Shown here in pieces: positions 1 to 42,348 of a DNA stretch of 42,348 nucleotides. This DNA comes from an uncultured Clostridia bacterium (GTDB lineage: Bacteria; Bacillota; Clostridia; Christensenellales; Borkfalkiaceae), in contig CALVLH010000013.1 of NCBI GenBank assembly GCA_944336975.1, positions 1 to 42,348 on the forward strand, written 5' to 3'. The notes below the pieces were generated by a model, which saw only the letters and a list, made by a program, of their open reading frames with translations, did not search any database and was not told the origin of the DNA. The translations under genes were made by a program, and so were the position numbers. Every line of letters starts with the position of its first letter. Positions within the stretch are counted from its first letter, which is position 1.

Positions 1-91
1 CGCAACTCTATTTTACCACAGATTTGTATGAACTTCTTTTTTTTCTCAATGTGTTGCACTTAATAGTATAATTCACCAAATACAATAAAAA

Positions 92-110
92 AGCCGACCT
101 GAGGTCGGCT
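92..110 (-). terminator. Intrinsic terminator of the detoxification operon
   Basis: Perfect 8-bp inverted repeat (AGCCGACC / GGTCGGCT, loop TGA) flanked by A-runs on the left and T-runs on the right. It can work in both directions. On the minus strand it follows the glyoxalase gene and is succeeded by a U-tract. The first 90 bases of the window are AT-rich and I see no supported gene in them. Confidence 0.85.
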
Positions 111-133
111 TTTTTCGGCGGGAATTTCCGCGA

Positions 134-502
134 TCAACGCTTGGCGGGGACGATCTCCAACCAGTATCCGTCGGGATCGGTGATGAAATAGATGCCCATT
201 TCGGGATTTTCGAAGGCGATGCAGCCCATTTCGGCGTGTTTTTTGTGCAATCCGTCGTAATCGTCGACGTGGAAGGCGAGGTGGAACTCCTCGTCACCGA
301 GGTCGTACGGCTGTTCGCGGTCGCGCAGCCAGGTGAGTTCGAGCATGAAATCGGTCACGCCGTCCGTCAGAAAGACGATGCGGTATCTCCCGTCGGCGGC
401 GAGAGATTCGTGGTGGAATTTCAATCCGAGCGCTTCTTCGTAAAAGCGCATACTCTTGTCAAGATCGAGCACATTGAAATTGAAATGGTTGAATGTGATC
501 AT
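134..502 (-). CDS. Glyoxalase I-like VOC family protein (lactoylglutathione lyase family)
   Basis: 122 aa, close to the roughly 130 aa of bacterial glyoxalase I. A single glyoxalase/VOC domain of two beta-alpha-beta-beta-beta modules fills the protein. The four metal-ligand positions of E. coli GloA are matched by H6, E55, H74 and E116, and the C-terminal DPDGYWLE motif is typical, so it is probably an active metal-dependent lyase or isomerase acting on thiol-methylglyoxal adducts. The ATG at 502 overlaps the upstream stop as ATGA and has a GGAGGAGT ribosome site. It is the last gene of a four-gene operon with redox enzymes. The true thiol is unknown: many Firmicutes lack glutathione, so bacillithiol or another thiol is possible. 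Confidence 0.85.
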   Translation of the reverse strand: MITFNHFNFNVLDLDKSMRFYEEALGLKFHHESLAADGRYRIVFLTDGVTDFMLELTWLRDREQPYDLGDEEFHLAFHVDDYDGLHKKHAEMGCIAFENPEMGIYFITDPDGYWLEIVPAKR

Positions 503-771
503 AACTCCTCCTTTGCTCCGAGCGCCCTTGCGAACGCTGTGCGGATCTTTTCTTCCGTCGGCACGCCTTCCATGAGTTTTTCCTTGCCCAAAAAGAAGCA
601 GGGAACGTACCGGTAATCGTATGTTTCCGCGATCTCGGGGTGTTCGGTCTCTTCGATCTTTTCCGTTTCCACCTCGCGGAAAGCGGGTTCTTCCTGCATG
701 AGCTGTGCGATGATCTCGTCTGCGCGGCGGCAATGCGGGCAGGTTTTCAGATAAAAATAAGTCAGTTTCAT
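499..771 (-). CDS. Small thioredoxin/glutaredoxin-like protein
   Basis: 90 aa from the ATG at 771. A GTG at 780 would add three residues and overlap the upstream stop as GTGA, so the exact start is undecided. The protein is a single thioredoxin fold with a redox-active CPHC at residues 11-14 following a beta-strand, and the cis-proline in YVPCFF near residue 57. The short length and CPHC look more like glutaredoxin-type or NrdH-like proteins than classical thioredoxin (CGPC). It probably reduces disulfides or mixed thiols in the cytoplasm, perhaps recycling partners of the neighbouring nitroreductase or glyoxalase. It is coupled to the nitroreductase upstream and the glyoxalase downstream. 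Confidence 0.8.
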   Translation of the reverse strand: MKLTYFYLKTCPHCRRADEIIAQLMQEEPAFREVETEKIEETEHPEIAETYDYRYVPCFFLGKEKLMEGVPTEEKIRTAFARALGAKEEL

Positions 772-776
772 GTCAG

Positions 777-1301
777 TCACCCGAGATAGTCCACTTTTGT
801 GACGTCGTTGAAGGGCGTCTTGCGCGGTTCCGGTTTTTTGGTCGCATAGCCGATCGCCGCGGAAGCGACGGGTTTCATCCCTTCGGGGAGATTGAGTTCG
901 CGCAGAAGCGCTTCGTCCGCCGCGACGGCGGCGAGCACGCCGCGGACGTAGAGATTCCCGAGTCCAAGGTCGGTCGCGCAGAGGAGCATATTTTCTACCA
1001 GACAGGCGGTATTCGCGCCCGCGATGTCGCCTTCCTGCGAAGAAGAAACGATGACGAGAAGAGGCGCACCGTGCAAGGGATCGGCGTGTTCGTCGCCCGA
1101 TGCTTTCACTGCCGCAAGGCGGATCTTTTCGAGAAGCGCTTTGTCCTGCAACACCGTGATGCGAAGGGTATCGAAGCGGTGCATCCCGACGGGGGCATAC
1201 AGCGCCGCCTGCACGATCTCATTCACCATCTCTTCGGGAACGCGGTCGGGCAGAAAACTGCGCGTCGATACGCGCGCTCTGATCGCTTGTTTGACTTCCA
1301 T
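777..1301 (-). CDS. Nitroreductase family protein
   Basis: 174 aa, a compact FMN-dependent nitroreductase-like fold. The N-terminal signature (VSTRSFLPDRVPEEMVNEIVQAALYAP) is the usual phosphate/FMN-binding start of the family, and the C-terminus carries the GYATKKPEPRK segment that closes the flavin site. Such enzymes reduce nitro groups, quinones or other electrophiles with NAD(P)H, usually as homodimers. The start codon lies one base after the stop of the aldo/keto reductase and has a strong AAGGAGGA site inside that gene's last codons, so the two are co-translated. The substrate cannot be read from sequence. Confidence 0.88.
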   Translation of the reverse strand: MEVKQAIRARVSTRSFLPDRVPEEMVNEIVQAALYAPVGMHRFDTLRITVLQDKALLEKIRLAAVKASGDEHADPLHGAPLLVIVSSSQEGDIAGANTACLVENMLLCATDLGLGNLYVRGVLAAVAADEALLRELNLPEGMKPVASAAIGYATKKPEPRKTPFNDVTKVDYLG

Positions 1302-1302
1302 A

Positions 1303-2277
1303 TCAGCCGATCCTCCTTACGAACGGTTTATAGTCGAGAATTTGGTCAATGGCGCGGAGCGCGTCGTCGGGGATGACGAACCCGCTTGCCGCAAGGTTGG
1401 AAAGAAGTTGCGAAGGGCGGGACGCGCCCGTGATGACGGAAGAGATCTGTCTGAGGCGCAAGATCCATGCGAGCGCGAGCACGGAGAGGGGAACGCCCAG
1501 GCTTTCCGCGATCGGGATAAGCCGCTCCACCTTGTCGAGGTTTTCTTCGGTGAGCAGATTGTTGATCTGCTTGTCCGCCTGCCATGTCGCGCGCGAGCCT
1601 GCGGGGATGGGTTTTCCCTTGCGGTATTTTCCCGTGAGCAGTCCCTGCGCGAGGGGGGAGAAGGGCACGATGCCGATGCCGTTCTTTTCGCAGATCCCGA
1701 CGATCTCGTCTTCGATGTAGCGGTCCGCCATATTATATTGCGGCTGGATGACGCTCAAAGGGCGCAGGCGGTTTTCTTTGATGACGGAGAGCGCCTCCGC
1801 GATCTGCACGGGCGACCATTCGGATACGCCGTAGTAGAGGATCTTGCCCTGCTGTACGAGGTCGGAAAGCACCTGCATGGTCTCTTCGACGGGCGTGGAC
1901 GGATCGAAGCGGTGGCAGAAGTAGAGGTCGATGTAGTCCACGCGCAGGTTTTTGAGCGATTTGTCGATCTGTTCGATGATGTGTTTGCGGGAAAGCCCCC
2001 AATCGTTGGCGCCCCGCCCGACGGGGAAAAATACCTTGGAGGATACGACGAATTCGTTGCGGGAATGCTCGTTGAGCACCTTGCCGAAGAAGCGTTCCGC
2101 CGCGCCGCCCGAATAAGCGTCTGCGCAGTCGAAGAAGTTCACGCCGTTGTCAAAGGCGGCTTTCACCGTCTCCTTTGCCGTCTGTTCCGCGTCCGTTCCG
2201 CTCAGGTCGGTCACCCAGCTTCCGAGCGCAACTTCGCTGACTTTGAGCCCCCATTTTCCGAGGTTGCGGTATTTCAT
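1303..2277 (-). CDS. Aldo/keto reductase
   Basis: 324 aa, the full length of an AKR of the potassium-channel-beta/YhdN-like group. The catalytic tetrad is visible: D50 and Y55 in FDCADAYSGG, K81 in SSKVF, and H122 in LYFCHRFD. The C-terminal ITGASRPSQL segment matches the NADPH-phosphate binding loop. It should reduce aldehydes or ketones with NADPH in the cytosol. It is the first gene of the operon, with an AAGGAGG site eight bases before the ATG and its own promoter. Together with the nitroreductase, thioredoxin-like protein and glyoxalase it suggests reactive aldehyde/electrophile detoxification; that role is inferred. Confidence 0.92.
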   Translation of the reverse strand: MKYRNLGKWGLKVSEVALGSWVTDLSGTDAEQTAKETVKAAFDNGVNFFDCADAYSGGAAERFFGKVLNEHSRNEFVVSSKVFFPVGRGANDWGLSRKHIIEQIDKSLKNLRVDYIDLYFCHRFDPSTPVEETMQVLSDLVQQGKILYYGVSEWSPVQIAEALSVIKENRLRPLSVIQPQYNMADRYIEDEIVGICEKNGIGIVPFSPLAQGLLTGKYRKGKPIPAGSRATWQADKQINNLLTEENLDKVERLIPIAESLGVPLSVLALAWILRLRQISSVITGASRPSQLLSNLAASGFVIPDDALRAIDQILDYKPFVRRIG

Positions 2278-2313
2278 GGCTCTGTTCCTCCTTATCCCGT
2301 ATATTTCTTTATC

Positions 2314-2342
2314 AATATAGCATAAAACGTAAAAAAAAGCAA
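2314..2342 (-). promoter_or_regulatory. SigA-type promoter of the detoxification operon
   Basis: TTGCTT (2337-2342), 17-bp spacer, extended -10 TGC-TATATT (2314-2319), minus strand. Its -35 box lies inside the terminator hairpin of the antiporter gene. The leader is about 30 nt and contains a strong ribosome site. Confidence 0.6.
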
Positions 2343-2367
2343 ACGGAGAAGCGAAGTTCCGTTTGCT
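2339..2367 (-). terminator. Intrinsic terminator of the antiporter gene
   Basis: Ten-bp perfect stem (AGCAAACGGA at 2339-2348 pairs with TCCGTTTGCT at 2358-2367). On the minus strand it is followed by eight consecutive U. Confidence 0.9.
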
Positions 2368-2384
2368 TTACTTTTATGAAAAGG

Positions 2385-3704
2385 TTAGTGGTGGCTCGCG
2401 CTGCCCGTCGAAGCGGGCGCGGGGAATTCCTCCTGCGTTTCTTCCTGCGGCTGTCCTTCGTCGGAGGAAGGCGGGTTCTTTTTCGCCTCGCGGTTATACG
2501 ACCATTTGAGGAGGATGGGCGTGAGCACGGAAGAGATCAGAATGATGAGGAACACGAAAGGATAGACAGCGGGATTCACGAGACCGCTCTGGACGCCTTT
2601 TTCCGTACAGATGAGCACGACTTCCGCGCGCACCATCATGCCGAGTCCGACGCGGAAGGAGTCGTGATTGCTGAAACGGCAGATCTTCGCGCCGACGCCG
2701 CAGCCGACCAGCTTTCCGAGCAACGCGACGACGACATAGACCACGCCGAACGCGAGGAAGGAAAGGGTGATGCCGCTGAAATCGAGGTTCATGCCGATAT
2801 TCGCGAAGAAGATGGGCGAGAAGAACAGGTATCCCATCTGATCGACTTTGGACTCGACGTAAGGCGTTTCGCTGAGCGTGCCTCCGAGCAGGATGCCCGC
2901 GATATATGCGCCCGTGATGTCCGCGACGCCAAAGATCTTCTCCGCGACGTAAGCATAGATAAAGCATACGGTGAGGGAGAGGATGGGAACGCGGCGGTTA
3001 TGCGGCGCTTTGCGCTCCATGATGTCGAAGAGTTTTCTCAGCCCGATGCCGAGCGCGATCGCGATGACGAAGAAGAGGATGATCTTGATGATGACCATTC
3101 CCGCGTTGGGGCTGAACCAGCTCCAACCGACTTCCGTTCCGCTCTCCGCGCCGGAGGCAAATCCGGTGAGGACGGAAAGGATGACGATTCCAATGACGTC
3201 GTCGATGACCGCCGCCGCAACGATGGACGTCCCGACTTTGGTGTTCAGTTTTCCCATCTCTTTGAGCACCGCGACGGTGACGGAGACGGAGGTCGCCGTC
3301 AGGATCGCGCCGTAGAAGAGGTGTTGCAGCATACTTTCCGCAGGGAAGAACAGCCACGAAGCGAGAAATCCGAGGAGCATGGGGCAGACGACGCCCATCG
3401 TCGTGATGACGACGGAAGCGACTCCCGCCTGTTTGAGGTCTTTCAGGTCGGTCCCGAGTCCCGCCGAGAACATGATGAGCACGACGCCGATCTTAGACAT
3501 GATCGAAAGCGCATTCAGGACATAGTCGCTGAACAGGGCGTTCTGAAGGGGTTCCCAAGGGATATATTTGAGAAGTCCGATCAGGATGCCGGCGACCAGC
3601 ATACCGATGACCGCAGGCATTCCGATCTTGTGCGAGCCGAGACCGAGAAGTTTGGACAGGCACAGGATGAGCGCGAGCGGCAATAACAATTCAAAGGGTT
3701 CCAT
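2385..3704 (-). CDS. Cation:proton antiporter, CPA2 (KefB/GerN/NapA-like) membrane protein
   Basis: 439 aa with about 12 hydrophobic segments across residues 1-410 and a short charged tail (SSDEGQPQEETQEE) at the end. The AAAVIDDVIGIVIL segment carries the paired acidic residues (DD) typical of Na+/H+ or K+/H+ exchangers of the CPA2 family, and ITGAYIAGILLGG and RAEVVLI are further family signatures. There is no regulatory TrkA-N domain, so it is the short form. It should exchange Na+ or K+ for protons at the plasma membrane. The ATG at 3704 is chosen over upstream alternatives because AGGAAG precedes it by eight bases and the membrane domain starts there. It is transcribed alone, between its own promoter and terminator. 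Confidence 0.88.
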   Translation of the reverse strand: MEPFELLLPLALILCLSKLLGLGSHKIGMPAVIGMLVAGILIGLLKYIPWEPLQNALFSDYVLNALSIMSKIGVVLIMFSAGLGTDLKDLKQAGVASVVITTMGVVCPMLLGFLASWLFFPAESMLQHLFYGAILTATSVSVTVAVLKEMGKLNTKVGTSIVAAAVIDDVIGIVILSVLTGFASGAESGTEVGWSWFSPNAGMVIIKIILFFVIAIALGIGLRKLFDIMERKAPHNRRVPILSLTVCFIYAYVAEKIFGVADITGAYIAGILLGGTLSETPYVESKVDQMGYLFFSPIFFANIGMNLDFSGITLSFLAFGVVYVVVALLGKLVGCGVGAKICRFSNHDSFRVGLGMMVRAEVVLICTEKGVQSGLVNPAVYPFVFLIILISSVLTPILLKWSYNREAKKNPPSSDEGQPQEETQEEFPAPASTGSASHH

Positions 3705-3786
3705 GAAAATACTTCCTGTAAAAATGTAGTTTGACGTTCCGTCCCCGTTGCGCACGCGCATACGCCTGCGTGAAAGGACAAATGCT

Positions 3787-3815
3787 ATTATACATCTTGT
3801 GTGCGGGAAAAGCAA
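3787..3815 (-). promoter_or_regulatory. SigA-type promoter of the antiporter gene
   Basis: TTGCTT (3810-3815), 17-bp spacer, TATAAT (3787-3792) on the minus strand. It predicts a 5' leader of about 75 nt. I recognise no riboswitch in that leader. Confidence 0.75.
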
Positions 3816-3935
3816 CCCATTTTAAAAAAATAATTGCGCTTTGTTGCGTGTTTTTCCGCATTTGCGACGGGGAAGCGCGTCCCGTCGCCGCGCAAGGACG
3901 TTCTGAAATCGAAATGGGCAATTTTCCGTAATTGC

Positions 3936-3964
3936 TTGTCATTTTGCTCGAATCATGGTATAAT
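3936..3964 (+). promoter_or_regulatory. SigA-type promoter of mrnC-rlmB-sigH
   Basis: TTGTCA (3936-3941), 17-bp spacer, TATAAT (3959-3964). The predicted start near 3971 leaves only about nine leader bases before the mrnC ATG at 3980. The 70 bases before the promoter hold no gene. Confidence 0.8.
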
Positions 3965-3979
3965 ATACGGAAGAACAGA

Positions 3980-4393
3980 ATGCGGAGCGAAAGGCAGTTG
4001 TTTTCCATTTTGCAGCCGCTCGAAAAAGAGCGCGTCAGACAAATGAATCCCGTCGTGCTCGCCTTTGTCGGCGATGCGGCTTATACCCTCTATGTGCGGC
4101 AGAAGCTCGTTTCCGAGAGCGGATACAAGACGGGCGAGCTCAACAAGCGGGCGTCCGCTTTTGTCTCCGCGCACGGACAGAGCGATCTTTTAGACCGCAT
4201 CCTTCCGCTTCTGACGGAGGAAGAGGCGGACATCTATCGCCGCGGCAGGAACGCGAAAAAGCCGACCAGATCCAAAAACGCTTCTCCTGCGGAATATAAC
4301 CGCTCGACGGGGCTGGAAGCGGTCGTCGGATATTTATACCTGACGGGCGATCTCGATCGGATCGACCGCCTGTTCTTCGGAGGAGAAGCATGA
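3980..4393 (+). CDS. mrnC: Mini-ribonuclease III
   Basis: 137 aa, matching the 130-145 aa of Mini-III, which is an RNase III catalytic domain without the double-stranded RNA-binding domain. It matures the ends of 23S rRNA precursors. Visible signatures are NPVVLAFVGDAAY with the catalytic D32, the basic RGRNAKKPTRSK loop, and YNRSTGLEAVVGYLYL near the C-terminus with the second catalytic acidic residue. The ATG at 3980 is preferred because a longer reading would start inside the promoter, and the FSILQPLEKERVRQM lead-in looks like other clostridial Mini-III. The stop overlaps the rlmB start as ATGA. The order mrnC-rlmB-sigH is the same as in Bacillus. Confidence 0.93.
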   Translation: MRSERQLFSILQPLEKERVRQMNPVVLAFVGDAAYTLYVRQKLVSESGYKTGELNKRASAFVSAHGQSDLLDRILPLLTEEEADIYRRGRNAKKPTRSKNASPAEYNRSTGLEAVVGYLYLTGDLDRIDRLFFGGEA

Positions 4394-5100
4394 AAGCGGA
4401 AGGAAGGAACGCCGTTCTCGAATTGCTGAAAACGGATAAAAATATCGATAAGATCTTGCTGGAAAAGAACGCGCAGGGCGTTCTTGCCAAGATTTTTGCG
4501 GAGGCGCGCAAGCGCAACATCCGCGTGCAGTTCGTGGATAAGGCGGTGCTCGACAAGGAAAGTCCGACCAAACGCCATCAGGGCGTGATCGCGTTCACGA
4601 CCGATTACGAATACGCCGACCTCTTCGACATGGTCGGCAAAGACGAGAGCCTCATCGTCCTGTGCGACGGGATCGAGGACGTGCATAATCTGGGCAGCAT
4701 CATCCGCGTGGCGGAGTGCGCGGGCGCGGATGGCGTGGTCATCCCCAAGGCGAACGGCGCGTCCGTCACCGAGGCGGTCATCCGCATTTCGGCGGGGGCG
4801 GCGGAACACATGAAAGTCGCAAAAGTGCCGTCGGTCAATTACGCAGTGGACGAACTCAAAAAACTCGGCTATTGGGTATACGCCCTCGAAGCGGGCGGGG
4901 AGAGCATTTACGATACTTCCCTGACGGGGAAGGTCGCCCTCGTGGTGGGCGGTGAGGACAGCGGAGTCAAACGCCTTACGCGCGAAAAGTGCGACAAAGT
5001 GCTTTCTCTGCCGCTGTTCGGCAAAGTCAATTCGCTCAACGCGTCCGTCGCGCTCGGCATTGCGGCTTATGAGGTGGTCCGTGCAAGAGAAGGAAAATAA
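4390..5100 (+). CDS. rlmB: 23S rRNA (guanosine-2'-O)-methyltransferase, TrmH/SpoU family
   Basis: 236 aa. Residues 1-75 form the small substrate-binding domain of TrmH/RlmB proteins, and residues 85-236 the knotted SPOUT methyltransferase. The three SpoU motifs are present: DGIEDVHNLGSIIR, VVGGEDSGV and LPLFGKVNSLNASVALGIA. RlmB uses S-adenosylmethionine to 2'-O-methylate G2251 (E. coli numbering) in the peptidyl-transferase P loop. It is fused by overlap to mrnC upstream, and the sigH start lies inside its 3' end, so all three are co-expressed. Assignment to RlmB rather than another TrmH member rests on gene context. Confidence 0.9.
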   Translation: MKAEGRNAVLELLKTDKNIDKILLEKNAQGVLAKIFAEARKRNIRVQFVDKAVLDKESPTKRHQGVIAFTTDYEYADLFDMVGKDESLIVLCDGIEDVHNLGSIIRVAECAGADGVVIPKANGASVTEAVIRISAGAAEHMKVAKVPSVNYAVDELKKLGYWVYALEAGGESIYDTSLTGKVALVVGGEDSGVKRLTREKCDKVLSLPLFGKVNSLNASVALGIAAYEVVRAREGK

Positions 5101-5662
5101 CGCAAAGACAGACGAACAGCTCGTTGCCGCTGCGCAGGAAGGAAACGCTTCCGCGGCAGAAACGCTGCTGTATCGCTATAAAAACGCCGTGCGCGCCCGC
5201 GCGAGAGGGTTCTTCCTTGCGGGCGGGGAGACGGACGATCTCATCCAGGAAGGGATGGTGGGATTGTATGCGGCGATCGGGGATTACCGCCCCGAATCGG
5301 GCAAGAGTTTCAAAAACTTTGCCTATCTGTGCGTGACCCGCCGCATTCTCGACGCGGTCAAGGGCTCGTCGCGGCAGAAGAACGTCCCGCTCAATAATTA
5401 TGTTTCCATTTTCGATCCCGACTTTGACGATAAATCGGGAGACGAAAGTCCCGAGGATACGCTCATCACGACCGAGTCCCGCGCGGAGTTTTGGGTGAAG
5501 ATCGGCAAAGCACTTTCCGATTTCGAGTTCCGCGTGATGGCGATGTATCTCGAAGGCATGAGCTATGCGCAGATCTGCGAGGCGACGGGCAAGGACGTGA
5601 AGAGCGTCGACAACGCGATCCAGCGTTCCAAAAAGAAATTACAGCGCGTTTACGGCGGCTGA
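5081..5662 (+). CDS. sigH: RNA polymerase sigma factor of the SigH (Spo0H) family
   Basis: 193 aa from a GTG at 5081, which has GAGG six bases upstream and overlaps the end of rlmB by 20 bases. Region 2 is intact (DDLIQEGMVGLYAAIGDY, FKNFAYLCVTRRILDAVK), and the following RQKNVPLNNYVSI is diagnostic of SigH. Region 4 ends in MSYAQICEATGKDVKSVDNAIQRSKKKL. SigH drives early stationary-phase and sporulation genes; its position after mrnC-rlmB is the same as in Bacillus, except that the ribosome-dependent nuclease gene rae1/yacP is missing between them. With yabP, yabQ and cwlD elsewhere in the window it supports a sporulating organism. Confidence 0.93.
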   Translation: MQEKENNAKTDEQLVAAAQEGNASAAETLLYRYKNAVRARARGFFLAGGETDDLIQEGMVGLYAAIGDYRPESGKSFKNFAYLCVTRRILDAVKGSSRQKNVPLNNYVSIFDPDFDDKSGDESPEDTLITTESRAEFWVKIGKALSDFEFRVMAMYLEGMSYAQICEATGKDVKSVDNAIQRSKKKLQRVYGG

Positions 5663-5673
5663 GAGGAGGAAAT

Positions 5674-7473
5674 ATGGCGCACTTATCCCTATATCGCGCG
5701 TTCCGTCCCGATACCTTCGACAAGATGGTGCGGCAGGAGCACGTGGTGCGCATCCTGAAAAATCAGATCGGAACGGACGCGGTCGGGCACGCGTATCTCT
5801 TCTGCGGTCCGCGCGGCACGGGCAAGACGAGCGTCGCCCGCATTTTTGCGCGCGCGGTCAACTGCGAGCGTCCCGAAAACGGCTCGCCCTGCGGGAAGTG
5901 CGCGACCTGCCGCGCGCTGTCGGAAGGAGGAAATCTCGACGTCGTCGAGATCGACGCCGCGTCCAACAACGGCGTCAACGAGATGCGCGACCTGCGCGAA
6001 AAGGTGCAGTATCCCCCCGTGTCGGGCAGATATAAAGTTTACATCATCGACGAAGTGCACATGCTGACGGACAGCGCGTTCAACGCGCTGTTGAAGACGC
6101 TGGAAGAACCGCCGCGGCACGCGATCTTCATCCTCGCGACGACCGAGCCGCAGAAGATCCCAGCGACCATCCTCTCGCGCTGTATGCGGTTGGATTTCAA
6201 GCTCATCCCCGAAGAGGACCTCGAAGCGCACCTCAAACGCGTATTGAAGGAGATCGGGAAGGAATACGACGACGAGGCGGTCGCGGCGATCGCCCGCGCG
6301 GGCGCGGGAAGCGACAGAGATATGCTCTCCATCGCGGAGATGTGCATATCCTATTCGGATAAACTTACCTATGAAAGCGTGACCGCGGTGCTCGGCACGG
6401 CGGATTTTTACGAGATGTGCGCGCTGGGCGGCGCGATTCTGTCGGCGGATACCGCCGCCGCGCTGGATAAGACGGAGAAGATCCTGTCGGAAGGAAAGTC
6501 GGTCGGCGTGCTTTGCCGCGATATTCTGCAATTCCTCAATCAGGTCGCCGTCGTGCGCGCGTGCAGGAATGCGGAACGCATCCTTTCTCTGCCCAAAGAG
6601 ATGTTTGCGGCGATCGGAAAGGTCGCGGAAGGCGCGGACGGGCACGCCGTGCTCCGCGCGACGGAGGTCTTTGCGAAAGCGGAGACCGATCTCCGTTTCG
6701 CCTCTTCGCCGCGCATCTGCCTGGAAACGGCGGTCGTGCGCTCGGCGACGCCCGCCGCCGATTACGACATCGACGCGCTCCTCGCGCGCGTGAACGAGCT
6801 GGAACGGCAGGTCGCCGCGCTTTCGCAGGGGAAAGTTTCCGTCCGTGCAGACGCCGTTTCGGAGCCGCCCGTCAAGGCGGCTGAGCCGCAAACGAGCGCG
6901 CCGCGCGAAGAGGACGGGGAGTTCCCCACCGAAGAGCCGCAGTTCGAAGAGGCATATTTTTCTTACGACGAGCCGCCGCGGCAGCCCGCCCGACGGGCAA
7001 AAGCGCCTTCGGCGCAAGCGGCGCAGCGGGCGCCCGAAGCGCCTCGTCCCGCTGTCGGAAAAGAAGCGTCCGAAGCGTCCCGTCCGCCTCGTCCCGCCGA
7101 GGACGTCGCGCCCCCGAGTCCCGCGCAGACGCCCGTTCCGACGGCGCCCGCGGAAGGAGAGCAGGACGCGCAGACTGCGTTCGGCAGATTCATGCGCACC
7201 CTGCGCAAGACCAGCCGCAACGGCGTGCTGTTCACCATGTGTTCCGATCTGGAAGCGGCGTTCGAGGGCAACGTCCTCGTGCTGACGACGGACAGCGAGA
7301 CGGTGTTCCGCTCGCTCGGCAGGGAAGAGCACCGCGCGGTGATGGCGCAGGCGTTCGCCCAGGTGGGCGTGAGCGATTTCGTCGTCCGCATGAGAGCGAA
7401 GGCGCAGGACGACAAAAAAGGGTTGGAACAGTTGAAACGGGACTTTCCCGATTATCCCATCGAAGTGAAATAA
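5674..7473 (+). CDS. dnaX: DNA polymerase III subunits gamma/tau
   Basis: 599 aa. The clamp-loader ATPase shows Walker A at 45-52 (GPRGTGKT), zinc cysteines C64, C73, C76 and C79, Walker B DEVH at 126-129, and the SRC motif with the arginine finger at 168-170. A collar domain follows to about residue 370. Residues about 410-530 are a Pro/Ala/Arg/Glu-rich disordered linker, and the last 90 residues form a small folded C-terminal domain. DnaX assembles the clamp loader and tethers the replicative polymerase. The ATG has GAGGAGG eight bases upstream; a longer reading would run through the sigH gene. It sits in the conserved dnaX-ybaB-recR cluster. Confidence 0.96.
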   Translation: MAHLSLYRAFRPDTFDKMVRQEHVVRILKNQIGTDAVGHAYLFCGPRGTGKTSVARIFARAVNCERPENGSPCGKCATCRALSEGGNLDVVEIDAASNNGVNEMRDLREKVQYPPVSGRYKVYIIDEVHMLTDSAFNALLKTLEEPPRHAIFILATTEPQKIPATILSRCMRLDFKLIPEEDLEAHLKRVLKEIGKEYDDEAVAAIARAGAGSDRDMLSIAEMCISYSDKLTYESVTAVLGTADFYEMCALGGAILSADTAAALDKTEKILSEGKSVGVLCRDILQFLNQVAVVRACRNAERILSLPKEMFAAIGKVAEGADGHAVLRATEVFAKAETDLRFASSPRICLETAVVRSATPAADYDIDALLARVNELERQVAALSQGKVSVRADAVSEPPVKAAEPQTSAPREEDGEFPTEEPQFEEAYFSYDEPPRQPARRAKAPSAQAAQRAPEAPRPAVGKEASEASRPPRPAEDVAPPSPAQTPVPTAPAEGEQDAQTAFGRFMRTLRKTSRNGVLFTMCSDLEAAFEGNVLVLTTDSETVFRSLGREEHRAVMAQAFAQVGVSDFVVRMRAKAQDDKKGLEQLKRDFPDYPIEVK

Positions 7474-7483
7474 AGGAGGCAAT

Positions 7484-7822
7484 ATGGCGAATTTCGGAAA
7501 AGGCGGCATGGGCGGCGGAATGCAGAACCTCATGAAGCAGGCGCAGAAGATGCAGGAAGAGATGCAGGAGATGGAAAAACTCCTCGACGAGTGGGAGATC
7601 GTCGGCACGGCGGGCGGCGAAGCGGTCGTCGTGTACATGAATGCGAAGAAGATCATCGACGGGATTGAGATCGACAAAGAGGTCATCGACCCCGAGGACG
7701 AAGAGATGCTTGAAGACCTCGTCATGGCGGCGATCCAGGACGGATACAAGAAGGCGGACGAAGTATATAAGGAAAAGATGTCCAAATTCGGCGGCATGGG
7801 CGGCATGGGAGGACTGCTGTAA
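7484..7822 (+). CDS. ebfC: YbaB/EbfC family nucleoid-associated protein
   Basis: 112 aa, normal for this family. The N-terminus is Gly/Met-rich (GKGGMGGGMQNLMKQAQKMQ) and leads into the characteristic long amphipathic helix. The middle (VGTAGGEAVVVYMNAKKIIDGIEID) is the conserved beta-sheet core, and the C-terminus returns to a Gly/Met-rich tail. The proteins form tweezer-like dimers that bind DNA. The gene stands between dnaX and recR, its usual place, with an AAAGGAGG site, 10 bases after dnaX, and it abuts recR directly. Confidence 0.95.
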   Translation: MANFGKGGMGGGMQNLMKQAQKMQEEMQEMEKLLDEWEIVGTAGGEAVVVYMNAKKIIDGIEIDKEVIDPEDEEMLEDLVMAAIQDGYKKADEVYKEKMSKFGGMGGMGGLL

Positions 7823-8416
7823 GTGGAAGTATTCATCGAACCCATCGGCAGACTGATGAACGAGTTTTCCAAACTGCCGGGCGTGGGGAAAAAGACGGCG
7901 CAGAGATATGCCTACCGCGTCATCAATATGTCGGAAGGGGAAGCGCGCGCGTTCGCGGAAGCCATCCTCAACGTCAAAAAGAAGGTGCGCTATTGCAAGG
8001 TGTGCGGAAATTTTACCGAAGAGGAAGAGTGCGAGATCTGCAAGACGCGCGACAAGAGCGTCATCTGCGTGGTCAAAGAGCCCAAGGACGTCATCGCGCT
8101 GGAAAAATTGCACGAATATAAGGGCGTGTATCACGTCCTGCACGGAGTCATCGATCCGATGAACGGCGTGTCGCCCAACGATATCCGCATCAGAGAGCTG
8201 TTGGGCAGGATCGGCGAGGGAAACGTGAAGGAAGTCATCATGGCGACCAATCCCGACGTCGAGGGGGAAGCGACGGCGATGTATATCGCAAAACTTTTAA
8301 AACCGCTGGGCGTGACCGTCACGCGGCTCGCGCACGGCATTCCCATCGGCTCGGAACTCGAATATACGGACGAGGTCACGCTCGCCCGCGCGCTGCTCGA
8401 CCGCAAACAGATCTGA
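7823..8416 (+). CDS. recR: Recombination mediator protein RecR
   Basis: 197 aa, the standard RecR length. It has the helix-hairpin-helix [13 protein letters not shown] at about 18-30, a four-cysteine zinc finger (C58, C61, C70, C73), and a Toprim domain beginning [14 protein letters not shown]. RecR acts with RecO and RecF to load RecA on gapped DNA. The start is a GTG that follows the ebfC stop without a gap, with GGAGG (7808-7812) ten bases upstream. A GTG start directly after a stop suggests translational coupling. Confidence 0.96.
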
Positions 8417-8449
8417 CGGCGCGCCGACAAAAAACAAGGAGAATATGAT

Positions 8450-9424
8450 ATGAAGATTTCCGTACTCGGCTGCGGCAGATGGGGTTCGTTCATCGCCTGG
8501 TATCTCGCGAACCGCGGGAACGAAGTATGCTCCTGGGGACCTGACGGCGACGGCTCGTACGAGGTGCTCCGCAGGACGGGCAGGAACGATTACGTCACGC
8601 TCGATCCCCGCATTTTACTTACCTGCGATCTGGAACTTGCGGTCAACCGCGCGGAGACAATCGTCATCTCCATCAGCTCGCAGGGACTGCGCGGCTTTAT
8701 GAAGCGCGTCACGCAGTACGACGTGAAAGATAAGGTTTTCATCCTCTGCATGAAGGGCATCGAAGCGGATACGGGCAAACGCCTTTCCGAAGTGCTCACG
8801 GACAGCGGTATCCGCCCCGATCGGATCGCTGTGTGGGTAGGACCCGGGCATATCCAGAGTTTTGTGCAGGGCATCCCCAACTGCATGGTCATCGATTCGG
8901 CGAACGACGCGCTCAAACGCGATCTCGTCGACCGCTTCAAGAGCGATCTCATCCGCTTTTATTACGGAAACGACCTCATCGGCACGGAGATCGGCGCGGC
9001 GGCGAAAAACGTCATGGGCATCGCCGCGGGCATTCTCGACGTCGTGTGCGTGCCGCTCAAAGGTCCGCTCATGTCGCGCGGCGCGCGCGAAGTGGCGCGG
9101 CTCATCAAGGCGATGGGCGGCAACGAGCTTTCCGCATACGGGCTTGCGCACCTCGGCGATTACGAGACGACGCTCTTTTCGCCTTATTCCCACAACCGTA
9201 TGTACGGCGAGATGCTCGCCAAGGGGCAGCGCTTTGAAAAGCTCGCCGAAGGCGTGGCGACTTCGGGCGCGATGAAATATCTCGGCGAAAAATACGGCGT
9301 CGATCTTCCCATCACCAATACCGTGTACCGCGTGTGTTACGGGGAAGGGGACGACCGCAAGCGCTGCATGGAAGAGATCGGCGCACTCTTTGCCCGCAGC
9401 ACGAAATCGGAATTTTACGAATAA
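8450..9424 (+). CDS. gpsA: NAD(P)H-dependent glycerol-3-phosphate dehydrogenase, variant type
   Basis: 324 aa. It makes sn-glycerol 3-phosphate from dihydroxyacetone phosphate for lipid synthesis. An N-terminal Rossmann domain opens with VLGCGRWGSFIAWYLA. KGIEADTGKRLSEVL, GAAAKNVMGIAAGI with the catalytic lysine, and GLAHLGDYETT...SHNR are recognisable GpsA motifs. Two positions differ from the textbook enzyme: VGPGHIQSF stands where SGPSFAxE is usual, and HLGDY where GLGDL is usual. My impression is that related clostridial proteins share these, so I treat it as a subtype. It is preceded by AAGGAG and closed by a strong terminator; 33 bases separate it from recR. Confidence 0.85.
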   Translation: MKISVLGCGRWGSFIAWYLANRGNEVCSWGPDGDGSYEVLRRTGRNDYVTLDPRILLTCDLELAVNRAETIVISISSQGLRGFMKRVTQYDVKDKVFILCMKGIEADTGKRLSEVLTDSGIRPDRIAVWVGPGHIQSFVQGIPNCMVIDSANDALKRDLVDRFKSDLIRFYYGNDLIGTEIGAAAKNVMGIAAGILDVVCVPLKGPLMSRGAREVARLIKAMGGNELSAYGLAHLGDYETTLFSPYSHNRMYGEMLAKGQRFEKLAEGVATSGAMKYLGEKYGVDLPITNTVYRVCYGEGDDRKRCMEEIGALFARSTKSEFYE

Positions 9425-9560
9425 CGCTCCGCGGAAAAGCCTTTTGCGCACTTATGCGCACAGCGGCGCAAAGAGCGGGCGCACACCCGTTCCCGGCTCT
9501 CGGCGCAAGGGGGCATACCGGACATCCCTTCGCGGCAGAAAATTCTCTTAAAATCAAACA

Positions 9561-9597
9561 GCCCGCCCGTTTTGCTCATCGAGCAAAACGGGCGGGC
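9561..9597 (+). terminator. Strong intrinsic terminator after gpsA
   Basis: Seventeen-bp perfect stem (9561-9577 with 9581-9597), 3-nt loop, followed by GTTTTT. It is between convergent gpsA and metA and may also stop metA transcripts, though the U-tract on that side is weaker. The rest of the 279-bp gap shows no gene. Confidence 0.92.
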
Positions 9598-9703
9598 GTT
9601 TTTCGTCATGATTTAATTGCGCGTCTTTCACTGCGGCATTTTGACGGCGGGAAACGCGTGCGCTTCGGGCAACGCCTTCCCCGTCTTTTCCCTCGCCGCC
9701 TTG

Positions 9704-10615
9704 TCAGTCCTTAAATTCGTAAGGCGTGGTCTGGTAGACGAAGTTGAGCCAGTTGTTGTAAAAGAGGTTTGCCGTCGAGGACCAGTTCATGTTGATCTTG
9801 GTGCATTCCTTGTCGAGAAAATAGCAGAAGGGCTTGTCGATGGGGAGTCCCTTGGCGAGATCGCGTTCGTATTCCTTTTTCAGCGTGTCGCGGTCATATT
9901 CCATGTGTCCGAGCACGAACACGCGGCTGTGGTCGAGGTTGGTGACGATGGGCGCGCCAGCGCGGTTGGACGTGGCGAGAATCTTCAGCCGTTCGTCTTT
10001 GGCGATGTCCTTTTCGCGCACCGCGGAGTGACGGGAATGGCACATGTGGAATTCATCCGATACGCCGCGCATGAGCGGGTCGGGCGTCTCGAAATGCACC
10101 TTGCGGTGGGTGAACACGCCGAAGAGCTTGCGGGAAAGGGGGTATTTTTCGATCCCGTAGAAATAGTGCAACGCCGCCATCGCGCCCCAGCAGATGAAGA
10201 TGGTGGAGGTGACGTTGGTCGAAGTGAAATCGAAAATGCGTTTCAGTTCGTCCCAGTACGCCACGTCGGAGAAATCCAGATCTTCCACGGGCGCGCCCGT
10301 CACGATCATGCCGTCGAAGTGTTTGTGTTTTATGCTCTCGAAGGGCTGATAAAAGCGGTCGAGGTATTCCGCCTCCGTGTTTTTGGAGCGGTAGGTCTCC
10401 GTGTGGATGAGCGTGATGTTCACTTGCAGGGGAGAATTGGAGAGCAGGCGCATGAACTGCGTTTCCGTCTCCACTTTGGTGGGCATGAGGTTGAGCAGGG
10501 CGATCTCGATGGGGCGGATGTCCTGCATCTGCGCCCGTTCCTGCGTCATCACGAAGATGCGCTCTTTGCTTAAAATGGAATAGGCGGGGATGTTGCGGTC
10601 GATGACGATGGGCAT
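9704..10615 (-). CDS. metA: Homoserine O-acetyltransferase (MetA family)
   Basis: 303 aa, full-length MetA. It activates homoserine for methionine synthesis. The catalytic cysteine is C142 (FICWGAMAALH), with H237 and E239 in GHMEYD. The acyl-CoA specificity position 111 is glutamate (TGAPVE). In Bacillus cereus MetA Glu111 gives acetyl-CoA use, whereas glycine there (as in E. coli) gives succinyl-CoA use, so despite the family name this enzyme should make O-acetylhomoserine. The adjacent metY uses exactly that product. The ATG has GGAAGG upstream. It is the last gene of the secG-rnr-smpB-metY-metA row; 82 bases separate it from metY and I see no promoter there. Confidence 0.93.
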   Translation of the reverse strand: MPIVIDRNIPAYSILSKERIFVMTQERAQMQDIRPIEIALLNLMPTKVETETQFMRLLSNSPLQVNITLIHTETYRSKNTEAEYLDRFYQPFESIKHKHFDGMIVTGAPVEDLDFSDVAYWDELKRIFDFTSTNVTSTIFICWGAMAALHYFYGIEKYPLSRKLFGVFTHRKVHFETPDPLMRGVSDEFHMCHSRHSAVREKDIAKDERLKILATSNRAGAPIVTNLDHSRVFVLGHMEYDRDTLKKEYERDLAKGLPIDKPFCYFLDKECTKINMNWSSTANLFYNNWLNFVYQTTPYEFKD

Positions 10616-10697
10616 GGTGTTTCCTTCCGTAAGATAATTGATGGTACGCCGAAGGCGCGGGCAGACAGAAGCGTCGGGTGCGCCGCAGTGCGGGCGG

Positions 10698-11969
10698 TCA
10701 GATCTGCGCGAACGCCTGTTCGAGGTCGGCGATGATGTCGTCGGGGTTCTCGATCCCGACGGAGAGGCGCACGAGGTTCGCGGAGATGCCCGCGTCGATG
10801 AGCCCCTGCTCGGAGAGCTGGCGGTGCGTGGTGGAAGCGGGGTGCAGGACGCAGCTTCTCACGTCCGCGACGTGCGTTTCCTGGGAGATGAGTTTGAGGT
10901 GTTCCATGAAGCGGGCGCACGTCTTCGCGTCGCCGCGGATGCCGAAACTCATCATGCCCCCCGTGCCGTTCGGGAGGTATTTCTTCGCGCGCTCATAATA
11001 TTTATCTCCGGGCAGAGAGGGGTGCTTGACCCATTCTATCTTGGGGTGCGCCGCGAGATACGCCGCCACTTTCGCCGCGTTGGAGCAGTGCTTTTCCATG
11101 CGGACGGAGAGGGTATCGCTCCCGAGATAGGTCAGGAACGCGTTCTGCGGGCTCATGATCGCGCCCGTATCGCGGATCATCTGCGCGCGGCATTTGGTGC
11201 CGAAGGGAACGGCGAGGTCGGCATAGACCAGCCCGTGATAGCTCTCGTCCGGCTCGTTGAAGGCGGGATAGCGGGGATTGCCTTTGAAGGCGAAATTGCC
11301 GCCGTCCACGATCATGCCGCCGAGCGCCGCCGCATGGCCGTCCATGTATTTGGACGTGGAATGCACGACGATGTTCGCGCCGAGCGACAACGGGCGGCAG
11401 AGGACGGGCGTCGCGAGGGTGTTGTCCACGATGAAGAGCACGCCCTTTTCCTTGCAGACGGACGCGACCTTGTCGAAATCGAGCACGACGATCGCGGGAT
11501 TTGCGACCGTCTCCGCAAAGACGAAGCGCGTCTTGCCGTCGATGAGCTTTTCCAGCTCGTCCTGTTCGCAGTCCGCGTCGAAGAAGCGGCATTCCACGCC
11601 GAGTTTGGGCAGGGTGGTGCCGAACAGGTTATACGTCCCGCCGTACACCTCGCACGCGCAGACGATGTTGTCGCCCGCGTTGCACAGCGTCATCGCGGTG
11701 AGCAGGATCGCGGACATCCCCGAAGCGCAGCCGATCGCGCCCGCGCCGCCTTCCAGCGCGGCGACGCGCTTTTCCAGCGCGTCCACGGTGGGGTTGGCAA
11801 GGCGGCTGTAAAAGAAGCCGTCCGCTTTCAGGTCGAACAGATCCGCCATTTTCTGCGTGTCGCCGTAGAAAAAGGTCGTGCTCTGGCAGATCTGCGGGAT
11901 GCGGCTCTCGCCCGTCTCGGGACGGTAGCCCGCCTGTACGCAAAGGGTATCCAATTTATACTCGTTCAT
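10698..11969 (-). CDS. metY: O-acetylhomoserine sulfhydrylase
   Basis: 423 aa, the size of MetY/Met17 enzymes and longer than the roughly 380 aa of cystathionine synthase or lyase relatives. It is a PLP enzyme of the Cys/Met metabolism family: the Schiff-base lysine is K207 in HSTSKYMDGH, and the cofactor is held by GCASGMSA and FAETVANP. The long segment around FNEPDESYHGLVY is typical of MetY. It condenses O-acetylhomoserine with sulfide to homocysteine. It starts 21 bases after smpB with GAGG eight bases before the ATG, so it is probably transcribed with the RNA-quality genes upstream. Confidence 0.93.
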   Translation of the reverse strand: MNEYKLDTLCVQAGYRPETGESRIPQICQSTTFFYGDTQKMADLFDLKADGFFYSRLANPTVDALEKRVAALEGGAGAIGCASGMSAILLTAMTLCNAGDNIVCACEVYGGTYNLFGTTLPKLGVECRFFDADCEQDELEKLIDGKTRFVFAETVANPAIVVLDFDKVASVCKEKGVLFIVDNTLATPVLCRPLSLGANIVVHSTSKYMDGHAAALGGMIVDGGNFAFKGNPRYPAFNEPDESYHGLVYADLAVPFGTKCRAQMIRDTGAIMSPQNAFLTYLGSDTLSVRMEKHCSNAAKVAAYLAAHPKIEWVKHPSLPGDKYYERAKKYLPNGTGGMMSFGIRGDAKTCARFMEHLKLISQETHVADVRSCVLHPASTTHRQLSEQGLIDAGISANLVRLSVGIENPDDIIADLEQAFAQI

Positions 11970-11990
11970 GATCTTAACCTCGAAGATGTT

Positions 11991-12443
11991 TTATCTGAAA
12001 ATTTCTTTGACCGCGCGGTCGGTCGCGCGCTTGACGTCGCGTTCGGCGATGGAACGCTTTTTGTCGTAGGTGTGTTTGCCGCGGCAGAGCGCGATCTCGG
12101 CTTTGACGAGCGCGTCCTTGAAATACAGTTTCAGCGGCACGAGAGTATAGCCTTTCTCGTTGACTTTTCCGACGATCTTGGCGATCTCGCGCTTATGCAG
12201 GAGCAGTTTTCGGTCGCGGCGCGAATCGCGCGTGGAAAAGGCGCCGCTCTTGTCGTAGAGGGCGATGTGCATATTTTTGAGGAACACTTCCCCGCGGCTG
12301 ATCTCGCAGAAACTCTCGCCGAGGGAAGCGTGCCCCGCGCGCAGCGATTTGACTTCGCTGCCTTCCAGCACGACGCCCGCTTCGAATTTGTCCTCGATGA
12401 AATATTCGAACGAAGCCGATTTATTGACGGCAATGACTTTCAT
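11991..12443 (-). CDS. smpB: SsrA-binding protein
   Basis: 150 aa, the normal SmpB length. It is an OB-fold protein that delivers tmRNA to stalled ribosomes. Conserved stretches are YFIEDKFEAGVVLEGSEVKSLRAG near the N-terminus, KLLLHKREIAKI in the middle, and the basic C-terminal tail GKHTYDKKRSIAERDVKRATDRAVKEIFR that enters the decoding centre. The ATG at 12443 opens the conserved MKVIAVNK start. No Shine-Dalgarno is visible before it; instead a TATAAT ends seven bases upstream. It lies 39 bases after rnr, so it may be read both from the operon and from this internal promoter. Confidence 0.95.
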   Translation of the reverse strand: MKVIAVNKSASFEYFIEDKFEAGVVLEGSEVKSLRAGHASLGESFCEISRGEVFLKNMHIALYDKSGAFSTRDSRRDRKLLLHKREIAKIVGKVNEKGYTLVPLKLYFKDALVKAEIALCRGKHTYDKKRSIAERDVKRATDRAVKEIFR

Positions 12444-12449
12444 ACGCTT

Positions 12450-12478
12450 ATTATACCACAATTCCGCTTAAAAGGGAA
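12450..12478 (-). promoter_or_regulatory. Candidate internal promoter giving leaderless smpB mRNA
   Basis: Minus strand: weak -35 TTCCCT (12473-12478), 17-bp spacer, extended -10 TGG-TATAAT (12450-12455). The last T is exactly seven bases before the A of the smpB ATG, the normal distance to a transcription start. It lies just after the rnr stop. Confidence 0.5.
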
Positions 12479-12482
12479 CGGA

Positions 12483-14579
12483 TCAGAGAATTTTGTTGAG
12501 AAAAAGGAACTGCGTTCTGCGCGCGCCCCAGTCCACGCCGACCACTTTCACGCGCACGGACTCGCCGAGGCGGAAGGAGTTCTTCGTTCCGCGCAGGAGG
12601 AAGCGTTCTTCCACATAGTCGTAACTGTCCTCGGGGAGCGTTTCCAGGGGGAGAAATCCCTCGATCGTGTTTTTGAGTTCCGCGAACAGCCCGAACGAGG
12701 TCACGCCCGAGATCACCGCGTCGTATTCTTCCCCGATCTTGTCCTGCATATACGCGACCATATATAAAGCGTCCACGTCCCGTTCCGCTTCCGCCGCGTT
12801 TTTCTCGCATTCGGAGGACTGTACGGACGCCTGCGAGACGAAATCTTCGTAGCGGCGCACCGTCTCTTCGGGATGAGAAAGCGCTTCCTTGATGATGCGG
12901 TGGATGCACAGGTCGGGATAGCGGCGGATGGGCGAGGTGAAGTGACAGTAACAGTCGGAAGCAAGCCCGAAGTGTCCCGCGTTGAGCGGGGAATATTTCG
13001 CCTTTTGCATGGAGCGCAACATCACGCGGTTGACGAGGGAATAGATGGGGGAATCTTTCAGCCCTTCCAGGACGTCCTGATAGTCGCGCGGGGAGACCTT
13101 TTCGGGATCGAACTTCACCGTGACGCCCGCTTCCTGCAAAAATTCGAAAAAGCCGCGCGCCTTTTCTTCGGCGGGGCGCTCGTGCACGCGGTAGACGAAT
13201 GGCATCTGCATCTCGCTCATCATGCTCGCGACGCTCTCGTTGGCGAGCACCATGAACTGTTCGATCATCTCGTGCGAGACGGTGCGGTTATAGTCGGGGA
13301 TGACGATCTTCCCGTCGACATAGAGGATCTTCGCCTCCTTGATGTCCATCGCCACGCCGCCTTTCGCCGTGCGCGCCTCTTTGAGGATGTTCGTCAGTTC
13401 GATCGCCGTCTCCACAAAGCCGATGAGGTCGGGATAGCGTTCCCGCGTCTCGCGGTCGCCTTCGTGGATGGCGGTTACTGCGGTATAGGTCATGCGGTGC
13501 CGCGAGCGGATGACGGAAGGGGCGATCTTACGGCTGATCACCTTTCCGCTTTGATCTACCGTCATGAAACAGGAAAGCGTCAGGCGATCCACGCCTTCGT
13601 TGAGCGAACAGATGTTGTTGGAAAGCGCCTTGGGCAGCATGGGCAGCACGCGGTCGGGGAAATACACGCTCGTGCCGCGGCGGTATGCTTCCTTGTCGAT
13701 GATCTCGCCCCGCCAGACGTAATGGCTCACGTCGGCGATGTGCACGCCCAGATAATAAAGTCCATCCTTTTTCTCGACGGAAATCGCGTCGTCGATGTCG
13801 CGCGTGTCTTCGCCGTCCACGGTGATGATGAGCTCCCCGCGCAGATCGACGCGGTTTTTGAGGTCTTTTTCGGTGATGGGGCGCGCCGCCTGACGATCGG
13901 CTTCCGCGACGACGTCGTCGGGGAATTCTTCGCGCAGGTTATGGGCGCGGATGAGGGAGAGCTCTTCCACAAAGAAATCGCCGCCCTCGCCTAAGATCTC
14001 CGTGATCTCGCCCTCGGGGGCGCGTCCTTCGGGATAGCGTAGAACGGTCGCGACGGCCTTCGCGCCGTCTGGACAATTCATGGACTTCGCGAGGGGGATG
14101 TAGACGTCTTCCGCGTATTTGCGCTCGTCGGGATGCAGGTATCCCGCCTTTTTTTCGCGGCGGAAAGTGCCGACGATTTCGCTGAGCCCGCGTTCAAGGA
14201 CGGCAAGCACCTCGCCTTCGTCGTCCGACATCCTGCCCTTGACGGGGATGCAGTAGACGGTATCGCCGTGCAGGGCGCCGTGCAGGGCGCGATGGGGGAT
14301 GAAGAGGTCGGAAAGCGCCTTATCTTCGGGCATGAAGAACCCGAACCCGCGCTCGTTGCCCGAGATTTTGCCTTTGAGGGCGCCGAACTGTTCCGCCGTG
14401 CCGTAGCGGTGGCGGGAGTCGGTGAGGATCTCGCCGTCGCGCACGAGCTCGCGGAGCATATCGCGCAGGGCATAACCTTCCTTTTTTCCGAGGCGCAGGG
14501 CGGCGGCGATCTGTTCGTCCGTTTTCAGGGCGAAGTCGCCGTTTTTTATCTTGTTGAGTAGCGATTGTTTTGCGTTCAA
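12483..14579 (-). CDS. rnr: Ribonuclease R (RNase II/RNB family exoribonuclease)
   Basis: 698 aa from a TTG at 14579 that has AGGAG five bases upstream; upstream in-frame codons lack a ribosome site. The order is an N-terminal helix-turn-helix (about 1-75), two cold-shock RNA-binding domains, the RNB catalytic domain and a C-terminal S1 domain. The metal-binding aspartates are visible in DGEDTRDIDDAISVEKK. The lysine-rich tail of E. coli RNase R is missing, as in many Firmicutes. It degrades structured RNA 3' to 5' and works with tmRNA-SmpB on stalled messages, which fits its place between secG and smpB. Confidence 0.94.
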   Translation of the reverse strand: MNAKQSLLNKIKNGDFALKTDEQIAAALRLGKKEGYALRDMLRELVRDGEILTDSRHRYGTAEQFGALKGKISGNERGFGFFMPEDKALSDLFIPHRALHGALHGDTVYCIPVKGRMSDDEGEVLAVLERGLSEIVGTFRREKKAGYLHPDERKYAEDVYIPLAKSMNCPDGAKAVATVLRYPEGRAPEGEITEILGEGGDFFVEELSLIRAHNLREEFPDDVVAEADRQAARPITEKDLKNRVDLRGELIITVDGEDTRDIDDAISVEKKDGLYYLGVHIADVSHYVWRGEIIDKEAYRRGTSVYFPDRVLPMLPKALSNNICSLNEGVDRLTLSCFMTVDQSGKVISRKIAPSVIRSRHRMTYTAVTAIHEGDRETRERYPDLIGFVETAIELTNILKEARTAKGGVAMDIKEAKILYVDGKIVIPDYNRTVSHEMIEQFMVLANESVASMMSEMQMPFVYRVHERPAEEKARGFFEFLQEAGVTVKFDPEKVSPRDYQDVLEGLKDSPIYSLVNRVMLRSMQKAKYSPLNAGHFGLASDCYCHFTSPIRRYPDLCIHRIIKEALSHPEETVRRYEDFVSQASVQSSECEKNAAEAERDVDALYMVAYMQDKIGEEYDAVISGVTSFGLFAELKNTIEGFLPLETLPEDSYDYVEERFLLRGTKNSFRLGESVRVKVVGVDWGARRTQFLFLNKIL

Positions 14580-14614
14580 AATAACTCCTTGTTTTCGGGA
14601 AAGGGAAAACAAAA

Positions 14615-14639
14615 GGGCAGCCCATCCTTTGAGCCGCCC
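14615..14639 (-). terminator. Possible attenuator hairpin between secG and rnr
   Basis: Minus-strand stem GGGCGGC/GCTGCCC with one G-U pair and an 11-nt loop, followed by CTTTTGTTTT. The stem is modest, so partial read-through is likely. It would let secG be expressed more than rnr-smpB. Confidence 0.4.
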
Positions 14640-14659
14640 GCATCCGCCTGATTCGCCGA

Positions 14660-14971
14660 TCAGGACCAAAATCCTTCGTATTGCAGAATATAGAAGACAA
14701 TGGCGAGCACCGCCAGCACGACGAGGCAAGCGACCGTCCACTTTTTACGGGCGGACTCGCTCGATCTTCCCTTGTTTTTGCCGAAGAACGTCTCGCTCGA
14801 TCCGCCCAGCGCGTCGATGCCTTCCGAGTTGCCCGGCTGGATGAACACGAGAATAATGGACGCAAGCGCCGCGACGAACATCAAAACAACGAGCACGATG
14901 CTGATGACGAGATAGGTGTAATAATGTGCGGCGTCCGCGGTGGGGACAAGCAGATTGGTGAACAATTCCAT
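14660..14971 (-). CDS. secG: Preprotein translocase subunit SecG
   Basis: 103 aa with two hydrophobic segments: a long one at about 17-44 and a second at about 78-98. Between them is a polar loop with the SecG signatures QPGNSEGIDALGG and FFGKNKGRSSES. SecG stimulates protein export through SecYE. The extra 16 residues before the first membrane segment are slightly long for the family. It is the first gene of secG-rnr-smpB, a common Firmicutes arrangement, with AAAGGA upstream and its own promoter. Confidence 0.9.
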   Translation of the reverse strand: MELFTNLLVPTADAAHYYTYLVISIVLVVLMFVAALASIILVFIQPGNSEGIDALGGSSETFFGKNKGRSSESARKKWTVACLVVLAVLAIVFYILQYEGFWS

Positions 14972-15018
14972 TTTTTACGATCCTTTTCCGAAATTTAGTA
15001 TTCAAAGTAACAACAGAG

Positions 15019-15047
15019 AGTATAGCATATCCGCGCAGAAATGACAA
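15019..15047 (-). promoter_or_regulatory. SigA-type promoter of secG-rnr-smpB-metY-metA
   Basis: Minus strand TTGTCA (15042-15047), 17-bp spacer, extended -10 TGC-TATACT (15019-15024). The leader is about 40 nt. Confidence 0.8.
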
Positions 15048-15084
15048 CTTTTTTTGCGCCGTTTTTCTCAAAAACAAAAAAAAT

Positions 15085-15106
15085 TCCCTCCCGCAACGGG
15101 GAGGGA
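15085..15106 (-). terminator. Intrinsic terminator of the lipoprotein gene
   Basis: Eight-bp stem TCCCTCCC/GGGAGGGA with a 6-nt loop, followed on the minus strand by seven or more U. It sits five bases after the lipoprotein stop. Confidence 0.9.
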
Positions 15107-15111
15107 GTCAA

Positions 15112-15516
15112 TTATTTCGTGCTCTTGAAGATGTCTGCCGCGTCGGTGAGCGGGGTGTAGAAGAGCAGAACGCAGTTGCCGCTGACATAGTCGGATTTCT
15201 GGATGTCGGAAATAAGCCCTTTGAGCGATTCGCTTTCGTTGATCGCGTCCTCCATTTCCTGCGTGGACTTGAATTCGAGGATGAGTGCGACTTTCAGCCC
15301 GTCTGCCATCAGGTGAACCGAGCAGACGTCCTCGAAATCCTCGCCGAGCGCTTCGACGATCTTGGTCTGATATTCCTCGACGTTTTCGCTTTCCGAATAA
15401 CCTTCCGCTTCATACGCGCGGCGGATCTTGGAATAGCTGCTGCAACCGCACAGCAGGGTGATCGCGATCGCCGCGATCAACGCAACGAGAACGACGGTGA
15501 TGCCTCTCTTTTTCAT
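15112..15516 (-). CDS. Small predicted lipoprotein of unknown function
   Basis: 134 aa. The N-terminus is a lipoprotein signal: KKR, a hydrophobic stretch to residue 22, then LLCGC with the probable lipidated cysteine at C25 followed by SS. The mature part (about 110 aa) is acidic and has alternating helix and strand character, for example EEYQTKIVEALGEDFEDVCSVHLM and NCVLLFYTPLTDAADIFK. I do not recognise the family. The second ATG (15516) is chosen because it is nine bases from AAGGAG; the first is only three. It is monocistronic with its own promoter and terminator, and divergent from the shikimate-kinase-like gene. Confidence 0.75.
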   Translation of the reverse strand: MKKRGITVVLVALIAAIAITLLCGCSSYSKIRRAYEAEGYSESENVEEYQTKIVEALGEDFEDVCSVHLMADGLKVALILEFKSTQEMEDAINESESLKGLISDIQKSDYVSGNCVLLFYTPLTDAADIFKSTK

Positions 15517-15550
15517 ATACATTCACTCCTTATAAGTTAAAGTCAAAAAA

Positions 15551-15579
15551 ATTATATTATATTTTCAGCGTAAAGTCAA
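15551..15579 (-). promoter_or_regulatory. SigA-type promoter of the lipoprotein gene
   Basis: Minus strand TTGACT (15574-15579), 17-bp spacer, TATAAT (15551-15556). An overlapping ATATAAT repeat gives a second possible -10. It is divergent from the promoter at 15633. Confidence 0.8.
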
Positions 15580-15632
15580 GCGATAAACATTTTTTTCTTT
15601 TCAGAATTCCCGCAAAGGGATAGGGGCGACGA

Positions 15633-15661
15633 TTGACAATCGGTTTCTTTTGTTCTATAAT
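15633..15661 (+). promoter_or_regulatory. Consensus SigA promoter, leaderless shikimate-kinase-like gene
   Basis: A full match to consensus: TTGACA (15633-15638), 17-bp spacer, TATAAT (15656-15661). The ATG at 15670 begins nine bases after the last T, so the mRNA should start at or within two bases of the start codon. There is no ribosome site. Confidence 0.85.
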
Positions 15662-15669
15662 AAAACGGT

Positions 15670-16176
15670 ATGGACAATATCGTTTTGATCGGGATGCCCT
15701 CGTCGGGGAAAAGCACGGCGGGCGTGCTTCTCGCAAAGACAATCGGATACGGCTTCATCGACTGCGACCTCCTTATTCAGAACGAACAGAAGGCGCTGCT
15801 CCGCGACATCATCGGGCGGGAGGGCGCGGATGGGTTCATCGCCATCGAAGAGCGCGTCAACGCGGAGCTTTGGGCGGAACATTGCGTCATCGCCACGGGC
15901 GGGAGCGTCATCTACGGCGAAAGGGCAATGGAACACCTCAGAAAAATGGGCAAGATCGTCTATCTTCATTTGAGCGAAGCGGAAGTCGCCCGCAGGATCA
16001 CCAGCCTTTCCCTGCGCGGCGTCGTGATGAAGGGGAATATTTCCACCCTCGAAGAACTCTATGCGGAGCGCGCTCCGCTCTATGAAAAATATGCCGACGT
16101 CATCGTCAACTGCGATCATCAGACGATCGACGAAACGGTTGCCGCACTCGTCTCGGCGATCGGGGCGGATGTATGA
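15670..16176 (+). CDS. Shikimate kinase-like protein lacking the shikimate-binding arginine
   Basis: 168 aa, the length of AroK. It has a P-loop (GMPSSGKST, 8-16), D31 and D33 in FIDCDLL, TGGSVIY near 76-82, a RGVVM lid and ERAPLYEKYADVIV. In true shikimate kinases the segment after D33 contains FRxxE, whose arginine holds the shikimate carboxylate. Here the same place reads FIAIEE, so that arginine is an isoleucine (residue 57). The fold and phosphoryl transfer are secure, but the substrate may not be shikimate. No other aromatic-pathway gene is nearby; the next gene, a ketopantoate-reductase-like dehydrogenase, overlaps as ATGA. Confidence 0.75.
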   Translation: MDNIVLIGMPSSGKSTAGVLLAKTIGYGFIDCDLLIQNEQKALLRDIIGREGADGFIAIEERVNAELWAEHCVIATGGSVIYGERAMEHLRKMGKIVYLHLSEAEVARRITSLSLRGVVMKGNISTLEELYAERAPLYEKYADVIVNCDHQTIDETVAALVSAIGADV

Positions 16177-17171
16177 GGCTGTGCGTTTACGGCGCGGGCG
16201 CGATGGGGACCGTCCTCGGCGCGTTGCTCGTCCGCGCGGGTGTTCCCGCCGATCTCGTCACCCGTAACAAAGAGCGCGTGGAAGCGTTCCGCCGCTCGGG
16301 CGCGCGCGTGGTCGGCGAGACGAATTTCTGCGTTTCCGTGCAGGCTTATACGCCCGAAGAGATGACGGGGAAATACGACTTCGTTTTTCTCCTCACCAAA
16401 CAGAAGGGAAATGCGGAAACGGCGCGGTTTCTCAAAGAATATCTTGCGGAGGGCGGTGCGCTCGTGTGTATGCAGAACGGGCTTCCCGAGCGCGCGCTCG
16501 CTTCGGAACTGGGAAAAGAGCGCGTCTACGGCTGCGTCCTTTCGTGGGGCGCGACGTCGGAAGGGGACGAGTCGTCCCGTCTGACAAGCGATGTTTCCGC
16601 GCTCCGATGCGTGCTCGGCGCTTACGGCGGCGGGCGCCGTACGGAAGAGGTCGCGCACCTTCTATCCAAGATCATGCGCGTCGAGATCACGGACAACCTC
16701 AAAGAGGCGCGTTTTGCGAAACTCGCGATCAACGCCTCCTTTTCCACGCTTTCCGCGCTCACGGGGCTCACCTTCGGGGAGATCGCCCGCAGGCGCAAGA
16801 CGTCGGATCTCGCGGCGAGACTGATGAAAGAGGCGTTTTCCGTCGCGAAAGCGGCGGGCTGTAAAAGACTGCCCGTGCAGGGGCACGATCTCCTGCACCT
16901 GCTCGATTACAGGTCGGCGGCGGGCAAACTGCGCACGCGGCTCCTTTTGCCGATCGCGATGAAAAAGCACAAAAACCTCGTTTCGGGGATGCTCGTCGCG
17001 CTCGAACAGGGAAAAAGGTGCGAGATCGACGAGATCTCGGGCGCGGTCGTACGCGAAGGAAAGCGGCTGGGCGTGCCCGTACCCGTGCAGGAACGCGCGG
17101 TCGCACTCATACACGACATCGAAAACGGCTTTGCCGAACTCTCTTACGAAACGGTCGAATTGTTCGACTGA
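16173..17171 (+). CDS. Ketopantoate reductase (PanE/ApbA) family dehydrogenase
   Basis: 332 aa. The Rossmann domain starts with YGAGAMGTVLGALL and covers about residues 1-170. The C-terminal helical domain starts at KEARFAKLAINASFSTLSALTG, with the catalytic lysine in the usual AKLAINA position. Family members reduce 2-dehydropantoate to pantoate with NADPH for coenzyme A synthesis. It is coupled to the kinase-like gene by a 4-base overlap. No panB, panC or panD is in view, so a different 2-oxoacid substrate cannot be excluded. It is followed 42 bases later by gltX. Confidence 0.8.
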   Translation: MRLCVYGAGAMGTVLGALLVRAGVPADLVTRNKERVEAFRRSGARVVGETNFCVSVQAYTPEEMTGKYDFVFLLTKQKGNAETARFLKEYLAEGGALVCMQNGLPERALASELGKERVYGCVLSWGATSEGDESSRLTSDVSALRCVLGAYGGGRRTEEVAHLLSKIMRVEITDNLKEARFAKLAINASFSTLSALTGLTFGEIARRRKTSDLAARLMKEAFSVAKAAGCKRLPVQGHDLLHLLDYRSAAGKLRTRLLLPIAMKKHKNLVSGMLVALEQGKRCEIDEISGAVVREGKRLGVPVPVQERAVALIHDIENGFAELSYETVELFD

Positions 17172-17213
17172 ACAGAATTTTGCGTTCCGCAAACAGGCGG
17201 ACGAGGAGCGAAT

Positions 17214-18848
17214 ATGGACTTGAAAAAACTTGCCGAAAGGCTGATCCCGGGCGAATACCGCCCGCTTTCCGAATACGAGGCGATGTATCCTCCGCGCGAT
17301 CTTCCCAAAGGCGCGCAGGTGACGCGCCTTGCGCCGTCGCCGACGGGATTCATCCACCTGGGCAATCTGTTCGTGGCGATCGCGAACGAAAGAGTCGCGC
17401 ATCAGAGCAACGGCGTCCTGTATCTCCGTATCGAGGATACGGACGAAAAGCGCAAGGTGGAAGGCGCGGTGGAGGCGGTCAAGAACGCGCTCCGCTATTT
17501 CGACATCCGCTTTGACGAAGGCGCGGAGATCGAAGGGGCGGAAAACGCCTACGGTCCCTATTATCAGCGTCAGCGCGCGGAGATCTACCGCGCGTTCGCG
17601 CGCGATCTCGTCGGGCGCGGGCTGGCGTATCCCTGCTTCTGCACGGAGGAAGAGCTTTCCGCGCTCCGCGAAAAGCAGACGGCGGAAAAGAAGATCACGG
17701 GCTATTACGGCGAATACGCGGTCTGCCGCAACCTCACCGAGGAGCAGATCTGTGCCAACCTCGACGCGGGCAAGCCGTACGTCATCCGCCTGAGATCGCA
17801 GGGGGATCCCGAGCGCAAGATCGCCTTTCACGACGAGATCAAAGGGGACATCACGGTCACGGAGAACGATCAGGACGTCGTCATCCTGAAATCGGACGGC
17901 ATCCCGACCTATCATTTCGCGCACGCGATCGACGATCATTTCATGCGCACGACGCTCGTCATCCGCGGCGAGGAGTGGCTCGCTTCTCTGCCCATCCACA
18001 TCGAACTGTTCGACGTCCTCGGCTTCCGCCGCCCCGCGTACGGGCATAACTGCTCCTTGCAGAAGATGGACGGGGATACCCGCCGCAAACTCTCCAAGCG
18101 CAAGGATCCCGAACTTTCCCTCGAATTTTACCGCAAGGAAGGGTATTTTGCCCGCGCGGTCAAGGTATATATGATGACGCTGCTCAACTCCAACTTCGAG
18201 GAGTGGTATCTCAAATTCCCCGACAAAGACCTCGAGGAATTCCGCTTCTCCGTCGGCAAGATGGGCAAGAGCGGCGCGCTGTTCGATCTCGCCAAGCTCA
18301 ACGACATCTCCAAGAACGAGCTTGCCCGCCTTTCCGCGGAAGAGATGTTTGAGTTTCTCCGCGCATGGGCGGAAGAATACGGCACGGAGGAGCAGAAGGG
18401 GTATTTTGCCGATCGCGAGTATATGCTCCGCGTGCTCAACCTCTGTATGGGGACGTCGGGCAAGAAGCGCAGAAAGGACTTCGTCACGGCAAAACAGGCA
18501 GCGGAACTCATTTCCTATTTCTTCCGCGCGCCCGTCCGCGAGGACGAATACCGCGTGGACGGAAAGACGAAGGGCGACATCCTCCGCGCGTTCGGGCGCA
18601 CTTACGACTATGCGGACGACGCGCAAGTCTGGTTCGCAAAGGTGAAAAACGTGGCGGCGGAACTCGGATTCGCCGCGGAGATGAAGGACTACAAACAAAA
18701 TCCCGAAGCGTACAAGGGCAGCGTTTCCGACGTGGCGGAAGTGCTCCGCATCGCGGTGACGGGCAAGGCGAACACGCCCGATCTGTGGACGATCATGCAG
18801 ATCCTGGGCGAAAAGCGCACCCGCGAGCGCCTTTGCGCGGCGGAATAA
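17214..18848 (+). CDS. gltX: Glutamate--tRNA ligase (GlxRS family)
   Basis: 544 aa. The class I signature HIGH appears as HLGN (48-51) in APSPTGFIHLGN, and KMSKS as KLSKR near residue 290. The catalytic domain spans about 35-330 and the helical anticodon-binding region about 340-544. About 33 residues precede the catalytic domain (ending PPRDLPKGAQ), longer than in E. coli but of a kind I associate with clostridial proteins. It charges tRNA-Glu, and in many Firmicutes tRNA-Gln as well for later amidation. The ATG has GAGGAG nine bases upstream. Confidence 0.93.
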   Translation: MDLKKLAERLIPGEYRPLSEYEAMYPPRDLPKGAQVTRLAPSPTGFIHLGNLFVAIANERVAHQSNGVLYLRIEDTDEKRKVEGAVEAVKNALRYFDIRFDEGAEIEGAENAYGPYYQRQRAEIYRAFARDLVGRGLAYPCFCTEEELSALREKQTAEKKITGYYGEYAVCRNLTEEQICANLDAGKPYVIRLRSQGDPERKIAFHDEIKGDITVTENDQDVVILKSDGIPTYHFAHAIDDHFMRTTLVIRGEEWLASLPIHIELFDVLGFRRPAYGHNCSLQKMDGDTRRKLSKRKDPELSLEFYRKEGYFARAVKVYMMTLLNSNFEEWYLKFPDKDLEEFRFSVGKMGKSGALFDLAKLNDISKNELARLSAEEMFEFLRAWAEEYGTEEQKGYFADREYMLRVLNLCMGTSGKKRRKDFVTAKQAAELISYFFRAPVREDEYRVDGKTKGDILRAFGRTYDYADDAQVWFAKVKNVAAELGFAAEMKDYKQNPEAYKGSVSDVAEVLRIAVTGKANTPDLWTIMQILGEKRTRERLCAAE

Positions 18849-18858
18849 GGAGGAAAAT

Positions 18859-19689
18859 ATGAGCAAAGCGGACGAGATCTTCATCGCAAACTGCAAGGAC
18901 ATTCTCGAAAACGGCGTGTGGGATACCGATCTTCCCGTGCGTCCGCGCTGGGAGGACGGCGCGCCCGCCCATACCGTCAAGAAGTTCGGCATCGTCAACC
19001 GCTACAATTTACAGGAAGAATTTCCCGTGCAGACCATCCGCCGTTGCGCCTTCCGCACCTGCGTGGACGAGATCCTCTGGATCTGGCAGAAGAAGAGCAA
19101 CAACGTGCGCGATCTGCACTCCCACATCTGGGACAGCTGGGCGGATGAGAACGGCTCCATCGGCAAGGCGTACGGCTATCAGCTCGCGCAGAAGGCGATC
19201 TATAAAGAGGGGGAGTTCGATCAGGTGGATCGGGTGCTTTACGACCTGAAACACAATCCCGCGTCCCGCAGGATCATGACGAACATCTACAATTTTCAGG
19301 ATCTGCACGAGATGAATCTCTATCCCTGCGCCTATTCGATGACGTTCAACGTCTCGGGCGATACCCTGAACGGAATCCTCAACCAGCGCTCCAACGATAT
19401 GCTCACGGCGAACAATTTCAACGTCGTGCAGTACGCCGTCCTGCTCGTCATGTTCGCGCAGGTGAGCGGGCTGAAAGCGGGCGAGCTGGTGCACGTCATC
19501 GCGGACGCGCATCTCTACGACAGGCATATTCCGATCGTCAGAGAGCTGATGACGCGCACGCCCAAAAAGGCGCCGCGCCTTTGGGTGGACGAGTCCGTGA
19601 AGAACTTTTACGATTTTACGGTGGACAGCTTCCGTCTGGAAGACTATGAATTTACCCCGTTGGAAGAAAAAATACCGGTGGCGATCTGA
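18859..19689 (+). CDS. thyA: Thymidylate synthase
   Basis: 276 aa, classic folate-dependent ThyA that converts dUMP to dTMP. The nucleophile is C157 in NLYPCAYSM, and the dUMP-binding QRSND and the NNFNVVQYA segment follow as expected. The residue after the cysteine is alanine, where E. coli has histidine (PCH). That histidine is not essential in the family, so the enzyme should be active. The GAELVHVIADAHLY-type C-terminal motif is intact (KAGELVHVIADAHLYDRH). It has AAGGAGG and lies 10 bases after gltX; its TGA overlaps the folA start by one base. Confidence 0.93.
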   Translation: MSKADEIFIANCKDILENGVWDTDLPVRPRWEDGAPAHTVKKFGIVNRYNLQEEFPVQTIRRCAFRTCVDEILWIWQKKSNNVRDLHSHIWDSWADENGSIGKAYGYQLAQKAIYKEGEFDQVDRVLYDLKHNPASRRIMTNIYNFQDLHEMNLYPCAYSMTFNVSGDTLNGILNQRSNDMLTANNFNVVQYAVLLVMFAQVSGLKAGELVHVIADAHLYDRHIPIVRELMTRTPKKAPRLWVDESVKNFYDFTVDSFRLEDYEFTPLEEKIPVAI

Positions 19690-20192
19690 TGAAAGCGATA
19701 TTACACGCAGACAGAAATTGGGGCATCGGCAAGGGGAACGATCTGATGTTTTCCCTGCCGCAGGACATGAAATTTTTCCGCGAAACGACGCGCGGAAAGA
19801 CCGTGGTGATGGGGCTGAACACGCTCCGTTCGCTCCCGGGCGGCAATCCGCTCAAAAACAGGGTGAACATCGTGCTCTCGCCGGACGACGTGCAAAAGGA
19901 CGGCGTTGTGACCGTTCACGATTTTAAGCAGTTGTTCGAAGAGCTGAAAAAATACCCGCCCGACGATGTGTTCGTCATCGGCGGGGCGAGCGTTTACCGC
20001 GCGCTGTTCCCGTACTGTACGGAAGTCCTCGTCACCCGCGTGGACGCGGACGGCGGCGCGGATGTGTTCGTGACCGATCTGGACAAGGACGAAAATTTCG
20101 TCCTGCAATCGCAGAGCGCGCCCGTGGGGGACAACGGGCAGCTCATCCGCTTTTGCGTATACCGCAACCGCAACGTGCTCACGCAGATATGA
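19689..20192 (+). CDS. folA: Dihydrofolate reductase
   Basis: 167 aa, normal DHFR length. It has the N-terminal [10 protein letters not shown] Met20-type loop, the catalytic acidic residue D26 in [23 protein letters not shown] for NADPH binding, and [15 protein letters not shown]. The enzyme restores tetrahydrofolate consumed by ThyA, and the two genes overlap by one base (TGATG), a common pairing. The C-terminal part is slightly divergent ([13 protein letters not shown]). An intrinsic terminator follows 15 bases later. Confidence 0.93.
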
Positions 20193-20206
20193 AATATCCC
20201 GCAATC

Positions 20207-20234
20207 ATGCGCCCGTCCGACCCGACGGGCGCAT
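20207..20234 (+). terminator. Intrinsic terminator after folA
   Basis: Eleven-bp perfect stem ATGCGCCCGTC/GACGGGCGCAT with a 6-nt loop and ATTTT at the end. It closes the kinase-gltX-thyA-folA unit. Confidence 0.88.
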
Positions 20235-20282
20235 TTTCTGCGCGTATCTCCGATTTTTTTTCGGCGCGCCCGCCTATTTTTG

Positions 20283-20311
20283 TTGAAAAATCGCGGGAAA
20301 TGTATTACAAT
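20283..20311 (+). promoter_or_regulatory. SigA-type promoter of typA
   Basis: TTGAAA (20283-20288), 17-bp spacer, TACAAT (20306-20311). The predicted start is 20318-20320, where an ATG begins a 10-codon leader ORF. Confidence 0.75.
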
Positions 20312-20319
20312 AATCGGGT

Positions 20320-20348
20320 ATGAAATTTTTAGGACAGAGGTCAGAATT

Positions 20349-20352
<4 letters not shown>
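20320..20352 (+). CDS. Candidate leader peptide coupled to typA
   Basis: Ten codons, [10 protein letters not shown] then TGA. The ATG is nine bases after the -10 box, so it could be translated as a leaderless start. The stop TGA (20350-20352) overlaps the TTG start of typA (20349-20351), a typical coupling geometry. The GAGG that would serve typA is inside this small ORF. There is no known homologue I can name; a chance ORF remains possible. Confidence 0.4.
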
Positions 20353-22172
<1,820 letters not shown>

Positions 22173-22201
22173 AAATAGTACTATGTCAGACATAAATAAG
22201 A

Positions 22202-22227
22202 AAAATCCCGCAATTTTGCGGGATTTT
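22202..22227 (+). terminator. Intrinsic terminator after typA
   Basis: Eleven-bp stem AAAATCCCGCA/TGCGGGATTTT with a 4-nt loop, with A's before and T's inside the 3' arm. Confidence 0.88.
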
Positions 22228-22287
22228 CTGCTGTAAAATGCCTCTGCGGCAGATCGCACGCTTTTTATTTCCGTTTGCGATTTTCAG

Positions 22288-22316
22288 TTGACAAAACTGT
22301 TCCCGTGCGCTATACT
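22288..22316 (+). promoter_or_regulatory. Consensus promoter of the small RNA
   Basis: TTGACA (22288-22293), 17-bp spacer, TATACT (22311-22316). One mismatch to SigA consensus in total. The transcript should begin at about 22321-22324. Confidence 0.85.
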
Positions 22317-22322
22317 GATCAT

Positions 22323-22440
22323 GACCACCAGCCCCTGTCAGGGGTAGCCACGGCTGATGCGCGTGGACAGAGAAGAACGTTTGGTCTTCGTGCGTAGACT
22401 TCTCATTTCACCGCTCCGATATTCGGGGCGGTGATTTTTT
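22323..22440 (+). ncRNA. Stand-alone small RNA candidate, about 118 nt, unrecognised family
   Basis: It lies between a consensus promoter and a strong terminator (stem 22408-22417/22425-22434, loop GATATTC, then six T). The next gene is on the other strand, so this is not a leader or riboswitch of a downstream gene. Predicted hairpins: CCCCT/AGGGG (22332-22336/22340-22344), CCACG/CGTGG (22348-22352/22362-22366), and a third region with two exclusive pairings, GAGAAG/CTTCTC (22370-22375/22399-22404) or GAAGA/TCTTC (22372-22376/22385-22389). It does not look like 6S RNA, SRP RNA, tmRNA or RNase P. An 8-codon ATG ORF (22321-22347) covers its 5' end, so a dual-function RNA is possible. Confidence 0.7.
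22408..22440 (+). terminator. Terminator of the small RNA
   Basis: Ten-bp stem TCACCGCTCC/GGGGCGGTGA with one wobble pair and a 7-nt loop, followed by TTTTTT. The following 236 bases (22441-22676) hold nothing I can support; frames there lack ribosome sites and family features. Confidence 0.9.
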
Positions 22441-22676
22441 GTATGCATCGTGCCGCGACGCGCCTGAAAAGGGCGCTTTGCGAAGGTGCGGCGTGTCTGC
22501 TTGCGCGGTTGCGAGCGCGATGCGGCGGTCTGCCGTCTGCCCGTACAGTTCCGAGCGGTTTACGGCGACGTATCGGACGGTTTGCAAAGTTTGCGCGTTT
22601 GTCGGTCTGACGTCAAAGCGGCGGGCTGCGGGTCGTGATGATTTCGGCGTCCGATCATTCGCGTTTGCGGGGCGGT

Positions 22677-23414
22677 TCATACGGGGAAGAGCAGTTCGAC
22701 GGCGTATTTTCCCTTGCGCGTGAGCCCGCCGCATTCGCCGACGTAAAATTTCCCCTTGCCGCGCACGGCGACGCAATCGCCCGTTTTCAGTTCCTTTGCG
22801 TTTTCCGTGCAAATTTTGCCGTTGAGGGAAACGCGTTCACTGCGGAAATATTCGAGCGCGTCTGCGCGGGAAAGGCGGAAAGCGGCGCAGACCGTTACGT
22901 CGCAGCGCAGGGAGGATAAGGTCACGCGCTCGCTCCTGCGCTCGTTTGCGATTTTCGGGCGTTCTTCCGTGAGCGTGCAGACGACGTCCGTATGACGGAC
23001 GGAAGTCAGATTTCCGCACAGATAGGGCGCGATGCGCGTAAGACAGAAGGCATAAGAGCAGTCCTCTCCGACGATGAGATCTCCGATCGCGCTCCGATCG
23101 ATCCCGAGCGAAAGGAGGGCGCCGAGCAGGTCGCGGTGGGTGTACGGCTGAGCGAATTTCCTGCTTTTCGGCGTTATTTTCAGGCAGGAGACGGGGAAAT
23201 CCCCGTTGCAACCGCAGCAGCCGAACCGAGCGATCTGTCTTGCGCAGCCTTTCGCGCCGCCGAAGAGTTCGAGCCCCGCGTAGGCGAACTGCGCCCGTTC
23301 CGCGTTCAGTTCGAGGCATTCGCTTTCGCTCAGGAAGTCGGAAAAGAAATAGCGGCCTTCGCGGAAAGCGCGGTCGGCAAGCTCGTGCATTCTGTTGAAG
23401 AAGTGGGTTTCCAT
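22677..23414 (-). CDS. S4-domain RNA-binding protein, YlmH-like
   Basis: 245 aa. The N-terminal two-thirds resembles YlmH of Gram-positive bacteria, with THRDLLGALLSLGIDRSAIGDLIVGEDCSY matching its most conserved motif. The C-terminal 60 residues are an S4 RNA-binding domain (LSRADALEYFRSERVSLNGKICTENAKELKTGDCVAVRGKGKF). YlmH is implicated in rescue of stalled 50S-peptidyl-tRNA complexes. Usually it sits in the division cluster near sepF; here it is alone, divergent from yabP. The ATG at 23414 follows GAGGGT directly, too close to act as a ribosome site; the promoter predicts a leaderless message. Confidence 0.85.
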   Translation of the reverse strand: METHFFNRMHELADRAFREGRYFFSDFLSESECLELNAERAQFAYAGLELFGGAKGCARQIARFGCCGCNGDFPVSCLKITPKSRKFAQPYTHRDLLGALLSLGIDRSAIGDLIVGEDCSYAFCLTRIAPYLCGNLTSVRHTDVVCTLTEERPKIANERRSERVTLSSLRCDVTVCAAFRLSRADALEYFRSERVSLNGKICTENAKELKTGDCVAVRGKGKFYVGECGGLTRKGKYAVELLFPV

Positions 23415-23420
23415 ACCCTC

Positions 23421-23449
23421 ATTATACGTCTGTTTTCGCATAAAGTCAA
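23421..23449 (-). promoter_or_regulatory. SigA promoter, leaderless S4-protein mRNA
   Basis: Minus strand TTGACT (23444-23449), 17-bp spacer, TATAAT (23421-23426). The A of the ATG (23414) is exactly seven bases after the last T, the expected +1. Confidence 0.85.
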
Positions 23450-23607
23450 GAATGCGGCCTCTTAGGGCGAAAGATCGGACAAAGGCAAGGCTGTTTCCCT
23501 TTTGTTGCGGATCGGCATGCCGTATCAGCGCGGAACGCCGCAAGAGGAATGGGCGAGGGGCATGTGCACCTGCGGGGAAGTCGGAGAACGAAAAAAAGTC
23601 TTGCCCG

Positions 23608-23636
23608 TCATGTACGCGGACACGGCGACATACAAT
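23608..23636 (+). promoter_or_regulatory. SigE-like sporulation promoter of yabP
   Basis: -35 like TCATGTA (23608-23614), 14-bp spacer, -10 CATACAAT (23629-23636), which is the Bacillus SigE -10 consensus (CATACAnT). The ATG (23642) lies six bases after the final T, so the mRNA is probably leaderless. No SigA boxes are present. 23415-23607 holds no other gene. Confidence 0.65.
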
Positions 23637-23641
23637 ACGGT

Positions 23642-23899
23642 ATGCAGCAACAGACAGAACAAAGCGTAATCACGATCGAACAGAGGAAGAAGATCCGCGT
23701 GACGGGGGTGGAGAGCGTAGATTCGTTTTCGGAATCCTGCGTGGCGCTGACCGTCGAGGGCAGAAAACTGCGCATCGCGGGCAATCAGCTCAAGATCGTC
23801 GCCTTTTCCAAGGAAAACGGGAATTTTGCCGCGATCGGCGAGATTTCAGGCATCCGCTACGGCGCGAAAGGGAAAGCCGTTTCCCGCCTGTTCCGATGA
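23642..23899 (+). CDS. yabP: Sporulation protein YabP
   Basis: 85 aa, typical for YabP. The protein is mostly beta-strand: QSVITIEQRKKIRVTGVESVDSFSESCVALTVEGRKLRIAGNQLKI, ending GEISGIRYGAKGKAVSRLFR, a pattern seen in YabP/YqfC proteins. It acts in the mother cell during spore coat and cortex formation. It is followed by yabQ with an ATGA overlap, as in Bacillus. The ATG lacks a Shine-Dalgarno and directly follows a SigE-like promoter, which suits a mother-cell gene. Confidence 0.9.
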   Translation: MQQQTEQSVITIEQRKKIRVTGVESVDSFSESCVALTVEGRKLRIAGNQLKIVAFSKENGNFAAIGEISGIRYGAKGKAVSRLFR

Positions 23900-24288
23900 C
23901 GGGCGCCGATCAGTTTTACGTCGCGCTCGTCTGCGCCGCGTGCGGCGCGGCGAGCGGCGTCGCATACGATTTTTTTTACCTCATCCGCCGATTTTTTCCT
24001 TCCCGCGCGACCGACGTCATCTGCGACGTCAGCTTCTTTCTCGCGTTTTCTGCGGTATATCTTTACGTTTCGCTCCTGTTCGGCTTGCCCGATCTCCGCG
24101 TCTATATGTTTCTCTCCTGCCTCGTCGGGCTGATTTTATATTTGAAAAGTTGGCACGGATTAGTTGCTTTTTTTTCGGAAAAGATATATAATAAGGTTGT
24201 AAAGCGGGGGCGTGCGTCCGCGCTTCAACCAAACACGGAGAAAAAGAGATGCCGAACAAGCAGGAAAAGGCAAAAAGAATTATCGTAG
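23896..24288 (+). CDS. yabQ: Spore cortex biosynthesis protein YabQ
   Basis: 130 aa. It begins MTGADQFYVALVCAACGAASGVAYDFFYLIRR, the typical YabQ opening, and has about three membrane segments (5-28, about 40-60 and about 68-88), followed by a basic tail. In Bacillus YabQ is an integral membrane protein needed for the cortex. It overlaps yabP by four bases. Its last 40 bases overlap divIC in another frame, and the tail (KKRCRTSRKRQKELS) is low in conservation, so the 3' end may be an extension past the ancestral stop. A divIC promoter lies inside it. Confidence 0.85.
   Translation: MTGADQFYVALVCAACGAASGVAYDFFYLIRRFFPSRATDVICDVSFFLAFSAVYLYVSLLFGLPDLRVYMFLSCLVGLILYLKSWHGLVAFFSEKIYNKVVKRGRASALQPNTEKKRCRTSRKRQKELS
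24164..24192 (+). promoter_or_regulatory. SigA-type promoter of divIC inside yabQ
   Basis: TTGCTT (24164-24169), 17-bp spacer, TATAAT (24187-24192). It allows divIC, ppx and the protease to be expressed in growth, separately from the sporulation genes upstream. The leader is about 50 nt. Confidence 0.75.
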
Positions 24289-24518
24289 GAGGAACGGTCG
24301 CGGGGGTTCTGCTCATCATGTTCCTGATCATCACCATCGTGATTCAGGCGGCGCAGATCTTCATCAAACAGGCGGAACGCGATCGGCTTCAGAACGAATA
24401 TGAAATGCTCGTGCAGCAATACGAGAACGCCAAGGACGATCTGGAATATTACAGTTCGGACTTTTATCTGGAACAGCTTGCATACGAGTACGGATACAGG
24501 TATCCGTCGGATAAGTAA
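24249..24518 (+). CDS. divIC: Septum formation initiator, DivIC/FtsL family
   Basis: 89 aa, typical size and shape: short basic N-terminus, one membrane segment (about 10-35, IIVGGTVAGVLLIMFLIITIVIQ), then a coiled coil (QAERDRLQNEYEMLVQQYENAKDDLEYY) and the short C-terminal YLEQLAYEYGYRYPSDK. DivIC works with FtsL and DivIB at the division septum. The yabP-yabQ-divIC order matches Bacillus. A CGGAG site precedes the ATG by nine bases; its stop abuts the ppx start. Confidence 0.9.
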   Translation: MPNKQEKAKRIIVGGTVAGVLLIMFLIITIVIQAAQIFIKQAERDRLQNEYEMLVQQYENAKDDLEYYSSDFYLEQLAYEYGYRYPSDK

Positions 24519-25379
24519 ATGAAGATCGCGGTCATCGATATTGGTTCCAATTCCGTTCGCCTGATGATGTGGGCGGGCGGAAAAACTTTATATAAACGGA
24601 TTTGCACCACGCGGCTCGGCGAAGGGCTGGCGTCCTCGCCGTTGTTGCGCCCCGAAGCGATCGCCCGCACTGCGGACGCGGTATCCGTCTTTGCCGCGCA
24701 GGCGGCGTCGGAAGACGCGGACAGGCTTTATGCGTTTGCCACCGCCGCGGTACGTTCCGCCCGAAACGGCGCGGAGTTCTGCGAACGGGTGAAAGAGCTT
24801 TGCGGTCTGAACGTGGACGTCGTGCCAGGCGAAGAAGAGGCGCAGCTCGGGCTTGCGGGCGTGCTCGGCGACGGCGACGGCGGCATGATCGACGTGGGCG
24901 GCGCGAGCACGGAATACTGTTGTCGGAAAGGCGGAAAGACCGTCGTTTCGGTCAGCATGAACGTAGGCGCGGTTCGGCTTTACGATCTCTGCGGCGACGA
25001 CGAGGAAAAACTGCGCGCCAGGATCGCTTCCGAGCTCGGCGCGCTGGACGGCTTGAAGGCGGAAGGAAAGACGTATGCCGTCGGCGGGACCGCGACGACG
25101 CTCGCCGCCGTTTTGCTCGGGCTCACGCATTACGATCCCAAGCGCGTACAGGATTTTTGTCTGAGCGTCGAATCTGCGGACAAGTTTGCCCGCGAACTGC
25201 TCGCCATGACGGCGGAAGAGCGGAGAGGACTGCGGGGGATGGACGCGCGCCGCGCCGACATTATCGGCGGAGGAGCGCTGCTTCTTTCCGAAACGATGAA
25301 AAAACTTTCGGTCGGCTTCATTTACGTTTCCGACTGTGACAACTTGGAAGGATACCTGATTCGGAGGGCGGACAGATGA
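24519..25379 (+). CDS. Ppx/GppA family phosphatase
   Basis: 286 aa, the short form of this ASKHA-fold family, close to the N-terminal two-domain core of exopolyphosphatase. MKIAVIDIGSNSVRLM is phosphate loop 1, and MIDVGGASTEYCC with YAVGGTATTLAAV are the other phosphate/adenosine motifs. Members cleave polyphosphate or the 5' phosphate of pppGpp. The C-terminal HD-type domain of long Ppx is absent. The start codon touches the divIC stop with no good ribosome site, so translation is coupled. In Bacillus spoIIE stands nearby instead; I see no spoIIE here. Confidence 0.88.
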   Translation: MKIAVIDIGSNSVRLMMWAGGKTLYKRICTTRLGEGLASSPLLRPEAIARTADAVSVFAAQAASEDADRLYAFATAAVRSARNGAEFCERVKELCGLNVDVVPGEEEAQLGLAGVLGDGDGGMIDVGGASTEYCCRKGGKTVVSVSMNVGAVRLYDLCGDDEEKLRARIASELGALDGLKAEGKTYAVGGTATTLAAVLLGLTHYDPKRVQDFCLSVESADKFARELLAMTAEERRGLRGMDARRADIIGGGALLLSETMKKLSVGFIYVSDCDNLEGYLIRRADR

Positions 25380-26497
25380 TGAAAGCACAGACTAAACGGA
25401 TATTATATCGCATTTTTCTTCTCGTCTGCGGGCTTGCCGTCGTTACCGGTACGGTGCTCATCGCGTGCAACGCGATCGAGTTTGTCCGCGGGGGAGAGAT
25501 GGGATATTATTGGGCGTTCGGCGTCGCCATCGTCTTTTTGGTCTTTTTCCCCGTCAATACCATCGTGCACGAAGCGGGACATCTTGTCTTCGGCTATCTT
25601 GCGGGCATGAAATTCTCTTCCATCCGCTTTTCATGGTTTCGGCTCATGCGGATCGGAAAAAAAGTGCGCGGCAGATTGCTGCGAGGCAAGGAAGTCGCGG
25701 GTTCGTGCGAAATGTATCCCAAAAACGCGAAAAACGTGCGCGCCCGCATGATCTTTTATGCGCTCGGCGGGGCGACGTTCAATCTTATCTACGGCGTTGC
25801 GTTCGTCGTCACCTGTTTCGTCGTGCCCCTGAATCCCGCGCTGTATTTCTTTCAGTTATTTGCGCCGCTCTGTCTGCTTGACGCCGCGACCGCTCTCTAT
25901 CCCGCCGATACCGCGACGGGGAAAACGGATGGCGAAGTGGTGCGCGGGCTTGCGGCGAACGCTCCTTCCTCCGTGATCGCTTTGCGGGTGCTTACCGTGC
26001 AGGGGATCCTGAATACGGGAACGTTTTCCGATGTGGAAGAAGACTTTCTGTTCGATACTCCCGTCGTCCGCGAGGACGATCTCGGTTTTCTCGCCATCAC
26101 GCAGTTGCGTTGGGAATATCTGTTCTGCAAGGGAGAGGAATCTCGCGCCCTGCAACAGCTTTTCCGTCTGGAATCGCTTTACGAATGTCTGCCCGAGATC
26201 AATCGGACGGACGCCGCGTGCGATCTTCTCTACGCTTATTCCGTCCTCGCGCCCGATCTTTCCCGTGCGGAAAGTTACCTCGCCGCGGCAGCGGAAGCGG
26301 ACGGCGCGTGCGGATATTATCGCGCCATGGCGGCGTATACCTTCGCCAAAGGCGAACCTTGCGAAAAATTCCTCGCCGAAGCAAAACGCGCGGCGGCGGA
26401 AGAGCCCATCCGCGGCATCGCGGAATTGGAAGAAAAGCTCATCGCGCGAATCGTCGCCCGTGCGGAGGGGGAGAGCGAGAGCAAAGAGGAAAAATGA
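25376..26497 (+). CDS. M50-like membrane zinc metalloprotease with C-terminal helical domain
   Basis: 373 aa. Membrane segments lie near 9-32, 43-75, 120-150 and 152-172. HEAGH at residues 65-69, inside the second segment, is the zinc motif, and the later YPADTATGKTDG may supply the third ligand, as NxxPxxxLDG does in site-2 proteases. Residues about 185-370 are soluble, helical and repeat-like (ALQQLFRLESLYECLP, LSRAESYLAAAAEAD, GIAELEEKLIARI), resembling TPR-type scaffolding. It probably cleaves a membrane protein or binds one; the substrate is unknown. It overlaps ppx (ATGATG) and ends the unit with a terminator about 140 bases on. Confidence 0.75.
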   Translation: MMKAQTKRILYRIFLLVCGLAVVTGTVLIACNAIEFVRGGEMGYYWAFGVAIVFLVFFPVNTIVHEAGHLVFGYLAGMKFSSIRFSWFRLMRIGKKVRGRLLRGKEVAGSCEMYPKNAKNVRARMIFYALGGATFNLIYGVAFVVTCFVVPLNPALYFFQLFAPLCLLDAATALYPADTATGKTDGEVVRGLAANAPSSVIALRVLTVQGILNTGTFSDVEEDFLFDTPVVREDDLGFLAITQLRWEYLFCKGEESRALQQLFRLESLYECLPEINRTDAACDLLYAYSVLAPDLSRAESYLAAAAEADGACGYYRAMAAYTFAKGEPCEKFLAEAKRAAAEEPIRGIAELEEKLIARIVARAEGESESKEEK

Positions 26498-26559
26498 ATT
26501 CTCGGCAGAATGCGGTCGGCGTTTTCGCGCGAAGATAAGGAAGTGAAAAAATAAAAAAA

Positions 26560-26578
26560 TCCGCCGAAAGAGGGCGGA
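26560..26578 (-). terminator. Minus-strand terminator downstream of the XRE gene
   Basis: Six-bp stem TCCGCC/GGCGGA; on the minus strand a T-rich tract of seven U follows. It would be a second stop after the bidirectional hairpin at 26634. 26498-26754 (257 bases) contains only these two hairpins and a 12-bp palindrome (26714-26725). Confidence 0.6.
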
Positions 26579-26633
26579 AGGGATAAGAAACAGCCCGAAG
26601 GGGCGATGGCGGAGAAATGCCCGCAAAAGGAAA

Positions 26634-26656
26634 AAGTTCTGCTATCAACAGAACTT
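26634..26656 (+). terminator. Bidirectional terminator between protease and XRE genes
   Basis: Eight-bp perfect stem AAGTTCTG/CAGAACTT with a 7-nt loop. Plus strand: CCC then seven T. Minus strand: TTTTTCCTTTT. Confidence 0.88.
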
Positions 26657-26754
26657 CCCTTTTTTTCTTCTTATGCGAAGAGGCTTCCGATCAGCGGATG
26701 CACAAAAATGCGGTCGGTCGACCGATCAAAAAAAATTATGAAATTGTAAATAGC

Positions 26755-26961
26755 TCATTGATCGGAAAGACCGAGTAAATAATCCGAGGTTACGTTAAAA
26801 TATTTGGCGATCTTTGCAATGTTGGAAGCGGTCGGGTCGCTTTTGTTGGTTTCCCAATAACATACAATTCCCAGGCTGACGCTCAAATCCCTTGCTACAG
26901 TCGCTTGTGACAGGCCTCGTTCTTTTCTCAGTTCCATGAGCCGTTCTGAAAAAATCTTCAT
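26755..26961 (-). CDS. XRE-family helix-turn-helix regulator
   Basis: 68 aa, essentially one HTH_3 domain: LMELRKERGLSQATVARDLSVSLGIVCYWETNKSDPTASNIAKIAKYFNVTSDYLLG. Helix 2-turn-helix 3 is SQATVARDLSVSLGIVCYWE. There is no extra domain, like the small clostridial regulators of the SinR/ImmR type. It is single, divergent from the phosphatase gene across an AT-rich 174-bp region and may control that region or itself. There is no ribosome site; the promoter places the mRNA start on the ATG, so the message is probably leaderless. Confidence 0.9.
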   Translation of the reverse strand: MKIFSERLMELRKERGLSQATVARDLSVSLGIVCYWETNKSDPTASNIAKIAKYFNVTSDYLLGLSDQ

Positions 26962-26967
26962 GCCTAC

Positions 26968-26996
26968 ATTATACTCAACATACTCGCCGAATGCAA
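26968..26996 (-). promoter_or_regulatory. SigA promoter, leaderless XRE mRNA, with repeat over the -10
   Basis: Minus strand TTGCAT (26991-26996), 17-bp spacer, TATAAT (26968-26973); the ATG is exactly seven bases after the last T. A direct repeat GAGTAT-GTT-GAGTAT covers the spacer and -10 and may be an operator. Confidence 0.75.
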
Positions 26997-27018
26997 GTCA
27001 TTTTTGTATAATTACTTG
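26994..27018. repeat. Inverted repeat in the AT-rich divergent region
   Basis: CAAGTCA (26994-27000) and TTACTTG (27012-27018) form an imperfect inverted repeat with 11-nt separation; a further CAAGTG lies at about 27048. It could bind the neighbouring XRE regulator. I found no convincing promoter for the phosphatase gene in 27019-27135. Confidence 0.4.
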
Positions 27019-27135
27019 AAAAAATACAAAATTTTTTGCAAAACAACAAGTGTTTTTCTCAATTTTCAAAAAAATATTAAAATATTGTTAAGAACTCACG
27101 CTTTATAAAAACCTTTCACACACGGAGTTAAAGCA

Positions 27136-27630
27136 ATGATACGCATTTTATTTGTTTGTCACGGCAATATCTGCCGTTCGCCGATGGCGGAAAGCGTCTG
27201 CGCGGAGATGATCCGCCGCCGCGGCTGGGAGCGGTTTGTCGCCGTCTCTTCCGCCGCCGCGCATACGGACGAGATCGGAAATCCTCCGCACCGCGGGACC
27301 AGAGAGAAGCTCACGCGGGAGGGGATCCCGCTCGTTCCGCACCGCGCCGTGCTCATGACCGCTCAGGACGGGGAGAAATATGACTATCTGATCGGGATGG
27401 ACGCGGCGAACGTTCGCGACATGAAGCGCATCGTCGCGCCGAAAGACGAGGGAAAGGTGTGTCGATTGCTCGATTATGCTTCATCGCCCCGCTCTATCGC
27501 CGATCCCTGGTATACGGGGGATTTTGAGCAAACGTACGAAGACATCGTCGAGGGATGTACCGCGCTCCTCGACAGGCTGGCGCCCGACGTGGAAAAACTG
27601 CGGCGGGAAACTGCGGACGACAAAAGATAA
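27136..27630 (+). CDS. Low-molecular-weight protein tyrosine phosphatase
   Basis: 164 aa. The N-terminal signature CX5R is complete (VCHGNICRSPMAE, C8 and R14), and the general acid D123 is in IADPWYTGDFEQTY, so it should be an active enzyme acting on phosphotyrosine or phosphoarginine proteins. An asparagine after the glycine (HGNICRS) is common in the family. GGAG lies eight bases before the ATG. It is divergent from the XRE gene and 11 bases before the GH127 gene, so the two probably share a transcript, an odd pairing of signalling and sugar hydrolysis. Confidence 0.92.
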   Translation: MIRILFVCHGNICRSPMAESVCAEMIRRRGWERFVAVSSAAAHTDEIGNPPHRGTREKLTREGIPLVPHRAVLMTAQDGEKYDYLIGMDAANVRDMKRIVAPKDEGKVCRLLDYASSPRSIADPWYTGDFEQTYEDIVEGCTALLDRLAPDVEKLRRETADDKR

Positions 27631-27641
27631 GGAGAGGGCAG

Positions 27642-30005
27642 ATGGCGAAAGGGAAAACGGCGCCGAAGAAAAAGACGGCGCAGAGAACGCGCATTCTTCC
27701 GCTTCCGCTCGGGAGCGTTTGCCTGCGGGACGATTATTCCGTCAACGCGTTGGAGAAAGAAATATCCTACCTGCTTTCCTTGCAGGAAGGGCGGCTTTTG
27801 GCGGGATTTTACCGCAACGCGGGACTTCCCACGCCCTTTGTCCGTTACGGCGGATGGGAGGACAGCCTCATCGGCGGGCATACGCTCGGGCATTATATGA
27901 CGGCGCTCGCGCAGGCTTGCGCCAACGCGGGGGTAAAGGAGAGCGATCGCGCGGCGCTCAGAAAAAAACTCGTCGCGCTCGTGGACGGACTGGCGAAATG
28001 TCAGGCGCATTCCTTGGGCAAGCCCGGCTTTCTCTGGGGCGCGACGCCCGCCCGCGCGGAAGGCGCGGAAGCGCAGTTCGACAACGTCGAAGCGGGCAAG
28101 ACGAACATCGTGCGCGAAGCGTGGGTGCCTTGGTATACCATGCATAAGATCCTTTCGGGACTGATCGAAGCGTATCGGTTTACGGAATATCCGCGCGCGA
28201 AAGAGGTCGCTTGTGCGCTGGGAGATTGGGTGTGCGAGCGCACGTCGCGCTGGGACAAGCGCACGCAAAAGCGCGTGTTGGCGGTGGAATACGGCGGCAT
28301 GAACGATTGCCTGTACGAGCTGTATGCGCTCACGGGAGAGGATCGGTATGCCGTTGCGGCGCATCGCTTTGACGAGGAGGCGCTGTTCGACGCCATCCTG
28401 ACCGAAGGGAAAGACGTGCTCAAAGACAAGCACGCGAACACGACCATCCCCAAGGTGCTCGGCGCGCTCAACCGCTATCTGACTTTGCACGGCAAGGAGC
28501 GCGACGGCGAGCGCGCGGACGAGTCGCGCTATCTGCGCGTGGCGGAGATCTTTTTCCGCACCGTCGTCGTGCGCCATACTTATGTGACGGGCGGCAACTC
28601 CGAATGGGAGCACTTCGGCGCCGATTATGTGCTGGACAAGGAGCGCACCAACTGCAATTGCGAGACGTGCAACGCGTATAATATGCTCAAACTTGCCCGC
28701 CTGCTCTTTTCGGTGACGGGGGATAAGAAATACGCCGATTTCTACGAAAACACTTATATCAACTCGATCTTGTCTTCTCAAAATCCCGAAACGGGCATGA
28801 CGACCTATTTTCAGCCGATGGCGAGCGGTTTTTTCAAGGTCTACGGCGAACCGTTCGACAAATTCTGGTGCTGTACGGGCAGCGGCATGGAGAGTTTCAC
28901 CAAACTCGGCGACAGTATGTATTATTCGGACGGAGAAACGCTGTTCGTCGAGCTGTACTTCTCGTCGCGCCTGCAATACAAGGGGATCGTCCTGGACGCG
29001 GAGTGCGATTTTCCCCTGCGCGACGACGCGGCGTTCACCGTCGCGAAGGCGGAACGGCCTTTCCGCGTCGCCTTCCGCATCCCCGATTGGGCGAAACGCG
29101 GCGCGACGCTCCGCATAAACGGAGAAAAAGCGGGGGAAGAGCGAGAAGGGCATCTCTTTGCGACGCTTGCCGCAGGCGACCGCGCGGAACTCGTTTTCCC
29201 CTGCTCGGTCACGCTTTCCTGTCTGCCCGACAACCATGAAGCATGCGCGTTCCGCTACGGCGCGGCGGTGCTGAGCGCCGATCTCGGCACGGAAAATATG
29301 ACCACGGCGACGACGGGCGTGATCGTGACCATTCCCGAGAAAAAAGTTGCGCCCACGGAACGCATTTATTTCAATGACCTTTCCGCCGTGCGCCGCGATC
29401 CCGATTCCTGCTTCGTGCGCGAAGGAGATACGTTCCGTCTCACGGGCGGGGACATCGAGCCCGTTTTCGGTCTACATTATCTCAGATACCGCGAGCGTTA
29501 TGCGATCTACTGGTATTTATGCGAAGGCGACCGCCGGACGGAAGAGGGGGAAGAGCGGGAGTCGGTCGACGTCGTCCAGCCGGGATACGGTCAGTATGAG
29601 AACGACGCTCTGCACGCGATGGAGGAAAATTCCACCGTCGGCGTGACGGACGACGGGACGTATCGCTATGCGAAACGGGGCGGATATTTCCGCTATGATA
29701 TGGCGGTGGATCCGAAGAGAAAGAACATCCTCAGCGTGGAACTGCGCCGCAAGGATAACGGCAAGACGTTGAAGATCACGGCAGGCGACGAGGTCGTGCT
29801 TTCCGAATATCTGCTCTATACGCTCGGCGAAGAGTCTTACCGCAGGGAATTCGAACTTTCGGACGAACTCATCCGCCGTTGCGCCCGTAAAAAAACGGCG
29901 AACGGAAAGGAGTATACCGTCGTTTCCGTCCGCTTCGAGGGGTTGCCCGGGAAGCAGAGCGGGAGAGTGTGCGAGTTTATCCGAATGTTTGCGGAAAACA
30001 AATAA
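27642..30005 (+). CDS. GH127 family beta-L-arabinofuranosidase-like glycosidase (DUF1680)
   Basis: 787 aa. Catalytic (alpha/alpha)6-barrel about 20-450 followed by beta-sandwich domains. The family's zinc-thiolate site is conserved: E341 and C343 in CETC, and C410-C411 in FWCCTGSGMES, matching Glu338, Cys340, Cys417 and Cys418 of Bifidobacterium HypBA1; the acid residue is E321 or E323 in GGNSEWEH. The nucleophile should be C410. There is no signal peptide, so the substrate is an imported oligosaccharide or glycopeptide. The ATG at 27642 has AAGGAGAGG upstream. No transporter or other glycosidase is adjacent. Confidence 0.9.
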   Translation: MAKGKTAPKKKTAQRTRILPLPLGSVCLRDDYSVNALEKEISYLLSLQEGRLLAGFYRNAGLPTPFVRYGGWEDSLIGGHTLGHYMTALAQACANAGVKESDRAALRKKLVALVDGLAKCQAHSLGKPGFLWGATPARAEGAEAQFDNVEAGKTNIVREAWVPWYTMHKILSGLIEAYRFTEYPRAKEVACALGDWVCERTSRWDKRTQKRVLAVEYGGMNDCLYELYALTGEDRYAVAAHRFDEEALFDAILTEGKDVLKDKHANTTIPKVLGALNRYLTLHGKERDGERADESRYLRVAEIFFRTVVVRHTYVTGGNSEWEHFGADYVLDKERTNCNCETCNAYNMLKLARLLFSVTGDKKYADFYENTYINSILSSQNPETGMTTYFQPMASGFFKVYGEPFDKFWCCTGSGMESFTKLGDSMYYSDGETLFVELYFSSRLQYKGIVLDAECDFPLRDDAAFTVAKAERPFRVAFRIPDWAKRGATLRINGEKAGEEREGHLFATLAAGDRAELVFPCSVTLSCLPDNHEACAFRYGAAVLSADLGTENMTTATTGVIVTIPEKKVAPTERIYFNDLSAVRRDPDSCFVREGDTFRLTGGDIEPVFGLHYLRYRERYAIYWYLCEGDRRTEEGEERESVDVVQPGYGQYENDALHAMEENSTVGVTDDGTYRYAKRGGYFRYDMAVDPKRKNILSVELRRKDNGKTLKITAGDEVVLSEYLLYTLGEESYRREFELSDELIRRCARKKTANGKEYTVVSVRFEGLPGKQSGRVCEFIRMFAENK

Positions 30006-30114
30006 GCGGAAGACGGATCGGGCGCGTTCGGACGTCGGATTTTCCGTCGAGGCGGTGCCCGAACGGGCGTTTTGCGTTCGTGCGATCGTTTCAGAACGGG
30101 CGGACGCCTTTTAT

Positions 30115-30150
30115 GCGGCGCGGGCGGGGAAAATTCCCCGCCCGCGCCGC
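30115..30150 (+). other. Very stable GC-rich hairpin after GH127
   Basis: Sixteen-bp perfect stem (30115-30130 with 30135-30150), 4-nt loop AAAT, with no T-run after it. A second hairpin (10-bp stem, 30275-30284/30288-30297) lies in the same gap. The 353 bases between GH127 and the next gene contain no supported ORF; these hairpins may stop or stabilise the GH127 transcript. Confidence 0.55.
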
Positions 30151-30358
30151 CTGTTTCCGCCCGCGCCTCTCTTTGCGGGTTTTCGCCCGTCTTTTATTTG
30201 CGAAGATCGGCTCGTTCCTTTTTGTTTGCCGTATTTTTTCCGCCGACGCGCACGGCGGATCTTGTCCGTTGTTTCTCGCCCCGCGGCGCGGGGCGAGCGA
30301 TCTTTGCGCCCGATTCACAAAATTTTCTCCGCCGCGATACTATGAGGAAGGGGACATT

Positions 30359-31033
30359 ATGCGGATTTGTTTTGTGACGGACGGCGATCTCAACGAATAC
30401 GGCGAAAAGTACATGGATCCGACGGCGGACGTCGTCTGCTTTTCCTTTCACGCGATGGGGGAAGTGAGTTACGAGCGGGAACTGCGCGGGGAAACGGCGT
30501 TGTTTGCGGACGCGGCGATCCTTTCCCGCGTGGGACAGAACGTGGTCGTCTGCGGGTGTTATACCGACGCGCGCGGCATCCGCCGAAAATCCGCCGTCGT
30601 CGCGGAACGGGGCAAGATCCTCGGGGTTTCCGATATGGTCAACCGCATCGACGGCGGGGAATACCGATGCGGCGCGGGCATCCGCGTTTACGATACCAAG
30701 GCGGGAAAATTGGGCGTGATCGTCGCGGAAGATCTGTATTTTCCGCAGGTCCTGCAGACGGTCAGCCTGTGCGGCGCGGAGCTGGCGGTCTGCCTGTTCG
30801 AACAGCTCAACGAGACGCTCGAACAGACGCTCATCCGCGCGGGCGCGTTCCTGTACGGCGTGCCCGTGTGCATGTGCGCATACGGATACGCGCAGGCGGC
30901 GGACGTGACGGGCAAACTGTGTTTCGCCTCCGCAGACAATCCGTGCAGTTTCGATTTTGAACGGGAGCAGGAATATCATTTGGTGGAAACGCGCCAACGC
31001 GGCTTTGTCCGAAAAGGAAAAAGCGGATTTTAG
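30359..31033 (+). CDS. Nitrilase-fold protein lacking all catalytic residues
   Basis: 224 aa, short for the carbon-nitrogen hydrolase family (about 260-300). The fold is visible in KLGVIVAEDLYFPQVLQTVSLCGAELAVCLFE, which aligns with the nitrilase GVLICYDxRFPE motif, and ERGKILGVSDM aligns with the GKIxGxYRK motif. But the catalytic Cys is Ala (A123), the Lys site has no lysine (VSDMVN), and the Glu after VVxFPE is lost (VVCFSF). It should be unable to hydrolyse amides and may bind a ligand or partner. The ATG at 30359 follows GAGGAAGGGG. A weak promoter, TTCACA-N16-GATACT (30314-30341), precedes it. Confidence 0.7.
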   Translation: MRICFVTDGDLNEYGEKYMDPTADVVCFSFHAMGEVSYERELRGETALFADAAILSRVGQNVVVCGCYTDARGIRRKSAVVAERGKILGVSDMVNRIDGGEYRCGAGIRVYDTKAGKLGVIVAEDLYFPQVLQTVSLCGAELAVCLFEQLNETLEQTLIRAGAFLYGVPVCMCAYGYAQAADVTGKLCFASADNPCSFDFEREQEYHLVETRQRGFVRKGKSGF

Positions 31034-31036
31034 GGC

Positions 31037-31065
31037 TTGAAAACAGAATAAGTCTGTGTTATACT
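31037..31065 (+). promoter_or_regulatory. SigA promoter, leaderless HEPN-CBS mRNA
   Basis: TTGAAA (31037-31042), 17-bp spacer, extended -10 TGT-TATACT (31060-31065). The ATG at 31072 is exactly seven bases after the last T. Confidence 0.8.
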
Positions 31066-31071
31066 GTTGTC

Positions 31072-31977
31072 ATGAATCAGAACGACAAGCGATACGATCG
31101 CCAAACCGGAAACAAAGGATCTCAGAAAAAACGCTCCGCACAGGACGCGCCGCACAAAAAACGTCCCGCAGAAGAGGAGGCGCGCGCGTCTTTGCGGGAG
31201 GAAGAGCAGGGCTCTTTTTTGCCCGACGAAAACGTCGCGGACGAGATCGGGGAAGGAACGTCGACGGGAGCGCGCAACAACGCCCTGCAATTTATTTCCG
31301 ACTACAACCTGATCGACGCCCGTCTGCGAGCCATTTATCGCGGGCAGGGCAATTTGCAGTTCTCCGATCTCGTGCGCCGTTGCGCGGAGTTTCATCCGGT
31401 CGTCCGCCGCTACGAGGGCGATCTGATGACGTTTGCCAAGCTCCGCAACGCCATCGTGCACAACAGCACGGCAGAGCGAGTCATCGCGCAGCCCTGCGAT
31501 GAAGTGACCGACGAGCTTTCGCATATCGCCGCCCTGCTGACCATGCCGCCGAAGCTGAATAAGCTCAAAGAAAAGGGCGTGATCGGCATTCCGTGGGAAT
31601 CGTCCATCGGCGACGCGCTCATCCGCATCGCGCAGAGCGGCTATTCCAATCTTCCCGTATACAGCGGGGAGCGCATGGTGGGCATGATCAACAACCGCCG
31701 TCTCGTCCGCGAGCTGGGCAACGCTCTCCTGCGCAAGGAGGATATGGACGAATTTCTTGCCCGCTCCTGCCGTTCCGTCCTGCACGACGAAGATATGCTC
31801 AATTATTATAAGGTATTGGGGCGGGACGACACCGTGCACGAAGCGCTGGAAGCGTTCGAGGACAACAAGAAGTTGCTCGCCGTCATCGTCACGGAGACGG
31901 GAAGGGCGGGCGACAGGATCGTCAACATCGTCACGGCGGCGGATCTTCCCCGCCTGCTCAAACTGTTGGAAGAGTGA
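31072..31977 (+). CDS. HEPN-like domain fused to a CBS-domain pair
   Basis: 301 aa. Residues 1-65 are disordered, basic then acidic. Residues about 70-155 are helical and include KLRNAIVHNS, where R125 and H130 form the RX4H motif of HEPN domains, many of which are RNases. Residues about 160-215 (GDALIRIAQSGYSNLPVYSGERMVGMINNRRLV) and 240-300 (ALEAFEDNKKLLAVIVTE...IVNIVTAADL) are two CBS motifs that normally bind adenine nucleotides. A nucleotide-gated RNA-binding or RNA-cleaving protein is a reasonable inference. It stands alone with its own promoter and no ribosome site. No antitoxin-like partner is next to it. Confidence 0.7.
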   Translation: MNQNDKRYDRQTGNKGSQKKRSAQDAPHKKRPAEEEARASLREEEQGSFLPDENVADEIGEGTSTGARNNALQFISDYNLIDARLRAIYRGQGNLQFSDLVRRCAEFHPVVRRYEGDLMTFAKLRNAIVHNSTAERVIAQPCDEVTDELSHIAALLTMPPKLNKLKEKGVIGIPWESSIGDALIRIAQSGYSNLPVYSGERMVGMINNRRLVRELGNALLRKEDMDEFLARSCRSVLHDEDMLNYYKVLGRDDTVHEALEAFEDNKKLLAVIVTETGRAGDRIVNIVTAADLPRLLKLLEE

Positions 31978-32137
31978 TCGTATGCGATGACCGAAAGCGA
32001 AAGTCTCCCGCAAAAGGGGGATCGCCGCCCGCGGTCAGAAAGAGGGGAACGCGAAGCGCGCTTGTCGTCCTCGCGCCGCCCCGTGCGATTTTTCCGAGAC
32101 TCGGAACGATCGGACGCGAAAAACAATAGAAAAGCAA

Positions 32138-32171
32138 ACGCCGCCCGCCTGAACAAACAGGCGGGCGGCGT
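32138..32171 (-). terminator. Intrinsic terminator of degV
   Basis: Fourteen-bp perfect stem ACGCCGCCCGCCTG/CAGGCGGGCGGCGT with a 6-nt loop; on the minus strand TTTGCTTTTC follows. 31978-32229 has no other supported feature. Confidence 0.85.
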
Positions 32172-32229
32172 TATCGTCTGCCCCGAACACGCGGGGACAT
32201 TTCCGAAGATCGGCGATTGTCTGTGCGCG

Positions 32230-33102
32230 TTATTTGAGGACGCGCGTGCAGGTGCAGGCGAGCGAGCCGGGGCCGATATGGCAGGCGACGCTCAGAGAAA
32301 GGGGATCGATGAAGGTGAGGGGAACGTCGGGGAACGCGGCTTTGAGTTCTTCCGCAAAGCTCTGCGCTTCCTCGAAGCTGTCCGTATGCGCGACGGAGAT
32401 GGTCATCTCTCCGTTTTTGCGGTATTCGGCAAAGCGCGTGGCGAGATCGTTGCGGAGCGCGTCGATCATGACTTCCCGTGCCTTTTTCACCGATTTGACG
32501 GTGGAATTGAATTTATCCAGCTTATCGCCCTGGATCTGCAAAACGGGGCGAAGTTTGAGCAGCGTGCCGATGAGCGCCGCCGCAGGGGTGAGTCTGCCGC
32601 CCTTTTTGAGATATTTGAGCGTGTCGAGGCTGATATAGATGCTGCTGTCGCGCCCCATTTTTTCGAGGATCGCTTTGATCTCCGCCGCGCTCTTTCCCTC
32701 GTTTGCGAGCTTGATCGCGTCGATGACGCTCTGTTTCTGCGTGACGGAAATGCGCAGGTTATCCACGACCTGCACGCGCCCGCCGTATTCCTTCGCCTGC
32801 GCGATCGCCGATTGGCAGGACATGGAAAGCCCGCTCGACATCGGGATGTGCACGACTTCCGAGCCGTCTGCGAGCAATCCTTCCCACAGTTCGGTCACGT
32901 TCCCGATCGCGGGCTGCGACGTGGAGACGGAAGCGTCGCCCTTGAGGTGCGCGTAAAATTCCGTCTGCGTCAGGTTGATGTCTTCGAAGTACTCTTCACC
33001 GTCGATCAGAAAGGGCATCGGGAGGACGGAGATTCCCAGTTTCTCCGCTTCCGACTGCGTGATGCCGCTGTTCGAGTCGGTGACGATCTTTACTTTCGCC
33101 AT
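32230..33102 (-). CDS. DegV family fatty-acid-binding protein
   Basis: 290 aa, the standard DegV length. It has the N-terminal KIVTDSNSGI (usually DSxxDL/GI), VVHIPMSSGLSMSCQSA that binds the fatty-acid carboxylate, and KYLKKGGRLTPAAALIGTLLKLRPVLQIQGDKL typical of the second domain. DegV/FakB proteins present fatty acids to the FakA kinase for entry into phospholipids. No FakA is in the window. It is single, between its own promoter and terminator; GGAG lies eight bases before the ATG. Confidence 0.92.
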   Translation of the reverse strand: MAKVKIVTDSNSGITQSEAEKLGISVLPMPFLIDGEEYFEDINLTQTEFYAHLKGDASVSTSQPAIGNVTELWEGLLADGSEVVHIPMSSGLSMSCQSAIAQAKEYGGRVQVVDNLRISVTQKQSVIDAIKLANEGKSAAEIKAILEKMGRDSSIYISLDTLKYLKKGGRLTPAAALIGTLLKLRPVLQIQGDKLDKFNSTVKSVKKAREVMIDALRNDLATRFAEYRKNGEMTISVAHTDSFEEAQSFAEELKAAFPDVPLTFIDPLSLSVACHIGPGSLACTCTRVLK

Positions 33103-33131
33103 GTTAAACTCTCCAATTAAGATTTTTAACT

Positions 33132-33160
33132 ATTATAGCAGAAAGAAGAGAGCAGGTCAA
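33132..33160 (-). promoter_or_regulatory. SigA promoter of degV
   Basis: Minus strand TTGACC (33155-33160), 17-bp spacer, extended -10 TGC-TATAAT (33132-33137). The leader is about 23 nt. Confidence 0.85.
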
Positions 33161-33247
33161 ACGATACGCGCCGTTTGTCATAAAAAATTATTACTTAAAA
33201 AAATGATCTCTTTGCAGAAAATATTTCACAAAGTAAAACGTCGGAAT

Positions 33248-33276
33248 TTGACAAAATATATTCTCCGTTGTATAAT
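33248..33276 (+). promoter_or_regulatory. Consensus SigA promoter of nfnAB
   Basis: TTGACA (33248-33253), 17-bp spacer, TATAAT (33271-33276). The leader is about 40 nt with GGGAGG before the ATG. Confidence 0.88.
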
Positions 33277-33321
33277 AACGCTTATACGGGATTCCCGACG
33301 TGGATCCGCGGGAGGTTGCAA

Positions 33322-34164
33322 ATGTATCGCATACTGAAAAGGAAAGAACTCAATCCTACCGTCACGCTGATGGACATCGAAGCGCCTTTTGTCGCAAGGA
33401 AGGCGAAAGCGGGACAGTTTATCATATTGCGCGTGGACGAGGAAGGGGAACGCATTCCCCTGACCGTCGCGGGGTGCGACGCGAATACGGGCGCCGTCAC
33501 GATCATTTTTCAGATCGTCGGCGCGACCACGCAGAAACTCAACGAGAAAAAAGAAGGCGAATTCATTCAGGATTTCGTCGGGCCGCTCGGAAGACCCACG
33601 CACGTCGAGGGACTCAGAAAGGTCGCCGTCGTGGGCGGCGGCGTCGGCTGTGCGATCGCGCTTCCCGTCGCGCGCCGTCTGCACGAGCTCGGCTGCGAAG
33701 TGACGAGCATCGTCGGTTTTCGCAACAAAGACCTCGTCATCCTCGAAGAGGAATTCAGGGAATATTCCGACCGCTTCTTCATGATGACGGACGACGGCAG
33801 TTACGGCGAGCACGGCAACGTCTGCGTGCCGCTCAACCGCCTGCTGGAAGCGGGGGAGCGCTTCGACGAGGTCATCACGATCGGGCCGCTCATCATGATG
33901 AAATTCGTCGCGCTGGCGACCAAGCCTTACGGCGTAAAGACGATCGCGAGCATGAACCCCGTCATGATCGACGGAACGGGGATGTGCGGCGGATGCCGCC
34001 TGACCGTGGGCGGAGAGACCAAGTTCGCCTGTGTGGACGGCCCCGAATTCGACGCGCACCTCATCGACTTCGACGAGGCGATGAAGCGCTCGCGCACCTA
34101 TTCCGAATTTGAGAAAGAGGCTCGGGAAAAACACTGCAACCTCTTCCGCCAGGAGGTAAAATAA
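33322..34164 (+). CDS. nfnA: Ferredoxin-NADP+ oxidoreductase NfnA-type subunit
   Basis: 280 aa. N-terminal FAD-binding barrel (RIPLTVAGCDANTGAVTIIFQIVG), NAD(P)-binding Rossmann domain (VAVVGGGVGCAIALPVA) and a C-terminal [2Fe-2S] motif with D217, C222, C225 and C237. An Asp-plus-three-Cys ligand set is known from NfnA. Paired with the next gene it forms NfnAB (also called sulfide dehydrogenase SudAB), which bifurcates electrons between NADH, ferredoxin and NADPH in anaerobes. The ATG at 33322 has GGGAGG eight bases upstream; a longer reading would begin inside the promoter. Confidence 0.9.
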   Translation: MYRILKRKELNPTVTLMDIEAPFVARKAKAGQFIILRVDEEGERIPLTVAGCDANTGAVTIIFQIVGATTQKLNEKKEGEFIQDFVGPLGRPTHVEGLRKVAVVGGGVGCAIALPVARRLHELGCEVTSIVGFRNKDLVILEEEFREYSDRFFMMTDDGSYGEHGNVCVPLNRLLEAGERFDEVITIGPLIMMKFVALATKPYGVKTIASMNPVMIDGTGMCGGCRLTVGGETKFACVDGPEFDAHLIDFDEAMKRSRTYSEFEKEAREKHCNLFRQEVK

Positions 34165-34165
34165 G

Positions 34166-35563
34166 ATGCCGAAATTCAACATGAATCCCAAGAAAAATCC
34201 CATGCCGTCGCAGGATCCGCTCGTCAGAAACAAGAATTTCGACGAAGTCGCGACGGGTTATACGGCGGAGACGGCGATCGACGAGGCGAAGCGCTGTCTG
34301 AACTGCAAAAATCAGCCGTGCGTAGCGGGCTGTCCCGTCAATATCCACATCCCCGAATTCATCGCGTGCGTGGCGGAAGGAAGGTTCGAGGACGCCTATC
34401 AGGTGATCGCGCGTTCTTCCTCCCTTCCCGCGGTCTGCGGACGCGTCTGCCCGCAGGAAACGCAGTGCGAAGGCAGATGCACGCGCGGGATCAAGGGCGA
34501 ACCCGTCGCCATCGGTCGGCTGGAACGCTTCGTAGCGGACTATCACAACGCAAACTGCGCGCAGAAACCCGTCCGTCCCGAGAGCAACGGGCATAAGGTC
34601 GCGATCGTCGGATCCGGCCCCGCGGGGCTGACCTGCGCGGGCGATCTCGCGAAGCTGGGTTACGACGTCACCGTGTTCGAGGCGCTTCACCTCGCGGGCG
34701 GCGTGCTCGTCTACGGAATCCCCGAATTCCGTCTCCCCAAGGCGATCGTGCGCAAAGAGGTGGAAAATCTGCAGGCTCTCGGCGTGAAGATCGAGACGAA
34801 CATGGTCATCGGCAGAGTGCTTTCCGTCGAAGAACTCAAAGAGGAATACGGCTTCGAGGCGATATTCATCGGTTCGGGCGCGGGTCTTCCCAAGTTCATG
34901 GGCATTCCCGGGGAGAATGCGAAAGGGGTATATTCGGCGAACGAATATCTCACCCGCACCAACCTCATGAAAGCGTATAAAGAGGGGAGCGCGACGCCCA
35001 TCATGCACGCGAAGAACGTCGCGGTCGTGGGCGGCGGAAACGTCGCGATGGACGCGGCGCGTTGCGCAAAGCGCATGGGCGCGGAAAACGTCTACATCGT
35101 TTACCGCCGTTCGGAAGCGGAACTTCCCGCGCGGCGCGAGGAAGTGGAGCACGCGAAGGAAGAGCAGATCATCTTCCGCCTTCTGACCAATCCCGTGGAG
35201 ATTCTCGCGGACGAGCAGGACAACGTGGTCGGCATGAAGTGCATCGAGATGGAGCTGGGCGAGCCGGACGCGAGCGGACGCCGCCGCCCCGTGGAAAAGC
35301 CGGGCAGCGAGTTCACGATGGACGTGGATTGCGTGATCATGTCGCTCGGCACTTCTCCCAATCCGCTCCTCAAAGCGACGACGCCCGGGCTGGAAACGCA
35401 GCGCCGCGGGGAGATCGTCGCGGACGAGACGGGCAAGACCTCGCTCGAAGGCGTCTATGCGGGCGGTGACGCGGTCACGGGCGCGGCGACGGTCATCCTC
35501 GCGATGGGCGCGGGTAAGACGGCGGCGAAGGCGATCGACGAATATATCAGGAACAGATCGTAA
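34166..35563 (+). CDS. nfnB: NfnB-type subunit (glutamate synthase small-subunit-like, NADPH-dependent)
   Basis: 465 aa. Two N-terminal [4Fe-4S] sites are given by C44, C47, C52, C56 and C91, C95, C101, C105. An FAD-binding Rossmann motif (VAIVGSGPAGLTCAGDLAKLGYDV) and an NADPH-binding one (VAVVGGGNVAMDAARCAKRMGA) follow, and the C-terminal GGDAVTGAATVILAMGAGKTAA closes the flavin site. Such proteins are often annotated gltA/gltD; next to nfnA, with a one-base gap and shared promoter, NfnB is the better name. The AGGAGG site lies inside the end of nfnA. Confidence 0.92.
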   Translation: MPKFNMNPKKNPMPSQDPLVRNKNFDEVATGYTAETAIDEAKRCLNCKNQPCVAGCPVNIHIPEFIACVAEGRFEDAYQVIARSSSLPAVCGRVCPQETQCEGRCTRGIKGEPVAIGRLERFVADYHNANCAQKPVRPESNGHKVAIVGSGPAGLTCAGDLAKLGYDVTVFEALHLAGGVLVYGIPEFRLPKAIVRKEVENLQALGVKIETNMVIGRVLSVEELKEEYGFEAIFIGSGAGLPKFMGIPGENAKGVYSANEYLTRTNLMKAYKEGSATPIMHAKNVAVVGGGNVAMDAARCAKRMGAENVYIVYRRSEAELPARREEVEHAKEEQIIFRLLTNPVEILADEQDNVVGMKCIEMELGEPDASGRRRPVEKPGSEFTMDVDCVIMSLGTSPNPLLKATTPGLETQRRGEIVADETGKTSLEGVYAGGDAVTGAATVILAMGAGKTAAKAIDEYIRNRS

Positions 35564-35589
35564 AATACGCGACAAAGAAAAAACGGCAG

Positions 35590-35615
35590 GCGGGCGCACG
35601 GATATTTGCGCCCGC
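35590..35615 (+). terminator. Intrinsic terminator after nfnB
   Basis: Nine-bp stem GCGGGCGCA/TGCGCCCGC with an 8-nt loop and TTTCT after it. Part of the loop and 3' arm doubles as the -35 region of the cwlD promoter. Confidence 0.75.
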
Positions 35616-35628
35616 TTTCTCATACCAT
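35600..35628 (+). promoter_or_regulatory. SigE-like sporulation promoter of cwlD
   Basis: -35 GGATATT (35600-35606; SigE consensus KMATATT), 14-bp spacer, -10 CATACCAT (35621-35628; consensus CATACAnT). The ATG (35634) is six bases after the final T, the same geometry as at yabP. No ribosome site is present. Confidence 0.65.
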
Positions 35629-35633
35629 AGAAT

Positions 35634-36338
35634 ATGGATTTTCTCTTCAAACATCGCGCCGCGCTCGGATTTGCCTGTCTTGCGCTCGCGGTGATCGTGA
35701 CTTTCGGCATCTGTTTCTTCGCGCTTTCGGTAACAGCTTCGTCCGCGCAGCGCATCACCGTCGTCATTGACGCGGGACACGGCGGCGTGGACGGCGGCGT
35801 GACGGGCGTGAATACGGGGGCAAAAGAGAGCGACGTCAACCTGGACATCTCCCGCCTGTTGCAAAAGCGGCTGGAAGAGGCGGGGCTGTACGTCGTGCAG
35901 ACGCGGCTCACGCAATCGGGGCTGTACGGCGCGGCGGTCTCGGGATACAAGATGCGCGACATGAAAAAGCGCAAAGAGATCATCGAGAACGCTTCGCCCG
36001 CGCTCGTCGTATCCGTACATCAGAACTTTTTTCCGCTTTCTTCCCGCCGCGGCGCGCAGGTCTTTTATCGCGCCGATTCCGAGCAGTCGTACGCACTCGC
36101 CTGTCTCATACAGAACGCCTTCAACGCCATGCCCGAATGCGCGAGGAAGTGTCAGCCGCTCGCCGGCGACTATTACATCCTCAATTGCAGCGAATATCCT
36201 TCCGTCATCGCCGAATGCGGTTTTTTGTCCAACGCGCAGGACGAGGCGCTCCTCGTCACCGCCCAATATCGCGCGCGCGTCGCAGAAACGCTCGCCGAGG
36301 GCATACTTGCCTATCTTTCATCCGCCGCGAACGGTTGA
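35634..36338 (+). CDS. cwlD: N-acetylmuramoyl-L-alanine amidase, CwlD type
   Basis: 234 aa, near the 237 aa of Bacillus CwlD. An uncleaved N-terminal signal/membrane segment (about 9-36) precedes an Amidase_3 domain. Zinc ligands: H49 in VVIDAGHGG, E65 in KESDVNL and the histidine in VSVHQNFF; the catalytic Glu is in AECGFLSN. CwlD removes peptides from muramic acid so that muramic-delta-lactam can form in the spore cortex. A SigE-like promoter and the absence of other domains (no SPOR, no cell-wall repeat) support CwlD rather than a vegetative autolysin. Confidence 0.88.
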   Translation: MDFLFKHRAALGFACLALAVIVTFGICFFALSVTASSAQRITVVIDAGHGGVDGGVTGVNTGAKESDVNLDISRLLQKRLEEAGLYVVQTRLTQSGLYGAAVSGYKMRDMKKRKEIIENASPALVVSVHQNFFPLSSRRGAQVFYRADSEQSYALACLIQNAFNAMPECARKCQPLAGDYYILNCSEYPSVIAECGFLSNAQDEALLVTAQYRARVAETLAEGILAYLSSAANG

Positions 36339-36363
36339 CTTCCTTCGCTCGGGGTGATATAAT
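36335..36363 (+). promoter_or_regulatory. SigA promoter, leaderless thioesterase mRNA
   Basis: TTGACT (36335-36340), 17-bp spacer, extended -10 TGA-TATAAT (36358-36363). The ATG at 36370 is exactly seven bases after the last T. The -35 overlaps the cwlD stop. Confidence 0.85.
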
Positions 36364-36369
36364 TGCCAT

Positions 36370-37110
36370 ATGAGCGATTACAGGCATTTTCGGACGTTTG
36401 AAGTCCGCTATTCGGACGCCGATTTCAAAGACGACGTCAAACTTTCCGCGTTGCTCTCCTTTGTGCAGGAGGCGGCGTGTTCGAGCGCGGACGAGCTCGG
36501 CTTCGGATACGAAGCGCTCAAACCGCGCGGGCTCGGTTTTCTCGTGGTGGGAACGCAGTGCGAATTTTACGCGCCCGTCCGCCTGGGCGAAGCGATCACG
36601 GTCGCGACGTGGCCTTGTCCGCCCCGTCACGCCTTCTTCGAGAGAGATTACCTCGTGACGGATCGCGATGGGAACAAGCTCTGTGCGCTTGCCTCGCGCT
36701 GGTGTCTGTTCGATTTCGCTTCGGGAACGCTCCGTTCTGAGGACGCCCTGCCTGAGCACGAGCAGAATTGCTATAATCCCGAAAAGAGCATTGCCGTATC
36801 CTCGTGGCGGCTCCCGAAGATCGGAGAGGACGGGGAAGAGGTCTACCGCATGAAGATATGCGGGAGCCATTGCGATCACTATCTCCATGCGAACAACGCC
36901 CGTTATGCCGATTTCTTTTCCGATTGCTTCACCATGCGGGAACTTTCGGAGCGGCGCGTCAGGCGCTTTGCGATCACTTATATCCGCCAGGCAAAGGAAG
37001 GCGAGGAGATCGTTTTCGTGAGAAAAGACTGCGGAAACGGCGTATATCTCGCGGAAGCGCGTCATGACGGGGAGGCGATCGCACAATTTAGCATGGAAAC
37101 GGAGGATTAA
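36370..37110 (+). CDS. Acyl-ACP thioesterase
   Basis: 246 aa, a double hot-dog thioesterase of the plant-like acyl-ACP family. The first hot-dog domain has RYSDADFKDDVKLSALLSFVQEAA and TVATWPCPPRHAFFERDYLVTDRDG; the second starts at YRMKICGSHCDHYLHANNARYADFFSDC, with the conserved HANNARY-type motif. It releases free fatty acids from acyl-ACP. With degV in the neighbourhood this gives both release and re-use of fatty acids, though they are not in one operon. The start has no ribosome site; the promoter predicts leaderless initiation. Confidence 0.88.
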   Translation: MSDYRHFRTFEVRYSDADFKDDVKLSALLSFVQEAACSSADELGFGYEALKPRGLGFLVVGTQCEFYAPVRLGEAITVATWPCPPRHAFFERDYLVTDRDGNKLCALASRWCLFDFASGTLRSEDALPEHEQNCYNPEKSIAVSSWRLPKIGEDGEEVYRMKICGSHCDHYLHANNARYADFFSDCFTMRELSERRVRRFAITYIRQAKEGEEIVFVRKDCGNGVYLAEARHDGEAIAQFSMETED

Positions 37111-37121
37111 GGAGAACGAAC

Positions 37122-37685
37122 ATGAAGAAGAACGCAGCCGCTTGCACCTGTCTTGCACCCGTTCCCGCAGTGATGGTATCGTGCGGGACGCAGGAGCAGT
37201 CCAACATCATCACGCTCGCCTGGGTGGGAACGATCAATTCCGAACCGCCGACGGTGAGCATTTCCATCCGCTATTCCCGCCATTCGTTCGCGATCGTGGA
37301 AGAATGCAAGGAGTTCACCGTCAATCTCGTGACGAAAGATCTCGTCCGCGCGACCGACCGCTGCGGCGTGGTCTCGGGCAAGAATGCGGATAAATTCGCG
37401 CTTTGCGGGCTGACCAAGGGGAAGGGCGTCGCCGTTTCCTGCCCGTATATCGCCGAATGCCCCGTATCCCTCGAATGTAAGGTGGTGAAGCGGGTGGATC
37501 TCGGTACGCACGCCGTGTTTTTCGGGGAGATCGTCAACGTGATCGCCGACGAAAAATATGTGGACGAAAAGGGCAGGTTGTCTCTTCCCGAAGGGCTTCT
37601 CGCCGCGTATGTGAACGGGAAGTATGTCTCGACGGGCGAAGCGCTCGGTTCTTACGGGTTCACCGCAAAGGAGAAAAACGCATGA
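37122..37685 (+). CDS. Flavin reductase family (FMN-binding split barrel) protein
   Basis: 187 aa. The N-terminal VPAVMVSCGTQEQSNIITLAWVGTINSEPPTVSISIR is the characteristic flavin-binding start, and EFTVNLVTKDLVRATDRCGVVSGKNADKF is the usual second motif. Such proteins bind FMN and pass electrons from NAD(P)H to flavin or to partner proteins. The start is preceded by AAGGAGAACG, 11 bases after the thioesterase stop, so it is in the same operon. Its stop overlaps the next gene (ATGA). A cysteine-rich N-terminus (AAACTCLAP) is odd for the family. Confidence 0.88.
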   Translation: MKKNAAACTCLAPVPAVMVSCGTQEQSNIITLAWVGTINSEPPTVSISIRYSRHSFAIVEECKEFTVNLVTKDLVRATDRCGVVSGKNADKFALCGLTKGKGVAVSCPYIAECPVSLECKVVKRVDLGTHAVFFGEIVNVIADEKYVDEKGRLSLPEGLLAAYVNGKYVSTGEALGSYGFTAKEKNA

Positions 37686-38152
37686 AAACGGGCGTCGCGC
37701 GCTATGTCAAGATCATGAGATCGCTGTTCGTCGCCTTTTGCGTGATCGCGGTCCCCGCTCTGATGATCAGCCTCTCTCTGGCGGTCAATCTCGAAGACAA
37801 AGCGCTTTGGATCTGCATTTCCGTCGCCGTCGCGCTCCTGTTTTTCGTCGCGTACGGCTTTTATACCATGAACGTGGCGATGGGGACGGTCGTCGAAGTG
37901 CAATGCACCGACAGGATGATCTATCTCAAAACGCCGCGCAAGACGTATTCTTACGACGCGGAAAGCGGTTGCGTGAGCGTGAGAGTGTATAAAAACAAAT
38001 TCGTCGGCGTCTTCGAAACGCAGGATTCACGCGATAAATTCATCTTTTACCGCCGCGTTCTCTTTTCCAAATATCACGAGGTGCAGTTCACGGAGGACGA
38101 CATCCGTCCCTTTTATCCGCTCATCGACCGCGCCATGCAATCTCAGGATTGA
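37682..38152 (+). CDS. Two-helix membrane protein of unknown function
   Basis: 156 aa. Two membrane segments (about 13-36 and 43-65) are followed by a soluble domain of about 90 residues rich in strands (VVEVQCTDRMIYLKTPRKTYSYDAESGCVSVRVYKNKFVGVFE), reminiscent of small YcxB-like proteins with a C-terminal PH-like domain. That similarity is an impression only. It is the last gene of thioesterase-flavin reductase, overlapping by four bases, and is followed by a strong terminator. Confidence 0.7.
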   Translation: MKTGVARYVKIMRSLFVAFCVIAVPALMISLSLAVNLEDKALWICISVAVALLFFVAYGFYTMNVAMGTVVEVQCTDRMIYLKTPRKTYSYDAESGCVSVRVYKNKFVGVFETQDSRDKFIFYRRVLFSKYHEVQFTEDDIRPFYPLIDRAMQSQD

Positions 38153-38172
38153 ACGGGAGGCTTGCCTCCCGT
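38153..38172 (+). terminator. Intrinsic terminator of the thioesterase operon
   Basis: Eight-bp stem ACGGGAGG/CCTCCCGT with loop CTTG and five T. It directly follows the membrane-protein stop. Confidence 0.92.
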
Positions 38173-38176
38173 TTTT

Positions 38177-38260
38177 ATATGCAAATATTCATAAAAAATA
38201 CACATATATTGCATAAAATTCATTATTAAAAATAAATATGCAAAATTTATAAATTTTTTT
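38177..38260 (+). promoter_or_regulatory. AT-rich region with ARG-box-like repeats before argG
   Basis: Three similar copies of TGCA(A/T)A-rich-TTCAT: TATGCAAATATTCATA (38178-38193), TTGCATAAAATTCATTA (38209-38225) and ATATGCAAAATTTATAAA (38237-38254). They resemble half-sites of the ArgR/AhrC ARG box (TGAAT...ATTCA on either strand) but with shorter spacing. They lie 28-104 bases upstream of the argG -35 box. Confidence 0.5.
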
Positions 38261-38281
38261 TGCAAAGGTATGCGGAAACGC

Positions 38282-38310
38282 TTGACTTATAAAACGGGCG
38301 AGTGTATAAT
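38282..38310 (+). promoter_or_regulatory. SigA promoter of the arginine operon
   Basis: TTGACT (38282-38287), 17-bp spacer, TATAAT (38305-38310). The leader is about 27 nt with AAGGAAGG before argG. Confidence 0.85.
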
Positions 38311-38343
38311 CTGCGATGTACTTTGAAAGGAAGGTTTACCGTT

Positions 38344-39573
38344 ATGGAAAAGAAGATCAAAAAAGTAGTATTGGCATATTCGGGAGGGCTGGATACCTCC
38401 ATCATCATTCCCTGGCTCAAAGAGAATTACGACAACTGCGAAGTGATCGCGGTATCGGGCGACGTCGGGCAGGGCACCGAACTGGACGGGCTGGAAGAGA
38501 AGGCGATCAAGACGGGCGCATCCAAGCTGTATGTGCTCGACCTCAAAAAGGAATTCGTGGAAGATTACATTTTCCCGACCATGCAGGCGGGTGCAAAATA
38601 TGAAGACCAGTATCTGCTCGGCACCTCGTTCGCGCGTCCCGTTATCGCCAAGGCGATCGTGGACATCGCGAAGAAGGAAGGGGCGGACGCGATCTGCCAC
38701 GGCTGCACGGGCAAGGGCAACGATCAGGTGCGTTTCGAACTGACCATCAAGGCGTTCGCGCCCGAGATGAAGATCATCGCGCCCTGGCGGATCTGGTCCA
38801 TCAAGAGCCGCGAAGAGGAGATCGAGTACGCGGAAGCGCACAACATCCCGCTCAAAATCAGCCGCGAGACCAACTATTCCAAGGACAAGAACCTGTGGCA
38901 CCTTTCTCACGAAGGTTTGGATCTGGAAGATCCCGCAAACGAGCCGCAGTATGAAAAAGAGGGCTTCCTCGAACTGGGCGTTTCCCCGATGAAGGCGCCC
39001 GACAAGCCCACCTACCTCACCATCCACTTTGAAAAGGGCGTGCCGACGGCGATCGACGGCAAGAAGATGGGTGCGGTCGAGATCGTGGAAACGCTCAACA
39101 AGATCGGCGGCGCGAACGGCGTCGGGCTTTGCGACATGGTGGAAAACCGCCTCGTGGGCATGAAGTCCCGCGGCGTGTACGAAACGCCCGGCGGCACCAT
39201 CCTGTATGCGGCGCACCAGATGCTGGAAATGATCTGTCTCGATAAGGCGACGCAGCACTATAAGCAGCTCGTCGCGGTCAAGTTCGGCGAGATGGTGTAC
39301 GACGGTCAGTGGTTCACGCCCCTGCGCGAGGCGCTTTCCGCGTTCGTCTCCAAGACGCAGGAGACGGTCACGGGCGACGTCAAGCTCCGCATCTACAAGG
39401 GCAACGTCACCAACGCGGGCATCACGTCTCCCTATTCGCTTTACAGCGAGAATATCGCGACGTTCGACGACGACGGCGGCGCTTACAGCCAGAAGGATTC
39501 GGAGGGCTTCATCAACCTGTTCGGTCTTCCCATCAAGGTGAAGGCGATGCTCGAACAGCACAAGCTGAAATAA
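38344..39573 (+). CDS. argG: Argininosuccinate synthase
   Basis: 409 aa, the standard length. It has the ATP pyrophosphatase loop AYSGGLDTS near the N-terminus, [35 protein letters not shown] for citrulline/aspartate binding, and [25 protein letters not shown]. It joins citrulline and aspartate to argininosuccinate. The ATG at 38344 is chosen for its AAGGAAGG nine bases upstream and the conserved [10 protein letters not shown] start. Its stop overlaps argC (TAATG). No argH follows in the window. Confidence 0.96.
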
Positions 39574-40499
39574 TGGTCAAAGTATTTATTGACGGAAAGG
39601 CGGGGACGACCGGTCTCCGTATCTATGAAAGGTTGGGAAAGCGGGACGATGTTCAGATCGTCTCGCTTTCCGAAAATTTACGAAAAGACGTCGCGGCGCG
39701 CAAAGACGCGATCAACAACGCCGACGTCGTGTTCCTGTGCCTGCCCGACGACGCGGCGCGGGAGGCGGTGACGCTGGTCGAAAATCCCGCGGTGAAGATC
39801 ATCGACGCTTCCACCGCGCACAGGACGCAGGAGGGTTGGGCGTACGGATTCCCCGAGCTTTCGGACGAATTCCGCCATGCGGTCGCCTTCGGCAACCGCA
39901 TCGCCAATCCCGGGTGCCATGCGAGCGGGTTCATCTCGCTCGTCTATCCGCTCGTGCGTTGGGGGCTGGTCTCTCCCGACTATCCCTTCGTGTGCCATTC
40001 GGTCACGGGATATACGGGCGGGGGAAACAAGATGATCGCGCAGTACGAGAACGCGGAGCGCGACGTCCTTCTGGACAGCCCGCGCCAGTACGGGCTCACG
40101 CAGGCGCATAAGCACCTGCCCGAAATGCAGAAGATCTGTTCGCTTGCGAGAACGCCCGTGTTCTGCCCGATCGTCGCCGACTTCGATTGCGGGATGTGCG
40201 TGACCGTGCCGCTGTTTGCCGATCTGCTTTCGCGGCGCATGACGGTCAAAGAGCTTGCGGAATTTTTTGCTGATTATTATGCGGGACAGAAGTTCATTTC
40301 GGTTACGCAGGAATCGGAAGGGGGATTTCTCTCCGCGAACGCCCTGCGCGATACCAACCGCATGGAGATCTTCGTCGGCGGCAACGACGAGCGCATTCTG
40401 CTCTGTTCCAGCTTCGACAATCTCGGGAAAGGCGCGTCCGGCGCGGCAATTCAGAACATGAATATCGCTCTGGGACTTGACGAGGGCGTTTCTTTGTAG
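39573..40499 (+). CDS. argC: N-acetyl-gamma-glutamyl-phosphate reductase, type 2 (short form)
   Basis: 308 aa, the short AGPR type rather than the roughly 345 aa form. N-terminal [21 protein letters not shown] replaces the usual GASGYTG motif, as in type 2 enzymes. The catalytic cysteine is in ANPGCHASGF, and the histidine in QAHKHLPEM. It reduces N-acetylglutamyl phosphate to the semialdehyde with NADPH. The ATG overlaps the argG stop by one base. The argJ promoter begins in its last codons. Confidence 0.94.
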   Translation: MVKVFIDGKAGTTGLRIYERLGKRDDVQIVSLSENLRKDVAARKDAINNADVVFLCLPDDAAREAVTLVENPAVKIIDASTAHRTQEGWAYGFPELSDEFRHAVAFGNRIANPGCHASGFISLVYPLVRWGLVSPDYPFVCHSVTGYTGGGNKMIAQYENAERDVLLDSPRQYGLTQAHKHLPEMQKICSLARTPVFCPIVADFDCGMCVTVPLFADLLSRRMTVKELAEFFADYYAGQKFISVTQESEGGFLSANALRDTNRMEIFVGGNDERILLCSSFDNLGKGASGAAIQNMNIALGLDEGVSL

Positions 40500-40505
40500 T
40501 ATAAT
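40477..40505 (+). promoter_or_regulatory. Internal SigA promoter before argJ
   Basis: TTGACG (40477-40482, inside argC), 17-bp spacer, TATAAT (40500-40505). It gives argJ-argB a second transcript. Confidence 0.75.
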
Positions 40506-40537
40506 AGTAAAGATAGTGTAAACAGGAGTATGGAAGA

Positions 40538-41752
40538 ATGTTGACACAGATCGCGGGCGGCGTTTGCGCCCCGAAGGGATTCCGCGCGAACGGCGTTCAC
40601 TGCGGTATCCGCAAGAATAAAACGAAAAAAGACCTCGCGCTCATCGTCGCCGACGTGAAATGCGCGACGGCGTGCGTCTATACCACCAACCTCGTCAAGG
40701 GCGCGCCCATCCTCGTGACCAAACAGAACGTCGCGGACGGATACGCGCAGGCGGTCATCTGCAACAGCGGCAACGCGAACACCTGCAACGCGGACGGGGT
40801 GGAGATCGCCGAGAAGATGTGCGAGCTGGTGCGCGAATATACGGGAATCAACGCGGGTGACGTGGTGGTCGCTTCGACGGGCGTCATCGGACAGAAACTT
40901 TCCCTCGATCCCATTATTGCGGGAATGCCCGCCCTGTGCGAGGGGCTGGGAGATCACAGCACCGCGGCGGCGGAGGCGATCATGACGACGGATACCGTCG
41001 CGAAGGAGATCGCGTTTTCGTTCACGGCGGGCGGCAAGGAATGCAGGATCGGCGCGATCTGCAAGGGCGTCGGAATGATCTGCCCCAATATGGCGACCAT
41101 GCTCATGTTCGTGACGACGGACGTCGCGATTTCGCCCGCCATGTTGCAGAAGGCGCTCTCGGCGGACGTGAAAAAGTCTCTGAACATGGTCAGCGTGGAC
41201 AGGGATACCTCCACCAACGACACGCTCTGCGTGATGGCGAGCGGGCTGGCGGGAAATGCGGAGATCACCGAGGCGAACGCCGATTACCGCGCGTTCTGCC
41301 GCGCGCTCAACGCGGTGACGACGGCGATGTGCCGCAAGATCGCCCGCGACGGCGAAGGCGCGACCAAACTCATCGAATGCCGCGTTTCGGGGGCGTCCTC
41401 CCTGAAAAACGCGCGTCTCGTCGCCAAATCCGTCATCAATTCGCCCCTTCTGAAAGCCGCGATGTTCGGCTCGGACGCGAACTGGGGCAGAGTTCTCTGC
41501 GCGATCGGATATTCGGGCGCAAAGCTGGATGTCGAAAAAGTGGACGTCGTGTTCCGTTCGGCGGCGGGAACGCTTCCCGTGTGCAAGGACGGGAGCGGGC
41601 TGGAATTCTCGGAGGACTTCGCCAAGAGAGTACTTTCCGAGGAGGAGATCGTCATCGACGTCGATCTGAACGGTGGCAACTTCCGTGCGACGGCGTGGGG
41701 GTGCGACCTCACTTATGATTACGTAAAAATCAACGGAGATTACAGAACCTGA
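40538..41752 (+). CDS. argJ: Glutamate N-acetyltransferase/amino-acid acetyltransferase (ArgJ)
   Basis: 404 aa, the full ArgJ length. The precursor is self-cleaved before the threonine in MICPNMATMLMFVTTD (T187), which becomes the nucleophile; GVICNSGNANTCN-type and KLIECRVSGASS segments are recognisable. ArgJ moves acetyl from N-acetylornithine to glutamate, so the pathway recycles acetyl, and may also use acetyl-CoA. AGGAG lies nine bases before the ATG. It overlaps argB (TGATG). Confidence 0.95.
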   Translation: MLTQIAGGVCAPKGFRANGVHCGIRKNKTKKDLALIVADVKCATACVYTTNLVKGAPILVTKQNVADGYAQAVICNSGNANTCNADGVEIAEKMCELVREYTGINAGDVVVASTGVIGQKLSLDPIIAGMPALCEGLGDHSTAAAEAIMTTDTVAKEIAFSFTAGGKECRIGAICKGVGMICPNMATMLMFVTTDVAISPAMLQKALSADVKKSLNMVSVDRDTSTNDTLCVMASGLAGNAEITEANADYRAFCRALNAVTTAMCRKIARDGEGATKLIECRVSGASSLKNARLVAKSVINSPLLKAAMFGSDANWGRVLCAIGYSGAKLDVEKVDVVFRSAAGTLPVCKDGSGLEFSEDFAKRVLSEEEIVIDVDLNGGNFRATAWGCDLTYDYVKINGDYRT

Positions 41753-42348
41753 TGATCGGAAGAAAAGAACAAGCAGAATTTCTCCTGGAAGCGATGCCTT
41801 ACATCGAGAAATATCAGAATAAGATCCTCGTCATCAAATACGGCGGGAACGCGATGCAGAGCGACGAACTCAAACAGTCGGTCATGCGCGATCTCACGCT
41901 CCTTCAGTTCGTCGGGATCAAGGTGGTGCTCGTCCACGGCGGCGGGCCGGAGATCTCCCAGACGCTTTCGCGCATGGGGATCGCTTCCCGTTTCGTCAAC
42001 GGACTTCGCTATACGGACGAAGAGACGGCGGAAGTCGTGCGCATGGTGCTGGCGGGCAAGGTGAACAAATCGCTCGTCCATATGCTCGGCGGGCTGGGCG
42101 CGAAGGCGATCGGGCTGTGCGGCATCGACGGGAATATGCTCATCTGCGAAAAGGAGAGCGAAGAGCTCGGCTTTGTCGGAAAGATCGTCAAGGTGAACAC
42201 CGACGTCATCACGGATTGCCTGGACGCGGGGTATCTTCCCGTCATTTCTACGGTCGGGTGCGACGACGTGGGCGGCATTTACAACGTCAACGCCGATACG
42301 GCGGCGTCCGCAATCGCGGGCGCGCTCAAAGCGGAGAGCCTCAAGATC
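41752..42348 (+). CDS. argB: Acetylglutamate kinase, N-terminal 199 residues (cut by the window edge)
   Basis: Partial: 199 codons are present and the reading frame runs off the end, about two-thirds of a normal 290-300 aa enzyme. The start overlaps the argJ stop by one base. KILVIKYGGNAM binds ATP phosphates, VVLVHGGGPEISQTLSRMGI and RFVNGLRYTDEETAEVVRMVLAGKVNK bind N-acetylglutamate, and GKIVKVNTDVI and YLPVISTVGCD follow. N-terminal residues EAMPYIEKYQNK form the extra helix present in arginine-inhibited, hexameric enzymes, so feedback inhibition by arginine is plausible. Confidence 0.95.
   Translation, partial: MIGRKEQAEFLLEAMPYIEKYQNKILVIKYGGNAMQSDELKQSVMRDLTLLQFVGIKVVLVHGGGPEISQTLSRMGIASRFVNGLRYTDEETAEVVRMVLAGKVNKSLVHMLGGLGAKAIGLCGIDGNMLICEKESEELGFVGKIVKVNTDVITDCLDAGYLPVISTVGCDDVGGIYNVNADTAASAIAGALKAESLKI

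Follow-up and report, generated by a model that had tools for sequence, protein, structure and literature searches.

Results

Promoters fused to start codons in a Clostridia genome

In the genome of an uncultured gut bacterium of the class Clostridia, a promoter of the housekeeping type ends exactly six bases before the start codon at about 5% of the ATG starts sampled, and very probably these genes give leaderless or nearly leaderless mRNAs, with a leader of 0-4 bases. This prediction is supported by a peak at a single spacing, by the loss of Shine-Dalgarno (SD) matches, by a pyrimidine at position -1 and by a spacing that is kept in relatives.

The starting point was a stretch of 42,348 nt, hereafter the window, in which the pattern TATAMT-N6-ATG occurs five times against 0.09 expected, and none of 100 shuffles of the window reached five. 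A sequence-only reading had described six bases between the -10 box and ATG at five genes and had judged chance an unlikely cause; all five sites were located as described, and the shuffles bear out the judgement. In the case of smpB (11991..12443, minus strand, ATG at 12441-12443; Pfam SmpB over residues 4-147, E 1.4e-57), the site lies at 12441-12455. Its -10 box TATAAT (12450..12455) is of the extended type, with TGG before it (TGGTATAAT), and the TTCCCT found where a -35 would be expected at 17 bp is unrecognisable as such.

The other four genes carry a -35 at a 17-bp spacer. On the minus strand these are a YlmH-like (S4-type) RNA-binding protein (22677..23414; Pfam YlmH_RBD, E 3e-11), with its site at 23412-23426 and the promoter TTGACT-N17-TATAAT at 23421..23449, and an XRE-type regulator of 68 aa (26755..26961; Pfam HTH_3 over residues 8-62, E 2.6e-12), with its site at 26959-26973 and TTGCAT-N17-TATAAT at 26968..26996. 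On the plus strand they are the HEPN-CBS gene (31072..31977), with its site, the only one with TATACT, at 31060-31074 and TTGAAA-N17-TATACT at 31037..31065, and an acyl-ACP thioesterase-like gene (36370..37110; Pfam Acyl-ACP_TE, E 5.5e-17), with its site at 36358-36372 and TTGACT-N17-TATAAT at 36335..36363. Thus the 17-bp spacer that had been claimed throughout holds for four of the five genes and fails for smpB. In the HEPN-CBS protein Pfam recognises the CBS domain and no HEPN domain, the latter name being the label of the sequence-only reading.

A sixth gene, shikimate-kinase-like (15670..16176, plus strand; named from the sequence-only reading and a P-loop start), has the promoter TTGACA-N17-TATAAT at 15633..15661 with eight bases to ATG (promoter and ATG together 15633-15672), exactly as previously read, from which we infer a leader of 0-2 bases. 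The strong SD sequences reported for other genes of the window were confirmed. The companion claim, that the promoter-fused genes lack a usable SD, needs one correction, as the thioesterase gene has a 5-base SD-like GGTGA; this match overlaps the -10 region and would thus be absent from the mRNA.

A one-base peak at gene starts

The whole assembly (1.717 Mb in 29 contigs, 94% complete; GC of the lineage 57%) holds 42 TATAMT-N6-ATG sites, compared to 11 for the reversed pattern. The window, 42 kb long, holds five of the 42, so that its site density is about five times the genome mean; it is a dense patch of a genome-wide feature.

To describe this at the level of genes, 40 stretches of 20 kb plus the window were sampled (842 kb, 49% of the genome). 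Genes were called with a home-made caller that relies solely on codon bias and the start codon to place starts and ignores upstream motifs; it is fallible and missed the XRE gene, which is therefore outside the counts below. Of 724 genes called, 628 had an ATG start with 60 upstream bases. Promoters were scored as -10 plus -35 at each distance d between the -10 box and ATG, with a cut-off of 10 or more, using matrices that, like the SD string, were set by hand.

At d=6, 31 of the 628 starts showed a sigma-A-like promoter. Directly adjacent spacings gave 0 (d=5) and 1 (d=7), followed by 6 at d=8 and 3 at d=9, and the background amounted to about 1.3 per spacing (mean of the twelve spacings 0-5 and 9-14). 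The sequence-only reading had proposed a genome-wide count set against shuffled upstream regions, and over the 49% of the genome sampled the outcome was clearly in its favour: in 200 shuffles the count at d=6 averaged 1.0 and never exceeded 4. The raw pattern behaves similarly, with TATAAT-N6-ATG found 23 times in 800 kb and 0 to 16 times at 30 other spacings in the range of 0 to 30. As raw controls, TATAAT-N6-GTA gave 10 matches and TATAAT-N4-GTA 17, the latter being expected because many sites read GTATG. In the same genome, GTG starts had no peak over background at d=6, and TANNNT boxes other than TATAMT had none either (123 at d=6, compared to 161 at d=5 and 133 at d=7).

Anatomy and neighbourhood of the d=6 genes

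An SD match of 5 or more bases was present in one of the 31 d=6 genes versus 325 of the 597 others (Fisher p 3e-9), and in that single gene the match lies over part of the -10 region. A pyrimidine stood at -1 in 30 of the 31, compared to 357 of the 597 others (Fisher p 5e-6). Transcription start points usually favour a purine preceded by a pyrimidine, which would be expected here if +1 is the A of ATG. The best -35 spacer among 16-18 was 17 in 25 of the 31, and a TGn extension was found in 13, as opposed to 22 of the 597 other genes at the same position. The base composition of codons 2-6 showed no clear difference between the two groups.

Regarding the genomic neighbourhood, the upstream neighbour lies on the opposite strand in 14 of the 30 leaderless genes for which one was called, versus 112 of 647 others. 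The remaining 16 follow a gene on the same strand, which in 10 cases ends less than 50 bases upstream, so that a leadered read-through mRNA may also exist there. In these ten genes the gap to the same-strand upstream gene measures 31-42 bases, in which the promoter just fits.

A Pfam scan covered 30 proteins, i.e. 29 of the 31 (all except L051:1288 and L068) plus the XRE regulator, and 28 of them matched at E 1e-4 or better. No functional theme was found among these 30, which include Obg, SmpB, methyltransferases, HhH-GPD, an aminotransferase, regulators and others. A pattern search for the 16S 3' end carrying the anti-SD, allowing one mismatch, gave a single match in the assembly; Rfam recognised no rRNA there, and the 16S 3' end was thus not found in this assembly with this pattern.

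Conservation of the spacing in relatives

For smpB, 103 loci were collected (23 from the genus and 80 further ones), of which 101 were readable (all except L154 and L167). A promoter stands at d=6 in 22 loci and at d=7 in two (the same sequence twice), thus in 24 of 101; three loci have it at d=11-12 and 74 have none. The six-base spacing is kept across relatives while the six bases themselves change. An SD match of 5 or more, taken as the best over possible starts, occurs in 32 of the 74 promoterless loci versus 1 of the 24 promoter-bearing ones, and a match of 4 or more in 63 versus 9, whereby rows are often near copies (60 of the 74 and 21 of the 24 are distinct sequences). A motif resembling the end of rnr, which we take to be the tail of that gene, lies upstream in 59 of the 74 promoterless and 23 of the 24 promoter-bearing loci. 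An alignment of 10 sequences, with and without promoter, places the start codons within two residues of one another.

A quickly built gene tree requires six changes of the leaderless state of smpB, at least four of these changes being forced by well-supported branches; gain and loss look alike on it, and it is a tree of the gene, not of the species. Read from this tree, the leaderless-type promoter of smpB is gained or lost several times.

The start codon at the d=6/7 promoters is ATG in 16 of 24 loci and GTG in 8. Six smpB loci (L081, L090, L177, L189, L198 and L201) have an in-frame ATG only 0-1 bases after TATAAT or TATACT and a GTG 6-7 bases after it; of the two, the GTG is more likely to serve leaderless initiation, and gene finders may be tempted into wrongly choosing the ATG, which lies within the promoter. 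Outside the counts stand the cut-off locus L094 and the loci L095-L100 from other families, in which no such promoter was seen by eye at the printed starts (for L098 none was printed). One of these, L096 from the order relative G037, has one in-frame TAG in its SmpB match.

The best public matches of the SmpB protein come from uncultured Clostridia or Firmicutes assemblies, several of them labelled as gut-derived, and the five that bear species names are all Candidatus Gallimonas, at 80-84% identity. A Candidatus Gallimonas-like lineage is the best reading of these matches.

The HEPN-CBS gene has a match in 14 of 25 genus genomes. In 11 of 12 orthologues, TATAAT or TATACT lies exactly six bases before the start, which in L109 is GTG instead of ATG; again the spacing is kept and the six bases vary. 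Ten of these 11 begin with the conserved M(S)NA or V(S)NA, and one with MGNA. In the case of the paralogues (nine loci, 36-41% identity), none has a promoter at d=6, eight have an SD match of 5 or more, and the ninth, L118, has AGGAGGTGA before its ATG, as judged by eye. One orthologue, L106, keeps TATACT but shows a leader with an SD-like GAGGAGG before the likely start, possibly a switch to SD-led translation. The protein encoded in the window has an N-terminal extension of about 65 residues, rich in charged residues (31072-31275), which is absent from the 12 orthologues.

For the thioesterase, 24 loci were compared (its own genome and 23 others), after exclusion of a C-terminal fragment and one weak match. 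All 24 have a strong promoter 6-10 bases before the start: eight at six, three at seven, three at eight, nine at nine and one at ten bases (L255, among those at six, has two ATGs, and the spacing is counted to the first). Only the locus of the genome studied here has an SD match of 5 or more. The spacing is thus not fixed at six, and leaders from about 0 to 4 bases belong to the class. The YlmH-like gene adds no comparative evidence: of the 25 genus genomes searched, its own is the only one with a match.

Reach across genus, order and class

Within the genus, TATAAT-N6-ATG outnumbers TATAAT-N10-ATG in all 25 genomes. Among 91 genomes of the order, including the one studied here and three more of its genus, such an excess is seen in 58 and is twofold or more in 23; several families have none. 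In two other genera of the same family the excess is small, with d=6 to d=10 ratios of 1.1 and 1.2. The ratio of forward to reversed pattern is 11.8 in the genus (10.8 without G003), set against a median of 1.45 in 112 Clostridia outside the order, three of which reach 5 or more, a comparison that is confounded by base composition.

The same gene pipeline was applied to single genomes, each sampled in part (360-400 kb); raw pattern counts and ratios can mislead and call for such a check of gene starts. In G092, from another family of the order, 11 of 237 starts had the promoter at d=6, none of these 11 with an SD match of 5 or more and all with a pyrimidine at -1. No gene had it in G046 (same order, GC 65%; 0 of 114), a weaker control as only 114 of its 307 called genes were scorable ATG starts, and none in G189 (same class, outside the order, GC 49%; 0 of 273). 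With a ratio of 12.7, the highest outside the order, G189 had appeared enriched, which its gene starts did not confirm.

The genus relative G003 had likewise appeared as an extreme case, with 104 pattern matches. At the gene level it has 5 of 224 starts at d=6 (394 kb), so the leaderless share varies within the genus, and the matches are largely a dispersed repeat. This repeat (L223-L251) is a hairpin with the core TATAATAAGGACATGTTTCGAC...GCTCAACATGACGTGATT, present in many copies, and inflates promoter-pattern counts; many of the pattern loci of G003 carry TATAATAAGGACATGTTTCGAC or a near variant. Of 30 such loci, 29 were checked on one strand for the pattern, which 18 showed (one locus read pair by pair). 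The pattern matches of G003 were therefore set aside as evidence for leaderless genes.

Discussion

Alternative explanations

The spacing, the promoter anatomy, the lack of SD matches and the -1 pyrimidine are direct observations on the sequence, as are the spacing and start codon kept in the relatives of two window genes. Chance or base composition deserves attention as a source of such patterns, because AT-rich genomes give many chance matches, in line with the median ratio of 1.5 in Clostridia outside the order. It is nevertheless refuted by the shuffles of the window and of the upstream regions and by the two control genomes, G046 and G189, which give zero. It is also very unlikely that the start codons are wrong, i.e. 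that ordinary leadered mRNAs are translated from a later, SD-bearing codon. Our start calls are indeed fallible. Promoterless SmpB orthologues, however, start at the same residue or within two, the d=6 HEPN-CBS orthologues begin at their conserved residues (the MGNA of one apart), and the thioesterases align from residue 1 in most loci. Moreover, wrong starts would yield neither a one-base peak nor a pyrimidine at -1.

A further proposal is that these genes are read from upstream promoters or by read-through, the d=6 boxes being accessory and the leadered mRNAs initiating independently of an SD. Speaking for it, 16 of 30 genes follow a gene on the same strand, 10 of them at less than 50 bases. 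On the other hand, the 14 genes with an upstream neighbour on the opposite strand speak against it, 30 of the 31 lack an SD of 5 or more, unlike the genes of C. phytofermentans, and in the smpB and HEPN-CBS relatives it is the spacing that is kept while the six bases change. We consider this proposal very improbable.

Proposed mechanism

Leaderless or nearly leaderless expression thus remains the preferred reading. The housekeeping sigma factor would bind a -35/-10 pair with a 17-base spacer, often with an extended -10, leaving six bases between the -10 box and the start codon. Transcription by RNA polymerase would then begin at the A of ATG, preceded by a pyrimidine, and give an mRNA with AUG at its very 5' end; the ribosome would take the message by this terminal AUG, without an SD leader. 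Leaderless mRNAs elsewhere are known to use 70S or IF2-dependent initiation on a 5'-terminal AUG. Both the transcription start at ATG and an initiation of this known type are inferred for the present genes.

Comparison with known leaderless systems

The novelty for Clostridia implied by the sequence-only reading was overstressed, even though its interpretation is itself supported, since transcription start site (TSS) maps report leaderless transcripts in other clostridia. In three solventogenic clostridia they make up about 2-3% of transcripts (PMC9045289); in C. phytofermentans 4% of intergenic TSS are potentially leaderless, the genes generally keeping other TSS and an RBS (PMC5171806); and for C. 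difficile 15 genes were listed as potentially leaderless (PMC7438776). An in-silico survey by Zheng and others in 2011 placed leaderless genes in 56 of 209 Firmicutes genomes, with a mean of 4.2%, concentrated in Lactobacillales and Mycoplasma (PMC3160421). More broadly, 21.6% of bacterial species are predicted users of leaderless transcription, as cited by StartLink (PMC9581028), and Cappable-seq of the mouse caecum gave 10% and 15% leaderless TSS in Akkermansia and Bifidobacterium, the other two of the four species including a Lachnospiraceae bacterium (PMC4782308). For the lineage studied here, no earlier report of leaderless genes was found among the matches listed in the open-licence literature. 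What we describe is a known expression mode, found in a lineage without earlier description in the literature searched.

The known systems that come closest share some traits with these genes and differ in others. The leaderless genes of Actinobacteria similarly have a -10-like box about 12 bases before the start, no SD and a promoter fused to the ORF, but there they comprise about 20% of genes and use a degenerate TANNNT (PMC3160421), whereas here they comprise about 5%, the box is a full TATAAT and most have a -35 at 17 bp. In Deinococcus-Thermus, another phylum, a -10 a few bases before the ORF, with a specific spacing, was experimentally tied to leaderless expression; the box there is TANNNT, and an added -35 raises expression (PMC12340547), and the gene share is far larger, around 40% (PMC3160421). 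Such a degenerate TANNNT without -35 is not what we found, given the lack of a TANNNT peak at d=6 and the 17-bp spacer being best in 25 of 31.

Lactobacillales such as Lactococcus are also Firmicutes and share the full TATAAT and the TG before the box, but they belong to the class Bacilli and are mostly of low GC (PMC3160421), compared to 57% GC in this Clostridia lineage. The solventogenic clostridia and C. phytofermentans are of the same class, with an experimentally mapped share of 2-4% of transcripts or TSS (PMC9045289, PMC5171806). C. phytofermentans differs in that an RBS and other TSS are generally kept (PMC5171806), whereas here the SD is lacking and the -10 lies mostly at six bases. 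As regards the general traits of bacterial leaderless genes, the -10 placement and the lack of SD are both found here (31 of 628 and 1 of 31), and the start codon, where AUG is usual and GUG tolerated, is ATG in this genome, while among relatives GTG follows 8 of the 24 such smpB promoters.

Implications for gene expression in the lineage

The 31-42 bases between some genes would be enough for a fused promoter, so that a gene can acquire a promoter of its own and still stay in a tight cluster; smpB seems to have done so behind an rnr-like gene. There is perhaps an even chance that leaderless initiation serves these bacteria as a stable second way of expressing genes, which single genes often enter or leave, with smpB alternating, by at least four changes on its gene tree, between being translated behind an rnr-like gene, often with an SD, and having its own promoter fused to the same start codon.

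Clostridia are commonly treated as SD users, and SD-based gene finders can miss or mis-start leaderless genes. If leaderless initiation is such a second mode, fusing promoter and start would cost little as a means of releasing a gene from its operon in a compact genome. Furthermore, a gene that is leaderless in one species and in the next follows another gene, in many cases with an SD, would provide natural pairs, well suited to studying the costs, gains and evolution of leaderless initiation.
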